From the NCBI GenBank assembly GCA_022842625.1, contig JALHPG010000006.1, positions 1-64,000 on the forward strand: a stretch of DNA of 64,000 nt. Direction: 5' to 3'. Positions 1 through 64,000 of the stretch are shown here, piece by piece. Both the position numbers and the translations under genes were made by a program. Within the stretch, counting starts at the first letter, position 1. Each line of letters begins with the position of its first letter. The DNA is from Bacteroidia bacterium (GTDB lineage: Bacteria > Bacteroidota > Bacteroidia > B-17B0 > Aurantibacillaceae). The notes under the pieces were generated by a model that had not been told where the DNA came from, searched no databases, and was given only the letters and a program-made list of their open reading frames with translations.

Positions 1-153
1 TACCAAATCAGGCGTTGTCTCTCAGAACATAACTTAGGGTCAGATGAATTGAAAGAATTAACAAAATTAAATGAGAAACTTGCCGAAAAAATCCTTCCTC
101 AAATTGAAGAATTTGGTTTCTTAGATAAAGACGAAGTATATGATAAAATATAA
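1..153 (+). CDS. C-terminal fragment of a hypothetical protein (cut by window start)
   Basis: Frame 1 is open from base 1 to TAA at 151-153 (YQIRRCLSEHNLGSDELKELTKLNEKLAEKILPQIEEFGFLDKDEVYDKI*). Confidence 0.6.
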   Translation, partial: YQIRRCLSEHNLGSDELKELTKLNEKLAEKILPQIEEFGFLDKDEVYDKI

Positions 154-210
154 TAAAGTGAATTTGTTTGAAATTAAAAAGTAAGTAAAATAAAGTGCAA
201 AACTTAAAAT

Positions 211-1209
211 ATGGCTGATAAAAAGGTATCGAAAAAACCGAAAGTTAATAATAAGGGACAAATTGAATCAATAGATGAAGTTCTATTCTATTTTGATGGT
301 AGTGATATCGAGGTCGATACCCTTATAGAAAGTCTTAATACATTTAAAAAGGTTTGCCAGGAGATAATGGATAAGGCAGAACCTGAAAAAAAGCTTGCGT
401 TAACCGTTAAAGGAGTAGATCGTGGAAGCGTTATTATTGATTACGGGATTGCGCTAATCGATACGGTTAAGCAAACAAAAGCGTTCGCACCTGACGCAAT
501 ATCTTATGCCGCAAATTTTGTTCAAACCGTTGCTGGTATTTATGCATTAGCTGCTTGGTTACGTGGGCGCAAACCTAAGAAAGTAAAGGAACAAACAAAA
601 AAGAATTCTGAAACATACGTTCAAGTAGAAAATAATAGTGGTTTAGTGCAAAATTTTGATTTACGGGGTGCTAATATATATTTGCAGGATTCACAATTAC
701 AAGAAATTATTGCACAAAACTTTAAAACACTTGATAGCGATAAAAGAGTAAAATCATTTGAAATAAGAGATAAAAAAGGTAAAGCATTAACCAAAATAAA
801 TCGCGACACATTTAGTGAAATCAGTAGAAAAGATATCGAAGAAGATGAAGGAGTAGATGAAAATAAAATTAAAACAGAAAAGGTTGAAACAACTTTGCCA
901 ATTAAGGGTCAGGACTGGGAATTAAAAAAAGGGTGGGAATTTTATTATAATGGAATTAAAATTACGGCTAAAATATTAGATACAACGTTTAAGAAAAAAA
1001 TAGAAGAAGGAGAACGATTTGCTAAAGGTGATTCGCTAGTTGTTGAACTTGAAATAAAAAAAGAGTTTGATCAAACGATTGGAGTTTTTATTAATAAATC
1101 TTATGCTATTACGAAAATTAAAGAGCATATTAAACGCGGGGCTGCCATACAAGGGAAACTATTTGTAGAAAAGCCTGAAAGGAAAAAAAAGAAAAAAGCG
1201 GATAAATAA
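211..1209 (+). CDS. Hypothetical protein, 332 aa, first gene of a two-gene unit
   Basis: Long ORF; hydrophobic stretch near residues 100-120; stop 3 bp before next ATG. Confidence 0.75.
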   Translation: MADKKVSKKPKVNNKGQIESIDEVLFYFDGSDIEVDTLIESLNTFKKVCQEIMDKAEPEKKLALTVKGVDRGSVIIDYGIALIDTVKQTKAFAPDAISYAANFVQTVAGIYALAAWLRGRKPKKVKEQTKKNSETYVQVENNSGLVQNFDLRGANIYLQDSQLQEIIAQNFKTLDSDKRVKSFEIRDKKGKALTKINRDTFSEISRKDIEEDEGVDENKIKTEKVETTLPIKGQDWELKKGWEFYYNGIKITAKILDTTFKKKIEEGERFAKGDSLVVELEIKKEFDQTIGVFINKSYAITKIKEHIKRGAAIQGKLFVEKPERKKKKKADK

Positions 1210-1212
1210 AAA

Positions 1213-1812
1213 ATGAATAAAAAAAAACAAATTATAAAACTTTCGAGTAAGGAAACAGTTACTGTAGGTAAATTTAAGCATGTAGATGTAGATTCTGAAT
1301 TAAAAGAGAAATGCGAAAGAGAAGCTTTTTATTTGTTAGGTAAACTGTCCACGCAATTTGCAGAACTTGAAGAACTTGTTCAGGAATTTATATGCTTTCT
1401 TGTTTTAAATGAAAATGTTGTTGGTCAATACCTTTTGGAAAAAAATACTCTCGATTCAAATTTAAAATTACTCGAGAAGCTAAATGAATATTATGAATTT
1501 CAACCTGAAATAATCCATGCTACAATCCAAGAAATTTATACGATAAAACAAATCAGAAATAACCTTATTCATGGCACTTGGTTCATACACCCAGATAATT
1601 TTAAAGAAAAAATAATAATTAATGTTCGGTCATGTAAAATTGAGGTTATAAGTGATCTGGCAAAAAAACATAAAAGTTGGACTAATATAACCGAAAAAAA
1701 TTACAATATTTTGGAAGTTGAAGAATTTATTAAAATTGTTACATCAATAAACCATCGAATAACACTTTTAAAATCATCATTAGTATCTTGGAAAGAAAAT
1801 GAAGAAGATTAA
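1213..1812 (+). CDS. Hypothetical protein with HEPN-like RX4H motif (IRNNLIHGTW)
   Basis: ORF directly after the 332-aa gene; helical sequence with RNNLIH motif. Confidence 0.65.
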   Translation: MNKKKQIIKLSSKETVTVGKFKHVDVDSELKEKCEREAFYLLGKLSTQFAELEELVQEFICFLVLNENVVGQYLLEKNTLDSNLKLLEKLNEYYEFQPEIIHATIQEIYTIKQIRNNLIHGTWFIHPDNFKEKIIINVRSCKIEVISDLAKKHKSWTNITEKNYNILEVEEFIKIVTSINHRITLLKSSLVSWKENEED

Positions 1813-2002
1813 TTATTTAGTTTTGTTTCGGTCAAATTACTTTCATGTTTTAAACTGATTGAAAAAGGAATTTTTATATACAGAAATATTGCCGATTTTT
1901 TATTACCAGAATAGGTAAGGTAAATTATGTGCAATATTTCTTTGTACTTATACTTTATATTAATGTTCCGATTTTATTGCCACTAAAGATCTGTAATATA
2001 AT

Positions 2003-3526
2003 TTAGGCGAACACCTTCATCTCACCTCCTTGATTATATCTACCATACTGAGTAGCTATACCTCTTTCAGGAACTTCAATCACGACATCAACATTATGCT
2101 TATGCTCCATAGCACCTTTATGATTTCCATCTTTTGTAGTTTGGAAAATGTAAATATAACTGATGCCGGAATTTTTACGTTCCAATAGATCAAGTTCTTC
2201 AGGACTTAAACCAGCCTTATTTACACTATCAATAAAAACAAAATCATAACCTGATATTTTAGTTGGTATATAATCAGAAACGAATAAATTCGGATGTGCT
2301 ACGTTTTTTTCTTGTAGTTTTTGTTTTAAGGTGTCATCAAAACCTTCTTCATAAGCTATATATAATACCTTACCATGATAGCGAGCCAAGTAACCTGCAA
2401 AATCAATTGCTAAATAGGATTTACCAAATTTTGGTCTGCCGAATATCATTGCAGAAAATCCACGAGAAGGGTTGCCGATAAAAGTCAACCATTTACCGCT
2501 AAACCCAAGTTTATCAGTTTTAAGTTCAATAACATCCTGAGAGTTTAGTATTTTATTTCTAGGTGGCAACGTTTTGGTTGCATCGGTTTTAAAATCTTCT
2601 CGCTCATCATCAAAACCGTTTAAGGAGTGATTACAGCCGCACTCTTTTAAAACACCTTCTAAACCGTTTAACTGAGCTTCTGTAATTGATAAAGTTGGTT
2701 TACTACTTTGTTGTTTTACAAAATGCTCTAATGAACTTAAAATAATTTTAACATGCTTTATGTATTTATCGGTAGGTGTTAATTTTTTTGTTTCAAGGGC
2801 ATCAGCAATTCTGTTGTAAAGATTTTTTGCTTTTTCTTTGGTCATTTCTTTGCCCTGCAAATTAATATAGGCTTTAATAAAACGAACAGAATTCATAACC
2901 ACTTCACCGCCACCAATTTTTTGATACTTGATTAAATCAGCATCACTAAATTTAAACGTGATTTCTTTGCCCATTTTTTTATAACTGTCAACTAATTGTT
3001 TTTGTATGTACTCAATTAGTTTAGCATGTTTAGAAGTTTTACGCACTCGTTTTTCTATAATTGCTTTTTGTAGGGAGCGTATAAAACTAAGAACCTGGTC
3101 TTTGCTTTTTGTTTTGTTATGCAGAGAAGCGAAACGACGAATAAAAGCCGTTTCGGGGCTAATTAATTCTACATCCTTGCCATTAAACTTTTGTTTTGGT
3201 TGTTTTTTATTGGGTGTTTTGTTATTCCGTGACGGTTCTTTGTAATTTGTTTGATATGGCTTAACAGGTTTTTCTGTTTTAACAGCTACTTGTTTTTCAG
3301 GTTTGGGAGTAGGGGATTGCTTTGATTTTTCAGAAGCTTCGATAAATTTCGCCAACACCTCAAAAGTCAAATCAAATTGTTTTTTGAACGTACCATAAGC
3401 ATTCCAATTCGTTCCGTTTTTGGTTGCTTTCTCAATTAACTCATGCCCTTTTTTTAAAGCAGGAGATAAATTCTCAACACCAACTTTTGCTACCGTTGCA
3501 AAATAATTATCGCTTGTAATTTTCAT
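2003..3526 (-). CDS. RecA/RadA-like P-loop ATPase with basic N-terminal region
   Basis: Walker A GRPKFGKS, Walker B DFVFIDS; last gene of the minus-strand block. Confidence 0.7.
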   Translation of the reverse strand: MKITSDNYFATVAKVGVENLSPALKKGHELIEKATKNGTNWNAYGTFKKQFDLTFEVLAKFIEASEKSKQSPTPKPEKQVAVKTEKPVKPYQTNYKEPSRNNKTPNKKQPKQKFNGKDVELISPETAFIRRFASLHNKTKSKDQVLSFIRSLQKAIIEKRVRKTSKHAKLIEYIQKQLVDSYKKMGKEITFKFSDADLIKYQKIGGGEVVMNSVRFIKAYINLQGKEMTKEKAKNLYNRIADALETKKLTPTDKYIKHVKIILSSLEHFVKQQSSKPTLSITEAQLNGLEGVLKECGCNHSLNGFDDEREDFKTDATKTLPPRNKILNSQDVIELKTDKLGFSGKWLTFIGNPSRGFSAMIFGRPKFGKSYLAIDFAGYLARYHGKVLYIAYEEGFDDTLKQKLQEKNVAHPNLFVSDYIPTKISGYDFVFIDSVNKAGLSPEELDLLERKNSGISYIYIFQTTKDGNHKGAMEHKHNVDVVIEVPERGIATQYGRYNQGGEMKVFA

Positions 3527-3551
3527 GTTTCTTCGTTTTAATTTCTAATAA

Positions 3552-6500
3552 TTATGCCGCTAAGCGGAGCATTTCTAATTCAAGTTCTAATTCTACTTCC
3601 ACCGCTAGAGCTAAGAGTGATAGTTCTTCCTGCTCTTCAACTTCCTCTGGGCTTAATAGAATGATTGGATGTCGGGCTTTGTGTGCTTCGTTATTTTCAT
3701 TCTCGATACTTTTAAATTGTATCATATCTACCAGTAACGAATCATTAAACTTGGCTTGCAGAATATTTAAGAATGCTTTTAAATTGGCATCTTCTATACT
3801 TGCCACCATTTTATCGGCAGTTTTATTAAAGTTGTTACTGATGACTAATTTTAAAATATCGGTATCTAAAAACACATCGCCACCACGTTGTTTAGATGAT
3901 GGAACAATAATCTTAAATAGATCCCCGGTGCTAAAAATTGAAGTTCCGTTTTGGGTGGTAATTCCTTTACCATTTACCAAACCTTTAATTATTTTCGCTG
4001 CCCTTGCAATGGGAACGGCAACTTTATTTTCCATGCCGTTTTCATCTGCTTCCCAATATTCCGGCATTAAGATTCCTTTTTTGGTTTCATTAGTATTGGT
4101 GGTGTAACTTACTAGCTTACCTTTAAAACTGGCGAACGCCTGTAATAAATTTCCTGTTACGATATAACGTACCCCACGAGATTTACTGCTTGCTTTAATG
4201 GCTTGTTCCCAATTCGCTAATAATTCATCTGTGCTTAGTTCTTCAACATTATAACTTGCGCCAATAATGGCATTTACATCTTGGGTATAAGAAGCGGGAA
4301 TGGCAATGTACTTGTTAGAAGAAGCTAAAGCAAAACGTAAACGGATATTACTTGGCGCATAGGGGTTTTTCTTTTTCTGGTCGATAATAAAACCTAAGAA
4401 TACCGAAGTTATTTTAACATCGCCCTCTGAATAAGAACTAATAGGATAGAGGGTATTCCTGCCAACATAAAAGAATTTAAAAATACCGTTTAGATATTGC
4501 AAACGATTTTTATTTTGGATTTGTAACTTCTCATTTTGTTTGCTACTGGCTTCGTTTAATTCTTTAGTACGTTCCTTTTCATATAATAAATAAGCACCTT
4601 TGCCTTCTTTTTCTAAAATCTTTATTCCCTTTTTTTCATTGGGGATGTCTTTGATAAATTCTGCATAATAGTTTTCGTTAATTGCTAAATCTTTTTCTAA
4701 TTGAGATTTAAAAAATTTGTCTGCTTCTTTAATAATGTGTTGTTGTAATTCTTTTGGATTTAGACCTAAGTCATTGCTTAAACTTTCTTTTAAGATATTT
4801 TCTAGTTCAGTTTTAGTAAATGGTTTGCGTAAGATGTTAGCTTCTACTTTTTCTAAAAAACTATCTGTTCCAAATTCACTATCGCCACCTTTGCCCATAC
4901 GCACTACTTTTTGCGACACCATTTCAGCTTCTAAGTTCATCGCTTCAACCTCTAAGTCATATTCGCCTATTTGTTTTAAGTATTCAACATACTCTATATA
5001 GACTTGCGATATTTCGGTATAAAACTCCGCTTGCATTTTTGTAGAAAGTACCGCCACACGCCCTGATACTTTATGAGCGGCTTCTTCTAATACTTCTCCA
5101 CCTTCATTAGAAGTATCTTCTAATTTTAAAGGATCGCCTAATAATTTATTGGTATCGGGATTATCTTGTAAATATTGTGTAACAATTTTATCGCCATATT
5201 TATTTAAAAAATCGGGTACATCTAAAATTTTGGTGCTTTGTTTTTGGTTAGAGGTGGTATTGGCATCTAAGGATTTCAATTTCTTTTGTAACATCATCAT
5301 TAAACGTTTTTCAGCTGGAACGGCACTCATTACGTAATCATAAATAGGAGCAAGGATTTGTCCAGTACGATTAATACGCCCTCGTTTTTGTACTTCAGTA
5401 TTAATATCTAGTTCGGCTTGTAAAACAATCATAACACGTTGTTTTACCTCCTGTGCATTTACTTTTTTGGTAACGATGGCGTGAGCCGATGCACCAGTTG
5501 CACCTGACTGATTAATTAATAATACATCCACCTCGTTATTATTAAATTGGCGAAAGGCATCATTAGTATTTATTTTGGTACGACTTAAAACAACACCTTT
5601 ATTTGTTTTGGTATTAATTTGTACCTCGTATTTCCGCCCTGTAACTTCAGCAACATTGTAGCCTGCCGCCTTTAATTTTTGAACGATAATATCAATCGGC
5701 GAAATAGAAATCCCTGAGCTTAATGTTTTTATTTTTTTGGAGATCTCTAAAAATTTCTCTCGCACTTCGGGAGCAAATTCATTTAACTGAAATTTTTTAA
5801 ACTCTTTTTTGCCTTCAGGGGTGGTAATTGTGTAACGTAATATACCATCTAAGCCACGTTGCAACACTTCTGAAAAATCAGCATTAATCGTATCTCCATT
5901 AGCCACAGGTAGACCTGCTTCGTTTTCCATTTGCTCAATAAAACTTCCCATAGTAGAAGCAAAAGCAATCACAGGTTTTTTACCTTCTTTCAATCGCATG
6001 ATGGCTCGATCAGCCACTGCATCGGCTTTAATTGAAAATAGCATTTGATTAATTACTTGAAACACTTTAGAGAAGTAGGGCATATTATCAACCCCTGCCG
6101 CAGAAGTTCCGCCACGTTTGGTAATTTCTTTACCCTCTGCAACGGCAATGTCATCCATTTCATCAACCATACTATCTACGTTGGTAGATTGAAAGGAAAT
6201 TATATCACGTAAGATTTCAGTAATGTTATCGGCAATAGCTTTATGCTCGTTCTCTAATTCATCGAGCGTTAAATAGTTCACTTCAATCCCTTCAAAACTT
6301 CTTTCTCTGCGAAGCATTTGTCCTTCCTTCACTAATTGAGAGGCTAATACTTCCTGTAAAGCAACACCACCTTTGGTAATAGCTTCTACTAATTCGTCCT
6401 TACTCATGTTGGCATCGCTGATAGCGGTTTTCATGGCGTAGATGGGCATGTTATCAGGACGTTTGGCAAACGTTGCCGATAAAAAAATTACACCCTTTGC

Positions 6501-9449
6501 ACTGCCAACTATTCCTTGCAGATATTCGCCAGTTTGTGATGAACCCGAAGCATTATGACTTTCATCTAAGATCATAATATTATCTTCTGCGATCACTCTT
6601 AGAAAATTTGGCTTTTCGGGTTTACGGTCAGGTGAATTAAATTGGGTGTAAGTCGCTAATACAAAATCTGCGTTTGCAGGAATACGCTGATCTTTAAAAT
6701 ACACTTGTTGTTCGGCGGGAGATAAGGCGTGATGAATAACCTCTCCGTTTTCATCTTTAATATCGGTTTTACTTTCTCTACCATTAACAATAAACGGAAC
6801 CAAATGAGCAGATCCAATAGCGGTTAAATCTCGGTAGATGTCTGAAAATAAATTTGGCTTTTCTGTAATAAAAATGGGTTTTTTGCCTTGTAAAACGGCG
6901 TAACGAATCATTGCCGCTGCAATACGTCCTTTACCTATTCCTGTTTGGTCACCGATAATCATTCCCTGTTCTCGTGCTTCGATATTATAAATTGCCATTG
7001 CAACGGCATCGGTTTGTTCAGCAGATAAAGCTTTACACAAATCCAGTTTAGAACTATACCCTAAACGTTGGCGAACAAACTCATCCATATTCCCGCCAAC
7101 TTCTTGCTGAATAAATTTTAAGGCTTGGCTTGTTTCATATTCCATAGAATCGGGAACAACGGTATTTAAAACAACACAGCTTTCTGATGCAGGTAAATAG
7201 GGAGCCCCTAAATCAGTTTCATTATTATTCAGTTTGTTTAATTCCGCTTCGAGTTGACTTTCTAAATCTGCAAAAGCATTTTTAAAACTGTGTTCTGCAT
7301 GGCTTGATTTATTTTTTGTTGCTTCTAATTCTTCTGCGATGCCAACACGGTTACCTGCTTTTACTAATTTGTTCAAATACATATCTAAATCGCCAGTTGG
7401 AAATTTTATGTAAGTGAACTCTTGACCGTTTTGATGAAATTGATTTATAGGTAAACTAATTATTTTATTGATAATAGCTACATCATCTTTGAAAGCATAA
7501 TAATTATCTCCTACACGAACTAATAATAAAACATCTTTGTATTTTGGTTTTAAGCCAGTAAAATTTTTAAAAGCTTTTTCAGTTTCCGATTGTTCCATTG
7601 CTGATAATTTTGTGTGAGTGGATGATGTGTTTTCCTTTTCACTAGTGCCGTATTCAAAAGGCAAAGCAGTTCTCATGGCATCCATTACTCTGTCGTATAA
7701 CTCATCAAAACGACTTACAACTTTTGCATTGTAGGTATTAGAAGTTGGGGCAACACCGCTTGCTTTTTCTTTCCTGCCATTAATTAAAATCAAGCGTGTA
7801 TTAAAACTTGTGCCTTGGCGAGAATATAATTTACTGCCGTCAATAGGAATAACATCCATGACATTAAAATGCGAGTACAAATAATTAAAGAAAATACGAT
7901 TACCGCCTTTTAAGATCCTTCCTTTGTCATCATATTTAGTGTGACCACCAATTATAATGGCTGACTTGCCATTGTCTTTTACCATTTCTAAAGCACGGAT
8001 TGCCATCAAATGGTCGAGTGTATCAATCGGGTAATTATCAAACTCAACTGTTTTATTTAATCTTCCAAAGGGTGGGTTAGTAATTACTGCATCAAATTTT
8101 TTATTCCAGTTAACATCTAATGATTTTGAAAACGGTTTTGTAGCATCTTCTTGATAAACACTTCTAAACCCCTGAGTTTGTAAATGCAAATGGCGAGTGT
8201 TATCAATTTCATTTACTCTGAAATAATATGGGTTGGCGGCAATGGTTAATAAGCCGTTCCCTGCGCTTGGTTCAAAAGCAATTTTCTCTTTTTCTTCTTC
8301 AAATTTATCTACACCACAAAAAATGCCTGCTAAAAAACCTATCGGTGCAGGAGTAGAATACTGCTGTAATAAAATACTTTGTGAAGTGCGGTGTGATAAA
8401 TTAACTTGAGTTTCATACAAGCGTACAATTTTTTTATAGCGTTCGCTAACTGAAAGTTGTTTGGATTGAGCAATACTTCTTGCGGTAATGACGATGGCTA
8501 ACTCAATTAATTCTTTGATATTATTTTTATCATAAATTTTAAATGAAGCGCCTAATTTTTCTAATACCGTTTTATTACCGATAGTTTCTAGTTCGATTCG
8601 ACGAAGAACTTGGGTTAAAAATTGTTGGTGGTTAAGCGGTAATAAAGAAAAACTGGTTTCTGAGGGTAAACCATCTAATCCACTCATCATACCCTCATCT
8701 CCAAATGAATAAAAATCTTCACTTGTTATGATTATGTGGTCAAGCACATTAATATCAAAAAGTTGTGCGGTTTCTTTGATTTTTTTAGTGATGGCAACAT
8801 CTTCATTACTTGGTTTGGTATTACCGCTTGGGTGGTTGTGTGATAAGAGGATAGAAGTACAAGCGGATTTAACCGCTACCGCCATTATTAAACGGATGTC
8901 CACGATTGTTCCCGTTAGACCACCTTTACTATGGCGGTAATAACCCAGTACTTTATTCTGACGGTTGAGATACAAAATAATAAACTGCTCCTGTAAATCT
9001 ATTTCGCCGTCGGGATAAATATCTCTCAATACTTTCTCGGCATCTTTGGACGAGTTAACTTTCGCTAATAGTTTACTATCTGTTCCACGATGGTATTGAA
9101 TTTTAATTTCGGGGATATTTATTTCAGTAACATCGCCTAAAATAATTTCAGGTTGCTCAGAATAATAACAACTACTTGGTTCCATCGCATCTGAGCCGTT
9201 GTGCCAATCTTCCATCAAATCCCAGTCAATAACTTCTATCAAATCTTCTATACTGTTATACCACTTTGTATCTCTGCCAAAACCAATAATTTTTAAGGAT
9301 CCTTTTTGCTTTTCGATTTCCTGCACCATAATTTGAGAAAACAAATCACCTTTCCAACCAAACGGTTGTTTGAACGTAATGATTTTTCCTTTTTCATTAA
9401 TTGCTTTAATCCGTTTGGCTTTAGTATCGTATAATTTTGCTTTTGACAT
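3552..9449 (-). CDS. Giant multidomain protein: RadC/JAB domain + N6 DNA methylase + strawberry-notch-type SF2 helicase (DarB-like architecture)
   Basis: RadC motif SHNHPSGNTKPSNED; methylase NPPF motif (ITNPPFGRLN); helicase GDQTGIGKGRIAAA, LDESHNASG, NRTGQ motifs. Confidence 0.85.
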   Translation of the reverse strand: MSKAKLYDTKAKRIKAINEKGKIITFKQPFGWKGDLFSQIMVQEIEKQKGSLKIIGFGRDTKWYNSIEDLIEVIDWDLMEDWHNGSDAMEPSSCYYSEQPEIILGDVTEINIPEIKIQYHRGTDSKLLAKVNSSKDAEKVLRDIYPDGEIDLQEQFIILYLNRQNKVLGYYRHSKGGLTGTIVDIRLIMAVAVKSACTSILLSHNHPSGNTKPSNEDVAITKKIKETAQLFDINVLDHIIITSEDFYSFGDEGMMSGLDGLPSETSFSLLPLNHQQFLTQVLRRIELETIGNKTVLEKLGASFKIYDKNNIKELIELAIVITARSIAQSKQLSVSERYKKIVRLYETQVNLSHRTSQSILLQQYSTPAPIGFLAGIFCGVDKFEEEKEKIAFEPSAGNGLLTIAANPYYFRVNEIDNTRHLHLQTQGFRSVYQEDATKPFSKSLDVNWNKKFDAVITNPPFGRLNKTVEFDNYPIDTLDHLMAIRALEMVKDNGKSAIIIGGHTKYDDKGRILKGGNRIFFNYLYSHFNVMDVIPIDGSKLYSRQGTSFNTRLILINGRKEKASGVAPTSNTYNAKVVSRFDELYDRVMDAMRTALPFEYGTSEKENTSSTHTKLSAMEQSETEKAFKNFTGLKPKYKDVLLLVRVGDNYYAFKDDVAIINKIISLPINQFHQNGQEFTYIKFPTGDLDMYLNKLVKAGNRVGIAEELEATKNKSSHAEHSFKNAFADLESQLEAELNKLNNNETDLGAPYLPASESCVVLNTVVPDSMEYETSQALKFIQQEVGGNMDEFVRQRLGYSSKLDLCKALSAEQTDAVAMAIYNIEAREQGMIIGDQTGIGKGRIAAAMIRYAVLQGKKPIFITEKPNLFSDIYRDLTAIGSAHLVPFIVNGRESKTDIKDENGEVIHHALSPAEQQVYFKDQRIPANADFVLATYTQFNSPDRKPEKPNFLRVIAEDNIMILDESHNASGSSQTGEYLQGIVGSAKGVIFLSATFAKRPDNMPIYAMKTAISDANMSKDELVEAITKGGVALQEVLASQLVKEGQMLRRERSFEGIEVNYLTLDELENEHKAIADNITEILRDIISFQSTNVDSMVDEMDDIAVAEGKEITKRGGTSAAGVDNMPYFSKVFQVINQMLFSIKADAVADRAIMRLKEGKKPVIAFASTMGSFIEQMENEAGLPVANGDTINADFSEVLQRGLDGILRYTITTPEGKKEFKKFQLNEFAPEVREKFLEISKKIKTLSSGISISPIDIIVQKLKAAGYNVAEVTGRKYEVQINTKTNKGVVLSRTKINTNDAFRQFNNNEVDVLLINQSGATGASAHAIVTKKVNAQEVKQRVMIVLQAELDINTEVQKRGRINRTGQILAPIYDYVMSAVPAEKRLMMMLQKKLKSLDANTTSNQKQSTKILDVPDFLNKYGDKIVTQYLQDNPDTNKLLGDPLKLEDTSNEGGEVLEEAAHKVSGRVAVLSTKMQAEFYTEISQVYIEYVEYLKQIGEYDLEVEAMNLEAEMVSQKVVRMGKGGDSEFGTDSFLEKVEANILRKPFTKTELENILKESLSNDLGLNPKELQQHIIKEADKFFKSQLEKDLAINENYYAEFIKDIPNEKKGIKILEKEGKGAYLLYEKERTKELNEASSKQNEKLQIQNKNRLQYLNGIFKFFYVGRNTLYPISSYSEGDVKITSVFLGFIIDQKKKNPYAPSNIRLRFALASSNKYIAIPASYTQDVNAIIGASYNVEELSTDELLANWEQAIKASSKSRGVRYIVTGNLLQAFASFKGKLVSYTTNTNETKKGILMPEYWEADENGMENKVAVPIARAAKIIKGLVNGKGITTQNGTSIFSTGDLFKIIVPSSKQRGGDVFLDTDILKLVISNNFNKTADKMVASIEDANLKAFLNILQAKFNDSLLVDMIQFKSIENENNEAHKARHPIILLSPEEVEEQEELSLLALAVEVELELELEMLRLAA

Positions 9450-9525
9450 TGTTCCAGTATTTTAAGATTAAATGGTAATAAGCAATACACTATTTAGTAG
9501 TTCGAAATAGTATATTGCTTTATCC

Positions 9526-10008
9526 TTAAATGGCTATGAGAAGAATGAGTATCCCAGTACTAAACGCAGTTGAGCCTAGAAAAATGTTGCGCCATCGTTT
9601 TGCCCGATTATGTTTTTTCTCTAACTTTAAATAGTCGGTTTGTAATTGTTTCTTTTCTGTGCCGCATTGGTTGCCTATAGTTTCTAAAGAGGTATTTGTC
9701 GTTTTATATTCCTCGAGGCTTTTATCTTTAGTGACTATCAGTTTATCATAATTGCTGACCAACGCACAATTTAAACTATCCTGTTGTTTGATGACACTTT
9801 GTAAGGCGATAGATTCAGACCTGAGTGTATCGTATTGCTGAAACACATAATAATATTCGCCAAAGTTCTCATTGCTCAATACAATGGCTCCATCTTTTGG
9901 GACGACATAATTTTGTTTATAATGTAATACCGTAAAAGTTGGAGTTTGGCTTTCTGCAATGCCTGAGAAGCATAAAGTGAGCAGTAATAATTTAAGGAGT
10001 GATTTCAT
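9526..10008 (-). CDS. Exported coiled-coil protein with C-terminal TM (spanin/holin-like layout, unproven)
   Basis: N-terminal signal-like segment, coiled coil, C-terminal hydrophobic segment. Confidence 0.5.
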   Translation of the reverse strand: MKSLLKLLLLTLCFSGIAESQTPTFTVLHYKQNYVVPKDGAIVLSNENFGEYYYVFQQYDTLRSESIALQSVIKQQDSLNCALVSNYDKLIVTKDKSLEEYKTTNTSLETIGNQCGTEKKQLQTDYLKLEKKHNRAKRWRNIFLGSTAFSTGILILLIAI

Positions 10009-10081
10009 TTTCTTTGGTTTTAGTTTTTAATTGTTTTGGGTTATTGATTTATTTTTTGTCCTGATCCTTGGTTCTTTTTTT

Positions 10082-10492
10082 TTATCTCGTGTTTTCTTTT
10101 TTATTCACCTCCTTTTGATTTGTTTGGGTTAGTTGTTGGATGTATTTATTTTGTTGCTCTTTGGTGAGTTTGTGCCAATTAGAGTTAACGATGGCGCTTA
10201 TTTTTTCTTGGATGTTTTGACTTTTATCCGCTATTTGGAGAACGAATAATTTTTGTTGTTGCAGTTCTACAAGAATACTGTCTTGCCTAATTTGCAAACG
10301 AGATAATTGCGTTTGTAAATTATTTTGTACGTGAATAATTTGTGCTTGTTCGCTTGTAGCGATAGGTAAAGTTGTTTTGGCTTTAAAATTGTGTTCTACT
10401 CGGATATAGAATAAAATGCCAATTAAAAAACTTATTACGTTTACCCACATATTTACCTGTTCGGGTTTTATTTCTCTGTTTAGGATTTTCAT
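10082..10492 (-). CDS. Small membrane-anchored coiled-coil protein
   Basis: One TM (VNVISFLIGILFYI) then Q/K-rich coiled coil. Confidence 0.55.
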   Translation of the reverse strand: MKILNREIKPEQVNMWVNVISFLIGILFYIRVEHNFKAKTTLPIATSEQAQIIHVQNNLQTQLSRLQIRQDSILVELQQQKLFVLQIADKSQNIQEKISAIVNSNWHKLTKEQQNKYIQQLTQTNQKEVNKKENTR

Positions 10493-10544
10493 TTTTATTA
10501 ATTAAAGATTTATGATTTGAGAATTAGCGACTGTTAGCGTCGGA

Positions 10545-10880
10545 TTAGGGATTGTTTTTAATAGGCAACTCCATGTTAAACCTAGTTTTGAGTAATTGCT
10601 TAAATAAACTACTGCTACTATATCCTATTAAGGCACTATCGAGCGTATTGTAAGAGGAATAAATTTGTGGCAGCGTACCTAAACAAATGGCAATCGTGAT
10701 TAGGGAAATCAGCCATACGATGGTGTAATCTTCAAAAAACACTTTCCAATTGATAGTAGAAAGTTTTAGGTGGCGAAGTTTTACAACAACGTGAACTAAC
10801 AACCCTAGCAAGGCAAAAAACCAATCCGCTATGCCTGTGTGCGGAAATATACTGTGGTAGATATCGAGGAACGTTTTCAT
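10545..10880 (-). CDS. Small multi-TM membrane protein (holin-like size)
   Basis: Two hydrophobic segments in 111 aa. Confidence 0.5.
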   Translation of the reverse strand: MKTFLDIYHSIFPHTGIADWFFALLGLLVHVVVKLRHLKLSTINWKVFFEDYTIVWLISLITIAICLGTLPQIYSSYNTLDSALIGYSSSSLFKQLLKTRFNMELPIKNNP

Positions 10881-10920
10881 TTTTTTTAAGTTTTTAGGTT
10901 AATTTTTATTTTTAATTGTT

Positions 10921-11592
10921 TTATGTGCTATATTTCTTGAGTAAATAAATAGCTAGGGCGGTTAATGAAGCTGCTCCAGTTAGACCATAAGTCATCCAGC
11001 GCCTTGTTTGCCGTTTAATGGAACGTAAATCAATTAGTGTATAGGAAAATCGATTGCCATAAAGTTGTCGGTGCTTTTCGCAGAGCTGCATAAATTGTAT
11101 GAACTCATTATTTTTCTCAAAGACTTGACAACCTGCGCTCCACTGTCCTACTTTTTTTGTTGCGCCATGTATGGAAGCCCTGTGTATGTTTACTCCGAAT
11201 AACCCTTTAGATTCTCTGCCATTATTAAAATCCAAAATCGCATTGCGATCATAATCTCGGATTACGGTTATCGGTTTTGCTTGCACTAAGGCTTTGTATT
11301 GCCCTTTGTGTAAGCCAATACGGTATGCATTGACATACTGCCCTTGTTTTAAAATAGCGGTTCCATCCACTTGCAAAGGATTATTTAACCAATACGTTCC
11401 GGGATCTGTTGTAATTGTGTACTTGGCTTGTTCCCATTTATTTTTATCATTTTTAAAAAGAACGTGTAACTCATCGTCAAACTTATCTGAAGCCGTTTCT
11501 GTATTACGAATACCAATAATGTTTAATTGGTATGGCTTACGGTAAATTTCATAACCGCTTCTAGCAAGAAGGACGATGAGTTTCTGAATCAT
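10921..11592 (-). CDS. L,D-transpeptidase-like murein enzyme with C-terminal TM
   Basis: NIHRASIHGATKKVGQWSAGCQVF: HxH...SxGC-like catalytic motif; paralogue of next gene. Confidence 0.65.
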   Translation of the reverse strand: MIQKLIVLLARSGYEIYRKPYQLNIIGIRNTETASDKFDDELHVLFKNDKNKWEQAKYTITTDPGTYWLNNPLQVDGTAILKQGQYVNAYRIGLHKGQYKALVQAKPITVIRDYDRNAILDFNNGRESKGLFGVNIHRASIHGATKKVGQWSAGCQVFEKNNEFIQFMQLCEKHRQLYGNRFSYTLIDLRSIKRQTRRWMTYGLTGAASLTALAIYLLKKYST

Positions 11593-12185
11593 TACAGAGA
11601 ATTTACTTCGTTACTATTGATGAGCGTGTATGAGAACTTATTTTTACCAGTCGCTAAAACAGATTGGTTGCAGAGTTCAATAAAATCTAACCAGTCGTTA
11701 TTAATTACCTGACAACCTGCGCTCCATTTGTCAACCGTTACAGATGGCTGTAATAAATTAGCATGGTGGATATTGGCTTTTATTACTTCAAAAATTTCAG
11801 GGGTATTTTTAAAGTCTGGTGTAGCGTCTAAATTATTATCTCTAAAAAAAGATATTTTACCGATTTGTTCTAAGGCTTTATACCCTCTGTGTTTGCCAAC
11901 TTTGTAAACATTCGGGTAATGACCTTCTTTCATAATGGCGCAACCTTTTACATTGAGAGGGTGGAGCAACCAAAATTGACCGGGATCTGTTGTCGCTGAA
12001 AAACAATGTAGGGTATCATCACCATAATGGTCTTTAAACAAAACGCAAATGGTATCATCAAATGAGTTAGGTTGCGATTGGCTATTACGAATACCAATGA
12101 TGTTTAATTCCCAAACTCCTTCTTTTAAGGCATAGCCTTTGCTTTTAAAGACAGCTTTTAGCTGCTCTATTCGTGGTTTATACAT
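11592..12185 (-). CDS. L,D-transpeptidase-like murein enzyme (tandem paralogue)
   Basis: NIHHANLLQPSVTVDKWSAGCQVI; shares LNIIGIRN, TDPG.(F/Y)WL..PL and GQY/GHYPNVYKVG-like blocks with neighbour. Confidence 0.65.
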   Translation of the reverse strand: MYKPRIEQLKAVFKSKGYALKEGVWELNIIGIRNSQSQPNSFDDTICVLFKDHYGDDTLHCFSATTDPGQFWLLHPLNVKGCAIMKEGHYPNVYKVGKHRGYKALEQIGKISFFRDNNLDATPDFKNTPEIFEVIKANIHHANLLQPSVTVDKWSAGCQVINNDWLDFIELCNQSVLATGKNKFSYTLINSNEVNSL

Positions 12186-12204
12186 GATGTTTGTTTGTTA
12201 GGTG

Positions 12205-12666
12205 TTAGGCAATTAATTTTGTGAACTCTGTTAAATCAATGTTTGTTTTAAGTCCTTTGCTTTTTAAGGCGGCTGTGGTTTCTTTTCCGAACCAACCATC
12301 TGCACCATATTTTGGGAGAATGCCTTTGCCGTATTTTTTTATTAAAGCGGTTTGCATTTGTTTAACTAATGCGCCTTTACTGCCTTCCTTTAGTGGGTAG
12401 GTGCTATTACTAGTTGGTGCAGATTTTGTTTTTGGAGCAGAACTTGTTGCCGTATCAAGTTCACTCATTTGAGTTTCATCGGCGGTTGACTTTGGTTTAA
12501 AGTAAAAAAATGCGCCAGTACCCAGACCTAATAAGCCCAATGCAATTAACATCGCTCCAACTAATCCTTTACTTTTCTTTTTAGATTTAGTATTGGCTTT
12601 AGGTTTGCTTTTAGATTTGCCTTTTGGTTTAGGCTTCGCTTTCGATTTTATTTTTTTCTTTGCCAT
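12205..12666 (-). CDS. Membrane-anchored peptidoglycan-binding (PG_binding_1-like) protein
   Basis: KPK/KSK-rich N-terminus, TM, then LKEGSKGALVKQMQTALI...YGADGWFGKETTAAL; start moved from 12705 to the ATG at 12666 to reduce overlap. Confidence 0.65.
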   Translation of the reverse strand: MAKKKIKSKAKPKPKGKSKSKPKANTKSKKKSKGLVGAMLIALGLLGLGTGAFFYFKPKSTADETQMSELDTATSSAPKTKSAPTSNSTYPLKEGSKGALVKQMQTALIKKYGKGILPKYGADGWFGKETTAALKSKGLKTNIDLTEFTKLIA

Positions 12667-12668
12667 TG

Positions 12669-13358
12669 TTATTTTTTTGGTTTTAGGTTTATGATTGCTC
12701 GCCAAGAAAAATCAAACACATCCAGTTCAGAATCTAGTTCTACTTCCAAATACTTTGCATATAATTTGTAATAAACTATTTTGATAATATTCCAAGCTGC
12801 TTGGGTCGGCACTTCATTTAGAACTTGCTTAACCGCTTCTTTATCCGTTGCAGGTAAACCCACGATTTTGTAGTCAAATCCAGCCTTTAAACGTTTGCAA
12901 TAAGAAATAGCCGTGGCAGCATCAAAGATTTTTTTCTGCCCTGTTTTTTGAACTTTAGCGGCTAAAATATTTTGCATTTCAGTATATTCGCTATTAGTTA
13001 GTTCGTCTGTTAAGTCTTTAATTAAATTGCCGCCTTTCGTTAAGTTTTTGTATTCCTTTACTGTTTTTACAAATTCATCTTTACTTGGCAGATCGGTAAA
13101 TACTTTACGAACGCCCTCTACATCTGTACCCCACCAACCATCATTATCAAATGCCATTTTTAAACGCTTGGCGAAATTCTGAGTGCTATTATCGTTTAAG
13201 GATAAATTTTCCGCTTTACCTTCTTTGCGTTTACGATAAATGGCTCTACCCCCAAAAAACAAAATACTTCCAACAGCAATTGCGCTCACACCATATACTG
13301 CCACCCGAATAATTTTTTTATCCGTTTGATTCAATAACGATGTTTTTTGCTTTGCCAT
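12669..13358 (-). CDS. Membrane-anchored protein with two annexin-like internal repeats
   Basis: TM near N-terminus; repeats RLKMAFDNDGWWGTDVEGVRKVFTDLPS... and RLKAGFDYKIVGLPATDKEAVKQVLNEVPT... Confidence 0.55.
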   Translation of the reverse strand: MAKQKTSLLNQTDKKIIRVAVYGVSAIAVGSILFFGGRAIYRKRKEGKAENLSLNDNSTQNFAKRLKMAFDNDGWWGTDVEGVRKVFTDLPSKDEFVKTVKEYKNLTKGGNLIKDLTDELTNSEYTEMQNILAAKVQKTGQKKIFDAATAISYCKRLKAGFDYKIVGLPATDKEAVKQVLNEVPTQAAWNIIKIVYYKLYAKYLEVELDSELDVFDFSWRAIINLKPKK

Positions 13359-13373
13359 TTAATTGTTGTTTTT

Positions 13374-13550
13374 TTAAAGAAATTTTGCTTTGATGATGGA
13401 TAGTTGAAGTGGGTTACTCACCACTGAAGCAATTTTTTTTATCTCTTCTGTTTTTAAGTGTTTGAGAATTGTAGTAAGTGCTTTTATTTTTTCGTTGGCA
13501 TCTTCTACGGAATCTGCACTTACGATAATATCCAGTTTGTACTTTGCCAT
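13374..13550 (-). CDS. 58-aa hypothetical protein, absent from the ORF track
   Basis: ATG..TAA: MAKYKLDIIVSADSVEDANEKIKALTTILKHLKTEEIKKIASVVSNPLQLSIIKAKFL; fills the gap in the operon. Confidence 0.5.
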   Translation of the reverse strand: MAKYKLDIIVSADSVEDANEKIKALTTILKHLKTEEIKKIASVVSNPLQLSIIKAKFL

Positions 13551-13604
13551 TTGGGTGTGTTTTTAGTGGTTATTTTTAATGTTGTTTTTAGTTTGATTTT
13601 TTTA

Positions 13605-14486
13605 TTAGTCTATTTCCGTTTCTGTTTCCAGATCGGGAACTGATCTTGGTTTTCTTGCGATGTAGTTTTTTACGACTTTAATGGCAGATTCAATGCTTGA
13701 AGGATTGGTAGCGAAAAGGTCTAAGAGATACATGATACTGGCGAGGTGGGTTGTGCCAACTTTGGCTTTGATGTCTTTTAGCAATAAAAGATGTTTTTCC
13801 TCTTCGATATTCAGAACTCGTTGGTGGATTTCTTCCACTTCTTCATCGTCTTCGTCCTCATCCTCTGTGCCTGATAAATTTTCTTCAGGTACAATTTTTG
13901 CACCTCCGAAAAAATCTTTTATTATATTAGCAAGTGGTAAATTCTTTTTTACATAATCACTTTCTAAAATTCCCTCTAAGGCGTCTGCTGCTTTTTGTTT
14001 AAATTCTTTATCACGTTTTTCCCGAATACATTTATTTTCTTTTACCGCCTTTGCTAACGTTTCTTCTAATACTTCTATGTCGGTAAGTAATTGACGGTTT
14101 TCCTCAATAAGAGCTAAGTAATGGTTGTCTTTCTCCCATTTTTCTTTAAGTTCATCTTCGTTTTTTGCAATAGGAACCAAACCGCTTAATTCTCTTGTTT
14201 TTGCCTGCGCTAATGAATCAGGACTAATGTGTAAGAAATATTTATCCGAACTTTTTTGATTGTAGTGGTAAACAAATATTTTAACGATGCTTGTATCCTC
14301 AGTAATAAAGTTTTCATACTCATCGAGTTGTTCTATATCATCAGTTTTAGGAACGACTACTAGATCATTAACAAGGACTTCGTAAAATCGAGGTTGATTT
14401 AATCGTAGCGCATTTTTTAAAACCATTTCAATAGTATCTACTATTTTTGGCTCGTACTTTTCGTGTTTTACGCTTGAGTGTCCCAT
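13605..14486 (-). CDS. Hypothetical coiled-coil protein with acidic tract
   Basis: Long ORF in operon; TEDEDEDDEEVEE tract. Confidence 0.65.
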   Translation of the reverse strand: MGHSSVKHEKYEPKIVDTIEMVLKNALRLNQPRFYEVLVNDLVVVPKTDDIEQLDEYENFITEDTSIVKIFVYHYNQKSSDKYFLHISPDSLAQAKTRELSGLVPIAKNEDELKEKWEKDNHYLALIEENRQLLTDIEVLEETLAKAVKENKCIREKRDKEFKQKAADALEGILESDYVKKNLPLANIIKDFFGGAKIVPEENLSGTEDEDEDDEEVEEIHQRVLNIEEEKHLLLLKDIKAKVGTTHLASIMYLLDLFATNPSSIESAIKVVKNYIARKPRSVPDLETETEID

Positions 14487-14518
14487 GTTTATTTGTTTTT
14501 TTTGTTAATGAATAATCT

Positions 14519-14836
14519 TTAGCCATGCTGAGGAATTACTTGAATAAACTGTATCAGTTGAGGGTTGTTAGATTTATTCTTGATCGTGATTTTACCTCGG
14601 TGTTCATATTGCATTTCGTTAATGGAAGTGTCGGTTAAATCATTTACGCCAAACTTGCTTTGCACTATAAAATCCAAATTGGGCTTTATCAAATAATAGT
14701 ATTGGTTATGCGCTTCAATTATTAGTGTTTGATTCCCGTCTAATTGAAGTTGTCGCCATCGGGTGATATAATTATTTTCATAACCCAACTCACGCATACG
14801 ACGTGGAATAAAATCTAAGGCAAATGCTACGGTCAT
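14519..14836 (-). CDS. Small beta-rich hypothetical protein (structural candidate)
   Basis: 105 aa, alternating hydrophobic pattern. Confidence 0.55.
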   Translation of the reverse strand: MTVAFALDFIPRRMRELGYENNYITRWRQLQLDGNQTLIIEAHNQYYYLIKPNLDFIVQSKFGVNDLTDTSINEMQYEHRGKITIKNKSNNPQLIQFIQVIPQHG

Positions 14837-14842
14837 GGTCTT

Positions 14843-15319
14843 TTATTTTAATTCGTATTGGATATAAAGGATTACCTCATAGGGGAGTGTTTCAATTAGT
14901 TCGCCAAAATCATTTTTGTATTGTATAGAAATGGTATCCTCATAGTAGCAGTCCATCATTGCGTGTTGAATAGGAATGTTAGTTTTAAACCAAGTAAATT
15001 GCTTTCCCCATTGTGATAGGTTACGTTTAACGATGGTTGGATAAATAACACGCTCTAAAGTTTGTCTGTAGTCATTATCATCTAATTGTGCAACTTGACT
15101 ATAAAATACATCGCCTTTTTGTGAATTAGATAAAGCCATTGTGCCAACTTGTTTGCCTACACCATTGAATCGTTTATCATAATATAAATTGCAGTTAACC
15201 ATTATGCCGATAATACTTTTAGTATTTTCAGGATGACGGAACTGAAAATTTATTTTCTGCAACAGCTTAGTGACATAAACCGTTTTCAATTTTATGATGC
15301 TATTGGCTTCTCTTTCCAT
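14843..15319 (-). CDS. Beta-rich hypothetical protein (structural candidate)
   Basis: 158 aa; ends EVILYIQYELK. Confidence 0.55.
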   Translation of the reverse strand: MEREANSIIKLKTVYVTKLLQKINFQFRHPENTKSIIGIMVNCNLYYDKRFNGVGKQVGTMALSNSQKGDVFYSQVAQLDDNDYRQTLERVIYPTIVKRNLSQWGKQFTWFKTNIPIQHAMMDCYYEDTISIQYKNDFGELIETLPYEVILYIQYELK

Positions 15320-15376
15320 CTTTTTTATTTTAGACTTATAACTGTTGACTAACGACTATACTCTAACGAATATCTA

Positions 15377-15766
15377 CTAAGCGGTAACTTCACTATACAC
15401 ATACAATTTTACTTTGTATGGTGTAAAAGGTGCGGAAGCGTGATTGGTGTCGGTGTAGTCAATTTCTACTTTGCGATTGCCAGGTAAAATATCTTCGCCT
15501 AGTTTTATCATACGTTCATTTACCGAAACATTTAAACCCTGCATTAATAATTTACTCTCATAACCTTCGGGGAAAATTTCCATCTCATTAATTTTGATTC
15601 GTTGTGTACCTCTGTAATAGAGTAACTCGTCGTAGTCACTGATTAATAAAATGCCTAAGATTTTGCCTGCATGTTTGTCAACTTCAAAACTTTCTTTAAA
15701 AGTTTGATTAGCGGCACTTACAATTACTTCAACCGCTTCTTTAATTATTTTGCTTCTATGTGACAT
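15377..15766 (-). CDS. Beta-rich hypothetical protein (structural candidate)
   Basis: 129 aa; ends YKVKLYVYSEVTA. Confidence 0.55.
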   Translation of the reverse strand: MSHRSKIIKEAVEVIVSAANQTFKESFEVDKHAGKILGILLISDYDELLYYRGTQRIKINEMEIFPEGYESKLLMQGLNVSVNERMIKLGEDILPGNRKVEIDYTDTNHASAPFTPYKVKLYVYSEVTA

Positions 15767-15887
15767 CTTTTATGTTTTTGGTCTGAAATTTCTTTACCTT
15801 TATTTTCCCTAATTGAGAGTTCAGAAGGGTAATTTTATAGTTTATAGCTTTAAAAAATTATTTCTGAACTCCCGTTAAGGACTATGA

Positions 15888-16619
15888 TTATGGAGTAGTA
15901 CCTGTGCCGTCTAAGGCAACATATACTGCGGTGTTTGGATCAACCAAGAACATTGTACCCAATTCGATTACAAATTCAATTAACTCATCGTCTTTGATTA
16001 AACGAGGGTTATCTAATTTGAAGTAACCTAGGTTGGATGTTTGGTTGTTGTCGGTGATGAATTTTCTCATCACGTTTCCATCGGGAATAATTTGTTTTTT
16101 ATTCGCTTTTAATGAAAACTCCGCATTTGCAATTGCAGGAAACTGATTGATGCTTTTAAAATCAGTTGCTTTTGTTTTGTCTTTATCATTTATGTCAGCC
16201 GATAAACCTGCTAACACATAGATACCGCTTACTAAAAACACAAAGTTTTTTGGCAGTTTAGCGTTTGAGATATTACGTAAACCAACTTCTTTGTCATCTT
16301 GTGTTTCAAATAATTTTATTGTTTTACTGTTTACTGGTTTAATCGAATAGATCGAATAATCCGCTAAACGTAAATCACCTCTAAGCAAGGAAGCTTTTAC
16401 ACCGGGTGGCACTTCTTTAAAGAACTTTTCAAATTCAGCTCTTGAGCCTCTTGAAAAACTACTTTTGCCTGACACTTTGCGAAAGAACTTCACTTTATCT
16501 GCCGTGTTCATGTTTCCCATCAACTCGCTTACTTCGCCCATCATGGCATCATCTATGCCCATCAGGTCGCCGATGTTGTTGTACTCACTTTCTAGGGCAC
16601 TTTTCATTAAGTCGTCCAT
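15888..16619 (-). CDS. Hypothetical protein, possible major structural (capsid-like) protein
   Basis: 243 aa; helical N-terminus, beta-rich C-terminus (GYFKLDNPRLIKDDELIEFVIELG...AVYVALDGTG). Confidence 0.55.
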   Translation of the reverse strand: MDDLMKSALESEYNNIGDLMGIDDAMMGEVSELMGNMNTADKVKFFRKVSGKSSFSRGSRAEFEKFFKEVPPGVKASLLRGDLRLADYSIYSIKPVNSKTIKLFETQDDKEVGLRNISNAKLPKNFVFLVSGIYVLAGLSADINDKDKTKATDFKSINQFPAIANAEFSLKANKKQIIPDGNVMRKFITDNNQTSNLGYFKLDNPRLIKDDELIEFVIELGTMFLVDPNTAVYVALDGTGTTP

Positions 16620-16770
16620 TTTGTGGTTTTTTTGGTTATTAATTTTATTGAGTTGTTTTTTTTGAGATAAAAAGTTCCCTACACATCCTTTTTATGGGTT
16701 GCGCTTGCCGTTAAAAAAATGAATAAGGAACTCTTTGTGTTTGGTTTTATTTCTGAAATGCAATTCTCAA

Positions 16771-17364
16771 TTACATTCCCGAAAAGTCAGGCTCGTCTGC
16801 GCCTTCAATGGAAGTTGAAAAACTTCTAGTTGCTGGATTGCCTCTGCGTTTATAAAATGCGTTAGCGGATGAATTCAACTGTCTTTCTACATCATCGAGT
16901 GCGCTTAGATTTGCTTCTAAACTTCCAAAACCCTCTGTACTTTCTTCGTTAGAGTTTTGCCTAGCGTTAGTTGTTTTTTTGGATGGAATTAATTTATCCA
17001 AATACGTTTTTTGCATTAGGCTATCTTTGAAAGAAAGCATTCGGTTTTTTGCATTAGTTGTTTCGGTTTTAAGATCAAATCCTGAAACACCATTACTTTT
17101 ATCAGATATTAGGTGTGAGGTACTCATCATACCTAAACCCAAGGGAGCAAGCCATGAAACACCTTTGTAGTAACCTACACCTGCCAACACTAATCCGATT
17201 AAGAACGAGGGTTTTCCGATTACGGCTCCTGCAACGCCACCACCAATTACCGATATGCCAACTTCGGCAAAGGTTTTTAGTGCGGCTTTTTTCATATCCC
17301 CTTTGGGGTTGACATCAAGTATAGAAACTGACTTGTTGGTCTTTGCTTTGCTTGAACTTGCCAT
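16771..17364 (-). CDS. Glycine-rich membrane protein
   Basis: VGISVIGGGVAGAVIGKPSFLIGLVLAGVGYYKG hydrophobic region. Confidence 0.6.
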   Translation of the reverse strand: MASSSKAKTNKSVSILDVNPKGDMKKAALKTFAEVGISVIGGGVAGAVIGKPSFLIGLVLAGVGYYKGVSWLAPLGLGMMSTSHLISDKSNGVSGFDLKTETTNAKNRMLSFKDSLMQKTYLDKLIPSKKTTNARQNSNEESTEGFGSLEANLSALDDVERQLNSSANAFYKRRGNPATRSFSTSIEGADEPDFSGM

Positions 17365-17500
17365 GTTATTTGTTTTTATTTTTCTGTTTGTTTTTTATTG
17401 GTGTGCTTGGTTGTATTCTTTTTTTCGTTTCACATAAACATAATTGCGCTTGTACTTTGAGCAAATAGGTTGGTTTTAAAAATCAGAACAGAGAAATGTG

Positions 17501-19291
17501 TTATTTTAATTTTTGAATTTTAATATGCGTCTTGTTTTTCGGAAAATAATTTGGGCTTGAAGCATGTTTGTGTTTGTTTTTTTTCTTTTTTGGTAAGCCA
17601 CCCATTGCTTCATTTTTTTTAGTTCCCTTTTTATCTTTTTTACTAAAAGCAATTACTGCCCAAGTAACCAAGCCAACTGCAACTATTGCAATTGCGCCGC
17701 TGGCAACTTTGTTTTCTTTGACCCATGTTTTTACTTTTACCATTGGTGAGGCTTTGGTGTCTTTAGCACTGGTAGTTGCCGTACCTTTTGCATTTTCGGT
17801 AAGCGCAGTATCATTTGCCGAAGTACTTGAACTGTTTGCATCGGTGGTGTTACTCGGTTCGGTAGTTGTTTCAGGTGTATTGCTACTTGAACTGTTATCA
17901 ACTCCGTCTTTGGCATTAACAGATGTGTCTTGAGTACTTTCGTTTTGAGTTGCGTTTGTAGAAGAGGATTCAGAAGTTGGTGTGTCAGATGATGGTGTTT
18001 CTGTTGAAGCACTTTCATTGTTTCCGTTACTTTGCTCTGAGTTTTCTTTTACCGAATTAGCTTGTGGTTTTTTGCGTAAACTTCCAATGCCTTTTAATAA
18101 ACCTGCAATGGCAGTCATTACACTTGTCGCTGCTGCAATCGCAGCTCCTGTCGCTGGCTCTCCTAATCCTTCAATACCTTCTACTCCTTGCATTTCAGAA
18201 TCGTAGCTATCGATTCCTAAAATTTCGGATAAGTCACTATCAATGGTGTAAGTGTTGCCGTCAATCGCTCCTAAACCTGCCATCACTTCTTTATCGTGAT
18301 TACCTTTTCCTTTCAGAATAGCAAGTTTGAAGTTTTCTTCTTTACCGCCTGCGCCATAAAAAATCTTTTGTAAGCGATTTTTTACACCAACCAAGCGATT
18401 AAATTTATCCATATCAAAACCTTTTGCTTGGGCTTGTTCGTTGGATAAATAGCCGTAACGTAATTGTCCCGCAACTTTTAAAATATTTAATTTTAAAGAA
18501 GCTAAAATACCTGCACGCAATAAAGCGGTGGCTGGGTTAATACGATTAACAGCGTGTACACCCTTTCGTAATTTATTATAGACTTTACTTTGCTCAACTT
18601 TTTGAAATTTCTTTTTTACAGTTTGAGCAACTTTGGTATTACGTAAACGTTTACCTAATTCACCCATGTCTTCATAACCCTGTAATAGGTCTTCGGCATC
18701 TATGCCATTTATTTCGCTTACTGGCATTCCTTTGTCGATGCCATCTAAAAATTCTAAATCCATTGCTTTATCTATTGTTTCTATGGGTGGAACTTCGTAA
18801 TTGTATTTATCGACTACGCAATCGACTGTAATGTAATTGCCATTTTGTGTTGGGACGATTGGATAAATGTGCTGAAACCCATTTTCTTCTTTGTATTTGG
18901 CTATTCTTAAAATATGTGGAATGTTTAATTCACATAAACAAGCCGAAACAAAAACGGTGTAATCGTCACAATCAACTCCTCGCTCCCTATCATAAAAACT
19001 CCTGCGAGGACTGCGTATTTGTTCTTTTCCTTTGTCATCTTTGTGGTAACGAACATGGGTGTATAGCCAGTGCCATATTTCCGAGCAAATCCCGTTAACA
19101 TCTTTGCTTTTAATTGTTTTGCAAAATGCTTTTACTTGATACTTTGAACGCTTAATTGCTTTTGGTAAATACGAAACAGTATCTTTTAAACTGGAATCAC
19201 GTTTAATGTCTTCGTTTAACCCTGTGGGTTTTGAAAAACATTTTTCGTACTCCGAGCCTGATTGAATATGTCTGTATTTATTGCTTTCCAA
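17501..19291 (-). CDS. Transglutaminase-like protein with low-complexity linker and TM
   Basis: CSEIWHWLYTHVRYHKDD...SFYDRERGVDCDDYTVFVSACLCEL (Cys-protease-like region), Ser/Thr/Asn-rich linker, TM, basic tail. Confidence 0.6.
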   Translation of the reverse strand: MESNKYRHIQSGSEYEKCFSKPTGLNEDIKRDSSLKDTVSYLPKAIKRSKYQVKAFCKTIKSKDVNGICSEIWHWLYTHVRYHKDDKGKEQIRSPRRSFYDRERGVDCDDYTVFVSACLCELNIPHILRIAKYKEENGFQHIYPIVPTQNGNYITVDCVVDKYNYEVPPIETIDKAMDLEFLDGIDKGMPVSEINGIDAEDLLQGYEDMGELGKRLRNTKVAQTVKKKFQKVEQSKVYNKLRKGVHAVNRINPATALLRAGILASLKLNILKVAGQLRYGYLSNEQAQAKGFDMDKFNRLVGVKNRLQKIFYGAGGKEENFKLAILKGKGNHDKEVMAGLGAIDGNTYTIDSDLSEILGIDSYDSEMQGVEGIEGLGEPATGAAIAAATSVMTAIAGLLKGIGSLRKKPQANSVKENSEQSNGNNESASTETPSSDTPTSESSSTNATQNESTQDTSVNAKDGVDNSSSSNTPETTTEPSNTTDANSSSTSANDTALTENAKGTATTSAKDTKASPMVKVKTWVKENKVASGAIAIVAVGLVTWAVIAFSKKDKKGTKKNEAMGGLPKKKKNKHKHASSPNYFPKNKTHIKIQKLK

Positions 19292-19351
19292 TTTTTATTT
19301 TTTAGTTATCTGTTTTTTTTTGATTAATTTCTAATGACTAAACTCTAACTT

Positions 19352-19816
19352 CTAAATTGTAACATCTTGTGTATGTGTGTAAGGCAGTTTTGCTCCTAAA
19401 ACAACTGCACTTGTTTGAATGGTTACTTGCAGCGTGATGGGATATTTACGGTCTTTTAATTTTTTAATCATTTCCCCTGCAAGACTTCCCAAACTCAAAA
19501 ATTGTATCGGAATTTTTATGTTGTTGATGTTTGTTTGTGATAATGGATCAATGTTTATTTGTTGGTTGACAAGTTCAGAACTGGCTATCACGTTATCTTT
19601 GTAACTGATTTTGATAAAAGGATATTGAACAATTGCTTTGCCGTTACTAGGATTTTTAATCTTAACATCAATTGCCAAAACAATCTGAGAGAAATCAATA
19701 CTAAATATCCGTCCTTTGATTTCTGTAACGATATTATTACCAATTTTGGTTAAACTGCTTAATCCCCAAATGGCTAAGCCTACTACACCGATTATTGCTC
19801 CTGTCAAAAAATTCAT
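19352..19816 (-). CDS. LEA14-like (LEA_2 fold) membrane-anchored protein
   Basis: N-terminal TM then VLAIDVKIKNPSNGKAIVQYPFIKISYKD. Confidence 0.5.
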   Translation of the reverse strand: MNFLTGAIIGVVGLAIWGLSSLTKIGNNIVTEIKGRIFSIDFSQIVLAIDVKIKNPSNGKAIVQYPFIKISYKDNVIASSELVNQQINIDPLSQTNINNIKIPIQFLSLGSLAGEMIKKLKDRKYPITLQVTIQTSAVVLGAKLPYTHTQDVTI

Positions 19817-20109
19817 TATTCTTTATGGTTTTTAGAGTTAATTATTTTTTCTATTTTTTTTAATCGGTCTGAGAGAGAATCAATTTGTCTTTGAAAAACT
19901 TTTGATAGATTTTCAAATAAACTGACGTGAGTGTGAACCTCTCCGTTCAACTTATTTACTCGCTCTAACATTTGTTTAAAGTCTTTATGTAAGTCCTTTA
20001 AAAAATAACCGATTAATAAAAACAACAAACTGATAAGTCCTAGCAGAATGCTGTTTATTACTAAGAGGATTTCTGTGCTGTTCATTTTACTTGTGGTTTT
20101 ATATAACAA
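19816..20109 (-). CDS. Small membrane coiled-coil protein; first gene of the block
   Basis: TM LLVINSILLGLISLLFLLIGYFL then coiled coil; ATG overlaps next gene. Confidence 0.55.
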   Translation of the reverse strand: MLYKTTSKMNSTEILLVINSILLGLISLLFLLIGYFLKDLHKDFKQMLERVNKLNGEVHTHVSLFENLSKVFQRQIDSLSDRLKKIEKIINSKNHKE

Positions 20110-20243
20110 AGGTCAGGAGATAACGCGAGAGGCTTGGCGGGAGTTACCTATTAAAAGGGTTTTTACCTTTTCTTTACCGTAAATTAGCGTGTTTTACTTA
20201 CTTTTACCTATTAATAATTAATGTTCAGGAGAGAGAAAATAAT

Positions 20244-21620
20244 ATGTCAATTATAGTTAGTAATATCATTTGTAATGAAATACTTAATGCTTTGGTAAAT
20301 TCAAAAGGTTTAAATATTCAAGTCTTCTTAGACCAAAAATTCGGGATATCCAAAAAGGAAACTGTTGCTTTTTATGAAAGAAAGTTAAAAGATGAGGGTC
20401 ATGTTACCTATCACACATTGCCGGATAGATCATTATGCCACTACATTTCACCCTCTGGTGCCATTTTCCAAAAACATGGTGGATACCCCACTGATACGTT
20501 GACTTTAGCAAAGAACCTAATTGAAAAATCCGGGATTCAAGCTAGCACACCAAAAAGTTTTGATGAAACATTTTCTGATCTAAGTAATAAAACCATCTCT
20601 TCAATAAATCAACTCTCAAAAAGTACAACTGAAATAAATGACTTTATAACGGAAATAACCAAGATTAAAGAATATCTCGAAACAAGAATTACTGTAATAG
20701 GAAAAAACGAATTAGAACCATTTTATACAAAAATTTTGGTTTTTCTCAGAGATTATTACGGGAATGAAAGTGCAGAGGTGTCACAGTTTAAAAGAATAAA
20801 AAAATCTGTAACAACCAATCGCCTAATTCCGTTTTTAGTAAAAATTATTACTGAGCAGGAATTGAAAATAAAAAGGGTGACAAATGGAAAAACTAAACCG
20901 TCAATCAACGAACTAGGTGCTAGCGATTTAGAAGTTATGTCACGTCTTGGACATACTGTGAAAAAATTAATAAACCCCAATGATAAAAAGCTTATAAATT
21001 ATGTTTTAAACGAATGCGAAAATATAAAACAAGCGCTCGAATTAACGGAGTACTCTGATTTTGTGAAAATTAGGGGTCATCATACAGGAGTCGGGGCATT
21101 ATTAAACAGGATTTATATAAAAGAACAAAATCCGTTCAATCAGTTAACTGGTTCAATTAATAGAGATGAGTTAATTTCAATATGCACAATTGTTAAGCAT
21201 GATCTTGAAATAGAATTGCTTGATTCAAAAAGCATTTTATCAAATTTACATCCAAAAGTCCTTGAGGTTTCTGAAAAACAATTTAATAATAATCACTATA
21301 GAGATGCTGTTGTAAATTCATATATCGCATTAATTGAAGTTATAAAAGAGAAATTTCCTAATAAAAATGAATCTGGAAAATTAAAAGACGGAGTAGAATT
21401 GATGCAGGAAGTTTTTTCAAAAGGTAATCCAAAAATAAAATTTAGTGAAGACGGAGGTGAGCAGCAAGGAATGATGAATCTCTATATTGGTGCGGTAGGA
21501 GGAATTAGAAATAAATACGGTCATAAAACCAGTAATATCAAGGATGAAAAGTATGCGTTAGAACTTTTACATTTTGCCAGTGCTTTGTTTAGGTTATTTG
21601 ATGATCCTAGCATTTATTAA
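20244..21620 (+). CDS. TIGR02391/Ymh-like protein with C-terminal HEPN motif
   Basis: C-terminus VVNSYIALIEVIKEK...GAVGGIRNKYGHKTSN (RX4H) typical of the family. Confidence 0.6.
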   Translation: MSIIVSNIICNEILNALVNSKGLNIQVFLDQKFGISKKETVAFYERKLKDEGHVTYHTLPDRSLCHYISPSGAIFQKHGGYPTDTLTLAKNLIEKSGIQASTPKSFDETFSDLSNKTISSINQLSKSTTEINDFITEITKIKEYLETRITVIGKNELEPFYTKILVFLRDYYGNESAEVSQFKRIKKSVTTNRLIPFLVKIITEQELKIKRVTNGKTKPSINELGASDLEVMSRLGHTVKKLINPNDKKLINYVLNECENIKQALELTEYSDFVKIRGHHTGVGALLNRIYIKEQNPFNQLTGSINRDELISICTIVKHDLEIELLDSKSILSNLHPKVLEVSEKQFNNNHYRDAVVNSYIALIEVIKEKFPNKNESGKLKDGVELMQEVFSKGNPKIKFSEDGGEQQGMMNLYIGAVGGIRNKYGHKTSNIKDEKYALELLHFASALFRLFDDPSIY

Positions 21621-21832
21621 GTTTTTTTCACCTCCTTTTTGCCTCTCAAAAATTCCCAAATGTAGGAGAAGTCAAGATCTTCATATTTGCAATATTCTTT
21701 AATTGTAATGTGTTTTGTTTTCTTTTTTAGGGCATCCCTAATAGCAAGATGTAAAGTATTTGCAGTTTTATAACTTTGGCAACCCAATAGTTGCTGTAAA
21801 TCTTTAATACTTAAAAATATTCCGCCTTCCAT
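21617..21832 (-). CDS. Small HTH-like protein
   Basis: LSIKDLQQLLGCQSYKTANTLHLAIRDAL. Confidence 0.5.
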   Translation of the reverse strand: MEGGIFLSIKDLQQLLGCQSYKTANTLHLAIRDALKKKTKHITIKEYCKYEDLDFSYIWEFLRGKKEVKKT

Positions 21833-21848
21833 GATTGAAAAATTTTAA

Positions 21849-21872
21849 CCGACAAGCACGAATGCTTGTCGG
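21849..21872. repeat. Perfect inverted repeat CCGACAAGCA-CGAA-TGCTTGTCGG
   Basis: 10-bp arms, 4-nt loop, intergenic; possible terminator or REP-like hairpin. Confidence 0.75.
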
Positions 21873-21882
21873 GATGAAACAA

Positions 21883-22221
21883 TTAATTAATTTTTTTATC
21901 TGTTCTTTTGCATTTTGAAACAAAAACGATCGCATCAAAATTACCGTCAATTAAAAGGATGTCTAAAGCAGCTAACACCTGCCAATTCATTAACCTCTCA
22001 ATCTTTGTAATTAATTTTTCACGGTGTAATTTAATTGCAACATCGCTCATTTCATTTTCAAATATTTCTTCAACATCAATATCTGATAATTCTTTAACTG
22101 CCCTTCTTAACTTAACACAACTGATATAAATACTTGGTTTAGTTGCGCCTGTACTTAACCTGTTTCCGTCAATAGACATGTGTCTATTGAATGCCGAATG
22201 ATTTTCAAATGTACTATCCAT
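21883..22221 (-). CDS. Hypothetical protein
   Basis: 112-aa ORF between two HTH-type genes. Confidence 0.5.
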   Translation of the reverse strand: MDSTFENHSAFNRHMSIDGNRLSTGATKPSIYISCVKLRRAVKELSDIDVEEIFENEMSDVAIKLHREKLITKIERLMNWQVLAALDILLIDGNFDAIVFVSKCKRTDKKIN

Positions 22222-22233
22222 GATTTCTATTTT

Positions 22234-22575
22234 TTATTGGTTAGAATTTTCTTTTGATTTTAAATAAGCCTTGATTGACCAGAGAGGGATTATACATTTG
22301 CCAGTTATGCCATCAAGGTATTTTGAAAATAACTTCCCTTTGATAACCAGTTTTCTCACTGAACAGTAGTGCAGATGTAGCATATCAGCCGTTTCTTGTA
22401 TAGTATATGCTTTTGCTTCTTCTTCACTTTCTTTTAGTTCCTTAATTTCAGAACGCATTAGTGAAAGCTGATTGAATAATTCTGTTAAGTCTGAAATCTT
22501 AACTGTTGTGATACCTTCCATAGTAATTGATTTATAATACAAATCTCCGCCGATAAAAAGTTCGCTACCTGTCAC
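22234..22575 (-). CDS. Excisionase/MerR-type HTH protein
   Basis: TIQETADMLHLHYCSVRKLVIKGKLFSKYLDGITGKCIIPLWSIKAYL. Confidence 0.65.
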   Translation of the reverse strand: MTGSELFIGGDLYYKSITMEGITTVKISDLTELFNQLSLMRSEIKELKESEEEAKAYTIQETADMLHLHYCSVRKLVIKGKLFSKYLDGITGKCIIPLWSIKAYLKSKENSNQ

Positions 22576-22583
22576 CTAGCGAA
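22561..22583. repeat. Inverted repeat TTCGCTA-N9-TAGCGAA
   Basis: Read directly. Confidence 0.65.
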
Positions 22584-22714
22584 TGTTGGGAGGTTGATAA
22601 ATTCAATATTAACAGGCTTTCGGAAGGTTTAACGATAACTGTATTGATTTAGAACTATTGTTCCTTATAAATAAAATGTAAAATGTGTTTTTGGAAAATA
22701 GTTGTTGACAAGAC

Positions 22715-22747
22715 GAAAGTTCGCAAGGATACATGCTGCGAACTTTC
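22715..22747. repeat. Inverted repeat GAAAGTTCGCA-N11-TGCGAACTTTC
   Basis: 11-bp perfect arms. Confidence 0.75.
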
Positions 22748-22822
22748 TAACTTGATTTAGATGATATGATAAAAATCTGAATTATATTTTTTTGGCAATT
22801 ACAATGTAAATTTCTTTAAATC

Positions 22823-24529
22823 ATGGTTAAAAATAATCCTTTTCGCCTTGAAGAAGTGTTGCAAAATAGTATCTTTATAATGCTCATGAATGAACCTCAG
22901 GAAGATCTTGACGAAAAATATCAAAACGTTTTTGCCGATACGACAAAAGGAAATTCTATTCACATTTCTCAAGCTGAAAGTGGGCGGAAAGGTTATTTCT
23001 GCCAAGGATGCGGTAAACAATTAGAAGCAGTAAGGCATAAAGTGCCAAACCGGATAGATTACTTCCGCCATGTTCCAATGGATGTTAAACATGATCAAAA
23101 ATGTACATATAGAGATGAAACATACCGGCATAAATTAGCAAAAGAAGCGCTAGGCAGATTAAAACACATTAAAGTACCAGCCGTTTATAAATTTCCTTCT
23201 AAAGGAGAAGAGGGTTTAGCAAACTTATTAGTTGAATCTATTTTAATAGACGCACATTCCGTTGAAATGGAAAGAACCTTTTATGAGGATGAATCAGGCG
23301 AAATTAAATGGGGTTCGGGGCAAGGAGTAGATGAAAAGTATTTATTAATAAGACCTGATGTAGTCTTTTTTGATATAGACAAAAAACCTCTTCTTTTAAT
23401 TGAACTCGTTGCAACGCATAAACCTGACAATGAAAAAAAGGCGAAGTTGCGACGATTGGGTATTAATGCAATACAAGTTTCTATTCCAAAAGATACAGAA
23501 GCTGCAATAGAAGCAGCACTATATAATACAAAAAGAATTAAATGGCTATATAACAATGTCGAACAATCAACCACTTACGTATCAGTTCCCTTTTCAACTT
23601 CAGAGGGAATATCACAAATTGATGAACAGCAAAAACGATTTTTTGCAGAGACTTTCGAATGCCGACAAGCGGAAGTTAGAAACCTCATACGAACAATTAC
23701 AAGGGTGCTGGAATCTAAACAATTCGGAGAAGTTATCAAGCAGCTTGGAGACGATTTATCAAGAGTTAAGGGAAATACAGAGGAACATCAATCAAAATTG
23801 GACGGACTTCGAGAAGAGTATAGAAACAGAGCTGTTAAATCAGTTGAATCAGAAGAAGAAGAATTTGCAAAAAAGTTTGATGATTTTAACAAACAACAAA
23901 CTGAGTTTCAAAAATACTCTTGGGAATTGGAAACAAGATATTTTGCAAAAAGAAGCTCACTTAAAAGCGACCAAGAAAGCATTGACAGCATTGCAAATGG
24001 AGAAAGTCAGGGAAGAGGAGGGACTGCAATTGGCATTGAAAGCAGACGAAGAGAAGTTGAACGAGCTAAAGCTGAGATTGAAGAACTCATTAGAAAAGAA
24101 GAATCAGAAATTGCTAAGCTTGAACGAGAAGAAAATGGATTACCAGAACGATTTGAGCAACTTAGAGAATCAGTTATTACAAAATTTGCAACCATTGAAG
24201 GAAATGAAAAACGAGAAATGGAGGAGCTTGGACTCGAAGAGGCAGGATTACCAAAAGAGTTTGAGGAAAAAGAAGGAAAACTTTCAGGAGAATATAAACA
24301 GCTTGAGGATGAGCTTAGAGAGCAGTTTGAAAAATCACGAGAATACACAGATAAAATTATTATGTCAAGAGATGGAAAAGGAAATACCAAATTGCACTAT
24401 CGAATTCGTGGATTATTGGAGGCAAGGGAACTTCTCGATGATAGCAGCAAGGCACAAAGTTATAACCAAAGAAACAGAAAGGCTTGGAGAGCTTATCAGG
24501 ATGGGACTTACAAAGATTGGATTGAGTGA
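22823..24529 (+). CDS. CoiA-like N-terminal domain fused to long coiled coil
   Basis: GYFCQGCGKQLEAVRHKVPNRIDYFRHVP...HKLAKEAL; then ~300 aa E/K/R-rich coiled coil. Confidence 0.65.
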   Translation: MVKNNPFRLEEVLQNSIFIMLMNEPQEDLDEKYQNVFADTTKGNSIHISQAESGRKGYFCQGCGKQLEAVRHKVPNRIDYFRHVPMDVKHDQKCTYRDETYRHKLAKEALGRLKHIKVPAVYKFPSKGEEGLANLLVESILIDAHSVEMERTFYEDESGEIKWGSGQGVDEKYLLIRPDVVFFDIDKKPLLLIELVATHKPDNEKKAKLRRLGINAIQVSIPKDTEAAIEAALYNTKRIKWLYNNVEQSTTYVSVPFSTSEGISQIDEQQKRFFAETFECRQAEVRNLIRTITRVLESKQFGEVIKQLGDDLSRVKGNTEEHQSKLDGLREEYRNRAVKSVESEEEEFAKKFDDFNKQQTEFQKYSWELETRYFAKRSSLKSDQESIDSIANGESQGRGGTAIGIESRRREVERAKAEIEELIRKEESEIAKLEREENGLPERFEQLRESVITKFATIEGNEKREMEELGLEEAGLPKEFEEKEGKLSGEYKQLEDELREQFEKSREYTDKIIMSRDGKGNTKLHYRIRGLLEARELLDDSSKAQSYNQRNRKAWRAYQDGTYKDWIE

Positions 24530-24572
24530 AGAGAAATTCTTTAGATTATTGGATAAAAACGTAACGAACTAA
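23556..24572 (+). CDS. Overlapping +1-frame ORF, 338-aa coiled-coil protein (possible dual-coding gene)
   Basis: 338 codons open within the 568-aa gene; ATG start. Confidence 0.4.
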   Translation: MSNNQPLTYQFPFQLQREYHKLMNSKNDFLQRLSNADKRKLETSYEQLQGCWNLNNSEKLSSSLETIYQELREIQRNINQNWTDFEKSIETELLNQLNQKKKNLQKSLMILTNNKLSFKNTLGNWKQDILQKEAHLKATKKALTALQMEKVREEEGLQLALKADEEKLNELKLRLKNSLEKKNQKLLSLNEKKMDYQNDLSNLENQLLQNLQPLKEMKNEKWRSLDSKRQDYQKSLRKKKENFQENINSLRMSLESSLKNHENTQIKLLCQEMEKEIPNCTIEFVDYWRQGNFSMIAARHKVITKETERLGELIRMGLTKIGLSEEKFFRLLDKNVTN

Positions 24573-24599
24573 ATTTGGTAAACAAAACCCCTTTGTGTT

Positions 24600-25130
24600 T
24601 CAAATTTTTGGGTCTTTGGGAGGTAGAATTAAATACTGCCTGACTATAAACTCCCGATATTTCATAAGCCAAACAAAAGATGGCAATGAAATATAATAAC
24701 AATTTTCTGCTGGTTGATATCTACCAGTAACTAGACCGATATATGCCATTTCTCCAATAAACTCTGTAGTAAAATTTTTTTCATGTTTAAGAAAGGAATA
24801 GGTTTCCAATATTTCTTTAGGAGTATACCAATTTTGACCACTGTCGTAAAAAATCCCATACTTATATTTTAGATATTCAGGGGTTTTAATTGATGCGTCA
24901 TTTTTTGAAGCTTGCATAAATAAGTTATACACTATATGATCCTGTAGATTTTCAAAAGATTCTTGGAGGATTTCAATTTTTTTTGAATTTCGGTTTCCTC
25001 TACCTCGCAGCAAAAAAGCATCAAAAAGTTTAACTAATCTCCTTTCATTGAGATGGTTTTTAAAACAAAATTCGTCGTATCTATCTATTATAGCCTCAGG
25101 CAGAAGCCACACTGGTTCTTTAGAATACAT
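24600..25130 (-). CDS. Hypothetical protein
   Basis: 176-aa ORF, no recognised motif. Confidence 0.55.
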   Translation of the reverse strand: MYSKEPVWLLPEAIIDRYDEFCFKNHLNERRLVKLFDAFLLRGRGNRNSKKIEILQESFENLQDHIVYNLFMQASKNDASIKTPEYLKYKYGIFYDSGQNWYTPKEILETYSFLKHEKNFTTEFIGEMAYIGLVTGRYQPAENCYYISLPSFVWLMKYREFIVRQYLILPPKDPKI

Positions 25131-25328
25131 AAAAGGAATAATTATCTTAATCTATAACGCATGAAATTTACTTTTAGTTTGGTTTTAACATATCAATTTT
25201 ATAAGTGGTCAGTTTTTATGAGTGATTGGATAAACTTTCACATTGATTTAGAGAAATAAAGACAGAAATAACATTAAATTTAGAGGTTAATAAGCAATTA
25301 CTATACACAAAACCAAAATAAATCAACT

Positions 25329-25739
25329 ATGAAATTTAGAATTTTTTATGCTCCTCAGGTTTTTAATACATGGGAAAAATTATTTGTTTTAACATCTGAC
25401 GGTGTACTTTACTGTGAATATTTATTCAAATTTGCTCTGAATGTTATAAACGAGACTAATATTAACTATGAAACGTTTGCACCGAAAGATTATTCTTGGG
25501 GGAAAGGCGTTGAAGGAAATAAAGGCGTTGCTTTTACTAACTATCAAGGCTGTGAAAAGGAATTGACTTGGGAGGAATATTTAAATTTAAAGCCATCGGC
25601 GCTTCTATCGAAGTATAATGGTTCGATACCACGACAAATAGGATGGGTTCAAGAGTATTTAAAAAGAATTCACTTAACTCACGAAAATTGGGATAACGAC
25701 AATTATAAGAAGTTTAAGAATAATATAAAACTAACTTAG
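25329..25739 (+). CDS. Hypothetical protein
   Basis: 136-aa ORF. Confidence 0.55.
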   Translation: MKFRIFYAPQVFNTWEKLFVLTSDGVLYCEYLFKFALNVINETNINYETFAPKDYSWGKGVEGNKGVAFTNYQGCEKELTWEEYLNLKPSALLSKYNGSIPRQIGWVQEYLKRIHLTHENWDNDNYKKFKNNIKLT

Positions 25740-25845
25740 CTTTCAACAGTATAATTTCTTTTGTATCTTTGAAATAACAATTTGATACCCCAATGTGCCC
25801 CCAAAAAATAAAAAATAAAATATTTTCAACGATAGCAAGTCTTTC

Positions 25846-25878
25846 AGGCGGGAGTTTCAAATTCCAGCGGGATCACAA
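25846..25878 (+). other. tRNA 3'-end-like remnant; candidate island attachment site
   Basis: AGGCGGGAGTTTCAAATTCCAGCGGGATCACAA resembles T-arm plus acceptor, with no tRNA 5' half. Confidence 0.3.
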
Positions 25879-25879
25879 C

Positions 25880-25917
25880 AACCAAAAAAGCCACTCATTT
25901 GAGTGGCTTTTTTGGTT
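25880..25917. terminator. Strong bidirectional intrinsic terminator
   Basis: 18-bp perfect arms AACCAAAAAAGCCACTCA-TT-TGAGTGGCTTTTTTGGTT. Confidence 0.9.
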
Positions 25918-25930
25918 TTAAAAGGTTTTA

Positions 25931-26566
25931 CTAATTATTCGGATTACCGGCAGAGATCCATTTTTGGATAGCCGTAATATCACAAGACGAAAGTTGACCT
26001 GCATTTTTAGGCATTGCCGAAAAGCCGGATAAATGTTTTAAGCTTCCTAATAATTTATTGTTTGCAATAGAGCTTACCACGCCATTATAATCGCTTAGAT
26101 CAAAGCCCCCGCCCGGATTAGACGAATTATGGCAGCCCGTGCACCATGTTTGTATTAATGGTTTAACTCTTGCGCTATAAGTAAAATTAATCGTATCACA
26201 GCCTTTACAATTAGAGGTGTTTTTAGCGCCCATTTGTATCCAGGCTTTAATAGTGTAAACATCTTTTTTACTTAGCTTAGAATAAGGACTTTCGGGCATA
26301 GATGGATTTGACCCTTTTATGGTGTTATAGATTTCGCTTCTTAAAGGATGCTTAGCCGTAATGCCTTTCATAATTCCTGCATAAGTTGTTAGGTCGAAGC
26401 CCGATTCTTTTTCTTTAGAATTATGACACTCACTAAACGTACAGTTTGAAATAAAGATCGGCAACACATCCTCTTGAAAGCAAGCGTTTGGCGAATAGGT
26501 GTCTCTTATACACATAGTAAGGAACAAGATTGAACCTATTAAAATTAATGCGCTCGTTTTTTTCAT
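25931..26566 (-). CDS. c-type cytochrome-like exported protein
   Basis: Lipoprotein-like N-terminus; CTFSECH and CTGCH heme-like motifs. Confidence 0.65.
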   Translation of the reverse strand: MKKTSALILIGSILFLTMCIRDTYSPNACFQEDVLPIFISNCTFSECHNSKEKESGFDLTTYAGIMKGITAKHPLRSEIYNTIKGSNPSMPESPYSKLSKKDVYTIKAWIQMGAKNTSNCKGCDTINFTYSARVKPLIQTWCTGCHNSSNPGGGFDLSDYNGVVSSIANNKLLGSLKHLSGFSAMPKNAGQLSSCDITAIQKWISAGNPNN

Positions 26567-26604
26567 TTTATTAAGTTTTATTTATTGCGTGTAAAAATCA
26601 TTTC

Positions 26605-27741
26605 TTACTCTTCGCTTGTATTTTTTAATTGCATTAATAAAGAATAAGCACCCTTAGTAACAACTTCAAATCCCGAAAGATCTTTTCCGTCTAGTGTAAT
26701 TACTTCAGTAAAATTAGTTTCAGTGCTACCTTTCTTAATTTCCAGTAGTTCAAATTGCTTATTTCCTTTTGAGATAAATATAAAATCTTTTCCTTCGTGA
26801 CTAACAATAGCATCATCATTTATTGATTGAGTGTTATTCATCTTAATTTCCACTTCTGCATTCATATACATGCCGGGTAACAAAGTTTTATCGTAATCCT
26901 CAAAATGGCAATGCACTTCTGCGCTTCTGTCTAGCGATAATTCCTGGCTAATTAAAATTATTTCGCAAGGATGTTTTTTGTCGGGCTGATTATTATTAAA
27001 GGCAACTAATTTTTGTCCGATAGATAGTTTATCAAGATCTTTTTCAAATACTTTTAAATTTAAATGAATATCAGATGGATTGATAAGTTCAAACAAGATG
27101 TCGGCCGGGTTGACATATTTACCAATGTTTACATTTACTTTAGAAACAAATCCATCTATTGAAGAATAAACATTAACGCTTCGTGATAAATTAGATTCAC
27201 TAAGTTTTTCGGGATCGATATTGATCAGTTTTAATTTTTCGGCTAAGGCACTCAAAGCAATTTTTTGTGTTTTGTAATCCATTTCGCTTTGCTGAAAAAC
27301 TTTATCACTACTGGCTTTACTTATATTTAATTCTTTTTGACGAACATATTCGTTTTCAAAAAAGGATAATTTTGATTTAATGGTTAAATAATCTTGCTGT
27401 AATTGAATGTATTGCTGATCTTCCATAGAAGCAATTATTTCGCCTTTTTTTACATGCATGCCCGGTAATAATTTGGTTGATTTTAAAAACCCGCCTAATG
27501 GCATGCTCACCGAAACCATATTTTGTGGCGGCACATCAATTTTACCGTTTAATTTTAAAGTGGTAGCAATAGTTCTTTTTTCTAATTTCCCTAATTGAAT
27601 GTTAGCGCTTTTAAATTGAGCATCTGTTAGCGTTACATTGTTTTCAAGAATAGCTTGCGTTGATTCTGTTTCTTTAGCTTCTTTGCTTCCACAAGAGAAT
27701 AAAGCAAATGTGACAATAAATAGGATGATTATTTTTTTCAT
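26605..27741 (-). CDS. RND efflux periplasmic adaptor (CusB/HlyD family)
   Basis: Lipobox LFSCGSKE; barrel-sandwich segments, SVSMPLGGFLKSTKLLPGMHVKKGEIIASM. Confidence 0.85.
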   Translation of the reverse strand: MKKIIILFIVTFALFSCGSKEAKETESTQAILENNVTLTDAQFKSANIQLGKLEKRTIATTLKLNGKIDVPPQNMVSVSMPLGGFLKSTKLLPGMHVKKGEIIASMEDQQYIQLQQDYLTIKSKLSFFENEYVRQKELNISKASSDKVFQQSEMDYKTQKIALSALAEKLKLINIDPEKLSESNLSRSVNVYSSIDGFVSKVNVNIGKYVNPADILFELINPSDIHLNLKVFEKDLDKLSIGQKLVAFNNNQPDKKHPCEIILISQELSLDRSAEVHCHFEDYDKTLLPGMYMNAEVEIKMNNTQSINDDAIVSHEGKDFIFISKGNKQFELLEIKKGSTETNFTEVITLDGKDLSGFEVVTKGAYSLLMQLKNTSEE

Positions 27742-27747
27742 GATTTT

Positions 27748-29019
27748 TTATTTAGAAATTAAATAATTGATTTGAATTGTAGTTTCATTTAAATTTTTTA
27801 CTGCGTCGAGATAGTTAGAACGGATACTGATCGCTTGGTTTGTCAGCATTACCCATTCTAAATAATTAAGCTCGCCGTTATTAAATTGTTTATTTGCAGT
27901 TTCTGAAATTAATGAAGCGTTTTTGAGAGCTGTATTTTCAAAGTAATTTACTGTTGCCAAATTTGCTTGATATTGGCGTATGGCAGCATTAAATTGTGAT
28001 TGTAATAAATTCATCTCTTGTAAATAATTATTCTCAGAAATAGTTTGATTTATTTTAGAAGAATTTATTTTAGCCTTTTGAGCACCGAAAAATAAAGGAA
28101 TGCCTACTCCAACCTGTAGCGACTGAAACCGTGTATTTAAATTATAAGTTACATTATCAGACCCGGTACCTTTCATAGTCATGTTATAATACCCAAAATT
28201 AAGGTCCGGCATCAAGCGCGACTTTTCTAACTTTTGATTTATGAGAGAGGTCTTTTTTTGCTGTTCGATTATTTTTAGCGACGGGTGTTGGTTTAATAAA
28301 CTTTTATCTGTTGTAACTTCTAAATTTAATTTAGAATTAGTTTCAGTTGGGATAAATGAAGTGGAGGTGTTAAGTACTAATTTAAACTGAAGAAGTATCA
28401 ACTCAATATCCTGCTGCAGCTGATAGAGCTGCATGGTAATATTTCCTCTTTGACTTTCGGCAGTTGTTTTTTCAAGAATATTACTTTCTCCTGTTGAAAA
28501 ACGTAGATTTGCTTTTTCTAAAAACATAGCATAAATACTATCGTTTTTTAATAAAAGCCCTTCCTTTTCTTTTAAATAGAGGTAAGTATAAAAAACCTGT
28601 CGCACCATTTTTTTAGTATCTGCTTCCTTTAACGAAATTGACAGCACAGATGTTTTCCATTCTTCTGTTAATAGTTTTTTTTGATTAGAATAAACGGTTG
28701 GAAAATTAAAGGATTGTGAAATGCCTATTCGATTATCTGTATAAGAGCTATTTAGTTGTCCGTATTCTCCGCTAACATTTGCTTGCGGAATAGAGGCGGA
28801 TGTTTTAATTAATTTTTGCTGATATAGAGATCTTAGTTTTTCGTTCTTTATTGTAAGGTTGTTTTTTAAGGCTGTATCAATTGCCGATCCTAAATTGATC
28901 GCCGTTTGAGCTTTAAAAAATTGACAATTGACAATAAACAATAAGCAAATAATGCAACAAAATTGACAATTGAAAATTTTTAAAGAATCTTGTTTCGGTA
29001 TTTTTAAAATTTCATTCAT
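27748..29019 (-). CDS. TolC-family outer-membrane efflux protein
   Basis: TolC-like helical repeats; position in RND operon. Confidence 0.85.
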   Translation of the reverse strand: MNEILKIPKQDSLKIFNCQFCCIICLLFIVNCQFFKAQTAINLGSAIDTALKNNLTIKNEKLRSLYQQKLIKTSASIPQANVSGEYGQLNSSYTDNRIGISQSFNFPTVYSNQKKLLTEEWKTSVLSISLKEADTKKMVRQVFYTYLYLKEKEGLLLKNDSIYAMFLEKANLRFSTGESNILEKTTAESQRGNITMQLYQLQQDIELILLQFKLVLNTSTSFIPTETNSKLNLEVTTDKSLLNQHPSLKIIEQQKKTSLINQKLEKSRLMPDLNFGYYNMTMKGTGSDNVTYNLNTRFQSLQVGVGIPLFFGAQKAKINSSKINQTISENNYLQEMNLLQSQFNAAIRQYQANLATVNYFENTALKNASLISETANKQFNNGELNYLEWVMLTNQAISIRSNYLDAVKNLNETTIQINYLISK

Positions 29020-29022
29020 AAA

Positions 29023-29388
29023 TTAATATTTTTCCGGGTTTTTTATTGCATGGGCGATAAGTTTTCCAACTTCTTCATTTCTTTCGATTAAAATTTTATG
29101 CGAATCTTCGTTTATATATTCGCAGGCTAATGCAAAATTAATCCACACTCCTGTTTCTGAATTTTCCGCATCACAATCTGAGAATTTCGAAACAAAATGT
29201 GCTGGATATTGACGTTTACGGTATGCTTCTGCCAAGTTAGCGCATACACTCCTTGAAGATCTTCTTACTTGATCGGTAAGCGAATACTTTTCTTCTTTAG
29301 GGAATGATTTACTTATTTGAAATATTTCCATAGCTTGGGCAAATGCTTTTTTATATAATGTAGTTTCTTTAAAATTTTTAGCGCTCAT
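29023..29388 (-). CDS. Four-helix-bundle protein (23S rRNA IVP-like)
   Basis: FKETTLYKKAFAQAMEIFQISKSFPKEEKYSLTDQVRRSSRSVCANLAEAYRKRQYPAHF. Confidence 0.85.
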   Translation of the reverse strand: MSAKNFKETTLYKKAFAQAMEIFQISKSFPKEEKYSLTDQVRRSSRSVCANLAEAYRKRQYPAHFVSKFSDCDAENSETGVWINFALACEYINEDSHKILIERNEEVGKLIAHAIKNPEKY

Positions 29389-29415
29389 TATTAGATTTTA
29401 ATTTGGTTGTTATTG

Positions 29416-32400
29416 CTAATTGTTATTTGCTGATTGCTTATTTATCTTTTCAAAAACAATATATAAAATAGGCAAAACAAACAAGGTTAAAAATGTTGCT
29501 ATCATCAATCCGCCAATAACAACGGTTGCTAACGGTCTCTGAACTTCGGCACCGGCACCATTACTTAAGGCCATAGGCAAAAATCCTAAAGAAGCTACAA
29601 ATGCTGTCATTAGTACGGGCCTTAAACGCACTTTTGTGCCCATTAAAACAATACGGTGTAAGCTTTTATAACCTTCTTTTTTAAGCCTGTTAAATTCGGC
29701 GATCAATACAATTCCGTTTAATACAGCAACGCCAAATAAGGCGATAAATCCTACTCCTGCACTTATACTAAATGGCATACCTCTTAAGGCTAAAAAGAAA
29801 ATACCGCCAATAGCAGATAAGGGTATGGCAGAATAAATTAATAAGCCATGTCGTACTGAATTGAATGCAAAAAAGAGCAATAAAAAAATTAATATTAATG
29901 AAACCGGAACAGCTATCATTAAACGCTGCTTTGCTGCATTTAAATTTTCAAATGCTCCTCCGTAAGTAATGTAATAGCCGGACGGAAATTTTATAGTTGC
30001 GTCTACCTTTTTTTGTAATTCATTTACAATGCTTTGAACATCCCTTCCTCTTACATTAAAGCCAACAATAATTCTTCGTTTTGCATCTTCTCGTTGTATT
30101 TGGTTAGGTCCGTTTTTGATCTCTACCTTCGCTAATTGATATAAAGGAATTTGCGTGCCTTGTGAAGTTGGTATTAATAAATTTTTCACATCTTCTAAAT
30201 CGTTGCGCTTATCGGTGTTTAATCTAACTACTACATCAAATCGTTTTTCACCTTCAAAAATAAGGCCGCTGCTTTGTCCTGCAAATGCAGTATTTACAAC
30301 CTTATTTATGTCTGCTATGTTTAAATTATATTGTGCAATTGCATCTCGGTTGTATTCTATTATCACCTCGGGCATACCTGTTACCGGTTCTAAATATAAA
30401 TTTTTAGCTCCTTCAACGGTGTTTACAAGGGCTCCTAGTTTTTGCGAATAAGCGGCAAGGGTGTCTAAATTCTCACCAAATATTTTACAAACCACATCTT
30501 GTTTTGCTCCGGTCATTAATTCATTAAAACGCATTTGCACAGGAAATTGAAAGCTTGTTGTAATTCCGGGAACATCTGCAACAGCTTTACCCATTTTTTC
30601 GGCTAATTCATTAAATGTTTTGGCTGAGGTCCACTCAGATTTATCTTTTAAAATTATCATCATATCGGCTGCTTCCATTGGCATAGGGTCTGTTGGCACT
30701 TCGCCGCTTCCGATCTTAGTAACTACTTTTTCTACTTCAGGAAATTGAGTTTTTAAAATACGTGCGGCTTTTTGAGTATTCTCAATAGTCGTGTTTAAAT
30801 TACTGCCGGTTAGAACTCTAGTTTCTACTGCAAAATCACCTTCTTCGAGGGCAGGAATAAATTCACCACCTAACGATGATAACACTATGATAGCAGAAAT
30901 AAAAAGTAATATAACAGAGCTTAAAACTAATTTAGGAAAACGTACTATTTTGCTTAATGCAGTTTGATAAACTCTTTCAACTCCATTCATTAATTTATCA
31001 GAGATGTTTGGCTTGTGTTTTGTTTTTTTACTCAAAAACAAAGCGCTCATCATTGGAATATAAGTAAGCGATAATACAAAAGCCCCTAATAACGCAAATG
31101 CCACTGTTTGAGCCATAGGTTTAAACATTTTACCTTCTATGCCTTGTAATGTAAATATTGGCAAGTAAACCACTAAAATTATGATCTGGCCAAATACGGC
31201 ACTATTCATCATTTTGCTTGCAGAATAATTTACCTCGTTATCCATTTGTGTTTGATCTAATTTGTTAAGACCCCTGAATTGTTTTCCATGGGAGAGTTGA
31301 TGCATCACAGCTTCTACAATGATCACCGCCCCGTCTACAATTAAACCAAAATCTAGGGCACCAAGGCTCATTAAATTTCCACTAACGCCAAACGTATTCA
31401 TAAGAATAATTGCAAACAACATTGCAAGTGGAATAACAGATGCTACTAATAAACCTGCTCTAAAGTTTCCTAAAAACAACACCAATACAAAAATTACAAT
31501 TAACGCACCTTCCATTAAATTTTGTTCAACCGTTCCAATGGCATTGTTTACCATTTTTGTTCTATCTAAAAATGGTTCAAGTACCACACCTTCCGGTAAG
31601 GTTTTCTGAATTTGGGCAACGCGTTCTTTTACTTTTTTTATCACGTCACTACTGTTTGCGCCTTTAAGCATCATTACTACAGCGCCGGCTACTTCACCTT
31701 TATCATTATAGCACATAGCGCCATAGCGGGTTGAATACCCGATGTTAACATCGGCTACATCTCTTATAAATAAAGGCGTTCCGTTTTCAGTGGCTTTGAT
31801 CGAAATATTTTTAATATCATTTATACTGCCAAGCAGTCCTTCACTTCTGATAAATAAAACGGTTGGTCCTTTTTCAATATAGGCGCCACCTGTATTTTGA
31901 TTATTTTTTTCTAATGCCGAAAAAACATCATGAATGGTAATGTTATGTGATTGGAGTTTATTAGGATCAACAGAAATTTCAAACTGTTTTAATTTCCCTC
32001 CAAAACTACTCACTTCTGCTACACCTTGCACGCCTAGTAATTGCCTTCGAACGATCCAATCTTGGATGGTTCTTAATTCGGTTTCGTTATATTTTTTTTC
32101 GTAACCTTCTTTTGGTCTTATTACATATTGATAGATCTCACCTAAGCCGGTAGAAACAGGTCCTAGTTCCGGAGTTCCTATGCCTTGCGGAATGGTTGAT
32201 TGAATTTTTTGTAAGCGCTCTGCTACTTGCTGTCTCGCCCAATAAATATCCGTTTCATCATCAAACACAATGGTTACTAATGATAATCCGAAGCGAGAAA
32301 AACTTCTTATTTCTTTAAGACCGGAAATGTTATTATTAGCTTGTTCTATTGGAAAGGTAACAAGCCGTTCTATGTCTGTTGCGCCAAATGATGGGGCTAC

Positions 32401-32553
32401 TGTAATTACCTGAACTTGATTATTTGTAATATCCGGTACAGCGTCAATAGGAAGTTTTGTTAATTCATAGGTGCCATAACCAATTAGGCCTATAATAAAA
32501 AGCCCTATTATTAGTTTGTTACGAATTGAAAATTCAATTATTTTATTTAGCAT
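29416..32553 (-). CDS. CusA/CzcA-family RND transporter
   Basis: 1045 aa; KLPIDAVPDITNNQVQV, GLIVDGAVIIVEAV. Confidence 0.95.
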   Translation of the reverse strand: MLNKIIEFSIRNKLIIGLFIIGLIGYGTYELTKLPIDAVPDITNNQVQVITVAPSFGATDIERLVTFPIEQANNNISGLKEIRSFSRFGLSLVTIVFDDETDIYWARQQVAERLQKIQSTIPQGIGTPELGPVSTGLGEIYQYVIRPKEGYEKKYNETELRTIQDWIVRRQLLGVQGVAEVSSFGGKLKQFEISVDPNKLQSHNITIHDVFSALEKNNQNTGGAYIEKGPTVLFIRSEGLLGSINDIKNISIKATENGTPLFIRDVADVNIGYSTRYGAMCYNDKGEVAGAVVMMLKGANSSDVIKKVKERVAQIQKTLPEGVVLEPFLDRTKMVNNAIGTVEQNLMEGALIVIFVLVLFLGNFRAGLLVASVIPLAMLFAIILMNTFGVSGNLMSLGALDFGLIVDGAVIIVEAVMHQLSHGKQFRGLNKLDQTQMDNEVNYSASKMMNSAVFGQIIILVVYLPIFTLQGIEGKMFKPMAQTVAFALLGAFVLSLTYIPMMSALFLSKKTKHKPNISDKLMNGVERVYQTALSKIVRFPKLVLSSVILLFISAIIVLSSLGGEFIPALEEGDFAVETRVLTGSNLNTTIENTQKAARILKTQFPEVEKVVTKIGSGEVPTDPMPMEAADMMIILKDKSEWTSAKTFNELAEKMGKAVADVPGITTSFQFPVQMRFNELMTGAKQDVVCKIFGENLDTLAAYSQKLGALVNTVEGAKNLYLEPVTGMPEVIIEYNRDAIAQYNLNIADINKVVNTAFAGQSSGLIFEGEKRFDVVVRLNTDKRNDLEDVKNLLIPTSQGTQIPLYQLAKVEIKNGPNQIQREDAKRRIIVGFNVRGRDVQSIVNELQKKVDATIKFPSGYYITYGGAFENLNAAKQRLMIAVPVSLILIFLLLFFAFNSVRHGLLIYSAIPLSAIGGIFFLALRGMPFSISAGVGFIALFGVAVLNGIVLIAEFNRLKKEGYKSLHRIVLMGTKVRLRPVLMTAFVASLGFLPMALSNGAGAEVQRPLATVVIGGLMIATFLTLFVLPILYIVFEKINKQSANNN

Positions 32554-32644
32554 AATTTATAATGTTAATTTTTTTGATTTAGGTAACATATTAAAAACAC
32601 AAATACCATTTTAGTATTTATGAATTTAAAAGATCAAATTAAAA

Positions 32645-33091
32645 TTAACAGAATTTTGGCGGTTGCCAAATAGAAGAAAGAAAAGTTGATTGCAAAAACT
32701 CTTCGTGATACACCGAAAAAGATCTTGTTTCTATAAAGGTAGGTTTTGTAGAAAGTCCTTCGAAATTATTTGGTATAAATGCAATAGTGATAGAATTTAT
32801 ACAACCATCATGCGATTTAAAAGGTAATTTCATATCTTCATCATGGTCACTATATTGCACATCCGTTTGGGAATAGTGCATATCTAAAAATGCGATTAAA
32901 GATAAGTTGCCGTCTTTTTCTTTGTGCTCAATAAAGTGCTCTATTAACAAAGGCAACTTCACTAATTGATTCAATTCAGTAAGTGAGATCAAATAAATAC
33001 TAAGAAGTGATATGGCAATAAATTTTTTCAATAGAGCAAATATACAAAAATATAGAAAATTTAAGGCATTTATAAACACAAAATCTGCCAA
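32645..33091 (-). CDS. Hypothetical exported protein upstream of the RND operon
   Basis: Hydrophobic N-terminus; HFIEHKEKDGNLSLIAFLDMHY...IWQPPKFC; true start probably internal. Confidence 0.55.
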   Translation of the reverse strand: MADFVFINALNFLYFCIFALLKKFIAISLLSIYLISLTELNQLVKLPLLIEHFIEHKEKDGNLSLIAFLDMHYSQTDVQYSDHDEDMKLPFKSHDGCINSITIAFIPNNFEGLSTKPTFIETRSFSVYHEEFLQSTFLSSIWQPPKFC

Positions 33092-33146
33092 AAAGTAAAA
33101 GTAGAAAAATCATAAAATTTTATTTACCTTAATGATTAAGGCTTTT

Positions 33147-33190
33147 GTAACAAATGTAACCGTAATATGATTTTTATCACCCCACCTTTG
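33147..33190 (+). promoter_or_regulatory. Crp/Fnr-type operator GTAACAAATGTAAC + -7 box CACCTTTG (TauE promoter); second palindrome TGATTTTTATCA at 33168
   Basis: Operator centre 33153.5 to box start 33183 = 29.5 bp. Confidence 0.6.
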
Positions 33191-33215
33191 TACTATAAAT
33201 TTTAAAAAATAAACA

Positions 33216-34013
33216 ATGGAAATAATAGGTTACATCTCATCAATTTTAATTGGCATTTCTTTAGGACTCATTGGCAGCGGAGGCAGTATTTTAACTGTGC
33301 CTGTATTGGTTTACTTATTTGGTATTGATGCTGTGGCTGCAACGGCATATTCTTTATTTATTGTTGGTTTTACAGCGGCCGTTGGCTCTTTTGGCTATTT
33401 TAAGAAAGGATTAGTAAATGTAAAAACAGCAATAGTTTTTGGTATCCCTTCTATTATAGCAGTTTTTTTAACCAGAGCATACATAGTGCCGGCAATTCCA
33501 AAAGAGGTTTTCTCAATTGGAGATTTTATGGTTACTAAAAGTATTTTAATGATGTTATTGTTTGCGGTATTAATGGTTGCGGCATCTTATAGCATGATCA
33601 AAAAGGATAAAAAGAAAAAGGAAGAAGATCTGGGGCCGCAAAAATTTAATTATCCGGTAATTTTAATTGAAGGCGCCATTGTAGGTTTAGTTACAGGATT
33701 AGTAGGTGCCGGTGGAGGGTTTTTAATTATTCCGGCGTTGGTTCTTTTATCAAAACTTCCAATGAAAGAAGCGGTTGGAACATCCTTAGTTATTATTGCC
33801 GCAAAATCTTTAATTGGTTTTTTTGGAGAGGGTGGAGAAACTGTTATTGACTGGATGTTGTTAACATCAGTTGCTGCTTTTGCTACTGTTGGAATTTTTA
33901 TTGGAATTTATTTATCTAAAAAAATTGACGGCGCAAAATTGAAACCGATTTTTGGTTGGTTTGTTTTAATAATGGGTATTTATATCATAATAAAAGAAAC
34001 ACTACTTAAATAA
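33216..34013 (+). CDS. TauE/SafE-family sulfite/anion exporter
   Basis: GLIGSGGSILTVPVLVYLFG...GLVGAGGGFLIIPAL. Confidence 0.85.
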   Translation: MEIIGYISSILIGISLGLIGSGGSILTVPVLVYLFGIDAVAATAYSLFIVGFTAAVGSFGYFKKGLVNVKTAIVFGIPSIIAVFLTRAYIVPAIPKEVFSIGDFMVTKSILMMLLFAVLMVAASYSMIKKDKKKKEEDLGPQKFNYPVILIEGAIVGLVTGLVGAGGGFLIIPALVLLSKLPMKEAVGTSLVIIAAKSLIGFFGEGGETVIDWMLLTSVAAFATVGIFIGIYLSKKIDGAKLKPIFGWFVLIMGIYIIIKETLLK

Positions 34014-34057
34014 CGAGTGTAACATATATCACACTAAATATTGTAAACAGTTTTAGT

Positions 34058-34101
34058 GTAATATTTGTTACCAAAAAAAATAAAACAACATAGTAATTTT
34101 G
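34058..34101 (+). promoter_or_regulatory. Operator GTAATATTTGTTAC + -7 box TAATTTTG
   Basis: 29.5 bp spacing, upstream of persulfide dioxygenase-rhodanese copy 1. Confidence 0.7.
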
Positions 34102-34141
34102 ATAAATAAAATATAAACAACAAAATAAAAAATAAATAAAA

Positions 34142-35557
34142 ATGAAAATAGAACAAATTTATACAGGATGTTTAGCTCAAGGGGCTTATTACATTACATC
34201 TAACGGCGAAGCTGCAATTATTGATCCGCTTCGTGAAACACAACCCTATATGGAAAGACTCCAAAAAGATGGTGTGAAGTTAAAATACATTTTTGAAACG
34301 CATTTCCATGCTGACTTTGTTTCAGGGCATATGGATTTATGTAAAAAAACAGGTGCACCAATTGTTTATGGTCCAACTGCAAAACCAGAATTTGAATTTA
34401 TTTCTGCTAAAGATGGAGAGGTATTTACAATTGGAAAAGTTAAAATTAAAGTATTGCATACGCCTGGTCACACGATGGAGAGTACTTGCTTTTTATTAAT
34501 TGATGAGAATGGAAAAGATCATGCCTTGTTTAGCGGTGATACTTTATTTTTAGGAGATGTTGGTCGCCCGGATCTTGCTCAAAAAGCAGCATCAATGACT
34601 CAGGATGAATTAGCAGGTTTATTATATGATTCATTAAATACTAAGATCATGCCTTTAGCTAACGATGTGATCGTTTATCCGGCGCATGGCGCAGGTAGCG
34701 CTTGCGGTAAAAACATGATGAAGGAAACAGTAGATACTTTAGGTAATCAGAAAAAAGTGAATTATGCTTTAAATCAACCAAACAAAGAGGAATTTGTGAA
34801 AGCCGTTACTGATGGTTTATTGCCTCCTCCGGGTTATTTTGGCAGTAACGTTGCAATGAATAAAAAAGGAATTGCGAGTTTTGAAACTGTTTTAAATAAT
34901 GGAATGAGAGCTTTATCACCATTAGAATTTGAAGCTGCGGCAGATACAACAGATGCTATTATGTTGGATACAAGAGATGCTGCGTTTTTCGCAAAAGGGT
35001 TTATTCCACGCTCGATCAATATTGGCATCAATGGTGATTTTGCTCCATGGGTTGGCGCTTTAATTAAAGATGTAAATCAACCAATTTTATTAGTTACAGA
35101 ATTGGGTCAGGAAGAAGAAACAGTTACACGTTTAAGTCGTGTTGGTTTTGATAATGTGATCGGTCATTTAAAAGGAGGTTTTGCAAGTTGGAAAGCTGCG
35201 AATAAAGAAGTAGATACAGTAAACCGAATTACTGCCGATCAATTTGCTAAAGAGGTGAATGTTAAAGCAGATACTGTTATTGATGTTAGAAGAGAAAGTG
35301 AATACAGAGCAGAACATGTTGAAGAGTCATACAACAAACCGTTAGACCAAATAAATGGTTGGTTTGCCGAAATGGATGCAGAAAAACCGTTTTACGTTCA
35401 CTGTGCAGGTGGTTATAGAAGTATGATCGCAGCTAGTATCCTTAAATCAAGAGGTGTTCATAATTTTAAAGAAATTGAAGGTGGCTTTAAAGCAATTGCA
35501 GAAAGCGGTGTTTCTAAAACCGATTTCGTTTGTCAAAGTAAACTTCAAAAAGCATAA
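34142..35557 (+). CDS. MBL-fold persulfide dioxygenase-like protein fused to rhodanese domains (copy 1)
   Basis: THFHADFVSGH, HTPGHTMES, rhodanese VHCAGGYRSMIAA. Confidence 0.9.
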   Translation: MKIEQIYTGCLAQGAYYITSNGEAAIIDPLRETQPYMERLQKDGVKLKYIFETHFHADFVSGHMDLCKKTGAPIVYGPTAKPEFEFISAKDGEVFTIGKVKIKVLHTPGHTMESTCFLLIDENGKDHALFSGDTLFLGDVGRPDLAQKAASMTQDELAGLLYDSLNTKIMPLANDVIVYPAHGAGSACGKNMMKETVDTLGNQKKVNYALNQPNKEEFVKAVTDGLLPPPGYFGSNVAMNKKGIASFETVLNNGMRALSPLEFEAAADTTDAIMLDTRDAAFFAKGFIPRSINIGINGDFAPWVGALIKDVNQPILLVTELGQEEETVTRLSRVGFDNVIGHLKGGFASWKAANKEVDTVNRITADQFAKEVNVKADTVIDVRRESEYRAEHVEESYNKPLDQINGWFAEMDAEKPFYVHCAGGYRSMIAASILKSRGVHNFKEIEGGFKAIAESGVSKTDFVCQSKLQKA

Positions 35558-35565
35558 ATTAATCT

Positions 35566-35601
35566 ACTGCCACAGTTAGCAAAACTAGCTGTGGCAGTTT
35601 A
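35566..35601 (+). terminator. Intrinsic terminator-like hairpin
   Basis: ACTGCCACAG...CTGTGGCAGT followed by T-rich sequence. Confidence 0.7.
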
Positions 35602-35615
35602 TTGAAAATAAAAAC

Positions 35616-35987
35616 ATGATAAAAATTAAATCAATTATTGATGCAATTACTCTGGTGTTTACACTAACTCAATGTAATTCTCAAACTAAAAAAACAACAA
35701 CCATGGAAACAACAAATGCAACACAAACAGCAACTAAAGAAATTATTGTAGATGTAAGATCAATAGAAGAATGGAATGAGGATGGTCATGCCGACTGTTC
35801 AGTGAATTATCCATTAGATCAGTTTGCGAGTAAAATAGAAGAATTAAAGAAGTACGATAAAGTGATCTTAGTATGTCGCAGCGGTAACAGAGCGGGTATT
35901 GCTAAGGGGCAACTGCAAAGTGCTGGTTATACCAAAGAGATCGAGAATCTTGGTCCTTGGCAAAATGTAACTTGTAAAACAAAATAA
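35616..35987 (+). CDS. Exported/lipoprotein rhodanese
   Basis: LTQCNSQ lipobox-like; VCRSGNRAGIA active site. Confidence 0.8.
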   Translation: MIKIKSIIDAITLVFTLTQCNSQTKKTTTMETTNATQTATKEIIVDVRSIEEWNEDGHADCSVNYPLDQFASKIEELKKYDKVILVCRSGNRAGIAKGQLQSAGYTKEIENLGPWQNVTCKTK

Positions 35988-35989
35988 AT

Positions 35990-36229
35990 ATGAAATTTTT
36001 AAGGTCATTAAGTTTTATGCGAGCGCTTCGATTAATTTTCGGAGCGTTTGCTATTGTTCAGGCAATAATAACAATGGATATTATTCTTGGTTTGCTTGGA
36101 TTGGTAGTTGGCGGAATGGCTATTTTTAATGTGGGATGCTGTGGTTCCGATGGCTGTAGTACTGATCTTCCAAATAATAAAAAAAACGAAGTAACAGATG
36201 TTGAATATGAAGAAGTGGTTAGTAAATAA
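35990..36229 (+). CDS. Small membrane protein, DUF2892/YgaP-TM-like
   Basis: Two hydrophobic segments plus CCGSDGC. Confidence 0.65.
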   Translation: MKFLRSLSFMRALRLIFGAFAIVQAIITMDIILGLLGLVVGGMAIFNVGCCGSDGCSTDLPNNKKNEVTDVEYEEVVSK

Positions 36230-36431
36230 TAGGCTTACAATAATTGGTGCAATTTTAGGGGCCATTGGTGGTTTTCTTTATTACTATTTTATTGGATGTG
36301 CCAGCGGAACGTGTGCAATAACTTCCAGCCCAATAAATAGTACTTTGTATTTTGCCGTTTTGGGAGCTTTGCTAGTGAGTATCCTAAAACCTAGCCCTAA
36401 AAAGGACGCAAAAGAAAATAATTCTTTGTGA
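36207..36431 (+). CDS. Small membrane protein (DUF6132-like)
   Basis: MKKWLVNNRLTIIGAILGAIGGFLYYYFIGCASGTCAITSSP. Confidence 0.6.
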   Translation: MKKWLVNNRLTIIGAILGAIGGFLYYYFIGCASGTCAITSSPINSTLYFAVLGALLVSILKPSPKKDAKENNSL

Positions 36432-36471
36432 TAAATATCATGAACAGTATCGTTAAAAACCAGTACATTTA
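36429..36471 (+). promoter_or_regulatory. Operator TGATAAATATCA + -7 box TACATTTA
   Basis: 29.5 bp spacing, upstream of DUF2892 gene. Confidence 0.65.
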
Positions 36472-36495
36472 TTCAAACAAATTTAATTTTAGATT

Positions 36496-36702
36496 ATGAA
36501 AAAGAACATGGGCTTTGCTGACAGAATGATCAGAATAATAGTTGCAATAGTAATTGCAGTTTTATTTTTTACAAATATTATTTCCGGAACATTAGGAATA
36601 ATTTTATTAGTATTAGCGGGTGTATTTGTACTAACAAGCATGATCAGTTTTTGTCCTTTGTATACTTTGGTGGGTGCAAGCACTTGTCCTAAAGAAAAAT
36701 AA
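36496..36702 (+). CDS. DUF2892-type small membrane protein
   Basis: MKKNMGFADRMIRIIVAIVIAVLFF...CPLYTLVGASTC. Confidence 0.8.
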   Translation: MKKNMGFADRMIRIIVAIVIAVLFFTNIISGTLGIILLVLAGVFVLTSMISFCPLYTLVGASTCPKEK

Positions 36703-36727
36703 TTTTATTTGTTTCTTATATTTATTA

Positions 36728-36753
36728 CAAAGCCTCTATTAATAGAGGCTTTG
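36728..36753 (+). terminator. 26-bp perfect palindrome terminator
   Basis: CAAAGCCTCTATTAATAGAGGCTTTG then T-rich. Confidence 0.8.
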
Positions 36754-36773
36754 TTGTTTTTTAAATTTATTAA

Positions 36774-36817
36774 GTAACTAAAGTCACACGCCTTGACTTT
36801 TTAATAGTTTAAATTTG
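36774..36817 (+). promoter_or_regulatory. Operator GTAACTAAAGTCAC + -7 box TAAATTTG
   Basis: 29.5 bp spacing, upstream of kelch/T9SS gene. Confidence 0.65.
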
Positions 36818-36835
36818 CTCTTAAAATATAGAGTC

Positions 36836-38443
36836 ATGAAAATTAAATTATTTTTTTTCGCTTTAATTACTTTTGTTGCATTTGGATTTTCGCAAACAAT
36901 TCCATTTAACTTTTCTGTAAAAATAAAACCGGTTACAATTAGTAATCTTCCGGGCTTACATTCTTTTGCCGTGGCGCAATCTTCCGGTAAGTGGTTAATT
37001 ATTGGCGGTAGAAAAGATGGCTTGCATGCTCGTCAACCTTTTAATGCTTTTCCTGCCGCCAGCAGCAACACGGATATTTATGTAGTTGATGTGAATTTGC
37101 AACAATTTTGGACCGCATCAGTAAATGCATTGCCCACCGGGTTGAAAGAACAACTACAATCTACGAATATGAATTTTTATCAAGATAATGATTCTCTTTA
37201 TATCATTGGGGGTTATGGGTATAGTCTTAGCACTTTAGATCATATCACTTATCCAAATCTAACTTCAGTTTCAGTGAGCGGATTAATTAACGCCGTAGTA
37301 AACGGAAATTCAATTACACCTTTTTTCAAACAAATAACTGATCAAAACTTTGCCGTAAATGGCGGACAACTTGGGAAAATAGGACCTACATTTTATTTGG
37401 TTGGCGGACATCGTTTTGATGGTCGTTACAATCCAATGGGCAATCCAACTTATACGCAAACCTATGTAAACGGGTTAAAAAAATTCAACATAAATAATTC
37501 AGGCGCTCAATTAAGTTATTCTAATTATACAAGTGTAAATGATCAAGTTCATTTACACAGAAGAGATTATAATTTAATGCCACAAATTTTTCCGAATGGC
37601 GAAGAGGGTTATACGATTTCTTCAGGTGTTTTTCAGGTTGGTATCGATCTTCCTTTTCTTTATCCGGTAGATATCAAAGCAAGTGGACATACACCTGTTA
37701 TTGCCTTTAATCAGTACTTGAGTAATTACCATTCGGCAAAAACTTCTTTGTATGATAGTGTTAACAATGTGATGCACTCTGTTTTTTTTGGAGGCATGAG
37801 TCAGTACTCATATGTAAATAATGTTTTAACACAAGATAATAATGTGCCTTTTGTAAAAACGATCAGCCGTGTGTCAAGAGATGCCGGTGGTAATTTGCAA
37901 GAAAATGTGTTCCCGAATGAAATGCCGGGTTTAATTGGAGCAAGTGCAGAATTTATTCCTAATCATACACTACCACATTATGAGTCTGAAATAATTAAGT
38001 TGTCACAATTAACCGGCGACTCAGCACTGATCGGTCATTGTTACGGCGGAATTTATAGTCCGCAAGCTAATCCTTTTACAGCTAACAATACAGGAGTTAC
38101 AAATGCACATAATGTAATTTACGAAGTGTGGCTTGTAAAAAGCATCGTAAGTGGTTTAAAGCCTATTGACGGAAGAAACCCGTTAAAAGCTGTTGTGTAT
38201 CCAAACCCAACACAAAAACAAATAAGTTTTAAATTAACCTTGCCTAGTAGCGGCGATCTTGATCTTTTTATTACAGATGTAAATGGAAAGATCGTTGCTG
38301 ATAAAAGTTTCCTTGGTTTAAATCAAGGAAATCATACTATTGATATTTCTGATAAAGTAAAATTGGCTAGCGGTGTTTATGCTTTTAATTTTGTGTTTGC
38401 CGGTAAGTTTAATGCAATAGAAAAGGTTGTGATTACAGATTAA
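36836..38443 (+). CDS. Exported kelch-like protein with T9SS C-terminal sorting domain
   Basis: Signal peptide; repeated WLIIGGRKDG/LYIIGGYG/FYLVGGH; C-terminal VVYPNPTQKQISFKL...KVVITD; start moved from 36815 to 36836. Confidence 0.8.
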   Translation: MKIKLFFFALITFVAFGFSQTIPFNFSVKIKPVTISNLPGLHSFAVAQSSGKWLIIGGRKDGLHARQPFNAFPAASSNTDIYVVDVNLQQFWTASVNALPTGLKEQLQSTNMNFYQDNDSLYIIGGYGYSLSTLDHITYPNLTSVSVSGLINAVVNGNSITPFFKQITDQNFAVNGGQLGKIGPTFYLVGGHRFDGRYNPMGNPTYTQTYVNGLKKFNINNSGAQLSYSNYTSVNDQVHLHRRDYNLMPQIFPNGEEGYTISSGVFQVGIDLPFLYPVDIKASGHTPVIAFNQYLSNYHSAKTSLYDSVNNVMHSVFFGGMSQYSYVNNVLTQDNNVPFVKTISRVSRDAGGNLQENVFPNEMPGLIGASAEFIPNHTLPHYESEIIKLSQLTGDSALIGHCYGGIYSPQANPFTANNTGVTNAHNVIYEVWLVKSIVSGLKPIDGRNPLKAVVYPNPTQKQISFKLTLPSSGDLDLFITDVNGKIVADKSFLGLNQGNHTIDISDKVKLASGVYAFNFVFAGKFNAIEKVVITD

Positions 38444-38583
38444 TATGGCCGTTGATGTTTATGTTTTCTTGTAGAGCTTTAATTAATTATTTTTTTCACT
38501 AAACATAGAGCTTTTTATAAAAAGTTTAGAATTACGATTGTCAGAACAATATTGTTGTTATTAGTTTTAGGGCACGTATAAAA

Positions 38584-39453
38584 TTGAGAATGAAACTTGT
38601 GCTGCCAAAATTATTTGATTTTTGCGAAAGTTACTGGGAAAGTAAAAAGAACTACCGTAACCTTAGTTATGTTTTAGTGGCTGTATTTATTATTTCACTT
38701 TTAATTGGTGCCGGAAATTATTTTTCTGTTTTCAAATCATTCTACCTGCTTTCTCATATAAATTTTACTGATGCTATAGAGTATAGTTTCAATTTTTTAT
38801 TGTTTTTTGAAATGATTGGTTTAGTTTTTGTTATCCCTCAGTCTATTGCAAATTCAATCGCCAAACAGTTTCAAATCATGAGTCTGATTTTTTTGCGAAC
38901 ATCATTTGAAGAACTTTCTAACTTATCATTTAACTCTCCTTTTCAAGAGCAATTTACAATTATTGGCAGAATGGCGGTTGATGCCGGGGCTGCTCTAATT
39001 ATTTTTTTTCTAACGCACTTATTTTATAGTTTTCAAAAACACAGGCAAATTACAGATGAAACAGAGCGGGTAAAATTTATTAATCTAAAAAAAATAATTG
39101 CAGTTGGTGTATTAATTGGGTTGTTAACCTCTGTTTTTTTTGACATTAAACGATATTTGTTTACAGGGACATTTCATCCTTCCTACTCAATTTTTTATCT
39201 GATACTTATCTTTGCCGATATGATACTTTTGTTGGCCGCATTTAGATACACGATCCATTATCCCAGCATCTTTCGTTATTCGGCATTTGTCCTGATAACA
39301 ATTTTTATAAGAATAGCCTTGGCGTCTCCTGTTTACTATAATGCAATTATAGGAATCTCTACCGTTTTATTTGGTATAGGCGTGGCATATATTCACAACT
39401 TATTTTTTACCGGAAGGGAAAAAGGTTTAATAAAGTCAGATGGATCAACGTAA
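38584..39453 (+). CDS. Integral membrane protein, unknown function
   Basis: Multiple TM segments. Confidence 0.65.
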   Translation: MRMKLVLPKLFDFCESYWESKKNYRNLSYVLVAVFIISLLIGAGNYFSVFKSFYLLSHINFTDAIEYSFNFLLFFEMIGLVFVIPQSIANSIAKQFQIMSLIFLRTSFEELSNLSFNSPFQEQFTIIGRMAVDAGAALIIFFLTHLFYSFQKHRQITDETERVKFINLKKIIAVGVLIGLLTSVFFDIKRYLFTGTFHPSYSIFYLILIFADMILLLAAFRYTIHYPSIFRYSAFVLITIFIRIALASPVYYNAIIGISTVLFGIGVAYIHNLFFTGREKGLIKSDGST

Positions 39454-39468
39454 CGATTAATACTGTTT

Positions 39469-40158
39469 TTATTTAAACTTCAATAAATACTGATATTTTA
39501 AAGTGCTTGTGTCTTGCGTAATTAAATTAAATCCCGCTAATTTCATTTCATCAATTACTATTTGCGGTTGAATTTTCATTTCGTTTGGCGGACCGTGTTC
39601 GAAATCCCCTTTCTTAAAGTCAACAATCACCATTTCCCCATTTGGCTTTAATCCTTTTTTAACCAGTGAAAAATAATCTTTTCTGTTGTCGATATGGTGA
39701 TAAACATCTACCATAAAAACAACATCAGCTTCTTTTTCGAGTACAGGAGGTTTTTCATACTCTGCTTTTCGTGCTGAGATGTTGTTTGATCTTTCTTTAG
39801 TAATTCTATCATTAATGTATTTAATAAATCTATCATCTACATCAGCCGCAATTATTTTAGCACTTGGTTCATTCATTTTAAATTCAAAATAACCTGTCCC
39901 GGCACCAATATCAATAACGGTTTTGTTTTTTAGATCCCCTAAAAATTTTATCACCTCTTGCGGTTTTTGCCATTCATCTCTTTCGGGTGATTCAAAGTTT
40001 TTAACCAGATCTTCAAAGGCTGATTTATTCATATGATGATTGGCATGACCGTGTTTGTGTTCATGACCTTCTTTAGATCCATCGTGAGTATTCTCTCCAC
40101 TTGATTGACAGCCTAGTAAGAGAGATAAGGAACAGGCAACGGCGATTGATTTTAACAT
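39469..40158 (-). CDS. Lipoprotein-type class I SAM-dependent methyltransferase with His-rich linker
   Basis: SLLLGCQSS lipobox; HDGSKEGHEHKHGHANHH; VIDIGAGTGYF motif. Confidence 0.8.
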   Translation of the reverse strand: MLKSIAVACSLSLLLGCQSSGENTHDGSKEGHEHKHGHANHHMNKSAFEDLVKNFESPERDEWQKPQEVIKFLGDLKNKTVIDIGAGTGYFEFKMNEPSAKIIAADVDDRFIKYINDRITKERSNNISARKAEYEKPPVLEKEADVVFMVDVYHHIDNRKDYFSLVKKGLKPNGEMVIVDFKKGDFEHGPPNEMKIQPQIVIDEMKLAGFNLITQDTSTLKYQYLLKFK

Positions 40159-40239
40159 TGTATATAGTTTATATGTTGAGATTGTAAATTTACTTATATA
40201 TCTTATTCAAATATTATTTTTAACTTGCTTATAATTAAA

Positions 40240-40803
40240 ATGCAAACACTTTTAAAACAAATAAAAACGCTACACCCAATTTCTAAGGAGGCTGAAAAAG
40301 CGCTGTTGGAAATTTGTAATGAAGTAAAGTTTCATAAAGGAACAGATGTGCAGGCAATAGGGCATACGTGTAAGACTATTTATTTTGTAAAAGAAGGCTG
40401 CGTTCGTATTTATTACTATAAAGAAGATATTGATATTACCGAGAGTTTTGAGTTTGAGAATGCCTTTGTTGCCAGGGCAGAGAGTTTATTTACCGGAAAA
40501 CCATCGCGAAAAGCAATACAAGCCATAGAGGATTCGAGTTTAATTGCCATTGATTCAAATAAACTATTTAAGTTGTTTGAATCGCATCATGATCTGGAAA
40601 CATTATTTCGAAAGATCATAGAAGCTTCTTATGTTTCAACTGTTAATCGAATTGAGAGTTTACAGTTTAATACAGCAGAAGAACGTTATTTTAATTTAAT
40701 AAAAGATCATTCAAATATCCTTAAAAGAGTTCCATTAAAATTTATTGCATCCTATTTGGGAATTACTCCCGTAAGCTTAAGCCGCATTCGCGCTATTAAG
40801 TAA
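40240..40803 (+). CDS. Crp/Fnr-family regulator
   Basis: cNMP-binding-like N-terminus; C-terminal HTH LKFIASYLGITPVSLSRIR. Confidence 0.85.
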   Translation: MQTLLKQIKTLHPISKEAEKALLEICNEVKFHKGTDVQAIGHTCKTIYFVKEGCVRIYYYKEDIDITESFEFENAFVARAESLFTGKPSRKAIQAIEDSSLIAIDSNKLFKLFESHHDLETLFRKIIEASYVSTVNRIESLQFNTAEERYFNLIKDHSNILKRVPLKFIASYLGITPVSLSRIRAIK

Positions 40804-40869
40804 TTTCTTATCATATGTAAAGTGCTTTAATTTGCCTGTGTAGTAATTTTGGTTTAAGAAATCACTACC

Positions 40870-42162
40870 ATGAATACCGTAAAGCTCGGATTAAAAGAAA
40901 ACATAAATCAGTTTGTTTTGCTGATAATCGTAAACGCTTTTGTTGGCGGTATGGTTGGGCTTGAGCGTTCTATTCTACCCCAAATAGCCGAGGCAGAATT
41001 TCACATTGCGGCAAAAACTGCGATTCTGTCTTTTATTATTGTATTCGGTATTGTTAAAGCAATCACTAATTATTTTACCGGTGCTTTGGCGAATAAATTC
41101 GGCAGAAAAAATCTTTTAACTTTTGGTTGGTTATTTGCAATTCCTGTTCCGTTTATTTTAATGTATGCACCTAATTGGAATTGGATAATTGCTGCCAATA
41201 TTTTGTTAGGCATTAACCAGGGTTTAACTTGGAGTAGCACTGTAGTTATGAAAATTGATCTGGTGGGAGAAAAAGATCGTGGTTTTGCAATGGGCTTAAA
41301 TGAATTTGCGGGATACTTATCTGTTGCTATTGTAGCATTTTTAACAGGTTGGGTTGCTAGTGAATATGGGTTAAGACCCTATCCATTTTATATAGGAATT
41401 GTATTATCAATTGCAGGTTTATTAAGCTCGTGGTTATTTGTAAAGGACACACAACACCACGTGGCAAAAGAATCATCAACAAATAATGTTACAAAATTAA
41501 AAAATGTGTTTTGGGATACTACCTTGTTTGATCGAAATCTGGGTTCTGTAACTCAGGCAGGCTTAATAAATAATTTAAATGATGGAATGGCCTGGGGTTT
41601 GTTTCCAATTTTGTTAGCAGAAAAGAATTTTAGTATTTCACAAATAGCAATTATTACTGCAGTTTATCCTGCCGTTTGGGGAATAGGACAATTGTTTACG
41701 GGAAAAATGTCTGATCATTTCTGTAAAAAAAGCATGTTGTTTTGGGGAATGTTCTTACAAGGTGTGGCATTATTGTTATTTGTTTTTGCAACATCTTTTA
41801 CGCACTATATTATTTTGGCTTCTATTTTAGGCTGGGGAACAGCCATGGTTTACCCCACCTTTTTGGCAACAGTTGCCGAAAATACAAACCCCATCGATCG
41901 CCCTAAAAGTATAGGTGTGTTTCGTTTGTGGCGTGATCTTGGATATGCCATTGGCGCAATACTTACAGGAATAATCGCTGATGCATTTGGTATAACGGCT
42001 TCGGTTGTTGTAATTGGCGTTTTGACTTTGGCCTCATCATTGATAATTCAAAACAGAATGCGTTGCAAAACAACTATGCCAAAATTAACCGATTGGTTAT
42101 TTAAAAAACACAAACAACATGAAAGTAGCTATTACTCTTGCGGAACTAAAACAACTGCTTGA
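40870..42162 (+). CDS. MFS transporter
   Basis: 12-TM MFS pattern, GALANKFGRKN. Confidence 0.85.
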   Translation: MNTVKLGLKENINQFVLLIIVNAFVGGMVGLERSILPQIAEAEFHIAAKTAILSFIIVFGIVKAITNYFTGALANKFGRKNLLTFGWLFAIPVPFILMYAPNWNWIIAANILLGINQGLTWSSTVVMKIDLVGEKDRGFAMGLNEFAGYLSVAIVAFLTGWVASEYGLRPYPFYIGIVLSIAGLLSSWLFVKDTQHHVAKESSTNNVTKLKNVFWDTTLFDRNLGSVTQAGLINNLNDGMAWGLFPILLAEKNFSISQIAIITAVYPAVWGIGQLFTGKMSDHFCKKSMLFWGMFLQGVALLLFVFATSFTHYIILASILGWGTAMVYPTFLATVAENTNPIDRPKSIGVFRLWRDLGYAIGAILTGIIADAFGITASVVVIGVLTLASSLIIQNRMRCKTTMPKLTDWLFKKHKQHESSYYSCGTKTTA

Positions 42163-42421
42163 TAAAAAAGAAAACATCATGCTTATTGATGTGAGAAATA
42201 AAGAAGAGTATTTTGAAAAGCACCTTACTTTTGCAGGTAATTTGCCCATTGAAATTATTGAATCAGGAAATTTTATTCCTGAACCCGGTAAAATAATAAT
42301 TACAGTTTGTGGTAAAGGCGGCGGGCGATCCGAAAGAGCTGCAAACTATTTACGTGAGAATACAAAGAATGAAGTTTACTTTTTAGAAGGCGGTACTTTT
42401 GGCTGGCTTGAAAAAGTTTAG
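42119..42421 (+). CDS. Single-domain rhodanese
   Basis: LIDVRNKEEYFEKH, VCGKGGGRSERAANYL; overlaps MFS gene end. Confidence 0.8.
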   Translation: MKVAITLAELKQLLDKKENIMLIDVRNKEEYFEKHLTFAGNLPIEIIESGNFIPEPGKIIITVCGKGGGRSERAANYLRENTKNEVYFLEGGTFGWLEKV

Positions 42422-42442
42422 TGAAAAAAACAATTGAATATC

Positions 42443-43333
42443 TTACTCAATAATTATTTTCTTTATCTCAGTTCCGTTTTCGCTGGCAACTCTAATAAAA
42501 TACGAACCACTAGCAATTGTTGAAACATCAATTACCTGTTTGTTTTCGCCTTGAATGATCCCAAGATCTTTTGTTAGAATCACTTTGCCTGAAATGTCAA
42601 TTAATTCGATCAATGAACGAGAAGAATTTTTTACATTCAGATTTAGCGTAATAGTTTCGCTTCCCGGATTAGGATATACCACAATACTATTAATCATTGC
42701 GTTCTGATTTTTTAAACCGGTAACATTTCCTGTAAAAGCTAAATTATCTACCCAAAGATAATCTTGATCTGTAGGATTACTTCCGCTTGCTCTCAATTCA
42801 ATGATGCAAGAATCAGGCGCGTTACTGCTCCAATAATTAAAATTAATGGTAAAATTTGCCCAACTCATTGCCATGCCTGTTAATCCTTGTGCGGCAATGG
42901 CTATCGTGTCTCTTTTGTTTAATAAGGTGTTCCACTTTGTAAGCGTTGCTTTTAAAGAGCCTTGACTATTACCAAATATCATGTGCTGCCACTTGCCTGT
43001 AAAACTTGCCGGTTGACCCGTAAACGGAAAACCTGAAATCGGTTTTTTACTAATAGAATCTAATTTACCTGAAACCGCAATGCCATTAACTACAGTCGGT
43101 CCAACGGTTGTTGATGTAAGTTTAAGATAAGAACTACCGGGGTTGCCGGGAGTGCCTTTAGTAGCAGTGTAAACACTAAAAGTTTTAGTTGTGTTATTCA
43201 TGGTTCCCCATTGATTCGGGATTTCGTAAGCGCCAACTGTTGTCCAGTTCTCAAAACTAAAATTAGGGATCTGTGCAAAGGAAGATAATGAAATGAAAAC
43301 TGTTGTTACGATCGATAAAATGAGTTTTGTCAT
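42443..43333 (-). CDS. Secreted T9SS-sorted protein
   Basis: Signal peptide; C-terminal VYPNPGSETITLNL...GTEIKKIIIE. Confidence 0.8.
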   Translation of the reverse strand: MTKLILSIVTTVFISLSSFAQIPNFSFENWTTVGAYEIPNQWGTMNNTTKTFSVYTATKGTPGNPGSSYLKLTSTTVGPTVVNGIAVSGKLDSISKKPISGFPFTGQPASFTGKWQHMIFGNSQGSLKATLTKWNTLLNKRDTIAIAAQGLTGMAMSWANFTINFNYWSSNAPDSCIIELRASGSNPTDQDYLWVDNLAFTGNVTGLKNQNAMINSIVVYPNPGSETITLNLNVKNSSRSLIELIDISGKVILTKDLGIIQGENKQVIDVSTIASGSYFIRVASENGTEIKKIIIE

Positions 43334-43500
43334 TATGAAATTATTTTAAAAGTTAGGAATTTAATTTTGTGTAGTAAATGTATCAAAAATAAATGAAAAT
43401 AGTATTTCTATTTTTTTCTAAATATCTAGTCTTTTATGTTTGTATATTCACTTTCGAAATGGCATTATAATTTTAATTCACTTATAGCTATTCAATAACA

Positions 43501-44682
43501 ATGAAATACATTACTCGAACAGTTTGGATACTATCAATTGTTAGTTTTTTTACTGATACTGCAAGTGAAATGTTGTACCCAATAATGCCTATCTATTTAA
43601 AAACGGTTGGGTTTTCGGTTTTATTAATTGGCATATTAGAAGGTTTGGCAGAAGCAACTGCCGGTTTAAGTAAAGGTTATTTTGGAAAGCTATCTGATAA
43701 TTCGGGTAAACGAGCTCCTTTCGTTCAATTAGGCTATGCGTTAAGTTCACTTTCAAAACCGATGATGGTTATATTTGTTTTTCCTTTATGGATCTTTTTT
43801 GCGCGAACTCTCGATCGTTTTGGAAAAGGAATAAGGACTGGCGCAAGAGATGCAATTTTATCTGATGAAGCAACCCCTGAAACAAAAGGGAAGGTATTTG
43901 GCTTTCATCGCACTATGGATACATTTGGCGCAGTAATGGGTCCCTCGCTTGCATTGGTTTATCTTTATTTTTACCCTGAAGATTATAAAACATTATTTTA
44001 TGTGGCGTTTATTCCGGGGTTACTGGCAGTATTAGCTTCCCTTTTTATTAAGGATAAACATAACACAATTATTAAAGAAAAAAAGAAAACCTCATTGCTT
44101 TCGTTTTTAAAGTATTGGAAAGAAAGTCCTGAAAGTTATCGAAAATTAGTTATTGGTTTATTGGCATTTACACTGTTTAATAGCTCAGATGTTTTTTTAC
44201 TTTTAAAAGCAAAGCAGTCCGGATTAAGTGATACGATGGTTATTGGAGCTTATATATTTTATAATTTAATTTACGCACTGTTTTCTTTTCCTCTTGGGAG
44301 TATAGCAGATAAGATCGGTTTAAAAAAAATGTATATAGCCGGACTAACTGTTTTTGCCTTAGTGTATTTTGGAATAGGTTTTAGTACTAATACTTATTTT
44401 ATTATTGCTATGTTCTTTCTTTACGGTTTGTACTCTGCCGCAACCGAAGGGATCTCTAAAGCATGGATAAGTAATATTAGTGATAAAAAAGATACAGCTA
44501 CAGCTATTGGTACTTATGCGGCTTTTCAAAGTATTTGTACCATGCTGGCAAGTTCATTAGCCGGACTGATCTGGTATCAATTTGGTGCTGAGGTAATTTT
44601 TGTTGTTACAGGCGTAGCAACAAGTTTGGTCATTATTTATTTTTTGTCTTCCTTTTCCAAAGTAAAGATCTCTAATTCCTAG
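43501..44682 (+). CDS. MFS transporter
   Basis: FTDTASEMLYPIMPIYL, RFGKGIRTGARDA. Confidence 0.85.
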   Translation: MKYITRTVWILSIVSFFTDTASEMLYPIMPIYLKTVGFSVLLIGILEGLAEATAGLSKGYFGKLSDNSGKRAPFVQLGYALSSLSKPMMVIFVFPLWIFFARTLDRFGKGIRTGARDAILSDEATPETKGKVFGFHRTMDTFGAVMGPSLALVYLYFYPEDYKTLFYVAFIPGLLAVLASLFIKDKHNTIIKEKKKTSLLSFLKYWKESPESYRKLVIGLLAFTLFNSSDVFLLLKAKQSGLSDTMVIGAYIFYNLIYALFSFPLGSIADKIGLKKMYIAGLTVFALVYFGIGFSTNTYFIIAMFFLYGLYSAATEGISKAWISNISDKKDTATAIGTYAAFQSICTMLASSLAGLIWYQFGAEVIFVVTGVATSLVIIYFLSSFSKVKISNS

Positions 44683-45081
44683 TTAGTTTACTAACCATTT
44701 CGGATTTCTTCTGTCACTTGCCGCATCTCTTATTTTAAGATGAAAAAAAGCGCTGAGTTTTTCAGCAAGATTAAACACTTCATCTTTTATTTTGGTTTCG
44801 TGTACGATCAATCTTCTGTTTTTATTATACACTAAACTTAATTGATATACTGCTTTTTTTCCGTCATCAAAATCTTCCGGCTCGCAGCCTTCACATTTTA
44901 CGTAAAGTGTTTTAAAAACCAAAATGTAATCAATTTTTGGCATTTGTTTCCAACTACCCGATGTAATACCCAATACACTTTCATAGGCTTTGTAAAGTCC
45001 TTTTTCAAGATTCAGTAAAGTCCCCATTTTTCTGAAAAAATTTGAACTTTCTCTTCTGCCAATTATTATTTCTTCTTTCAT
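44683..45081 (-). CDS. Hypothetical protein
   Basis: ORF 44683..45144; start at 45081 (MKEEIIIGRRESS) fits the promoter better. Confidence 0.6.
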   Translation of the reverse strand: MKEEIIIGRRESSNFFRKMGTLLNLEKGLYKAYESVLGITSGSWKQMPKIDYILVFKTLYVKCEGCEPEDFDDGKKAVYQLSLVYNKNRRLIVHETKIKDEVFNLAEKLSAFFHLKIRDAASDRRNPKWLVN

Positions 45082-45106
45082 GATATTAGGTATAAGATTC
45101 CTTCTA

Positions 45107-45153
45107 TGAAGGTACGATGTATAAACCTCCATAATAAGTAACATTTGTTACTT
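45107..45153 (-). promoter_or_regulatory. 18-bp perfect palindrome AAGTAACATTTGTTACTT + minus-strand -7-like TACCTTCA
   Basis: 30.5 bp spacing, upstream of 44683..45081. Confidence 0.55.
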
Positions 45154-45186
45154 AAGTGTTTCAAACGATACATTTCTCATTAAAAA

Positions 45187-45230
45187 ATGACTTTAGTCAT
45201 GCTAATTTATTTTTACCTAAGCGAAATTTG
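45187..45230 (+). promoter_or_regulatory. Operator ATGACTTTAGTCAT + -7-like GAAATTTG
   Basis: 29.5 bp spacing, upstream of 42-aa peptide / second fusion. Confidence 0.6.
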
Positions 45231-45256
45231 TATCGTAAACATTTAAACCTAATGTT

Positions 45257-45385
45257 ATGTTGTCAACCGTAATTTTTATTGTAGTCCTTTTGCACTTAGT
45301 GGCAGGTTTTGGTTATTTGCTATTTAAATTATCGCCTTCTAAGAAAGAGGTTTTAGTAAACAAGAAAGATAAAATAACTATTTAA
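45257..45385 (+). CDS. 42-aa membrane peptide (not in ORF track)
   Basis: MLSTVIFIVVLLHLVAGFGYLLFKLSPSKKEVLVNKKDKITI*, downstream of a predicted regulated promoter. Confidence 0.45.
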   Translation: MLSTVIFIVVLLHLVAGFGYLLFKLSPSKKEVLVNKKDKITI

Positions 45386-45485
45386 AAAATCGCAATGAAA
45401 AAATCTTGTAGCGGCAGATGTCCATAAAGTATTTCTGCATCATCGAAAAAATAACTCAAATTAAAAACTTTAAAAAATAAATAAA

Positions 45486-46904
45486 ATGAAATTAGAACAA
45501 ATTTATACCGGATGTATTGCTCATGCAGCATACTATTTAGAGAACAATGGCGAAGCAGCTATTTTTGATCCATTAAGAGAAGTTCAGCCTTATATTGACA
45601 GAGCAAAAAAAGATAATGCAAAAATTAAATACGTATTTGAAACGCATTTTCATGCGGATTTTGTAAGCGGACATCTAGATCTTGTAAAAAATGCAGGAGC
45701 AGAAATTGTTTTTGGTCCAACCGCAAAGCCTGGTTATAAGGCAATTACCGCTGAGGATGGTCAAGTTTTTAAAGTTGGAAATTACAGTGTTAAAGTGATC
45801 CACACGCCTGGTCACACGATGGAAAGTACAACCTATTTATTAATTGATGAAAATGGTAAAGAGCATGGGATCATTAGCGGCGATACATTATTTATTGGCG
45901 ATGTTGGTCGTCCTGATCTGGCACAACATGTTATTGCCGATCTTACAGAAGAAAAATTAGCAGGACATCTTTACGATTCGTTACGTAATAAAATTATGCC
46001 TTTAAGTGATGATCTTATTGTTTATCCTAATCATGGTGCAGGAAGCGCTTGCGGAAAAAATATGAGTAAAGAAACAACAGATACACTTGGTCATCAAAAA
46101 CAAGTTAACTATGCGCTAAATCCAAAATTAACTAAAGAGCAGTTTATTAAAGAAATCTTAACCGGCTTAGTACCGCCTCCGGGTTATTTTCCGCAAAATG
46201 TTTTATTAAATATTAAGGGATATGAAAGCATCGATAATGTTATGAAACGTGGCACAAAAGCATTAAACGCTATTGAGTTTGAAGCGGCTGCAAATGAAAC
46301 ACAAGCTTTAATAATTGATACCAGAAACCCACAAGAATTTAATAAGGCATTTATACCTAATTCAATAAACATTGGTATTGATGGCAGTTTTGCAACATGG
46401 GTTGGCACATTAATACCTAGTGTTAAACAGGAAATTTTAATAGTTGCCGATGCCGGTCGTGAAGATGAGGTGATAACCCGATTAGCACGCGTAGGTTACG
46501 ACAATGCCTTAGGGTATTTAAAAGGTGGTATTCAAACCTGGATGGATGCAGGTAAAGAAATTGACCAGATCAACTCTGTTACTGCAGATGAATTTGCTGC
46601 TTTGAGCGAGAAACAAAAATTAAATATTTTGGATGTAAGAAAAGTAAGCGAATACAATAGCGAACATGTGGTTGATGCTATTAGTGCACCTTTGGATTTT
46701 ATCAATGATAGTATGACTAAGATCGACAAGAACAAAACTTATTATGTTCATTGTTTATCAGGTTACCGCTCAATGGTTTTTGTTTCCATCTTGCAGGCAA
46801 GAGGTTATAGAAACCTCATAAATGTTGCCGGTGGTTTTAATGCTATAAAAGCAACTCAAAAATTTCAGGTTACAGACTATGTATGCCCTTCAACACTACT
46901 TTAA
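45486..46904 (+). CDS. Persulfide dioxygenase-like-rhodanese fusion (copy 2)
   Basis: THFHADFVSGH, HTPGHTMES, VHCLSGYRSMVF; paralogue of 34142..35557. Confidence 0.9.
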   Translation: MKLEQIYTGCIAHAAYYLENNGEAAIFDPLREVQPYIDRAKKDNAKIKYVFETHFHADFVSGHLDLVKNAGAEIVFGPTAKPGYKAITAEDGQVFKVGNYSVKVIHTPGHTMESTTYLLIDENGKEHGIISGDTLFIGDVGRPDLAQHVIADLTEEKLAGHLYDSLRNKIMPLSDDLIVYPNHGAGSACGKNMSKETTDTLGHQKQVNYALNPKLTKEQFIKEILTGLVPPPGYFPQNVLLNIKGYESIDNVMKRGTKALNAIEFEAAANETQALIIDTRNPQEFNKAFIPNSINIGIDGSFATWVGTLIPSVKQEILIVADAGREDEVITRLARVGYDNALGYLKGGIQTWMDAGKEIDQINSVTADEFAALSEKQKLNILDVRKVSEYNSEHVVDAISAPLDFINDSMTKIDKNKTYYVHCLSGYRSMVFVSILQARGYRNLINVAGGFNAIKATQKFQVTDYVCPSTLL

Positions 46905-46921
46905 GTTTTTTTAATTTCATT

Positions 46922-46949
46922 AAAAGGCGGCCAAATGGCCGCCTTTTTT
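46922..46949 (+). terminator. Intrinsic terminator
   Basis: GGCGGCCA-AA-TGGCCGCC followed by TTTTTT. Confidence 0.85.
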
Positions 46950-46954
46950 GTTAT

Positions 46955-46998
46955 GTAACTTTTGTAACCTTTATATTCGTAACTTGAATGTAAATTTG
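46955..46998 (+). promoter_or_regulatory. Operator GTAACTTTTGTAAC + -7 box TAAATTTG
   Basis: 29.5 bp spacing, upstream of rhodanese-UspA. Confidence 0.65.
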
Positions 46999-47013
46999 TT
47001 AAAAATTAATACC

Positions 47014-47328
47014 ATGTTTTCAATATTTAAAAATTTATTCAAGTCTACCGCAGTTGACCTTTCACAATTGATCAAAGACGGTGCAGCTATTATTGATGTA
47101 AGAAGTAAGGCTGAGTTTGCCACAGGGCATGTAAAAGGCTCTATTAATATTCCTTTAGAACAAATAGCATCTAATGCCGATAAATTAAAAAAGCATACTG
47201 CAATTATTGTTTGTTGCCGTAGTGGTAACCGAAGCGGTATGGCACAACGCACATTACAATCTAAAGGCCTTAAAAATGTAACAAACGGCGGAAGCTGGCA
47301 AAATGTAAATCAATATATCGTAAAATAA
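47014..47328 (+). CDS. Single-domain rhodanese
   Basis: IDVRSKAEFATGHVKGSINIPLEQI, CCRSGNRSGMA; start moved from 46948. Confidence 0.85.
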   Translation: MFSIFKNLFKSTAVDLSQLIKDGAAIIDVRSKAEFATGHVKGSINIPLEQIASNADKLKKHTAIIVCCRSGNRSGMAQRTLQSKGLKNVTNGGSWQNVNQYIVK

Positions 47329-47329
47329 T

Positions 47330-48166
47330 ATGGAATCATTAAAAGTTTTAATACCAACCGATTTTTCAGTACAGGCCGAATATGCTTATCTGATGGTTAA
47401 AAAGCTGGAAGAAAAAATTCCGGTAGAAATTCATTTCCTACACGTACTTAACGTGCCAGACACAGTAACCATGAACAAGAATGGGGTTATTGAAACCTGT
47501 GGCGAAATTAATGTTGATTTTGTGGTTTCGCAAAAAGACATTGCAATAAGAAAATTAAATAACCTTAAGACTTTATATGGTGAAAATATAAAGACACATT
47601 TTGAATTAGGAAAGGTTACCACTAAGATCGTTTCTTATTCTGAAGAGAATAAATTTGATCTTGTAGTAATGGGTACAAAAGGTGCTTGGGGTTTAAAGGA
47701 AAAACTTTCAGGATCAGAAACACAGATCATTGCTCGTCAATCAAAAATTCCATTGTTGTCTTTAATGTGCGATCGATCAGATCTAATAATTGAAAATATT
47801 TTATTAGTACATGATTTCACGAATCCTAAAAATGAAAATCTGGCTTTACTTCAGAAGTTGATCAAAGCCTTCAATACCAAAGTACATTTATTGCAAATTT
47901 CATCTCGTAATACCGACGATGGAAATAAAGCGGCATTTGCAGGTATGGATACATTTGCAAGTCTTAACGGAATTAGCAATTTCGAAAAACATATTTTGAG
48001 CGACAAGGATATTGAAAACGGAGTAATTCATTTTAATCAAATGCATGAAATGGATATTATTTGTATTGGTACTCACGGTAAAGGTGGTTTGTTCCACACT
48101 AGTGCAACCGAAAAATTGATCAATCACTTATTTAAACCAATTATTTCTTATCAATTAAAAAATTAA
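47330..48166 (+). CDS. Universal stress protein (UspA) family
   Basis: LIPTDFSVQAEYAY, VVMGTKGAWGLKEKLSGSETQ. Confidence 0.85.
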   Translation: MESLKVLIPTDFSVQAEYAYLMVKKLEEKIPVEIHFLHVLNVPDTVTMNKNGVIETCGEINVDFVVSQKDIAIRKLNNLKTLYGENIKTHFELGKVTTKIVSYSEENKFDLVVMGTKGAWGLKEKLSGSETQIIARQSKIPLLSLMCDRSDLIIENILLVHDFTNPKNENLALLQKLIKAFNTKVHLLQISSRNTDDGNKAAFAGMDTFASLNGISNFEKHILSDKDIENGVIHFNQMHEMDIICIGTHGKGGLFHTSATEKLINHLFKPIISYQLKN

Positions 48167-48172
48167 TTATTT

Positions 48173-48730
48173 ATGATCGAATTTATTAGTCAACCCTGGA
48201 CCTGGTGGGTGTCAGGCATTATAATTGCCAGTACCATGTTTTTGTTATTATATTTCGGACAATCCTTTGGATTCTCTTCTAATTTAAGAACAATATGTTC
48301 CGCTGCAGGCGGAGGAAAATTTGTGAAGTTTTTCGATTTTAACTGGCGATCACAATTATGGAATTTAGTTTTCCTTGTTGGTGCAATATTAGGAGGTTTT
48401 ATTGCGAAACAATTTCTTTCTGATGGCGCACCTGTTGCTATTTCAGAAAACACAATTAGCGATCTGGCTAAATTAGGAATATCAGCACCTACATCCGCAC
48501 AACCAAATGAATTGTTTAGCATGGAAGCTTTATTTTCACTAAAAGGATTTCTTATTCTTGCACTTGGCGGTTTAATGGTAGGCTTTGGTTCTCGTTATGC
48601 CGGTGGCTGCACCTCTGGACATGCAATTAGCGGCTTGTCCGATCTTCAACTGCCTTCGTTAATTGCAGTGATCGGTTTTTTTATTGGTGGTTTATTAATG
48701 ACGTTTGTTTTATTCCCTTTAATATTTTAA
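48173..48730 (+). CDS. YeeE/YedE-family transporter subunit
   Basis: GGLMVGFGSRYAGGCTSGHAISGLSDLQ. Confidence 0.9.
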   Translation: MIEFISQPWTWWVSGIIIASTMFLLLYFGQSFGFSSNLRTICSAAGGGKFVKFFDFNWRSQLWNLVFLVGAILGGFIAKQFLSDGAPVAISENTISDLAKLGISAPTSAQPNELFSMEALFSLKGFLILALGGLMVGFGSRYAGGCTSGHAISGLSDLQLPSLIAVIGFFIGGLLMTFVLFPLIF

Positions 48731-48734
48731 GAAA

Positions 48735-49148
48735 ATGAAATTTATAAAATTTTTAGTACTAGGTACTTTGTTCGGAATTGTAATGGCTAAATCAGAAGCG
48801 TTTTCTTGGTTTCGAATTCAGGAAATGTTTCGCTTTCAGGCATTTCATATGTATGGTATAATTGGAACCGCAGTTATACTTGGTGCAATTGGCGTTGCGC
48901 TGATCAAAAAATATCAAATCCGTGATATTGCCGGTAACCCGATCAATTTTTTTCCAAAAGAAAAATCTGTGATGCGCTATTTAATTGGCGGTACGATTTT
49001 TGGTTTAGGCTGGGCGCTTAGTGGCGCTTGTCCCGGACCAATGGTTGTAAACATTGGTTACGGTTATCTCTCCATGATCGTAGTTTTTGTGTTTGCAATT
49101 GTTGGAACGTATTTATACGGAATAATAAAAGATAAACTCCCTCATTAA
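48735..49148 (+). CDS. YeeE/YedE-family transporter subunit
   Basis: GGTIFGLGWALSGACPGP. Confidence 0.9.
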   Translation: MKFIKFLVLGTLFGIVMAKSEAFSWFRIQEMFRFQAFHMYGIIGTAVILGAIGVALIKKYQIRDIAGNPINFFPKEKSVMRYLIGGTIFGLGWALSGACPGPMVVNIGYGYLSMIVVFVFAIVGTYLYGIIKDKLPH

Positions 49149-49165
49149 TTATAATAAACAAGGTT

Positions 49166-50272
49166 ATGAGCAACGAAAAAAATACAGATAATCCCTTAGC
49201 GCCGGTAGTTATTAAACTGAGCAATATCATTATTGTGTTAGTGGTTCTGCTTATTGCTTTACTTATTCTATTTGCGGTTTTTGTGCCGGCACCTAAGGCA
49301 GAAAAGAAAATTGAAATAGAAGCCCCTGTGCCTGATCAATATGGAAATTTTTCAGATGCAGCTAAAGAAAAAGCGAAAGAAATTTCTGTAGCAAGTTTAT
49401 TCTGGCAAGCCCCCGATGTTAGCACCTTAGAAGCTGATCCAAAAAAGGAAGAAATACTTTATGGAAAAGATCTTATTGCGCACACCGCAGATTATTTTGG
49501 ACCAAAAGGAAAAGTGTTTCTTGCTTCAACAAATGGAATGAACTGTCAGAATTGTCACTTGGATGCAGGGACAAAAGTATTTGGAAACAATTATTCTGCC
49601 GTAGCGTCAACTTATCCAAAATTCAGAGCGCGTTCGGGTGCAATTGAAAATATGTACAAGCGTGTTAATGATTGTTTTGAAAGAAGTTTAAATGGAAAAG
49701 GTTTGGATACAAACTCCAAAGAAATGCAAGCAATTGTATCTTATATAAAATGGTTGGGTAAAGATGTTGCAAAAGGAACTAAGCCTGAGGGTTCAGGTTT
49801 TAAAGACTTAAAGTTTTTAGATAGAGCATCCGATCCTGAAAAAGGAAAATTGGTTTACACTTCTAAATGTCAAAGTTGTCATCAGGCTAATGGCGAAGGT
49901 GTTTTGAACGGAGATAAAACAGCATTTACGTATCCACCTCTTTGGGGTTCGAATAGTTATAACGATGGCGCAGGTTTATACCGCATGTCTAACTTCGCTA
50001 AATTTGTAAAATATAACATGCCGTTAGGCGCTTCGCATGATGCAACGCAATTAAGCGATGAGGAAGCCTGGGATGTTGCTGCCTTTGTGAATTCACAACC
50101 ACGCCCTAAAAAAGACATTAAAAAAGACTGGCCAAAAATAGAAGAAAAACCTTTCGATCATCCGTTTGGCCCATACAAAGACGGATTCAGTGAGAAGCAA
50201 CATAAATTTGGCCCATTTAAACCAATTAAAGAAAAATTGGATGAAATGAAAAAAGCAAAGAAAAAAGTTTAA
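49166..50272 (+). CDS. Diheme cytochrome c, TsdA-like thiosulfate dehydrogenase
   Basis: CQNCH and CQSCH; FRARSGAIENMYKRVNDCFERSLNGKGLD, AIVSYIKWLGKDV. Confidence 0.8.
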   Translation: MSNEKNTDNPLAPVVIKLSNIIIVLVVLLIALLILFAVFVPAPKAEKKIEIEAPVPDQYGNFSDAAKEKAKEISVASLFWQAPDVSTLEADPKKEEILYGKDLIAHTADYFGPKGKVFLASTNGMNCQNCHLDAGTKVFGNNYSAVASTYPKFRARSGAIENMYKRVNDCFERSLNGKGLDTNSKEMQAIVSYIKWLGKDVAKGTKPEGSGFKDLKFLDRASDPEKGKLVYTSKCQSCHQANGEGVLNGDKTAFTYPPLWGSNSYNDGAGLYRMSNFAKFVKYNMPLGASHDATQLSDEEAWDVAAFVNSQPRPKKDIKKDWPKIEEKPFDHPFGPYKDGFSEKQHKFGPFKPIKEKLDEMKKAKKKV

Positions 50273-50288
50273 CCATTAATAATTTAAT

Positions 50289-50720
50289 ATGAAAAAAATT
50301 ACATTTTTACTTTTGTTGTTGTTTATTAATTATTCATCGTTGATGCGTGCGCAAAACAAATCCGAAGTAAAACCTGAGCACAAGATCATTTTTCAATTAA
50401 CAACCGGTGATACCACAGCGCATAAACAACTGATGAAACAATTTGGCAACATGTTGAGTGTTTCACCAACAACAAAAATTGAAGTGGTTTGTCATGGTGC
50501 AGGTTTGGAAATGTTAGTTATTGGTAAAACAATAGTTGAAGATAAGATCAAATTGTTTTCAGAAAAAGGCATAGTGTTTAATGCTTGTGAATTTTCTATT
50601 AAAGAACGAAAAGTAGATCGTACTCAAATCATAAAGTCGGCCGGGTTTGTTCCTGCCGGAATAATTGAAATTGTAAGTAAGCAAGAACAAGGCTGGAGTT
50701 ATATTAAAGCAGGAAACTAA
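50289..50720 (+). CDS. Exported DsrE-family protein
   Basis: Signal peptide; KIEVVCHGAGLEMLV...KGIVFNACEFSIKER. Confidence 0.75.
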   Translation: MKKITFLLLLLFINYSSLMRAQNKSEVKPEHKIIFQLTTGDTTAHKQLMKQFGNMLSVSPTTKIEVVCHGAGLEMLVIGKTIVEDKIKLFSEKGIVFNACEFSIKERKVDRTQIIKSAGFVPAGIIEIVSKQEQGWSYIKAGN

Positions 50721-50750
50721 TCAACCTTATTTCCCTTCATTAAAAAAAAC

Positions 50751-52169
50751 ATGAAAAATTATTTTACGGGAATATTTTTCCTACTAACAACCTATACCTT
50801 TTCTCAAGAAAATCAGCTGCATCATGATGGGGTTGATAAGCACCATTTATCTCTAAAACCAAAAGATTCGGTTTGTTTAAAAGATTGTTTTTTAAAAGCT
50901 CATTGGGAAGCACATACACGTTCGTTTTTTATGGCTACCATCAATGACGGCGCCTTAAAAGACGATTACGCTTTGGCCTCTGGTGCCGGTATTGGACTAC
51001 TTACTAAGCCCATTTATGGTTTTCAGGTTGGTGTTAGTGGTTTTTTTATTTATAATATACTCTCCTCAAATATCGACAAACCCGATACACTCACAAACAC
51101 TTCAAATCGTTACGAACTAGGTTTGTTTGATGTGGAAAATCCGAGTAATCGAAATGATCTTGATCGATTGGAAGAACTCTACTTAAAATACAATCTCTCT
51201 AAGAGCGCCATTACTGTTGGTAAAATAAACATCAACACCCCATTCATTAATCCCCAAGATGGACGCATGCGTCCAACAATTGCTGAAGGTGTTTGGTTGA
51301 ATATCAACGAATCAAAAAAATTTGGTATAAATGGCGGATGGATCTGGGACGTTTCGCCACGATCAACGGCACATTGGTTCACCTTAGCAAACTCCATGGG
51401 GATAAATCCTTCAGGGGTTAATACAGATGGAAGTAAATCAGAATATCATGACAATGTATTAAGCGCAGGAATGGCCATTGCAAATGTTTACTTTAAACCA
51501 AACGATAAATTAAAGATCAATTTATGGAATGGATTACTGGATAATGTAATGAACACCGGCATGATCGAAATAAATACAAACCAAAAAATAAATGAAACTT
51601 CACAAGTATACCAAGGTTTAATCTTTTTGCACCAGAACTCCATAAATCATGGTGGAAATATCGACCAAAAAAAGACCTACTTTAACGAAGGAGTACAATC
51701 AAATGTTATAAGTGCTCAATTAGGTATAAAAACCAAACGCAATAATACATCTTTAAACTATACCCACATTACGGGAGATGGCAGATACCTTATGCCGCGC
51801 GAGTGGGGCAAAGAACCATTTTATACCTTCTTGCCTCGCGAAAGAAATGAAGGTTTAGGGAATGTGCATGCCATGACGGTAAAGACATCTGCTAATTTAT
51901 ATAACGGACGCTTAAAAACCGGATTAGGATACGGCTATTATTTATTACCCGATGTAAAAAACTATCGATTAAATAAATATGGAATGCCTTCTTATCACCA
52001 ACTAAACCTTGACGCTTCCTACAACTTTACTAATTTTTTAAAAGGACTTGAGTTGCGCGTGCTAATTGTAGGTAAATTAAACGAAGGCGAAACCTACAAT
52101 AACTTAAAATATATTTACAACAAGGTTAATTTAATTAACTTTAATTTTATACTCGATTTTAAAATCTAA
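50751..52169 (+). CDS. Outer-membrane porin-like beta-barrel
   Basis: Signal peptide, amphipathic strands, ends INFNFILDFKI. Confidence 0.6.
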   Translation: MKNYFTGIFFLLTTYTFSQENQLHHDGVDKHHLSLKPKDSVCLKDCFLKAHWEAHTRSFFMATINDGALKDDYALASGAGIGLLTKPIYGFQVGVSGFFIYNILSSNIDKPDTLTNTSNRYELGLFDVENPSNRNDLDRLEELYLKYNLSKSAITVGKININTPFINPQDGRMRPTIAEGVWLNINESKKFGINGGWIWDVSPRSTAHWFTLANSMGINPSGVNTDGSKSEYHDNVLSAGMAIANVYFKPNDKLKINLWNGLLDNVMNTGMIEINTNQKINETSQVYQGLIFLHQNSINHGGNIDQKKTYFNEGVQSNVISAQLGIKTKRNNTSLNYTHITGDGRYLMPREWGKEPFYTFLPRERNEGLGNVHAMTVKTSANLYNGRLKTGLGYGYYLLPDVKNYRLNKYGMPSYHQLNLDASYNFTNFLKGLELRVLIVGKLNEGETYNNLKYIYNKVNLINFNFILDFKI

Positions 52170-52187
52170 CACCTCAAATAGCGAATA

Positions 52188-53906
52188 ATGGAAAATAAAA
52201 AAGATATACTATCAGACAACAGAAGAGATTTCTTAAAGAAGTCTGCTTTGGCAGGAATGGCAGCGGTTTTAACACCTGTAACAAGTCTAGTTGCAAATAA
52301 TTCATTGTCGGAAGAGGCAAATGATGCGATCAGTCAATCAGGTAAAAACAAAAGTCAAAAAGTTACATTTTTGATCACTACCGATATTCATTCGCAGTTA
52401 AATTCGCATGACGAATTTTTTTGGGAAAACAATACAGCGGTTTATAAAAAACGCGGAGGTATGGCAGTTTTAAAAACCATGATAGAATCTTTTCGTAAAC
52501 AAAACCCAGCAAATACAATTTTGTATGATGGCGGTGATTTTTTTCATGGCCATGCAGTTGCGTCTCTTACAGAGGGAGAGGCACTTATTCCTATTTTTAA
52601 TAATTTAAATTACGACCTCATGTTGCCCGGAAACTGGGAAGTGGTTTATAAGAAGAAAAAAATGTTGTATGATCTTGGACATGTGAATGCTGCAAAAATT
52701 TGCGCTAACATGTGGCATAAAACAACTGATGCTGATAATGGGGAATTAGTTTATCCTCCTTATTGGATAAAATATATTGGCGGCGTAAAAATTGGTGTTA
52801 TCGGTTATACCGATCATTTGATCCCAAAACGTCAATCACCGGCATACAGCGAGGGTTTGCGATTTGATCATGCTGACGTGAATATCGCTAAATATGTAAA
52901 GTTATTAAGAGAAACTGAAGGTTGTGCTGTTGTTATTGTGGCAACGCATATGGGCTTGGCGCAACAAGTGGGCTTGGCTAATAATCCTGCCTCAGAAGGT
53001 GTTGATATTATTATGGGAGCAGATACGCATGAGCGTGTGCGCGTTCCTATTCAAGGAAAATATACTAAGGTTATTGAGTGCGGAGCCTTTGGTTCTTTTT
53101 TAGGAAAATTAGATCTGACAATTGAAAATGGTAAATTAATAAATACAGAATATCAGTTATTGGATGTTGACCCCGCAAAATATCCTGCTGATAAAGAAAT
53201 GCAAGGCTTAGTGGAAAAAGCATATGAGCCATTTAAAAAAGAATTACAAGTTGTTATTGGTACCAGTAAAACTCCTTTAGTGCGTTATTTTGTTATGGAA
53301 ACGCCAATGGATAATTTAATTACCGATGCAGTTAAATGGAAATTTAAACCGGATATTGCCTTGTCTAATGGCTTTAGATTTTGTCAGCCTTTGGCCGTAG
53401 ATCCAAAAACAGGCCTGGCAACAATCACTAAAGAATTTTTATGGAACATGTTACCTGTTAACAGTGAAGCTAAAACAGGAATTGTTACCGGGAAACAAAT
53501 TTGGGATTGGTTAGAAAAAGAATTACAAAATGCATTTGCCAAAGATCCTTCTAAACGTTTTGGAGGTTGGTTTGTTCGCTATAATGGCATGGAGGTTAAT
53601 TTTACCATTGGTAACGAATTTGGAAAACGTGTGAATTCGGTTAAGGTTGGGGGTGCTCCAATTGACCTCGCAAAAGAATATAGTATTGTGGCTTGTGAAC
53701 GTGAAGGCGATCCGGATGATACCTTGTGCAGAATAGAACATGTTAAAAATCCAAAAAAATCACCTTTTTTAATGCACGATGTGATCACTGATTACTTGAA
53801 AGAGCATTCACCGGTTGCTCCGATCATTGAAGGCAGAGCTGTTGCGACAGACGAACCAAAAACGTTACTTACTCAGCTTAAAGGAACATCCTATGAGTTT
53901 AAATAG
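52188..53906 (+). CDS. SoxB-like thiosulfohydrolase / 5'-nucleotidase superfamily
   Basis: Tat-like RRDFLKKSALAGMAAV; TTDIHSQ, DGGDFFHGHAVASLTEGEALIPIFNNLNYDLMLPGNWE. Confidence 0.8.
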   Translation: MENKKDILSDNRRDFLKKSALAGMAAVLTPVTSLVANNSLSEEANDAISQSGKNKSQKVTFLITTDIHSQLNSHDEFFWENNTAVYKKRGGMAVLKTMIESFRKQNPANTILYDGGDFFHGHAVASLTEGEALIPIFNNLNYDLMLPGNWEVVYKKKKMLYDLGHVNAAKICANMWHKTTDADNGELVYPPYWIKYIGGVKIGVIGYTDHLIPKRQSPAYSEGLRFDHADVNIAKYVKLLRETEGCAVVIVATHMGLAQQVGLANNPASEGVDIIMGADTHERVRVPIQGKYTKVIECGAFGSFLGKLDLTIENGKLINTEYQLLDVDPAKYPADKEMQGLVEKAYEPFKKELQVVIGTSKTPLVRYFVMETPMDNLITDAVKWKFKPDIALSNGFRFCQPLAVDPKTGLATITKEFLWNMLPVNSEAKTGIVTGKQIWDWLEKELQNAFAKDPSKRFGGWFVRYNGMEVNFTIGNEFGKRVNSVKVGGAPIDLAKEYSIVACEREGDPDDTLCRIEHVKNPKKSPFLMHDVITDYLKEHSPVAPIIEGRAVATDEPKTLLTQLKGTSYEFK

Positions 53907-53937
53907 TTTATTGCGGTTTTATTTTTAATTTTACTTT

Positions 53938-54570
53938 ATGGTAAGCATTAAAGAAAAGCTGAAACACATTCTCGAAGAAAAATTGATAGATGAAATAGTT
54001 TCTATCGGAAACGTAATGAGCTTTAAAGAAGGGGATGTGATAATGGAATATGGCAAAAAAATAAAATTTATGCCATTGATCTTAAGCGGAACAATAAGAG
54101 TAATGAGAAGAGATGAAGAGGATCGCGAAATTCTTTTATATTATTTAAGTTCAAACGAAAGTTGCGCAATGGCGTATACTTGTTGCATGGAGGCTCGCAA
54201 AAGCGAAATAAAAGCAATTGCAGAAGACACGGTTGAACTGATCGGCATTCCGCACGAAAAGTTAGATGAGTGGCTCGTAAAATATCCAAGCTGGAAAAGT
54301 TATATTTTTAATAGTTTTACCCAAAGGTTTAATGAGCTATTGAAGTCCTTAGAGAGTATAGCGTTTCATAAGTTGGATGAGCGTTTAATAAAATACCTTA
54401 AAAACAAAACCAAGGTTACTGGCAAGTCGTCTATTCTTTTATCGCATAATCAAATTGCAGAGGAGATGGGAACAAGCAGGGTAGTAATTTCGCGACTATT
54501 AAAGCAGCTTGAAAATGATAAAAAATTAGTTCTTTATCGAAACGAAATTAAATTATTAAGCTCTTTTTAA
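53938..54570 (+). CDS. Crp/Fnr-family regulator
   Basis: C-terminal HTH LSHNQIAEEMGTSRVVISRLLKQLE. Confidence 0.9.
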   Translation: MVSIKEKLKHILEEKLIDEIVSIGNVMSFKEGDVIMEYGKKIKFMPLILSGTIRVMRRDEEDREILLYYLSSNESCAMAYTCCMEARKSEIKAIAEDTVELIGIPHEKLDEWLVKYPSWKSYIFNSFTQRFNELLKSLESIAFHKLDERLIKYLKNKTKVTGKSSILLSHNQIAEEMGTSRVVISRLLKQLENDKKLVLYRNEIKLLSSF

Positions 54571-54636
54571 AAGTTATAAATAGTTAACTTCTGTTTTTTT
54601 TTTGCTTGCCATAAGATTAAAAATTACCTTGCAAGT

Positions 54637-56142
54637 ATGAATAAACCCCATTTCCATAAATTAAAAATTATAGATCTCGGTATTGGCACCTATCACGAAA
54701 GTAATATCTTTCTCAGAGCAGATAGTCACGTTGTTACTTCTGAGGGGTTTGCTGCTCTAACACGGGTTGTAGTTCATAAGAACGGAAATAAAATAGTGGC
54801 CACATTAAATATCATTCATTCCGATTTACTTAAAGATGGTGAAACCAGTTTGTCGCAAGAGGCTATGGAACGATTGGGAGTTAATCATGGCGACACGGTT
54901 ACCATTTCTCATCTTCAACCAATTGAATCGTTGAAGTATGTGCGGGCAAAAATGTATAAACAAGAGTTGAATGATCACGCTTTTAAAGCAATTATTAATG
55001 ATGTTGTTGCCGGCTATTATTCTAATATAGAAATTGCAGCATTGGTTTCTTGCTGTGCGGGAAACAACTTATCGGTAAATGAAATCATTGGCTTAACAAA
55101 GGCTATGATAGGAGCCGGAAGTAAAATGAGCTGGAATAAAAAAATGATCCTTGATAAACATTGTGTTGGTGGTTTACCCGGAAACAGAACTACACCTATT
55201 GTTGTAAGTATTATTGCCGCTGCCGGATTAACAATTCCTAAAACATCATCACGAGCTATTACATCACCGGCAGGAACTGCGGATACAATGGAAACGATGA
55301 CCAATGTTAATTTGACCATTGAGCAAATAAAACAAGTAATAGAAAAAGAAGGCGGTTGCATCGTGTGGGGTGGTGCGGTAAAATTAAGTCCTGCTGATGA
55401 TCTATTGATTGCGGTTGAAAAATCTTTGGATATTGACAGCGAAGGACAAATGGTGGCTTCTGTACTTTCTAAAAAAGCTGCTGCAGGCTCTACTCACGTT
55501 TTAATAGACATTCCTGTTGGTCCAACTGCTAAGGTTCGTTCGCAAGAAGAAGCATTAAGACTTCAATATTATTTTAATGCCGTTAGCCAGGCAATTGGTA
55601 TACAAACAGAAGTTATTATTACCGATGGGACACAACCGGTTGGAAGAGGCATTGGCCCTTCGTTAGAGGCGATGGATGTTTTAGCTGTTTTAAAAAATGC
55701 TATTGATGCGCCTGCTGATCTAAAAGAACGTGCCATTTCACTTTCTGCCGCGTTATTAAAAATGTCGGGAAATTATGCCGATGGAACAGAAACTTTAATT
55801 GCAAGATCTACTCTTGAAAGCGGAGAGGCTTATAAAAAATTTATTGCTATTTGTAATGCGCAAGGCGGTTTTAAAGAGCCGAAATATGCTACATACAATC
55901 ATGAGGTGTTTTCTGAAAAAGAAGGAATTGTAAAATCAATTGATAATCGCAAATTAGCTCGCATTGCAAAATTAGCGGGTGCTCCAATTTCTCCATCTGC
56001 CGGTGTTTTATTTTTGGCGCCAATAGGTAAACAAATAAAAAAAGGCGATCTGCTTTTCAAGATCTATTCTGAATCTTTTGGTGAATTAGAATACGCAAAG
56101 GAATATTTAAACTGTCTTAAAGAATTAATTGTAGTAGGATGA
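54637..56142 (+). CDS. Long-form thymidine phosphorylase / AMP phosphorylase family
   Basis: KMILDKHCVGGLPGNRTTPIVVSIIAAAGL; 501 aa with extra N-terminal domain. Confidence 0.85.
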   Translation: MNKPHFHKLKIIDLGIGTYHESNIFLRADSHVVTSEGFAALTRVVVHKNGNKIVATLNIIHSDLLKDGETSLSQEAMERLGVNHGDTVTISHLQPIESLKYVRAKMYKQELNDHAFKAIINDVVAGYYSNIEIAALVSCCAGNNLSVNEIIGLTKAMIGAGSKMSWNKKMILDKHCVGGLPGNRTTPIVVSIIAAAGLTIPKTSSRAITSPAGTADTMETMTNVNLTIEQIKQVIEKEGGCIVWGGAVKLSPADDLLIAVEKSLDIDSEGQMVASVLSKKAAAGSTHVLIDIPVGPTAKVRSQEEALRLQYYFNAVSQAIGIQTEVIITDGTQPVGRGIGPSLEAMDVLAVLKNAIDAPADLKERAISLSAALLKMSGNYADGTETLIARSTLESGEAYKKFIAICNAQGGFKEPKYATYNHEVFSEKEGIVKSIDNRKLARIAKLAGAPISPSAGVLFLAPIGKQIKKGDLLFKIYSESFGELEYAKEYLNCLKELIVVG

Positions 56143-57023
56143 TGAAGCCAATTGTTTTTTCAATGCCCGGAAATGAATTACTTTCTGAATCGATCCTAAT
56201 TGGATTAGAGGGAGAGCGCGGCAATTTTACAGAACGACAATTTCCGGATGGCGAGACCTATATTAGAATTTTAAGTAACGTGGAGGAGAAAGAGGTTATT
56301 GTTGTTTGCACACTTCACGAACCAAACCCTAAACTATTACCACTATTTTTTATTTGCAAATTATTAAAAGACTTAAAGGCAAGATCGATCTGTTTAGTAG
56401 TTCCTTATTTATCATACATGCGCCAGGATAAACAATTTAATTCAGGAGAGGCAATTACTTCAGATTATTTCGCACAACTAATCTCATCATTCGCTGATCG
56501 TCTTATAACTATCGATCCGCATTTACATCGCAGAAGTTCGATGAATGAAATTTACTCCATACCATGCAATGTTTTACATTCCGCAAAATTAATTTCGAGT
56601 TGGATTAAAAACAACATTCAAAAACCATTATTAATTGGTCCGGATAGTGAAAGTGAACAATGGGTTTCGGAAGTAGCTAAAGATGCCGGTGCGCCATACA
56701 TTGTTTTAGAAAAGTTGAGGAGAGGAGATAATGAGGTAGAGGTTTCTATTCCGCAAACAGAAAAATATAAAGATCATACGCCTGTGCTAGTTGATGATAT
56801 TATTTCTACAGCACGCACAATGATCGAAACTTTAGAGCATCTTAAACACGCAAAAATGAAACCTGCAATTTGTATAGGTGTGCATGCGGTTTTTGCCAAC
56901 CTTGCCTATGATGAACTAATTAAAGCGGGCGCAAAAGAGGTTGTTACCTGTAATACGATCCCTCACAACAGTAATAAAATAGATGTCTCAAAAATACTTA
57001 TTGATAGCTACAAAAATCAATAA
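56139..57023 (+). CDS. Ribose-phosphate pyrophosphokinase-like (PRPP synthetase)
   Basis: ERQFPDGETYIRI, YLSYMRQDKQF, PVLVDDIISTARTM; ATGA overlap with previous gene. Confidence 0.85.
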   Translation: MMKPIVFSMPGNELLSESILIGLEGERGNFTERQFPDGETYIRILSNVEEKEVIVVCTLHEPNPKLLPLFFICKLLKDLKARSICLVVPYLSYMRQDKQFNSGEAITSDYFAQLISSFADRLITIDPHLHRRSSMNEIYSIPCNVLHSAKLISSWIKNNIQKPLLIGPDSESEQWVSEVAKDAGAPYIVLEKLRRGDNEVEVSIPQTEKYKDHTPVLVDDIISTARTMIETLEHLKHAKMKPAICIGVHAVFANLAYDELIKAGAKEVVTCNTIPHNSNKIDVSKILIDSYKNQ

Positions 57024-57032
57024 TATTTGTTT

Positions 57033-57392
57033 TTAGATATTGCTCAATTCTAAACCTTCTTCATTCTGTTTTTTTAGTGACCAACTGTCTGTATAAGTAG
57101 TTTCCAACCAAGTTCTGCCTGATTTACGAAATATTTGTGCTGATAGTTTGAATTTTTCATCAAATTGTTTTTCCAATTCTGAAACAAGTGTATTTTCACT
57201 AAACATAATAGCGCTGTCTTTTTCAGATGCGCTTATAACAAAGTCATCGGTAATAATATCTTTTTTTAAAGATCCCTGATCAATTTTATGTTTTTTCTTA
57301 AAAAACTCTATCTTAAGGAACGGGAATTGTTCACTAAACTTCTTTTTAATTTCAGATACCTGAACGGGCTTATCTACTTTAATAATTGTCAT
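57033..57392 (-). CDS. Hypothetical protein
   Basis: ORF; start MTIIKVDKPVQ at 57392 fits the predicted promoter. Confidence 0.6.
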   Translation of the reverse strand: MTIIKVDKPVQVSEIKKKFSEQFPFLKIEFFKKKHKIDQGSLKKDIITDDFVISASEKDSAIMFSENTLVSELEKQFDEKFKLSAQIFRKSGRTWLETTYTDSWSLKKQNEEGLELSNI

Positions 57393-57420
57393 TTCTATGC
57401 TTTTATCTTTACACAAAGTT

Positions 57421-57456
57421 GATTTTTTTTTAATTCCTTAAAAATGATAACTATCA
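57421..57456 (-). promoter_or_regulatory. Operator TGATAACTATCA (57445-57456); minus-strand box CAACTTTG starting at 57421 (box spans 57414-57421)
   Basis: 29.5 bp spacing toward 57033..57392. Confidence 0.6.
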
Positions 57457-57466
57457 TATGCGTAAC

Positions 57467-57509
57467 TGATTTTTGTCAACTAATTTTTAGGCTTTTTGCT
57501 CTACGTTTG
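57467..57509 (+). promoter_or_regulatory. Operator TGATTTTTGTCA + -7 box TACGTTTG
   Basis: 29.5 bp spacing toward 57532..57876. Confidence 0.65.
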
Positions 57510-57531
57510 CTTAAACATTAAAATTAAAACC

Positions 57532-57876
57532 ATGGAATCATCCGTTGACTTAAAGTCTAGCCAAAAGGCATTTTATTCGAAAAGCACTGTAAATTCTAGA
57601 GCAGATTTAGGTGCTTATGCGAAATTTATTGAAAAATTAAATTTTAGTTATTTTGGTATTATCAGTATGACCATCTTAATTGGAAGTATTGTTGGCGGTA
57701 TCGCTGCAAGCGTTATTTTAACAAACGATGCTCCTATTTGGCAATTAGGTGTGTGTGCAGCAGTTTCAATGGCAAATAATACTGCCGGAATTGGTCAGGC
57801 ACCTACAAAATGGGTGGTTAATTTATTTATCTTGAGTTTAGTGGTAAATACTTTATTATTATTAGCCAACTTATAA
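57532..57876 (+). CDS. Small membrane protein
   Basis: MESSVDLKSSQKAFYSKS..., TM segments; start moved from 57496. Confidence 0.65.
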   Translation: MESSVDLKSSQKAFYSKSTVNSRADLGAYAKFIEKLNFSYFGIISMTILIGSIVGGIAASVILTNDAPIWQLGVCAAVSMANNTAGIGQAPTKWVVNLFILSLVVNTLLLLANL

Positions 57877-57890
57877 TCCGTAATTTTTGA

Positions 57891-57926
57891 AAAAAAGCCA
57901 CTTCGTTTACGGAGTGGCTTTTTTTG
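57891..57926 (+). terminator. Intrinsic terminator
   Basis: AAAAAAGCCACTTCGTTTACGGAGTGGCTTTTTTT. Confidence 0.85.
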
Positions 57927-57964
57927 TTTAATAGTATTTCCTTATATGAATTAAGTGGTTAAGG

Positions 57965-58414
57965 TTAATTATCAACCGTGAACCATTCGGCATAAGAAGT
58001 TGGAGTTTCTTCGAGTTTAATACTATTTATTTCAATACCTTCCCCAAATTTGGATCTTATTCTATTTAAAAAATCAACTAGTAGGTTTTCGCAACTGGGT
58101 TGATAGGGTACAAAGTTTATTTTTTCAAAATTTTCTCGTAATTCATTTAAATTGCCATGAGGGGAGTTTGAATTTAAAACTAAAGAATGGTCAAACACCT
58201 GAATGATGTTATCAACGATAATTTTTTTAAAATCAGTAAAATCAATCACCATTCCGTTCTTGGGATGATCATTATTTTGGAGAACCTTTCCTTTTAATGT
58301 AACACTTAGGATATACGTATGACCATGAATGTTTTTACAAGGGCCGTCATAACCATAAAGGGCGTGCGCCATGTCAAACGTAAATTTTTTTGTAACGCGA
58401 ATTGTTTGATCCAT
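57965..58414 (-). CDS. queD: 6-carboxytetrahydropterin synthase (QueD/PTPS family)
   Basis: FDMAHAL, CKNIHGHTY, LEETPTSYAEW. Confidence 0.85.
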   Translation of the reverse strand: MDQTIRVTKKFTFDMAHALYGYDGPCKNIHGHTYILSVTLKGKVLQNNDHPKNGMVIDFTDFKKIIVDNIIQVFDHSLVLNSNSPHGNLNELRENFEKINFVPYQPSCENLLVDFLNRIRSKFGEGIEINSIKLEETPTSYAEWFTVDN

Positions 58415-58440
58415 TGAGAATTTTTTGAAACAATAAAGAA

Positions 58441-59517
58441 TTAAGCTCTGCCCAATTCTTTAAGTCTATGAATATGCGATAATAATGCGCTTCTAAAGCT
58501 TGGCTTTAAATTGTAGGGTATGCCAAATTCTTTTGCGGTTTTTTCTACGATGGGTGCGATCTTTGTATAATGAATATGGCAAATATTCGGAAACAAGTGA
58601 TGCTCGATCTGAAAATTTAAGCCGCCAACGTACCAATTTAAAAAATGGTTATTTCTGGCAAAATCTGAAGTGGTTTTAAGTTGATGAACATGCCAATCAG
58701 AATCTAACTCTGTTTCCGCAAAAGGTTGTTCAGCTCCTTCTACAACATGCGCCATCTGAAAAATAAAACTTAATATAATACTTGCTACCCAATGCATAAT
58801 AACAAAGCCCACAATTATTTGGTACCATTTAAAATCTGTAACTAACATCGGTAATCCAAGAATAACAACAAGATAAATTAATTTCCGGAAAAACATTTTT
58901 ATAAATTCAGCGGTCATTTCTTTATTTTGCGATTTTACTAAACCTGCTTTGTTGTATGTAATCAAACGCATAAAATCATTTAACAACATTGTTAAGGTCA
59001 TTAAGCCATAAAATATAAATGCATAAATAAATTGAAAACGGTGATACTTTTTAAGTGGTGATCTTTCAGCTAAACGAATAGGCCCTTTCTCGCTAATATC
59101 CTCATCTAAGCCGGAAATATTGGTGTAGGTATGGTGTAATACGTTATGTTGAATTTTCCAATTTAAAACATTGCTTCCCAATAAGTACAAACTTCCTGCA
59201 AGTAAATTATTTACCCAATGTTTTTTTGAATAGGCTCCGTGGCAGGCATCGTGCATAACACCCATTCCAACTCCTGCAACTCCTATACCCATTAAAACCA
59301 CTAATAAAAATGCAATGAGTGTAGACGTTGGTATAGTTAAGATTAGAACATATGGTACAATGTACATACTGATCAAAACGATCGTTTTTAAAACCATTGC
59401 AAAATTCGCTTTTGTAGATATATTATTTTCCTTAAAATAATCATTTACATTTTTTCTTAAGGCGTTAACAAATTGTTTATCGGATTTGTTGGTACTCGTA
59501 AATTTTATTGTGTGCAT
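58441..59517 (-). CDS. Fatty acid desaturase
   Basis: HDACHGAYS, HNVLHHTYTN, QIEHHLFPNICH; start moved to MHTIKFTS. Confidence 0.9.
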   Translation of the reverse strand: MHTIKFTSTNKSDKQFVNALRKNVNDYFKENNISTKANFAMVLKTIVLISMYIVPYVLILTIPTSTLIAFLLVVLMGIGVAGVGMGVMHDACHGAYSKKHWVNNLLAGSLYLLGSNVLNWKIQHNVLHHTYTNISGLDEDISEKGPIRLAERSPLKKYHRFQFIYAFIFYGLMTLTMLLNDFMRLITYNKAGLVKSQNKEMTAEFIKMFFRKLIYLVVILGLPMLVTDFKWYQIIVGFVIMHWVASIILSFIFQMAHVVEGAEQPFAETELDSDWHVHQLKTTSDFARNNHFLNWYVGGLNFQIEHHLFPNICHIHYTKIAPIVEKTAKEFGIPYNLKPSFRSALLSHIHRLKELGRA

Positions 59518-59543
59518 GCGGTAGATATTAATTGATTTTTTTA

Positions 59544-60200
59544 TTAAGGCGAAAGTCTTTCGATCTTCCAATCCTGATTTGCTGTTAGGGAGAATTGCAG
59601 TCTGTCGTGTAATCTACTTTCTCTGCCTTGCCAGAACTCTATTTTATTAGGTACTAAAAGATACCCGCCCCAGTGTGCAGGTTTTGGAACAGCTTTATTT
59701 TCGTGCAACTGGGTTAATTCATAAAACCTATCTTCTAAAACTTTTCTATTTAGTATAACAATACTTTGTTCGGATGCTAATGCTGCTAGTTGCGATTCTC
59801 TTGGTCGACTTTTAAAATACTCAGCAGATTCCGCTTCGGGTAAAAATTGCACTGTGCCTTCAATTCTGACTTGTCTTTGCAATTCTTTCCATAAAAATAA
59901 CATCGAAACATTTTTATTTTGTTCCATGTCTTTTCCCTTATTGCTTGCGTAATTTGAGAAAAAAGTAAAACCTCCATGGCTCACATCCCTTAATAATAAA
60001 ACCCTCGATGATGGCATGTTGTTTTTATTTACTGTTGATAAGATGAACGAATTAGCCATTTCATCGCCATTCTCAAAAGCTTCGTGCAACCAAACACTGA
60101 ATTGTTTTAATGGATTTGGATCTACATTTTCTTCTAATAACTGGTGTTTAGAATAATCGTGTCTAATCGTTTTAAGTTTCTGTATTAACTCTGGTTTCAT
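59544..60200 (-). CDS. pdxH: Pyridoxamine 5'-phosphate oxidase
   Basis: SSRVLLLRDVSHGGFTFFSNYASNKGKDM, FWQGRESRLHDRLQF. Confidence 0.92.
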   Translation of the reverse strand: MKPELIQKLKTIRHDYSKHQLLEENVDPNPLKQFSVWLHEAFENGDEMANSFILSTVNKNNMPSSRVLLLRDVSHGGFTFFSNYASNKGKDMEQNKNVSMLFLWKELQRQVRIEGTVQFLPEAESAEYFKSRPRESQLAALASEQSIVILNRKVLEDRFYELTQLHENKAVPKPAHWGGYLLVPNKIEFWQGRESRLHDRLQFSLTANQDWKIERLSP

Positions 60201-60237
60201 TTGAAATTATTTATTACTAGCGCTAAAATAAATCGCT

Positions 60238-60280
60238 CAAAGAAACTAAAGAATGCCCGAAACACACATGACAATTGTCA
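60238..60280 (-). promoter_or_regulatory. Operator TGACAATTGTCA + minus-strand -7-like TTTCTTTG
   Basis: 29.5 bp spacing toward pdxH. Confidence 0.55.
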
Positions 60281-60290
60281 GAAAAGGAGA

Positions 60291-60518
60291 TTATAAAGGG
60301 AGAATTTTTATAATATTAACAGGACAGTTTTTGGCTGCGATCAAATTGTCCTCATATTCATGGTCGTTTACAACAACCGAATAAAACCCGCGTTTTTCAA
60401 TGCCGCCAACTAAAGTACATTTGCCGTCTTTTGTTGAAATTCGCCAACGATAATCAGCAGCCTCTACGCATGCATTGCAACCAATGCATTTGGCTCGTTG
60501 TTGAATGATGCGAAACAT
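60291..60518 (-). CDS. 4Fe-4S ferredoxin
   Basis: CIGCNAC...NCPVNII. Confidence 0.85.
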   Translation of the reverse strand: MFRIIQQRAKCIGCNACVEAADYRWRISTKDGKCTLVGGIEKRGFYSVVVNDHEYEDNLIAAKNCPVNIIKILPL

Positions 60519-61756
60519 TAATTTTCAGAAACTAATTTATATAATTTATCAGAAGGTCGAATTTTTTCATCACTGATAATAGTAAAGACATTGCCTTTAA
60601 CAACCTTATCAGTTGGTTTACCATCTACCCTTAGTTCATTAATTTTCATTTCAATATATCCTGTAGTTGGACCGGTTATCATAATTTCATCGCCTACAGA
60701 TAAACTATGTGATTCGCATTGAAATTCTCCCACCTTAGCCTGCTCAAAATACTTTAAACCTTTTGCTAAGTATATTTTTTTCTTTGAAGATTTAGATCCA
60801 TTTTCATCGCACCATTCTCCCATTTTTCTACCAAGATAGTAGCCGTCCCAAAATCCTCTGTTAAACACTGTAGCTAATTGTGTTTTCCATTCATCTGTTT
60901 TTTCTTTTGTATAGGTTCCGCTTAAATAAGCATCAATCGCTTCGTTATAACATTTTGTAACGGTGTGCACATAGTCTACCGAACGTCCGCGACCTTCGAT
61001 TTTAAGGACGCTAACGCCGGCATCAAGTATCTTATTAATAAAATCAATGGTACAGAGATCTTTCGCCGACATAATAAATTCATTGTCGACTTCAAATTCA
61101 ATCCCATCTTCTTTGTCAGTAACCACATAACTTCTTCTGCAATTTTGAATGCAAGCGCCTCTGTTTGCTGAGGCAAAATGAGAATGCAAACTCAAATAAC
61201 ATTTTCCTGAAACCGCCATGCATAGAGCGCCATGAGCAAATATTTCCAACTCAATTAATTTTCCTGAGGGGCCGGTTATATTTCTTCGTTTAATTTCGCG
61301 ACTAATGTCTGCCACTTGCATTAAACTTAATTCGCGAGCTAAAACTACAACATCTGCAAAGTTTGCGTAAAATTCAACGGTATCTATATTCGAAACATTG
61401 GCTTGTGTTGAAATATGGATCTCCATTCCGATTTTTTTCGCGTAATTCATTACAGCGTGGTCTGATGCAATGATCGCAGAAACACCATTTTCTTTTGCAG
61501 CACTCACAATACTCTTCATTAAACTAATATCGTGATCATATAAAATAGTATTTAGAGTTAAGTATGTTTTTACATTATTCTCTTTTCCTATTTCAGCAAT
61601 TTTTTTTAGATCTTCAAGTGTAAAATTATTACTTGAACGGGCGCGCATATTTAATTGCTCCACCCCAAAATAAACTGAGTTGCACCCGGCATTAATTGCC
61701 GCCATTAAAGCTTCGTAAGAGCCCGCGGGCGACATTAATTCTATTGAACGTTTCAT
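60518..61756 (-). CDS. Peptidase U32-family protein (TrhP/RlhA-like)
   Basis: ELMSPAGSYEALMAAINAGCNSVYFG; SLHSHFASANRGACIQNCRRSY. Confidence 0.9.
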   Translation of the reverse strand: MKRSIELMSPAGSYEALMAAINAGCNSVYFGVEQLNMRARSSNNFTLEDLKKIAEIGKENNVKTYLTLNTILYDHDISLMKSIVSAAKENGVSAIIASDHAVMNYAKKIGMEIHISTQANVSNIDTVEFYANFADVVVLARELSLMQVADISREIKRRNITGPSGKLIELEIFAHGALCMAVSGKCYLSLHSHFASANRGACIQNCRRSYVVTDKEDGIEFEVDNEFIMSAKDLCTIDFINKILDAGVSVLKIEGRGRSVDYVHTVTKCYNEAIDAYLSGTYTKEKTDEWKTQLATVFNRGFWDGYYLGRKMGEWCDENGSKSSKKKIYLAKGLKYFEQAKVGEFQCESHSLSVGDEIMITGPTTGYIEMKINELRVDGKPTDKVVKGNVFTIISDEKIRPSDKLYKLVSEN

Positions 61757-61767
61757 TAATTTAAAGC

Positions 61768-62682
61768 TTACACGTTATTTCCCCAATTCTCTAACTCTTC
61801 TTTACTCCACAATTCAGGAAAGAAAATACGGCGTTGGTATTTTGGATGCATATATTTTCTCCAATCACTTCCTCCAGTTGCTTCTGCGTTTCCTAAATAT
61901 TTACCCGCAGCGTGGTAATGAGCCATTACCCAACTCACATTTACCGTGTAATCATAATGACGCATGGCTTTAACAAGCGCAGGATCCTGCTTAACAGCTT
62001 CCGGCAATTGTTTAAATTTGGTCCATAAGTTAGTGGTATTATATCCTTCCATTTTAATTAAAAATTCTGCTTTGTAACGTTTTTCAAAATTTCTAATTAA
62101 TGTATTTTTTTTGCCGGTGGCATGATCCTTGCCTGCCGCTTGCCAATATAAATGTTCGTAGGCATGCTCGTAAGGTGTATTTCTATCAATGGTTGCTCTA
62201 AATCTGTAATCAATTAAATTAATTAATTCTGTTGAAGCAAATTCGATTAAACGGTATTGCGCACTTTGAAATCCACTGGCAGGAGTTAATGTATTTCTAA
62301 ATTTCATGTATTGTTCTTTTTCCATGCCCTCTCCCATAATATTGAACGAAGAAGATAACATATCAAAATAACGACTAATACGCATTAACTTTTGAGTAAA
62401 GAAAGCAGCAGATACTTCGGCGTTATTACTTACCTGATTAATTTCCCACAAGATCATTTTAAATAATAACTCATTAATTTGGTGATACATGATAAACACC
62501 ATTTCATCTGGTTGATTGGTGCGCTGTATCTGGAGTCCTAATAATGCGTCGGGTAAAATATAATCCCAATATGTAATTGGGTTTGCCCAAACTAATCCTT
62601 CTAAATGAACATCCGGGTTTTGATCAATTGCAATATATTTTTCATTAATTCTACCAACTATTTCTTCTTGAATATCTTTCAT
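61768..62682 (-). CDS. kynA: Tryptophan 2,3-dioxygenase
   Basis: MVFIMYHQINELLFKMILWE, RNTLTPASGFQSAQYR. Confidence 0.92.
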   Translation of the reverse strand: MKDIQEEIVGRINEKYIAIDQNPDVHLEGLVWANPITYWDYILPDALLGLQIQRTNQPDEMVFIMYHQINELLFKMILWEINQVSNNAEVSAAFFTQKLMRISRYFDMLSSSFNIMGEGMEKEQYMKFRNTLTPASGFQSAQYRLIEFASTELINLIDYRFRATIDRNTPYEHAYEHLYWQAAGKDHATGKKNTLIRNFEKRYKAEFLIKMEGYNTTNLWTKFKQLPEAVKQDPALVKAMRHYDYTVNVSWVMAHYHAAGKYLGNAEATGGSDWRKYMHPKYQRRIFFPELWSKEELENWGNNV

Positions 62683-62696
62683 GTTTTAGTTTTTAA

Positions 62697-64000
62697 TTAC
62701 TTTTTTTCTTTGAAAAAGTTATGAATAATTTCATCAATAATTTCGTTATTGGTCTCGTTGTTAATATTATTTTTCTTTATAATACCTTGGATCAACTCAT
62801 CTTGTTCTTTGCCTTGTTTTAAAGCAACCTGATATTCGATATCACTAAAAGAAACCATAGAATACATTGGGAAATATGTACCTGGATAGAGTTCAGCTAT
62901 TCGTCTTTCTACTTTTTGTTGTAACTGGAAGGCTGGATCAGCAACCTTATCGCGCATAACAATATAATTTAAAAGTGATAGATCCTGAACAGCGTCGCCA
63001 TTAGGCTTTCTTAATAGTTCATATTCTTTAAATACTTTTTCCCAATCTTCATTATGTTTTTTCATTAATGAATACATAACAGAACAATCTTCAAAGCCGG
63101 CATTCATTCCTTGCCCAAAAAATGGAACCGTAGCATGAGCGGCATCTCCCATTAAAGCAGTTTTACCGTGCGTCCAAGGAAAGCATCTTATGATTGCTAA
63201 TGACGACAAAGGATGATCTTCCCATGCATCTGCAATGTTAGGCATCATTTCAAAAAAGTTCGGAAATACTTCTTTAAAGAATTTCTCCACTTTATCTTTA
63301 GACGTTAAATTATTAAAGCAATATTCATGTCCTTCGTGCGGCATAAATAAGGTACAGGTAAATGAACCATCAAAATTTGGAAGGGCAATGAGCATGAACC
63401 TTCCGCGAGGCCAAATATGTAAAGTGTTTTTATCTAGCTTATAACTTCCATCGGGGTTAGCAGGTAATAAAATTTCGCGGTAACCATCTTCGATATAATT
63501 TTGACTATAATTAAAACGATCTAATTTCTGCATTGCGTTATAACGTATCGCAGAGAATGCACCGTCGGTTCCAAAAACAACATCAGATCTTATTTCAGAA
63601 ATTTTTCCGGTTTGAGTATTTTTTAAATGAACAATGCCGTTTTTTAGATCGGCGCCAATACATTCCTCATTAAAACTTATTTCTGCATTTCCTTTTTGTT
63701 CGGCGATGTCCATTAATTTGCAATTTATTTCTCCTCGCGAAACTGAAAAAATCGCTTGGTTGTTTATGCCGTAAGGTTGGTAAGTTTTATTACCGCTTAG
63801 ATCGTGCATGGTGCGACCATACATTGGTATAGCTATCTTTCTGATCTCATTTCCGATCTCCATTTCATCCAAAGCCTTCCATCCTCTATAGGATGTTGCT
63901 AAGTTGATAGATTTACCTGCAGAGATCTTTTCTTTGCGCATATCAGAACGTCTTTCAACTATTCTTACTTTGTATCCCGCTTTAGAAAGATATATCGCCC
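62697..64000 (-). CDS. kmo: Kynurenine 3-monooxygenase (5' end beyond window)
   Basis: Frame stays open to 64000 (..AIYLSKAGYKVRIVERRSDMRKEK); GKSINLATSYRGWKALDEM, GDAAHATVPFFGQGMNAGFEDC. Confidence 0.9.
   Translation of the reverse strand, partial: AIYLSKAGYKVRIVERRSDMRKEKISAGKSINLATSYRGWKALDEMEIGNEIRKIAIPMYGRTMHDLSGNKTYQPYGINNQAIFSVSRGEINCKLMDIAEQKGNAEISFNEECIGADLKNGIVHLKNTQTGKISEIRSDVVFGTDGAFSAIRYNAMQKLDRFNYSQNYIEDGYREILLPANPDGSYKLDKNTLHIWPRGRFMLIALPNFDGSFTCTLFMPHEGHEYCFNNLTSKDKVEKFFKEVFPNFFEMMPNIADAWEDHPLSSLAIIRCFPWTHGKTALMGDAAHATVPFFGQGMNAGFEDCSVMYSLMKKHNEDWEKVFKEYELLRKPNGDAVQDLSLLNYIVMRDKVADPAFQLQQKVERRIAELYPGTYFPMYSMVSFSDIEYQVALKQGKEQDELIQGIIKKNNINNETNNEIIDEIIHNFFKEKK

Follow-up and report, generated by a model that had tools for sequence, protein, structure and literature searches.

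The phage SSIP-1 contains a membrane and has two types of capsid protein, and a 2019 review noted that its genome has hardly any similarity to GenBank entries (PMC6356626). Its host, Salisaeta, is related to Bacteroidota. Helvetiavirae are tailless dsDNA viruses with an internal membrane and single-jelly-roll capsid proteins, and some of them are temperate (PMC12642351). FLiP (Finnlakeviridae), a tailless membrane phage of Flavobacterium and hence of Bacteroidota, has a double jelly-roll major capsid protein (MCP), an ssDNA genome of ~9 kb and a rolling-circle Rep (PMC5894146). A methylase-helicase dyad has been described among polyvalent proteins; in the DarB-type proteins of phage P1 a methylase is fused to an SF2 helicase, with RadC in many (PMC5512222).

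We analyzed a window of 64,000 nucleotides (the whole stretch of DNA presented here) and consider it likely that the gene block at positions 2003-20109 is the late, particle-making half of a temperate, tailless, internal-membrane phage provirus of Bacteroidota, distantly related to SSIP-1.

Gene content and limits of the element

The block contains 18 open reading frames, on the minus strand throughout and packed or overlapping. An earlier note on this DNA had described about 19 packed genes on one strand; strand and packing were borne out, and the count is 18. It had named the contents correctly: a transglutaminase-like protein, a peptidoglycan-binding protein, a pair of murein enzymes, an ATPase, a giant methylase-helicase and many proteins with a single transmembrane (TM) helix. 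The 18 genes are listed here, with the number of related loci (of 87) that have the gene and with dN/dS against the closest relative, G398, where useful.

19816..20109, minus strand: first late gene of the operon, 97 aa, one TM helix (hydropathy)
19352..19816, minus strand: LEA_2/WHy-like protein, TM at the N-terminus, putatively in the virion close to the membrane (PF03168, E 5e-4; 75/87 loci)
17501..19291, minus strand: transglutaminase-like cysteine hydrolase, TM at the C-terminus, homologous to the SSIP-1 virion protein gp34 (tblastn, hhalign)
16771..17364, minus strand: Gly-rich hydrophobic membrane protein, 197 aa (hydropathy; 86/87 loci)
15888..16619, minus strand: candidate MCP, 243 aa, predicted helical N-terminus and one 8-strand jelly-roll-like domain (AlphaFold)
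15377..15766, minus strand: second predicted 8-strand beta-sandwich (jelly-roll-like) protein, 129 aa, candidate second capsid or penton protein (AlphaFold pLDDT 89.7; 86/87 loci)
14843..15319, minus strand: beta-rich protein, 158 aa, candidate spike or receptor-binding protein, judged from its variability
14519..14836, minus strand: beta-rich core protein, 105 aa, candidate minor capsid protein (84/87 loci; dN/dS 0.03)
13605..14486, minus strand: coiled-coil core protein, 293 aa (83/87 loci)
12669..13358, minus strand: N-terminal TM and annexin-like repeats, putative inner-membrane-binding virion protein (PF00191)
12205..12705, minus strand: TM and peptidoglycan-binding domain (PF01471, weak; phage endolysin PHROGs)
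11592..12185, minus strand: phage-type murein enzyme (phrog_3000, E 3e-33), the first of two in tandem
10921..11592, minus strand: phage-type murein enzyme (phrog_3000, E 2e-40), the second of the two
10545..10880, minus strand: two-TM protein (hydropathy), putatively holin-like by size and position
10082..10492, minus strand: N-terminal TM and coiled coil, putatively spanin-like by form
9526..10008, minus strand: coiled coil and C-terminal TM, putatively spanin-like by form (61/87 loci)
3552..9449, minus strand: 1965-aa protein with RadC, DNA methylase and strawberry-notch helicase (Pfam)
2003..3526, minus strand: RecA/KaiC-like ATPase, homologue of the SSIP-1 virion ATPase gp40 (Walker A GRPKFGKS)

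In the transglutaminase-like family, Cys108, His141 and Asp157 were invariant in 60/60 members, and PF00191 (annexin) was matched by 39 of the 40 members of the annexin-repeat family (best E 2e-12). The second murein enzyme is 38-47% identical to proteins of crAss-like and other phages. The 97-aa first gene is present in 5/87 loci, and elsewhere a different TM protein of 70-100 aa takes its place.

The hallmarks of tailed phages and conjugative elements were not detected in the block. Searches of the 18 products against Pfam and PHROGs gave no match to terminase, portal, HK97-fold capsid or tail proteins, nor to a relaxase, type IV secretion system (T4SS) or other secretion hallmark; the earlier note had also seen no terminase, portal, tail, relaxase or VirB/Tra hallmark. 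There was likewise no Pfam or PHROGs match to an FtsK/HerA packaging ATPase in the 18 products, the sole ATPase being RecA-like, and no clear replication gene lies within the block.

The giant gene (3552..9449), as judged from its sequence, is that of a DarB-type polyvalent antirestriction protein. It is of the same type as the P1 proteins, and the block has only this gene in common, by type, with P1, which is a tailed phage. The giant protein is 35% identical over 72% to the giant protein of Bacteroides phage BS-TP4. Because BS-TP4, the source of the closest phage homologue, has an annotated portal protein, and DarB/RadC polyvalent proteins are known in conjugative elements and tailed phages (PMC5512222), the block could be read as an integrative conjugative element or the remnant of a tailed prophage. 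However, Pfam and PHROGs show no relaxase, T4SS, terminase, portal, HK97 capsid or tail gene among the 18 products, and the same hallmarks are absent from the annotated gene maps of the relatives; we regard this origin as extremely improbable.

The element extends rightward beyond the block, to ~25.2 kb. Four small genes there are in the order found in G398:

21617..21832, minus strand: small regulatory or early-region gene, same place in G398
21883..22221, minus strand: small regulatory or early-region gene, same place in G398
22234..22575, minus strand: HTH_17/excisionase-like DNA-binding protein (PF12728, E 2e-5; phrog_66), same place in G398
24600..25130, minus strand: 176-aa protein, final gene syntenic with G398 (right end of the element at ~25.2 kb)

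Two additional cargo insertions were seen in the right-hand part of the window relative to G398:

20244..21620, plus strand: Hypoth_Ymh-family cargo gene, possible defence function (PF09509, E 6e-23), not at this position in G398
22823..24529, plus strand: CoiA/competence-nuclease-like cargo gene (family read from the sequence alone), not at this position in G398

Leftward, the element runs to the end of the contig, 2 kb beyond the ATPase gene, so that the integrase of this copy is not visible. The block and the host are too alike in GC content (0.35 and 0.34) to be told apart by it.

Candidate capsid proteins and comparison with known phages

The 243-aa protein is a candidate MCP on the basis of predicted folds. 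Its AlphaFold model (pLDDT 84.6, pTM 0.80) was compared by Foldseek, as the earlier note had proposed, and the nearest PDB folds were mainly capsid proteins. At the top were VP4 of Sulfolobus polyhedral virus 1 (SPV1, Portogloboviridae), the best PDB match (prob 0.99), and the EhV-201 MCP (1.00), with the FLiP penton (a weak match) and P23-77 VP16 lower. The TM-scores behind the capsid assignment are low, at 0.2-0.5, with 0.31/0.40 for VP4, and SPV1 is an archaeal virus in which we saw no genes in common with the block. The gene is under constraint (dN/dS 0.07 against G398); its family is present in 87/87 loci by construction.

The 129-aa protein is also predicted to have a single jelly-roll-like fold that resembles capsid proteins. 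Foldseek matched it to phage cement proteins and viral coats, but also to TasA and CUB domains, with TM-scores below or about 0.5. The 158-aa family varies more than any other in the core (mean column identity of 23% in the alignment; full-length members of 114-314 aa). For the candidate capsid families, sequence searches against PDB chains and a Pfam scan of all 68 members gave nothing useful, and there was no match in a plasmid collection.

The block was compared with established groups of tailless membrane phages. We rejected a double jelly-roll reading, as in PRD1, PM2 and FLiP, because the 243-aa protein is predicted to have only one 8-strand domain. Those three had been the models suggested in the earlier note, and the other genes do not support them either, in that no A32/HerA ATPase or rolling-circle Rep was found; neither the double jelly-roll MCP nor the Rep of FLiP was seen in the block (no Rep match in the 18 products by Pfam or PHROGs). 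Helvetiavirae (Sphaerolipoviridae, Simuloviridae and Thermus phage P23-77) have two single-jelly-roll capsid proteins; two 8-strand jelly-roll-like proteins are predicted in the block, with Foldseek TM-scores below or about 0.5. Helvetiavirae have an FtsK/HerA packaging ATPase and show no sequence similarity to the block; because no such ATPase was found, we did not file the block in this group.

Two proteins of the block are related in sequence to SSIP-1 proteins that are annotated as structural (record NC_017983). The transglutaminase-like protein matched gp34 (tblastn E 2e-6, the only phage match; hhalign prob 97.5, E 8e-12), and both have a C-terminal TM. The RecA/KaiC-like ATPase matched gp40 (tblastn E 4e-4; hhalign prob 97.6, E 4e-12). 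Like the block, SSIP-1 encodes a giant protein with a DNA methylase (gp43, in the virion), numerous small virion proteins with one TM each, and TM murein hydrolases. Its genome is circular and codes for an integrase, and its size, 44 kb, compares with 37-50 kb in the relatives of the block. The FtsK/HerA-type domain PF01580 is absent from SSIP-1 as well.

The relationship is distant. A methylase domain occurs in gp43 and in the giant protein of the block, but no blastp hit links the two, the HMM comparison gave E 0.043, and the other domains differ. For the candidate MCP, no sequence relation to gp45 and gp46, the likely MCPs of SSIP-1, was established (best local match, P 0.05). The other core genes of the block have no detectable sequence relation to SSIP-1 genes, the gene order is different, and no annexin-repeat or LEA-like protein was detected in SSIP-1.

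Relatives and evidence for integration

The gene order is conserved in Bacteroidota, where the earlier note had proposed to look for it. It is shared by 87 loci, in which about 11 core genes stand in a constant order, far beyond what chance would give; 80 of these loci came from a scan of GTDB genomes that gave 139 relatives, essentially all in Bacteroidota. Intact copies from that scan include those of Flavisolibacter nicotianae X7X and Chitinophaga sp. S165. Most genes of the block are under strong purifying selection (dN/dS of 0.03-0.15 against G398), with weaker constraint only for the tm136, tm111 and tm160 genes.

Taken as a group, the relatives have site-specific recombinases nearby far more often than expected by chance, as would befit an integrated mobile element, and the host's own second copy has a serine recombinase 19.8 kb away. 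A large serine recombinase is present within 40 kb of 32 of 58 copies (3.8 expected), and its orientation is constrained. Among 25 copies, nearly all of those without a large serine recombinase, 11 lie close to a tyrosine recombinase, against an expectation of 3.3 at most. In G033, the recombinase adjoins the ATPase gene, at a chromosomal spot that other serine recombinases occupy in related genomes. There are also two distant relatives: a 37,090-base contig (G441:C21) with a 19-base exact terminal direct repeat and with genes for an integrase and a C5 methylase, for endolysins of the GH19 and VanY types and for a collagen-like fibre, and a ~31-kb run of phage-like genes between host genes (G428).

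The strong purifying selection, and the copies that have no detectable recombinase within reach, would also fit a phage-derived, domesticated particle (GTA-like, bacteriocin-like or envelope-spanning) that is not an infectious virus. So would G049, where two intact structural modules are surrounded by host-like genes and no gene for an ATPase, a helicase or a recombinase lies within 20 kb. However, these modules may only look orphaned, because the related G705 has its helicase and ATPase ~30 kb from the structural genes, inside ~50-kb units; given this spacing, the idea of an orphan or GTA module was dropped as unproven. Occurrence is sporadic (3/398 sampled Bacteroidota genomes), integrases are usual, and copies within one genome are divergent: the four in G705, ~50 kb apart, have a mutual DNA identity of just 68-82%. 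We regard a domesticated particle as unlikely.

Phage satellites often carry or border defence genes, and many copies of the element contain or adjoin genes for restriction and other kinds of defence. A helper-dependent satellite, or a defence island with few structural genes of its own, is nonetheless very improbable: the block has a complete and conserved complement of genes for capsid-like proteins, membrane proteins, murein enzymes and an ATPase, the related elements of 37-50 kb have their own integrase and endolysins, and no helper was identified.

Based on the matches to SSIP-1 virion proteins, the predicted jelly-rolls, the synteny, the integrases and the lysis cassette, we favor the provirus of a tailless membrane phage. 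The earlier note had raised this possibility, along with a satellite and an envelope-spanning apparatus, both of which we judge less likely.

Proposed life cycle and implications

The life cycle of such a phage can be proposed from its genes. A serine or tyrosine recombinase would insert the element into the chromosome, and a repressor, in most relatives XRE together with ImmA/IrrE, would hold it silent. Upon induction, the operon would be read leftwards from 20109. The 243-aa protein and the small beta proteins may build an icosahedral capsid around a membrane vesicle taken from the host and bearing the LEA-like, transglutaminase-like, Gly-rich, annexin-repeat and peptidoglycan-binding TM proteins, with the variable 158-aa protein as a putative surface spike. 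The RecA-like ATPase would drive or assist DNA packaging. The DarB-like methylase-helicase would be packed and injected, shielding the incoming DNA from restriction, and the murein enzymes and holin- and spanin-like proteins would serve in entry and lysis.

The probable provirus lineage is widespread in Bacteroidota genomes but hardly represented in databases of viral sequences. In IMG/VR, a collection biased to recognizable viruses, a relative was found on only 2 of 2.9 million contigs, and a query with SSIP-1 gp46 returned SSIP-1 itself only. A search of the open-access literature (closed journals and preprints lay outside its scope) found no description of such proviruses. The findings suggest that current virus catalogues miss an appreciable share of Bacteroidota proviruses (33 of 397 genomes in one family carry them) and that these elements move defence genes.

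We tentatively propose, at somewhat less than even odds, that these temperate tailless membrane phages make up a new high-rank lineage, at the level of a family, an order or above. Its capsid proteins would be single jelly-rolls and its motor RecA-like, with no HerA-type ATPase; its membrane proteome would be of transglutaminase-like and annexin-repeat proteins; and it would inject a DarB-type antirestriction protein, carry large defence cargo, be common in Bacteroidota and be missed by virus-finding tools. SSIP-1, isolated in 2012 and nearly alone since, gains a large group of temperate, genome-integrated kin in Bacteroidota. These kin include culture-collection isolates (Chitinophaga, Flavisolibacter, Niastella and others), and virion structure, HerA-less packaging, membrane acquisition and induction are therefore directly testable.

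Gene content and conservation of the block

The block is conserved and mobile. It consists of 18 ORFs, all on the minus strand, spanning 20109 to 2003 (18 kb). Pfam and PHROGs searches with all 18 products, in keeping with the contents that an earlier note had read from the sequence, gave a tandem pair of murein enzymes of phage type (phrog_3000), a transglutaminase-like domain in one product, a RecA-like ATPase, and a giant methylase-helicase (1965 aa; RadC, methylase and strawberry-notch helicase). There was also a LEA_2-like protein and a weak match to a peptidoglycan-binding domain. None of the 18 products matched a terminase, portal, tail, relaxase, or secretion gene. The mid-block genes, including those for beta-rich proteins of 243 aa (15888-16619) and 129 aa (15377-15766), were without any family match in these searches.

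The earlier note had proposed a synteny search, and gene order proved to be nearly invariant across 87 loci: LEA, transglutaminase, Gly-rich TM, 243, (lysozyme), 129, 158, 105, 293, annexin-TM, PG-binding, amidase, murein enzyme, TM, fibre-like. Next come the giant helicase or a Dam methylase and, after it, the ATPase. The helicase was seen in 46 and the ATPase in 21 of the 87, both underestimates because the GTDB loci carry at most 10 kb of flank. A search with the 243-aa protein brought up 139 relatives from GTDB genomes, virtually all of them Bacteroidota, and relatives on only two IMG/VR contigs. In the closest relative, G398, the corresponding protein is 90% identical, and dN/dS between the two blocks is 0.03-0.15 for most genes. 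Rightward of the block, four small genes retain synteny with G398 up to about 25.2 kb; leftward, the contig ends 2 kb beyond the ATPase gene.

Predicted capsid folds and likeness to a tailless phage

Predicted structures were compared with known structures, along the lines the earlier note had suggested. The 243-aa protein, our candidate major capsid protein (MCP), is predicted to have a helical N-terminal part and eight strands (AlphaFold, pLDDT 84.6, pTM 0.80). SPV1 capsid protein VP4 and the EhV-201 capsid protein were its best PDB matches; behind them came the FLiP penton and further capsid and cement proteins, P23-77 VP16 among them. The 129-aa protein is predicted to be another eight-strand sandwich; its matches include cement proteins of phages and viral coats as well as jelly-rolls from outside viruses. 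TM-scores for both were modest and thus support the fold class, not the family.

Two linked genes match the same tailless phage. In phage-genome searches, the only match to the transglutaminase protein was gp34 of Salisaeta icosahedral phage 1 (SSIP-1), and the ATPase matched gp40 of that phage; both are annotated as structural. Profile comparison probabilities were 97.5% and 97.6%, respectively, and the transglutaminase catalytic Cys and His are invariant and common to gp34. Since the gp34 match covers a widespread domain, that of the transglutaminase, the weight rests on the joint match of the two genes. SSIP-1 is a membrane-containing phage with two reported capsid protein types (PMC6356626).

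Integration, relatives, and neighbouring genes

Recombinases are found near most copies. Of 58 copies placed in 36 genomes, 32 have a large serine recombinase within 40 kb, compared to 3.8 expected from uniform placement. Where this recombinase shares the strand of the MCP gene, it lies some 15 kb downstream of that gene; where it is on the other strand, it is mostly 7-33 kb upstream. A tyrosine recombinase was nearby in 11 of 25 copies (nearly all those without a large serine recombinase), often encoded on the other strand, 15-19 kb downstream. The second copy in the window's genome, on contig C57, conforms to the first of these patterns. In genome G033, the recombinase adjoins the ATPase gene next to a gene resembling that for diphthine-ammonia ligase; other serine recombinases sit at exactly this spot in related genomes. 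The site is a hotspot of large serine recombinases in the genus (L007:3635-6762 of G033; L123, L125, L127). Genome G705 has four copies spaced about 50 kb and 68-82% alike (G705:C1:1500001-1700000, L169-L178), and the intervals hold defence, integrase, and HTH genes; this looks like accretion at one site.

The distant relatives look like whole phages. Contig G441:C21 (37,090 bases) carries the same core genes together with an integrase, two endolysins, a C5 methylase, a ParB/MuF polyvalent protein, and a collagen-like fibre, and its 19-base exact terminal direct repeat suggests a circle. The tyrosine recombinase of this element (L136:487-1617) has an FtsK_gamma-like domain at its end (PF09397, E 1e-4), unusual for an integrase. 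In genome G428, such phage-like genes form a run of about 31 kb between host genes, a long stretch of which consists of small early genes.

In most relatives checked, the late operon has at its far end what reads from the sequence as an XRE plus ImmA/IrrE-type regulator. Restriction-modification and other defence genes recur at this repressor end (window 20244-24572; L040, L050, L058, G033, G399, G705). CzcA/RND heavy-metal efflux operons adjoin several copies (window 26605-32553; G400, G402, G033) and may mark a shared insertion neighbourhood; the window's cluster contains a gene read as 23S rRNA intervening-sequence-like (four-helix bundle; 29023-29388). Outside the element, a sulfur-metabolism region has two related MBL-fold plus rhodanese (persulfide-dioxygenase-like) genes (34142-35557 and 45486-46904). 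A gene near a viral-contig copy reads as MACPF-like, a pore-forming fold (L001:1898-3514).

Proposed virion and classification

In the proposed virion, jelly-roll proteins would coat an internal membrane, consistent with the TM segments in the transglutaminase-like, annexin-repeat, LEA-like, and other proteins. The RecA-like ATPase would package DNA, the 158-aa protein would be the spike, and small TM proteins may serve as holin and spanin. The giant gene encodes a DarB-type methylase-helicase; polyvalent proteins of this type accompany the DNA into the cell and act against restriction (PMC5512222).

A G-h-x-G-h motif (h, hydrophobic; e.g., NGLSGMD, EGLDGVK) recurs in linkers of core proteins that are unrelated to one another, far more often than expected from shuffling, in relatives and in these window genes:

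17501-19291, minus strand, motif carrier
16771-17364, minus strand, motif carrier
15888-16619, minus strand, motif carrier (243-aa protein)
13605-14486, minus strand, motif carrier

The motif could be a maturation-protease site, for which the transglutaminase-like cysteine hydrolase is a candidate protease.

The element would work like an SSIP-1/sphaerolipovirus-type virus; we do not claim membership in that group. An FtsK/HerA packaging ATPase, which the Helvetiavirae require, was not found among the 18 block products in the Pfam and PHROGs searches. The element is possibly a new high-rank lineage.
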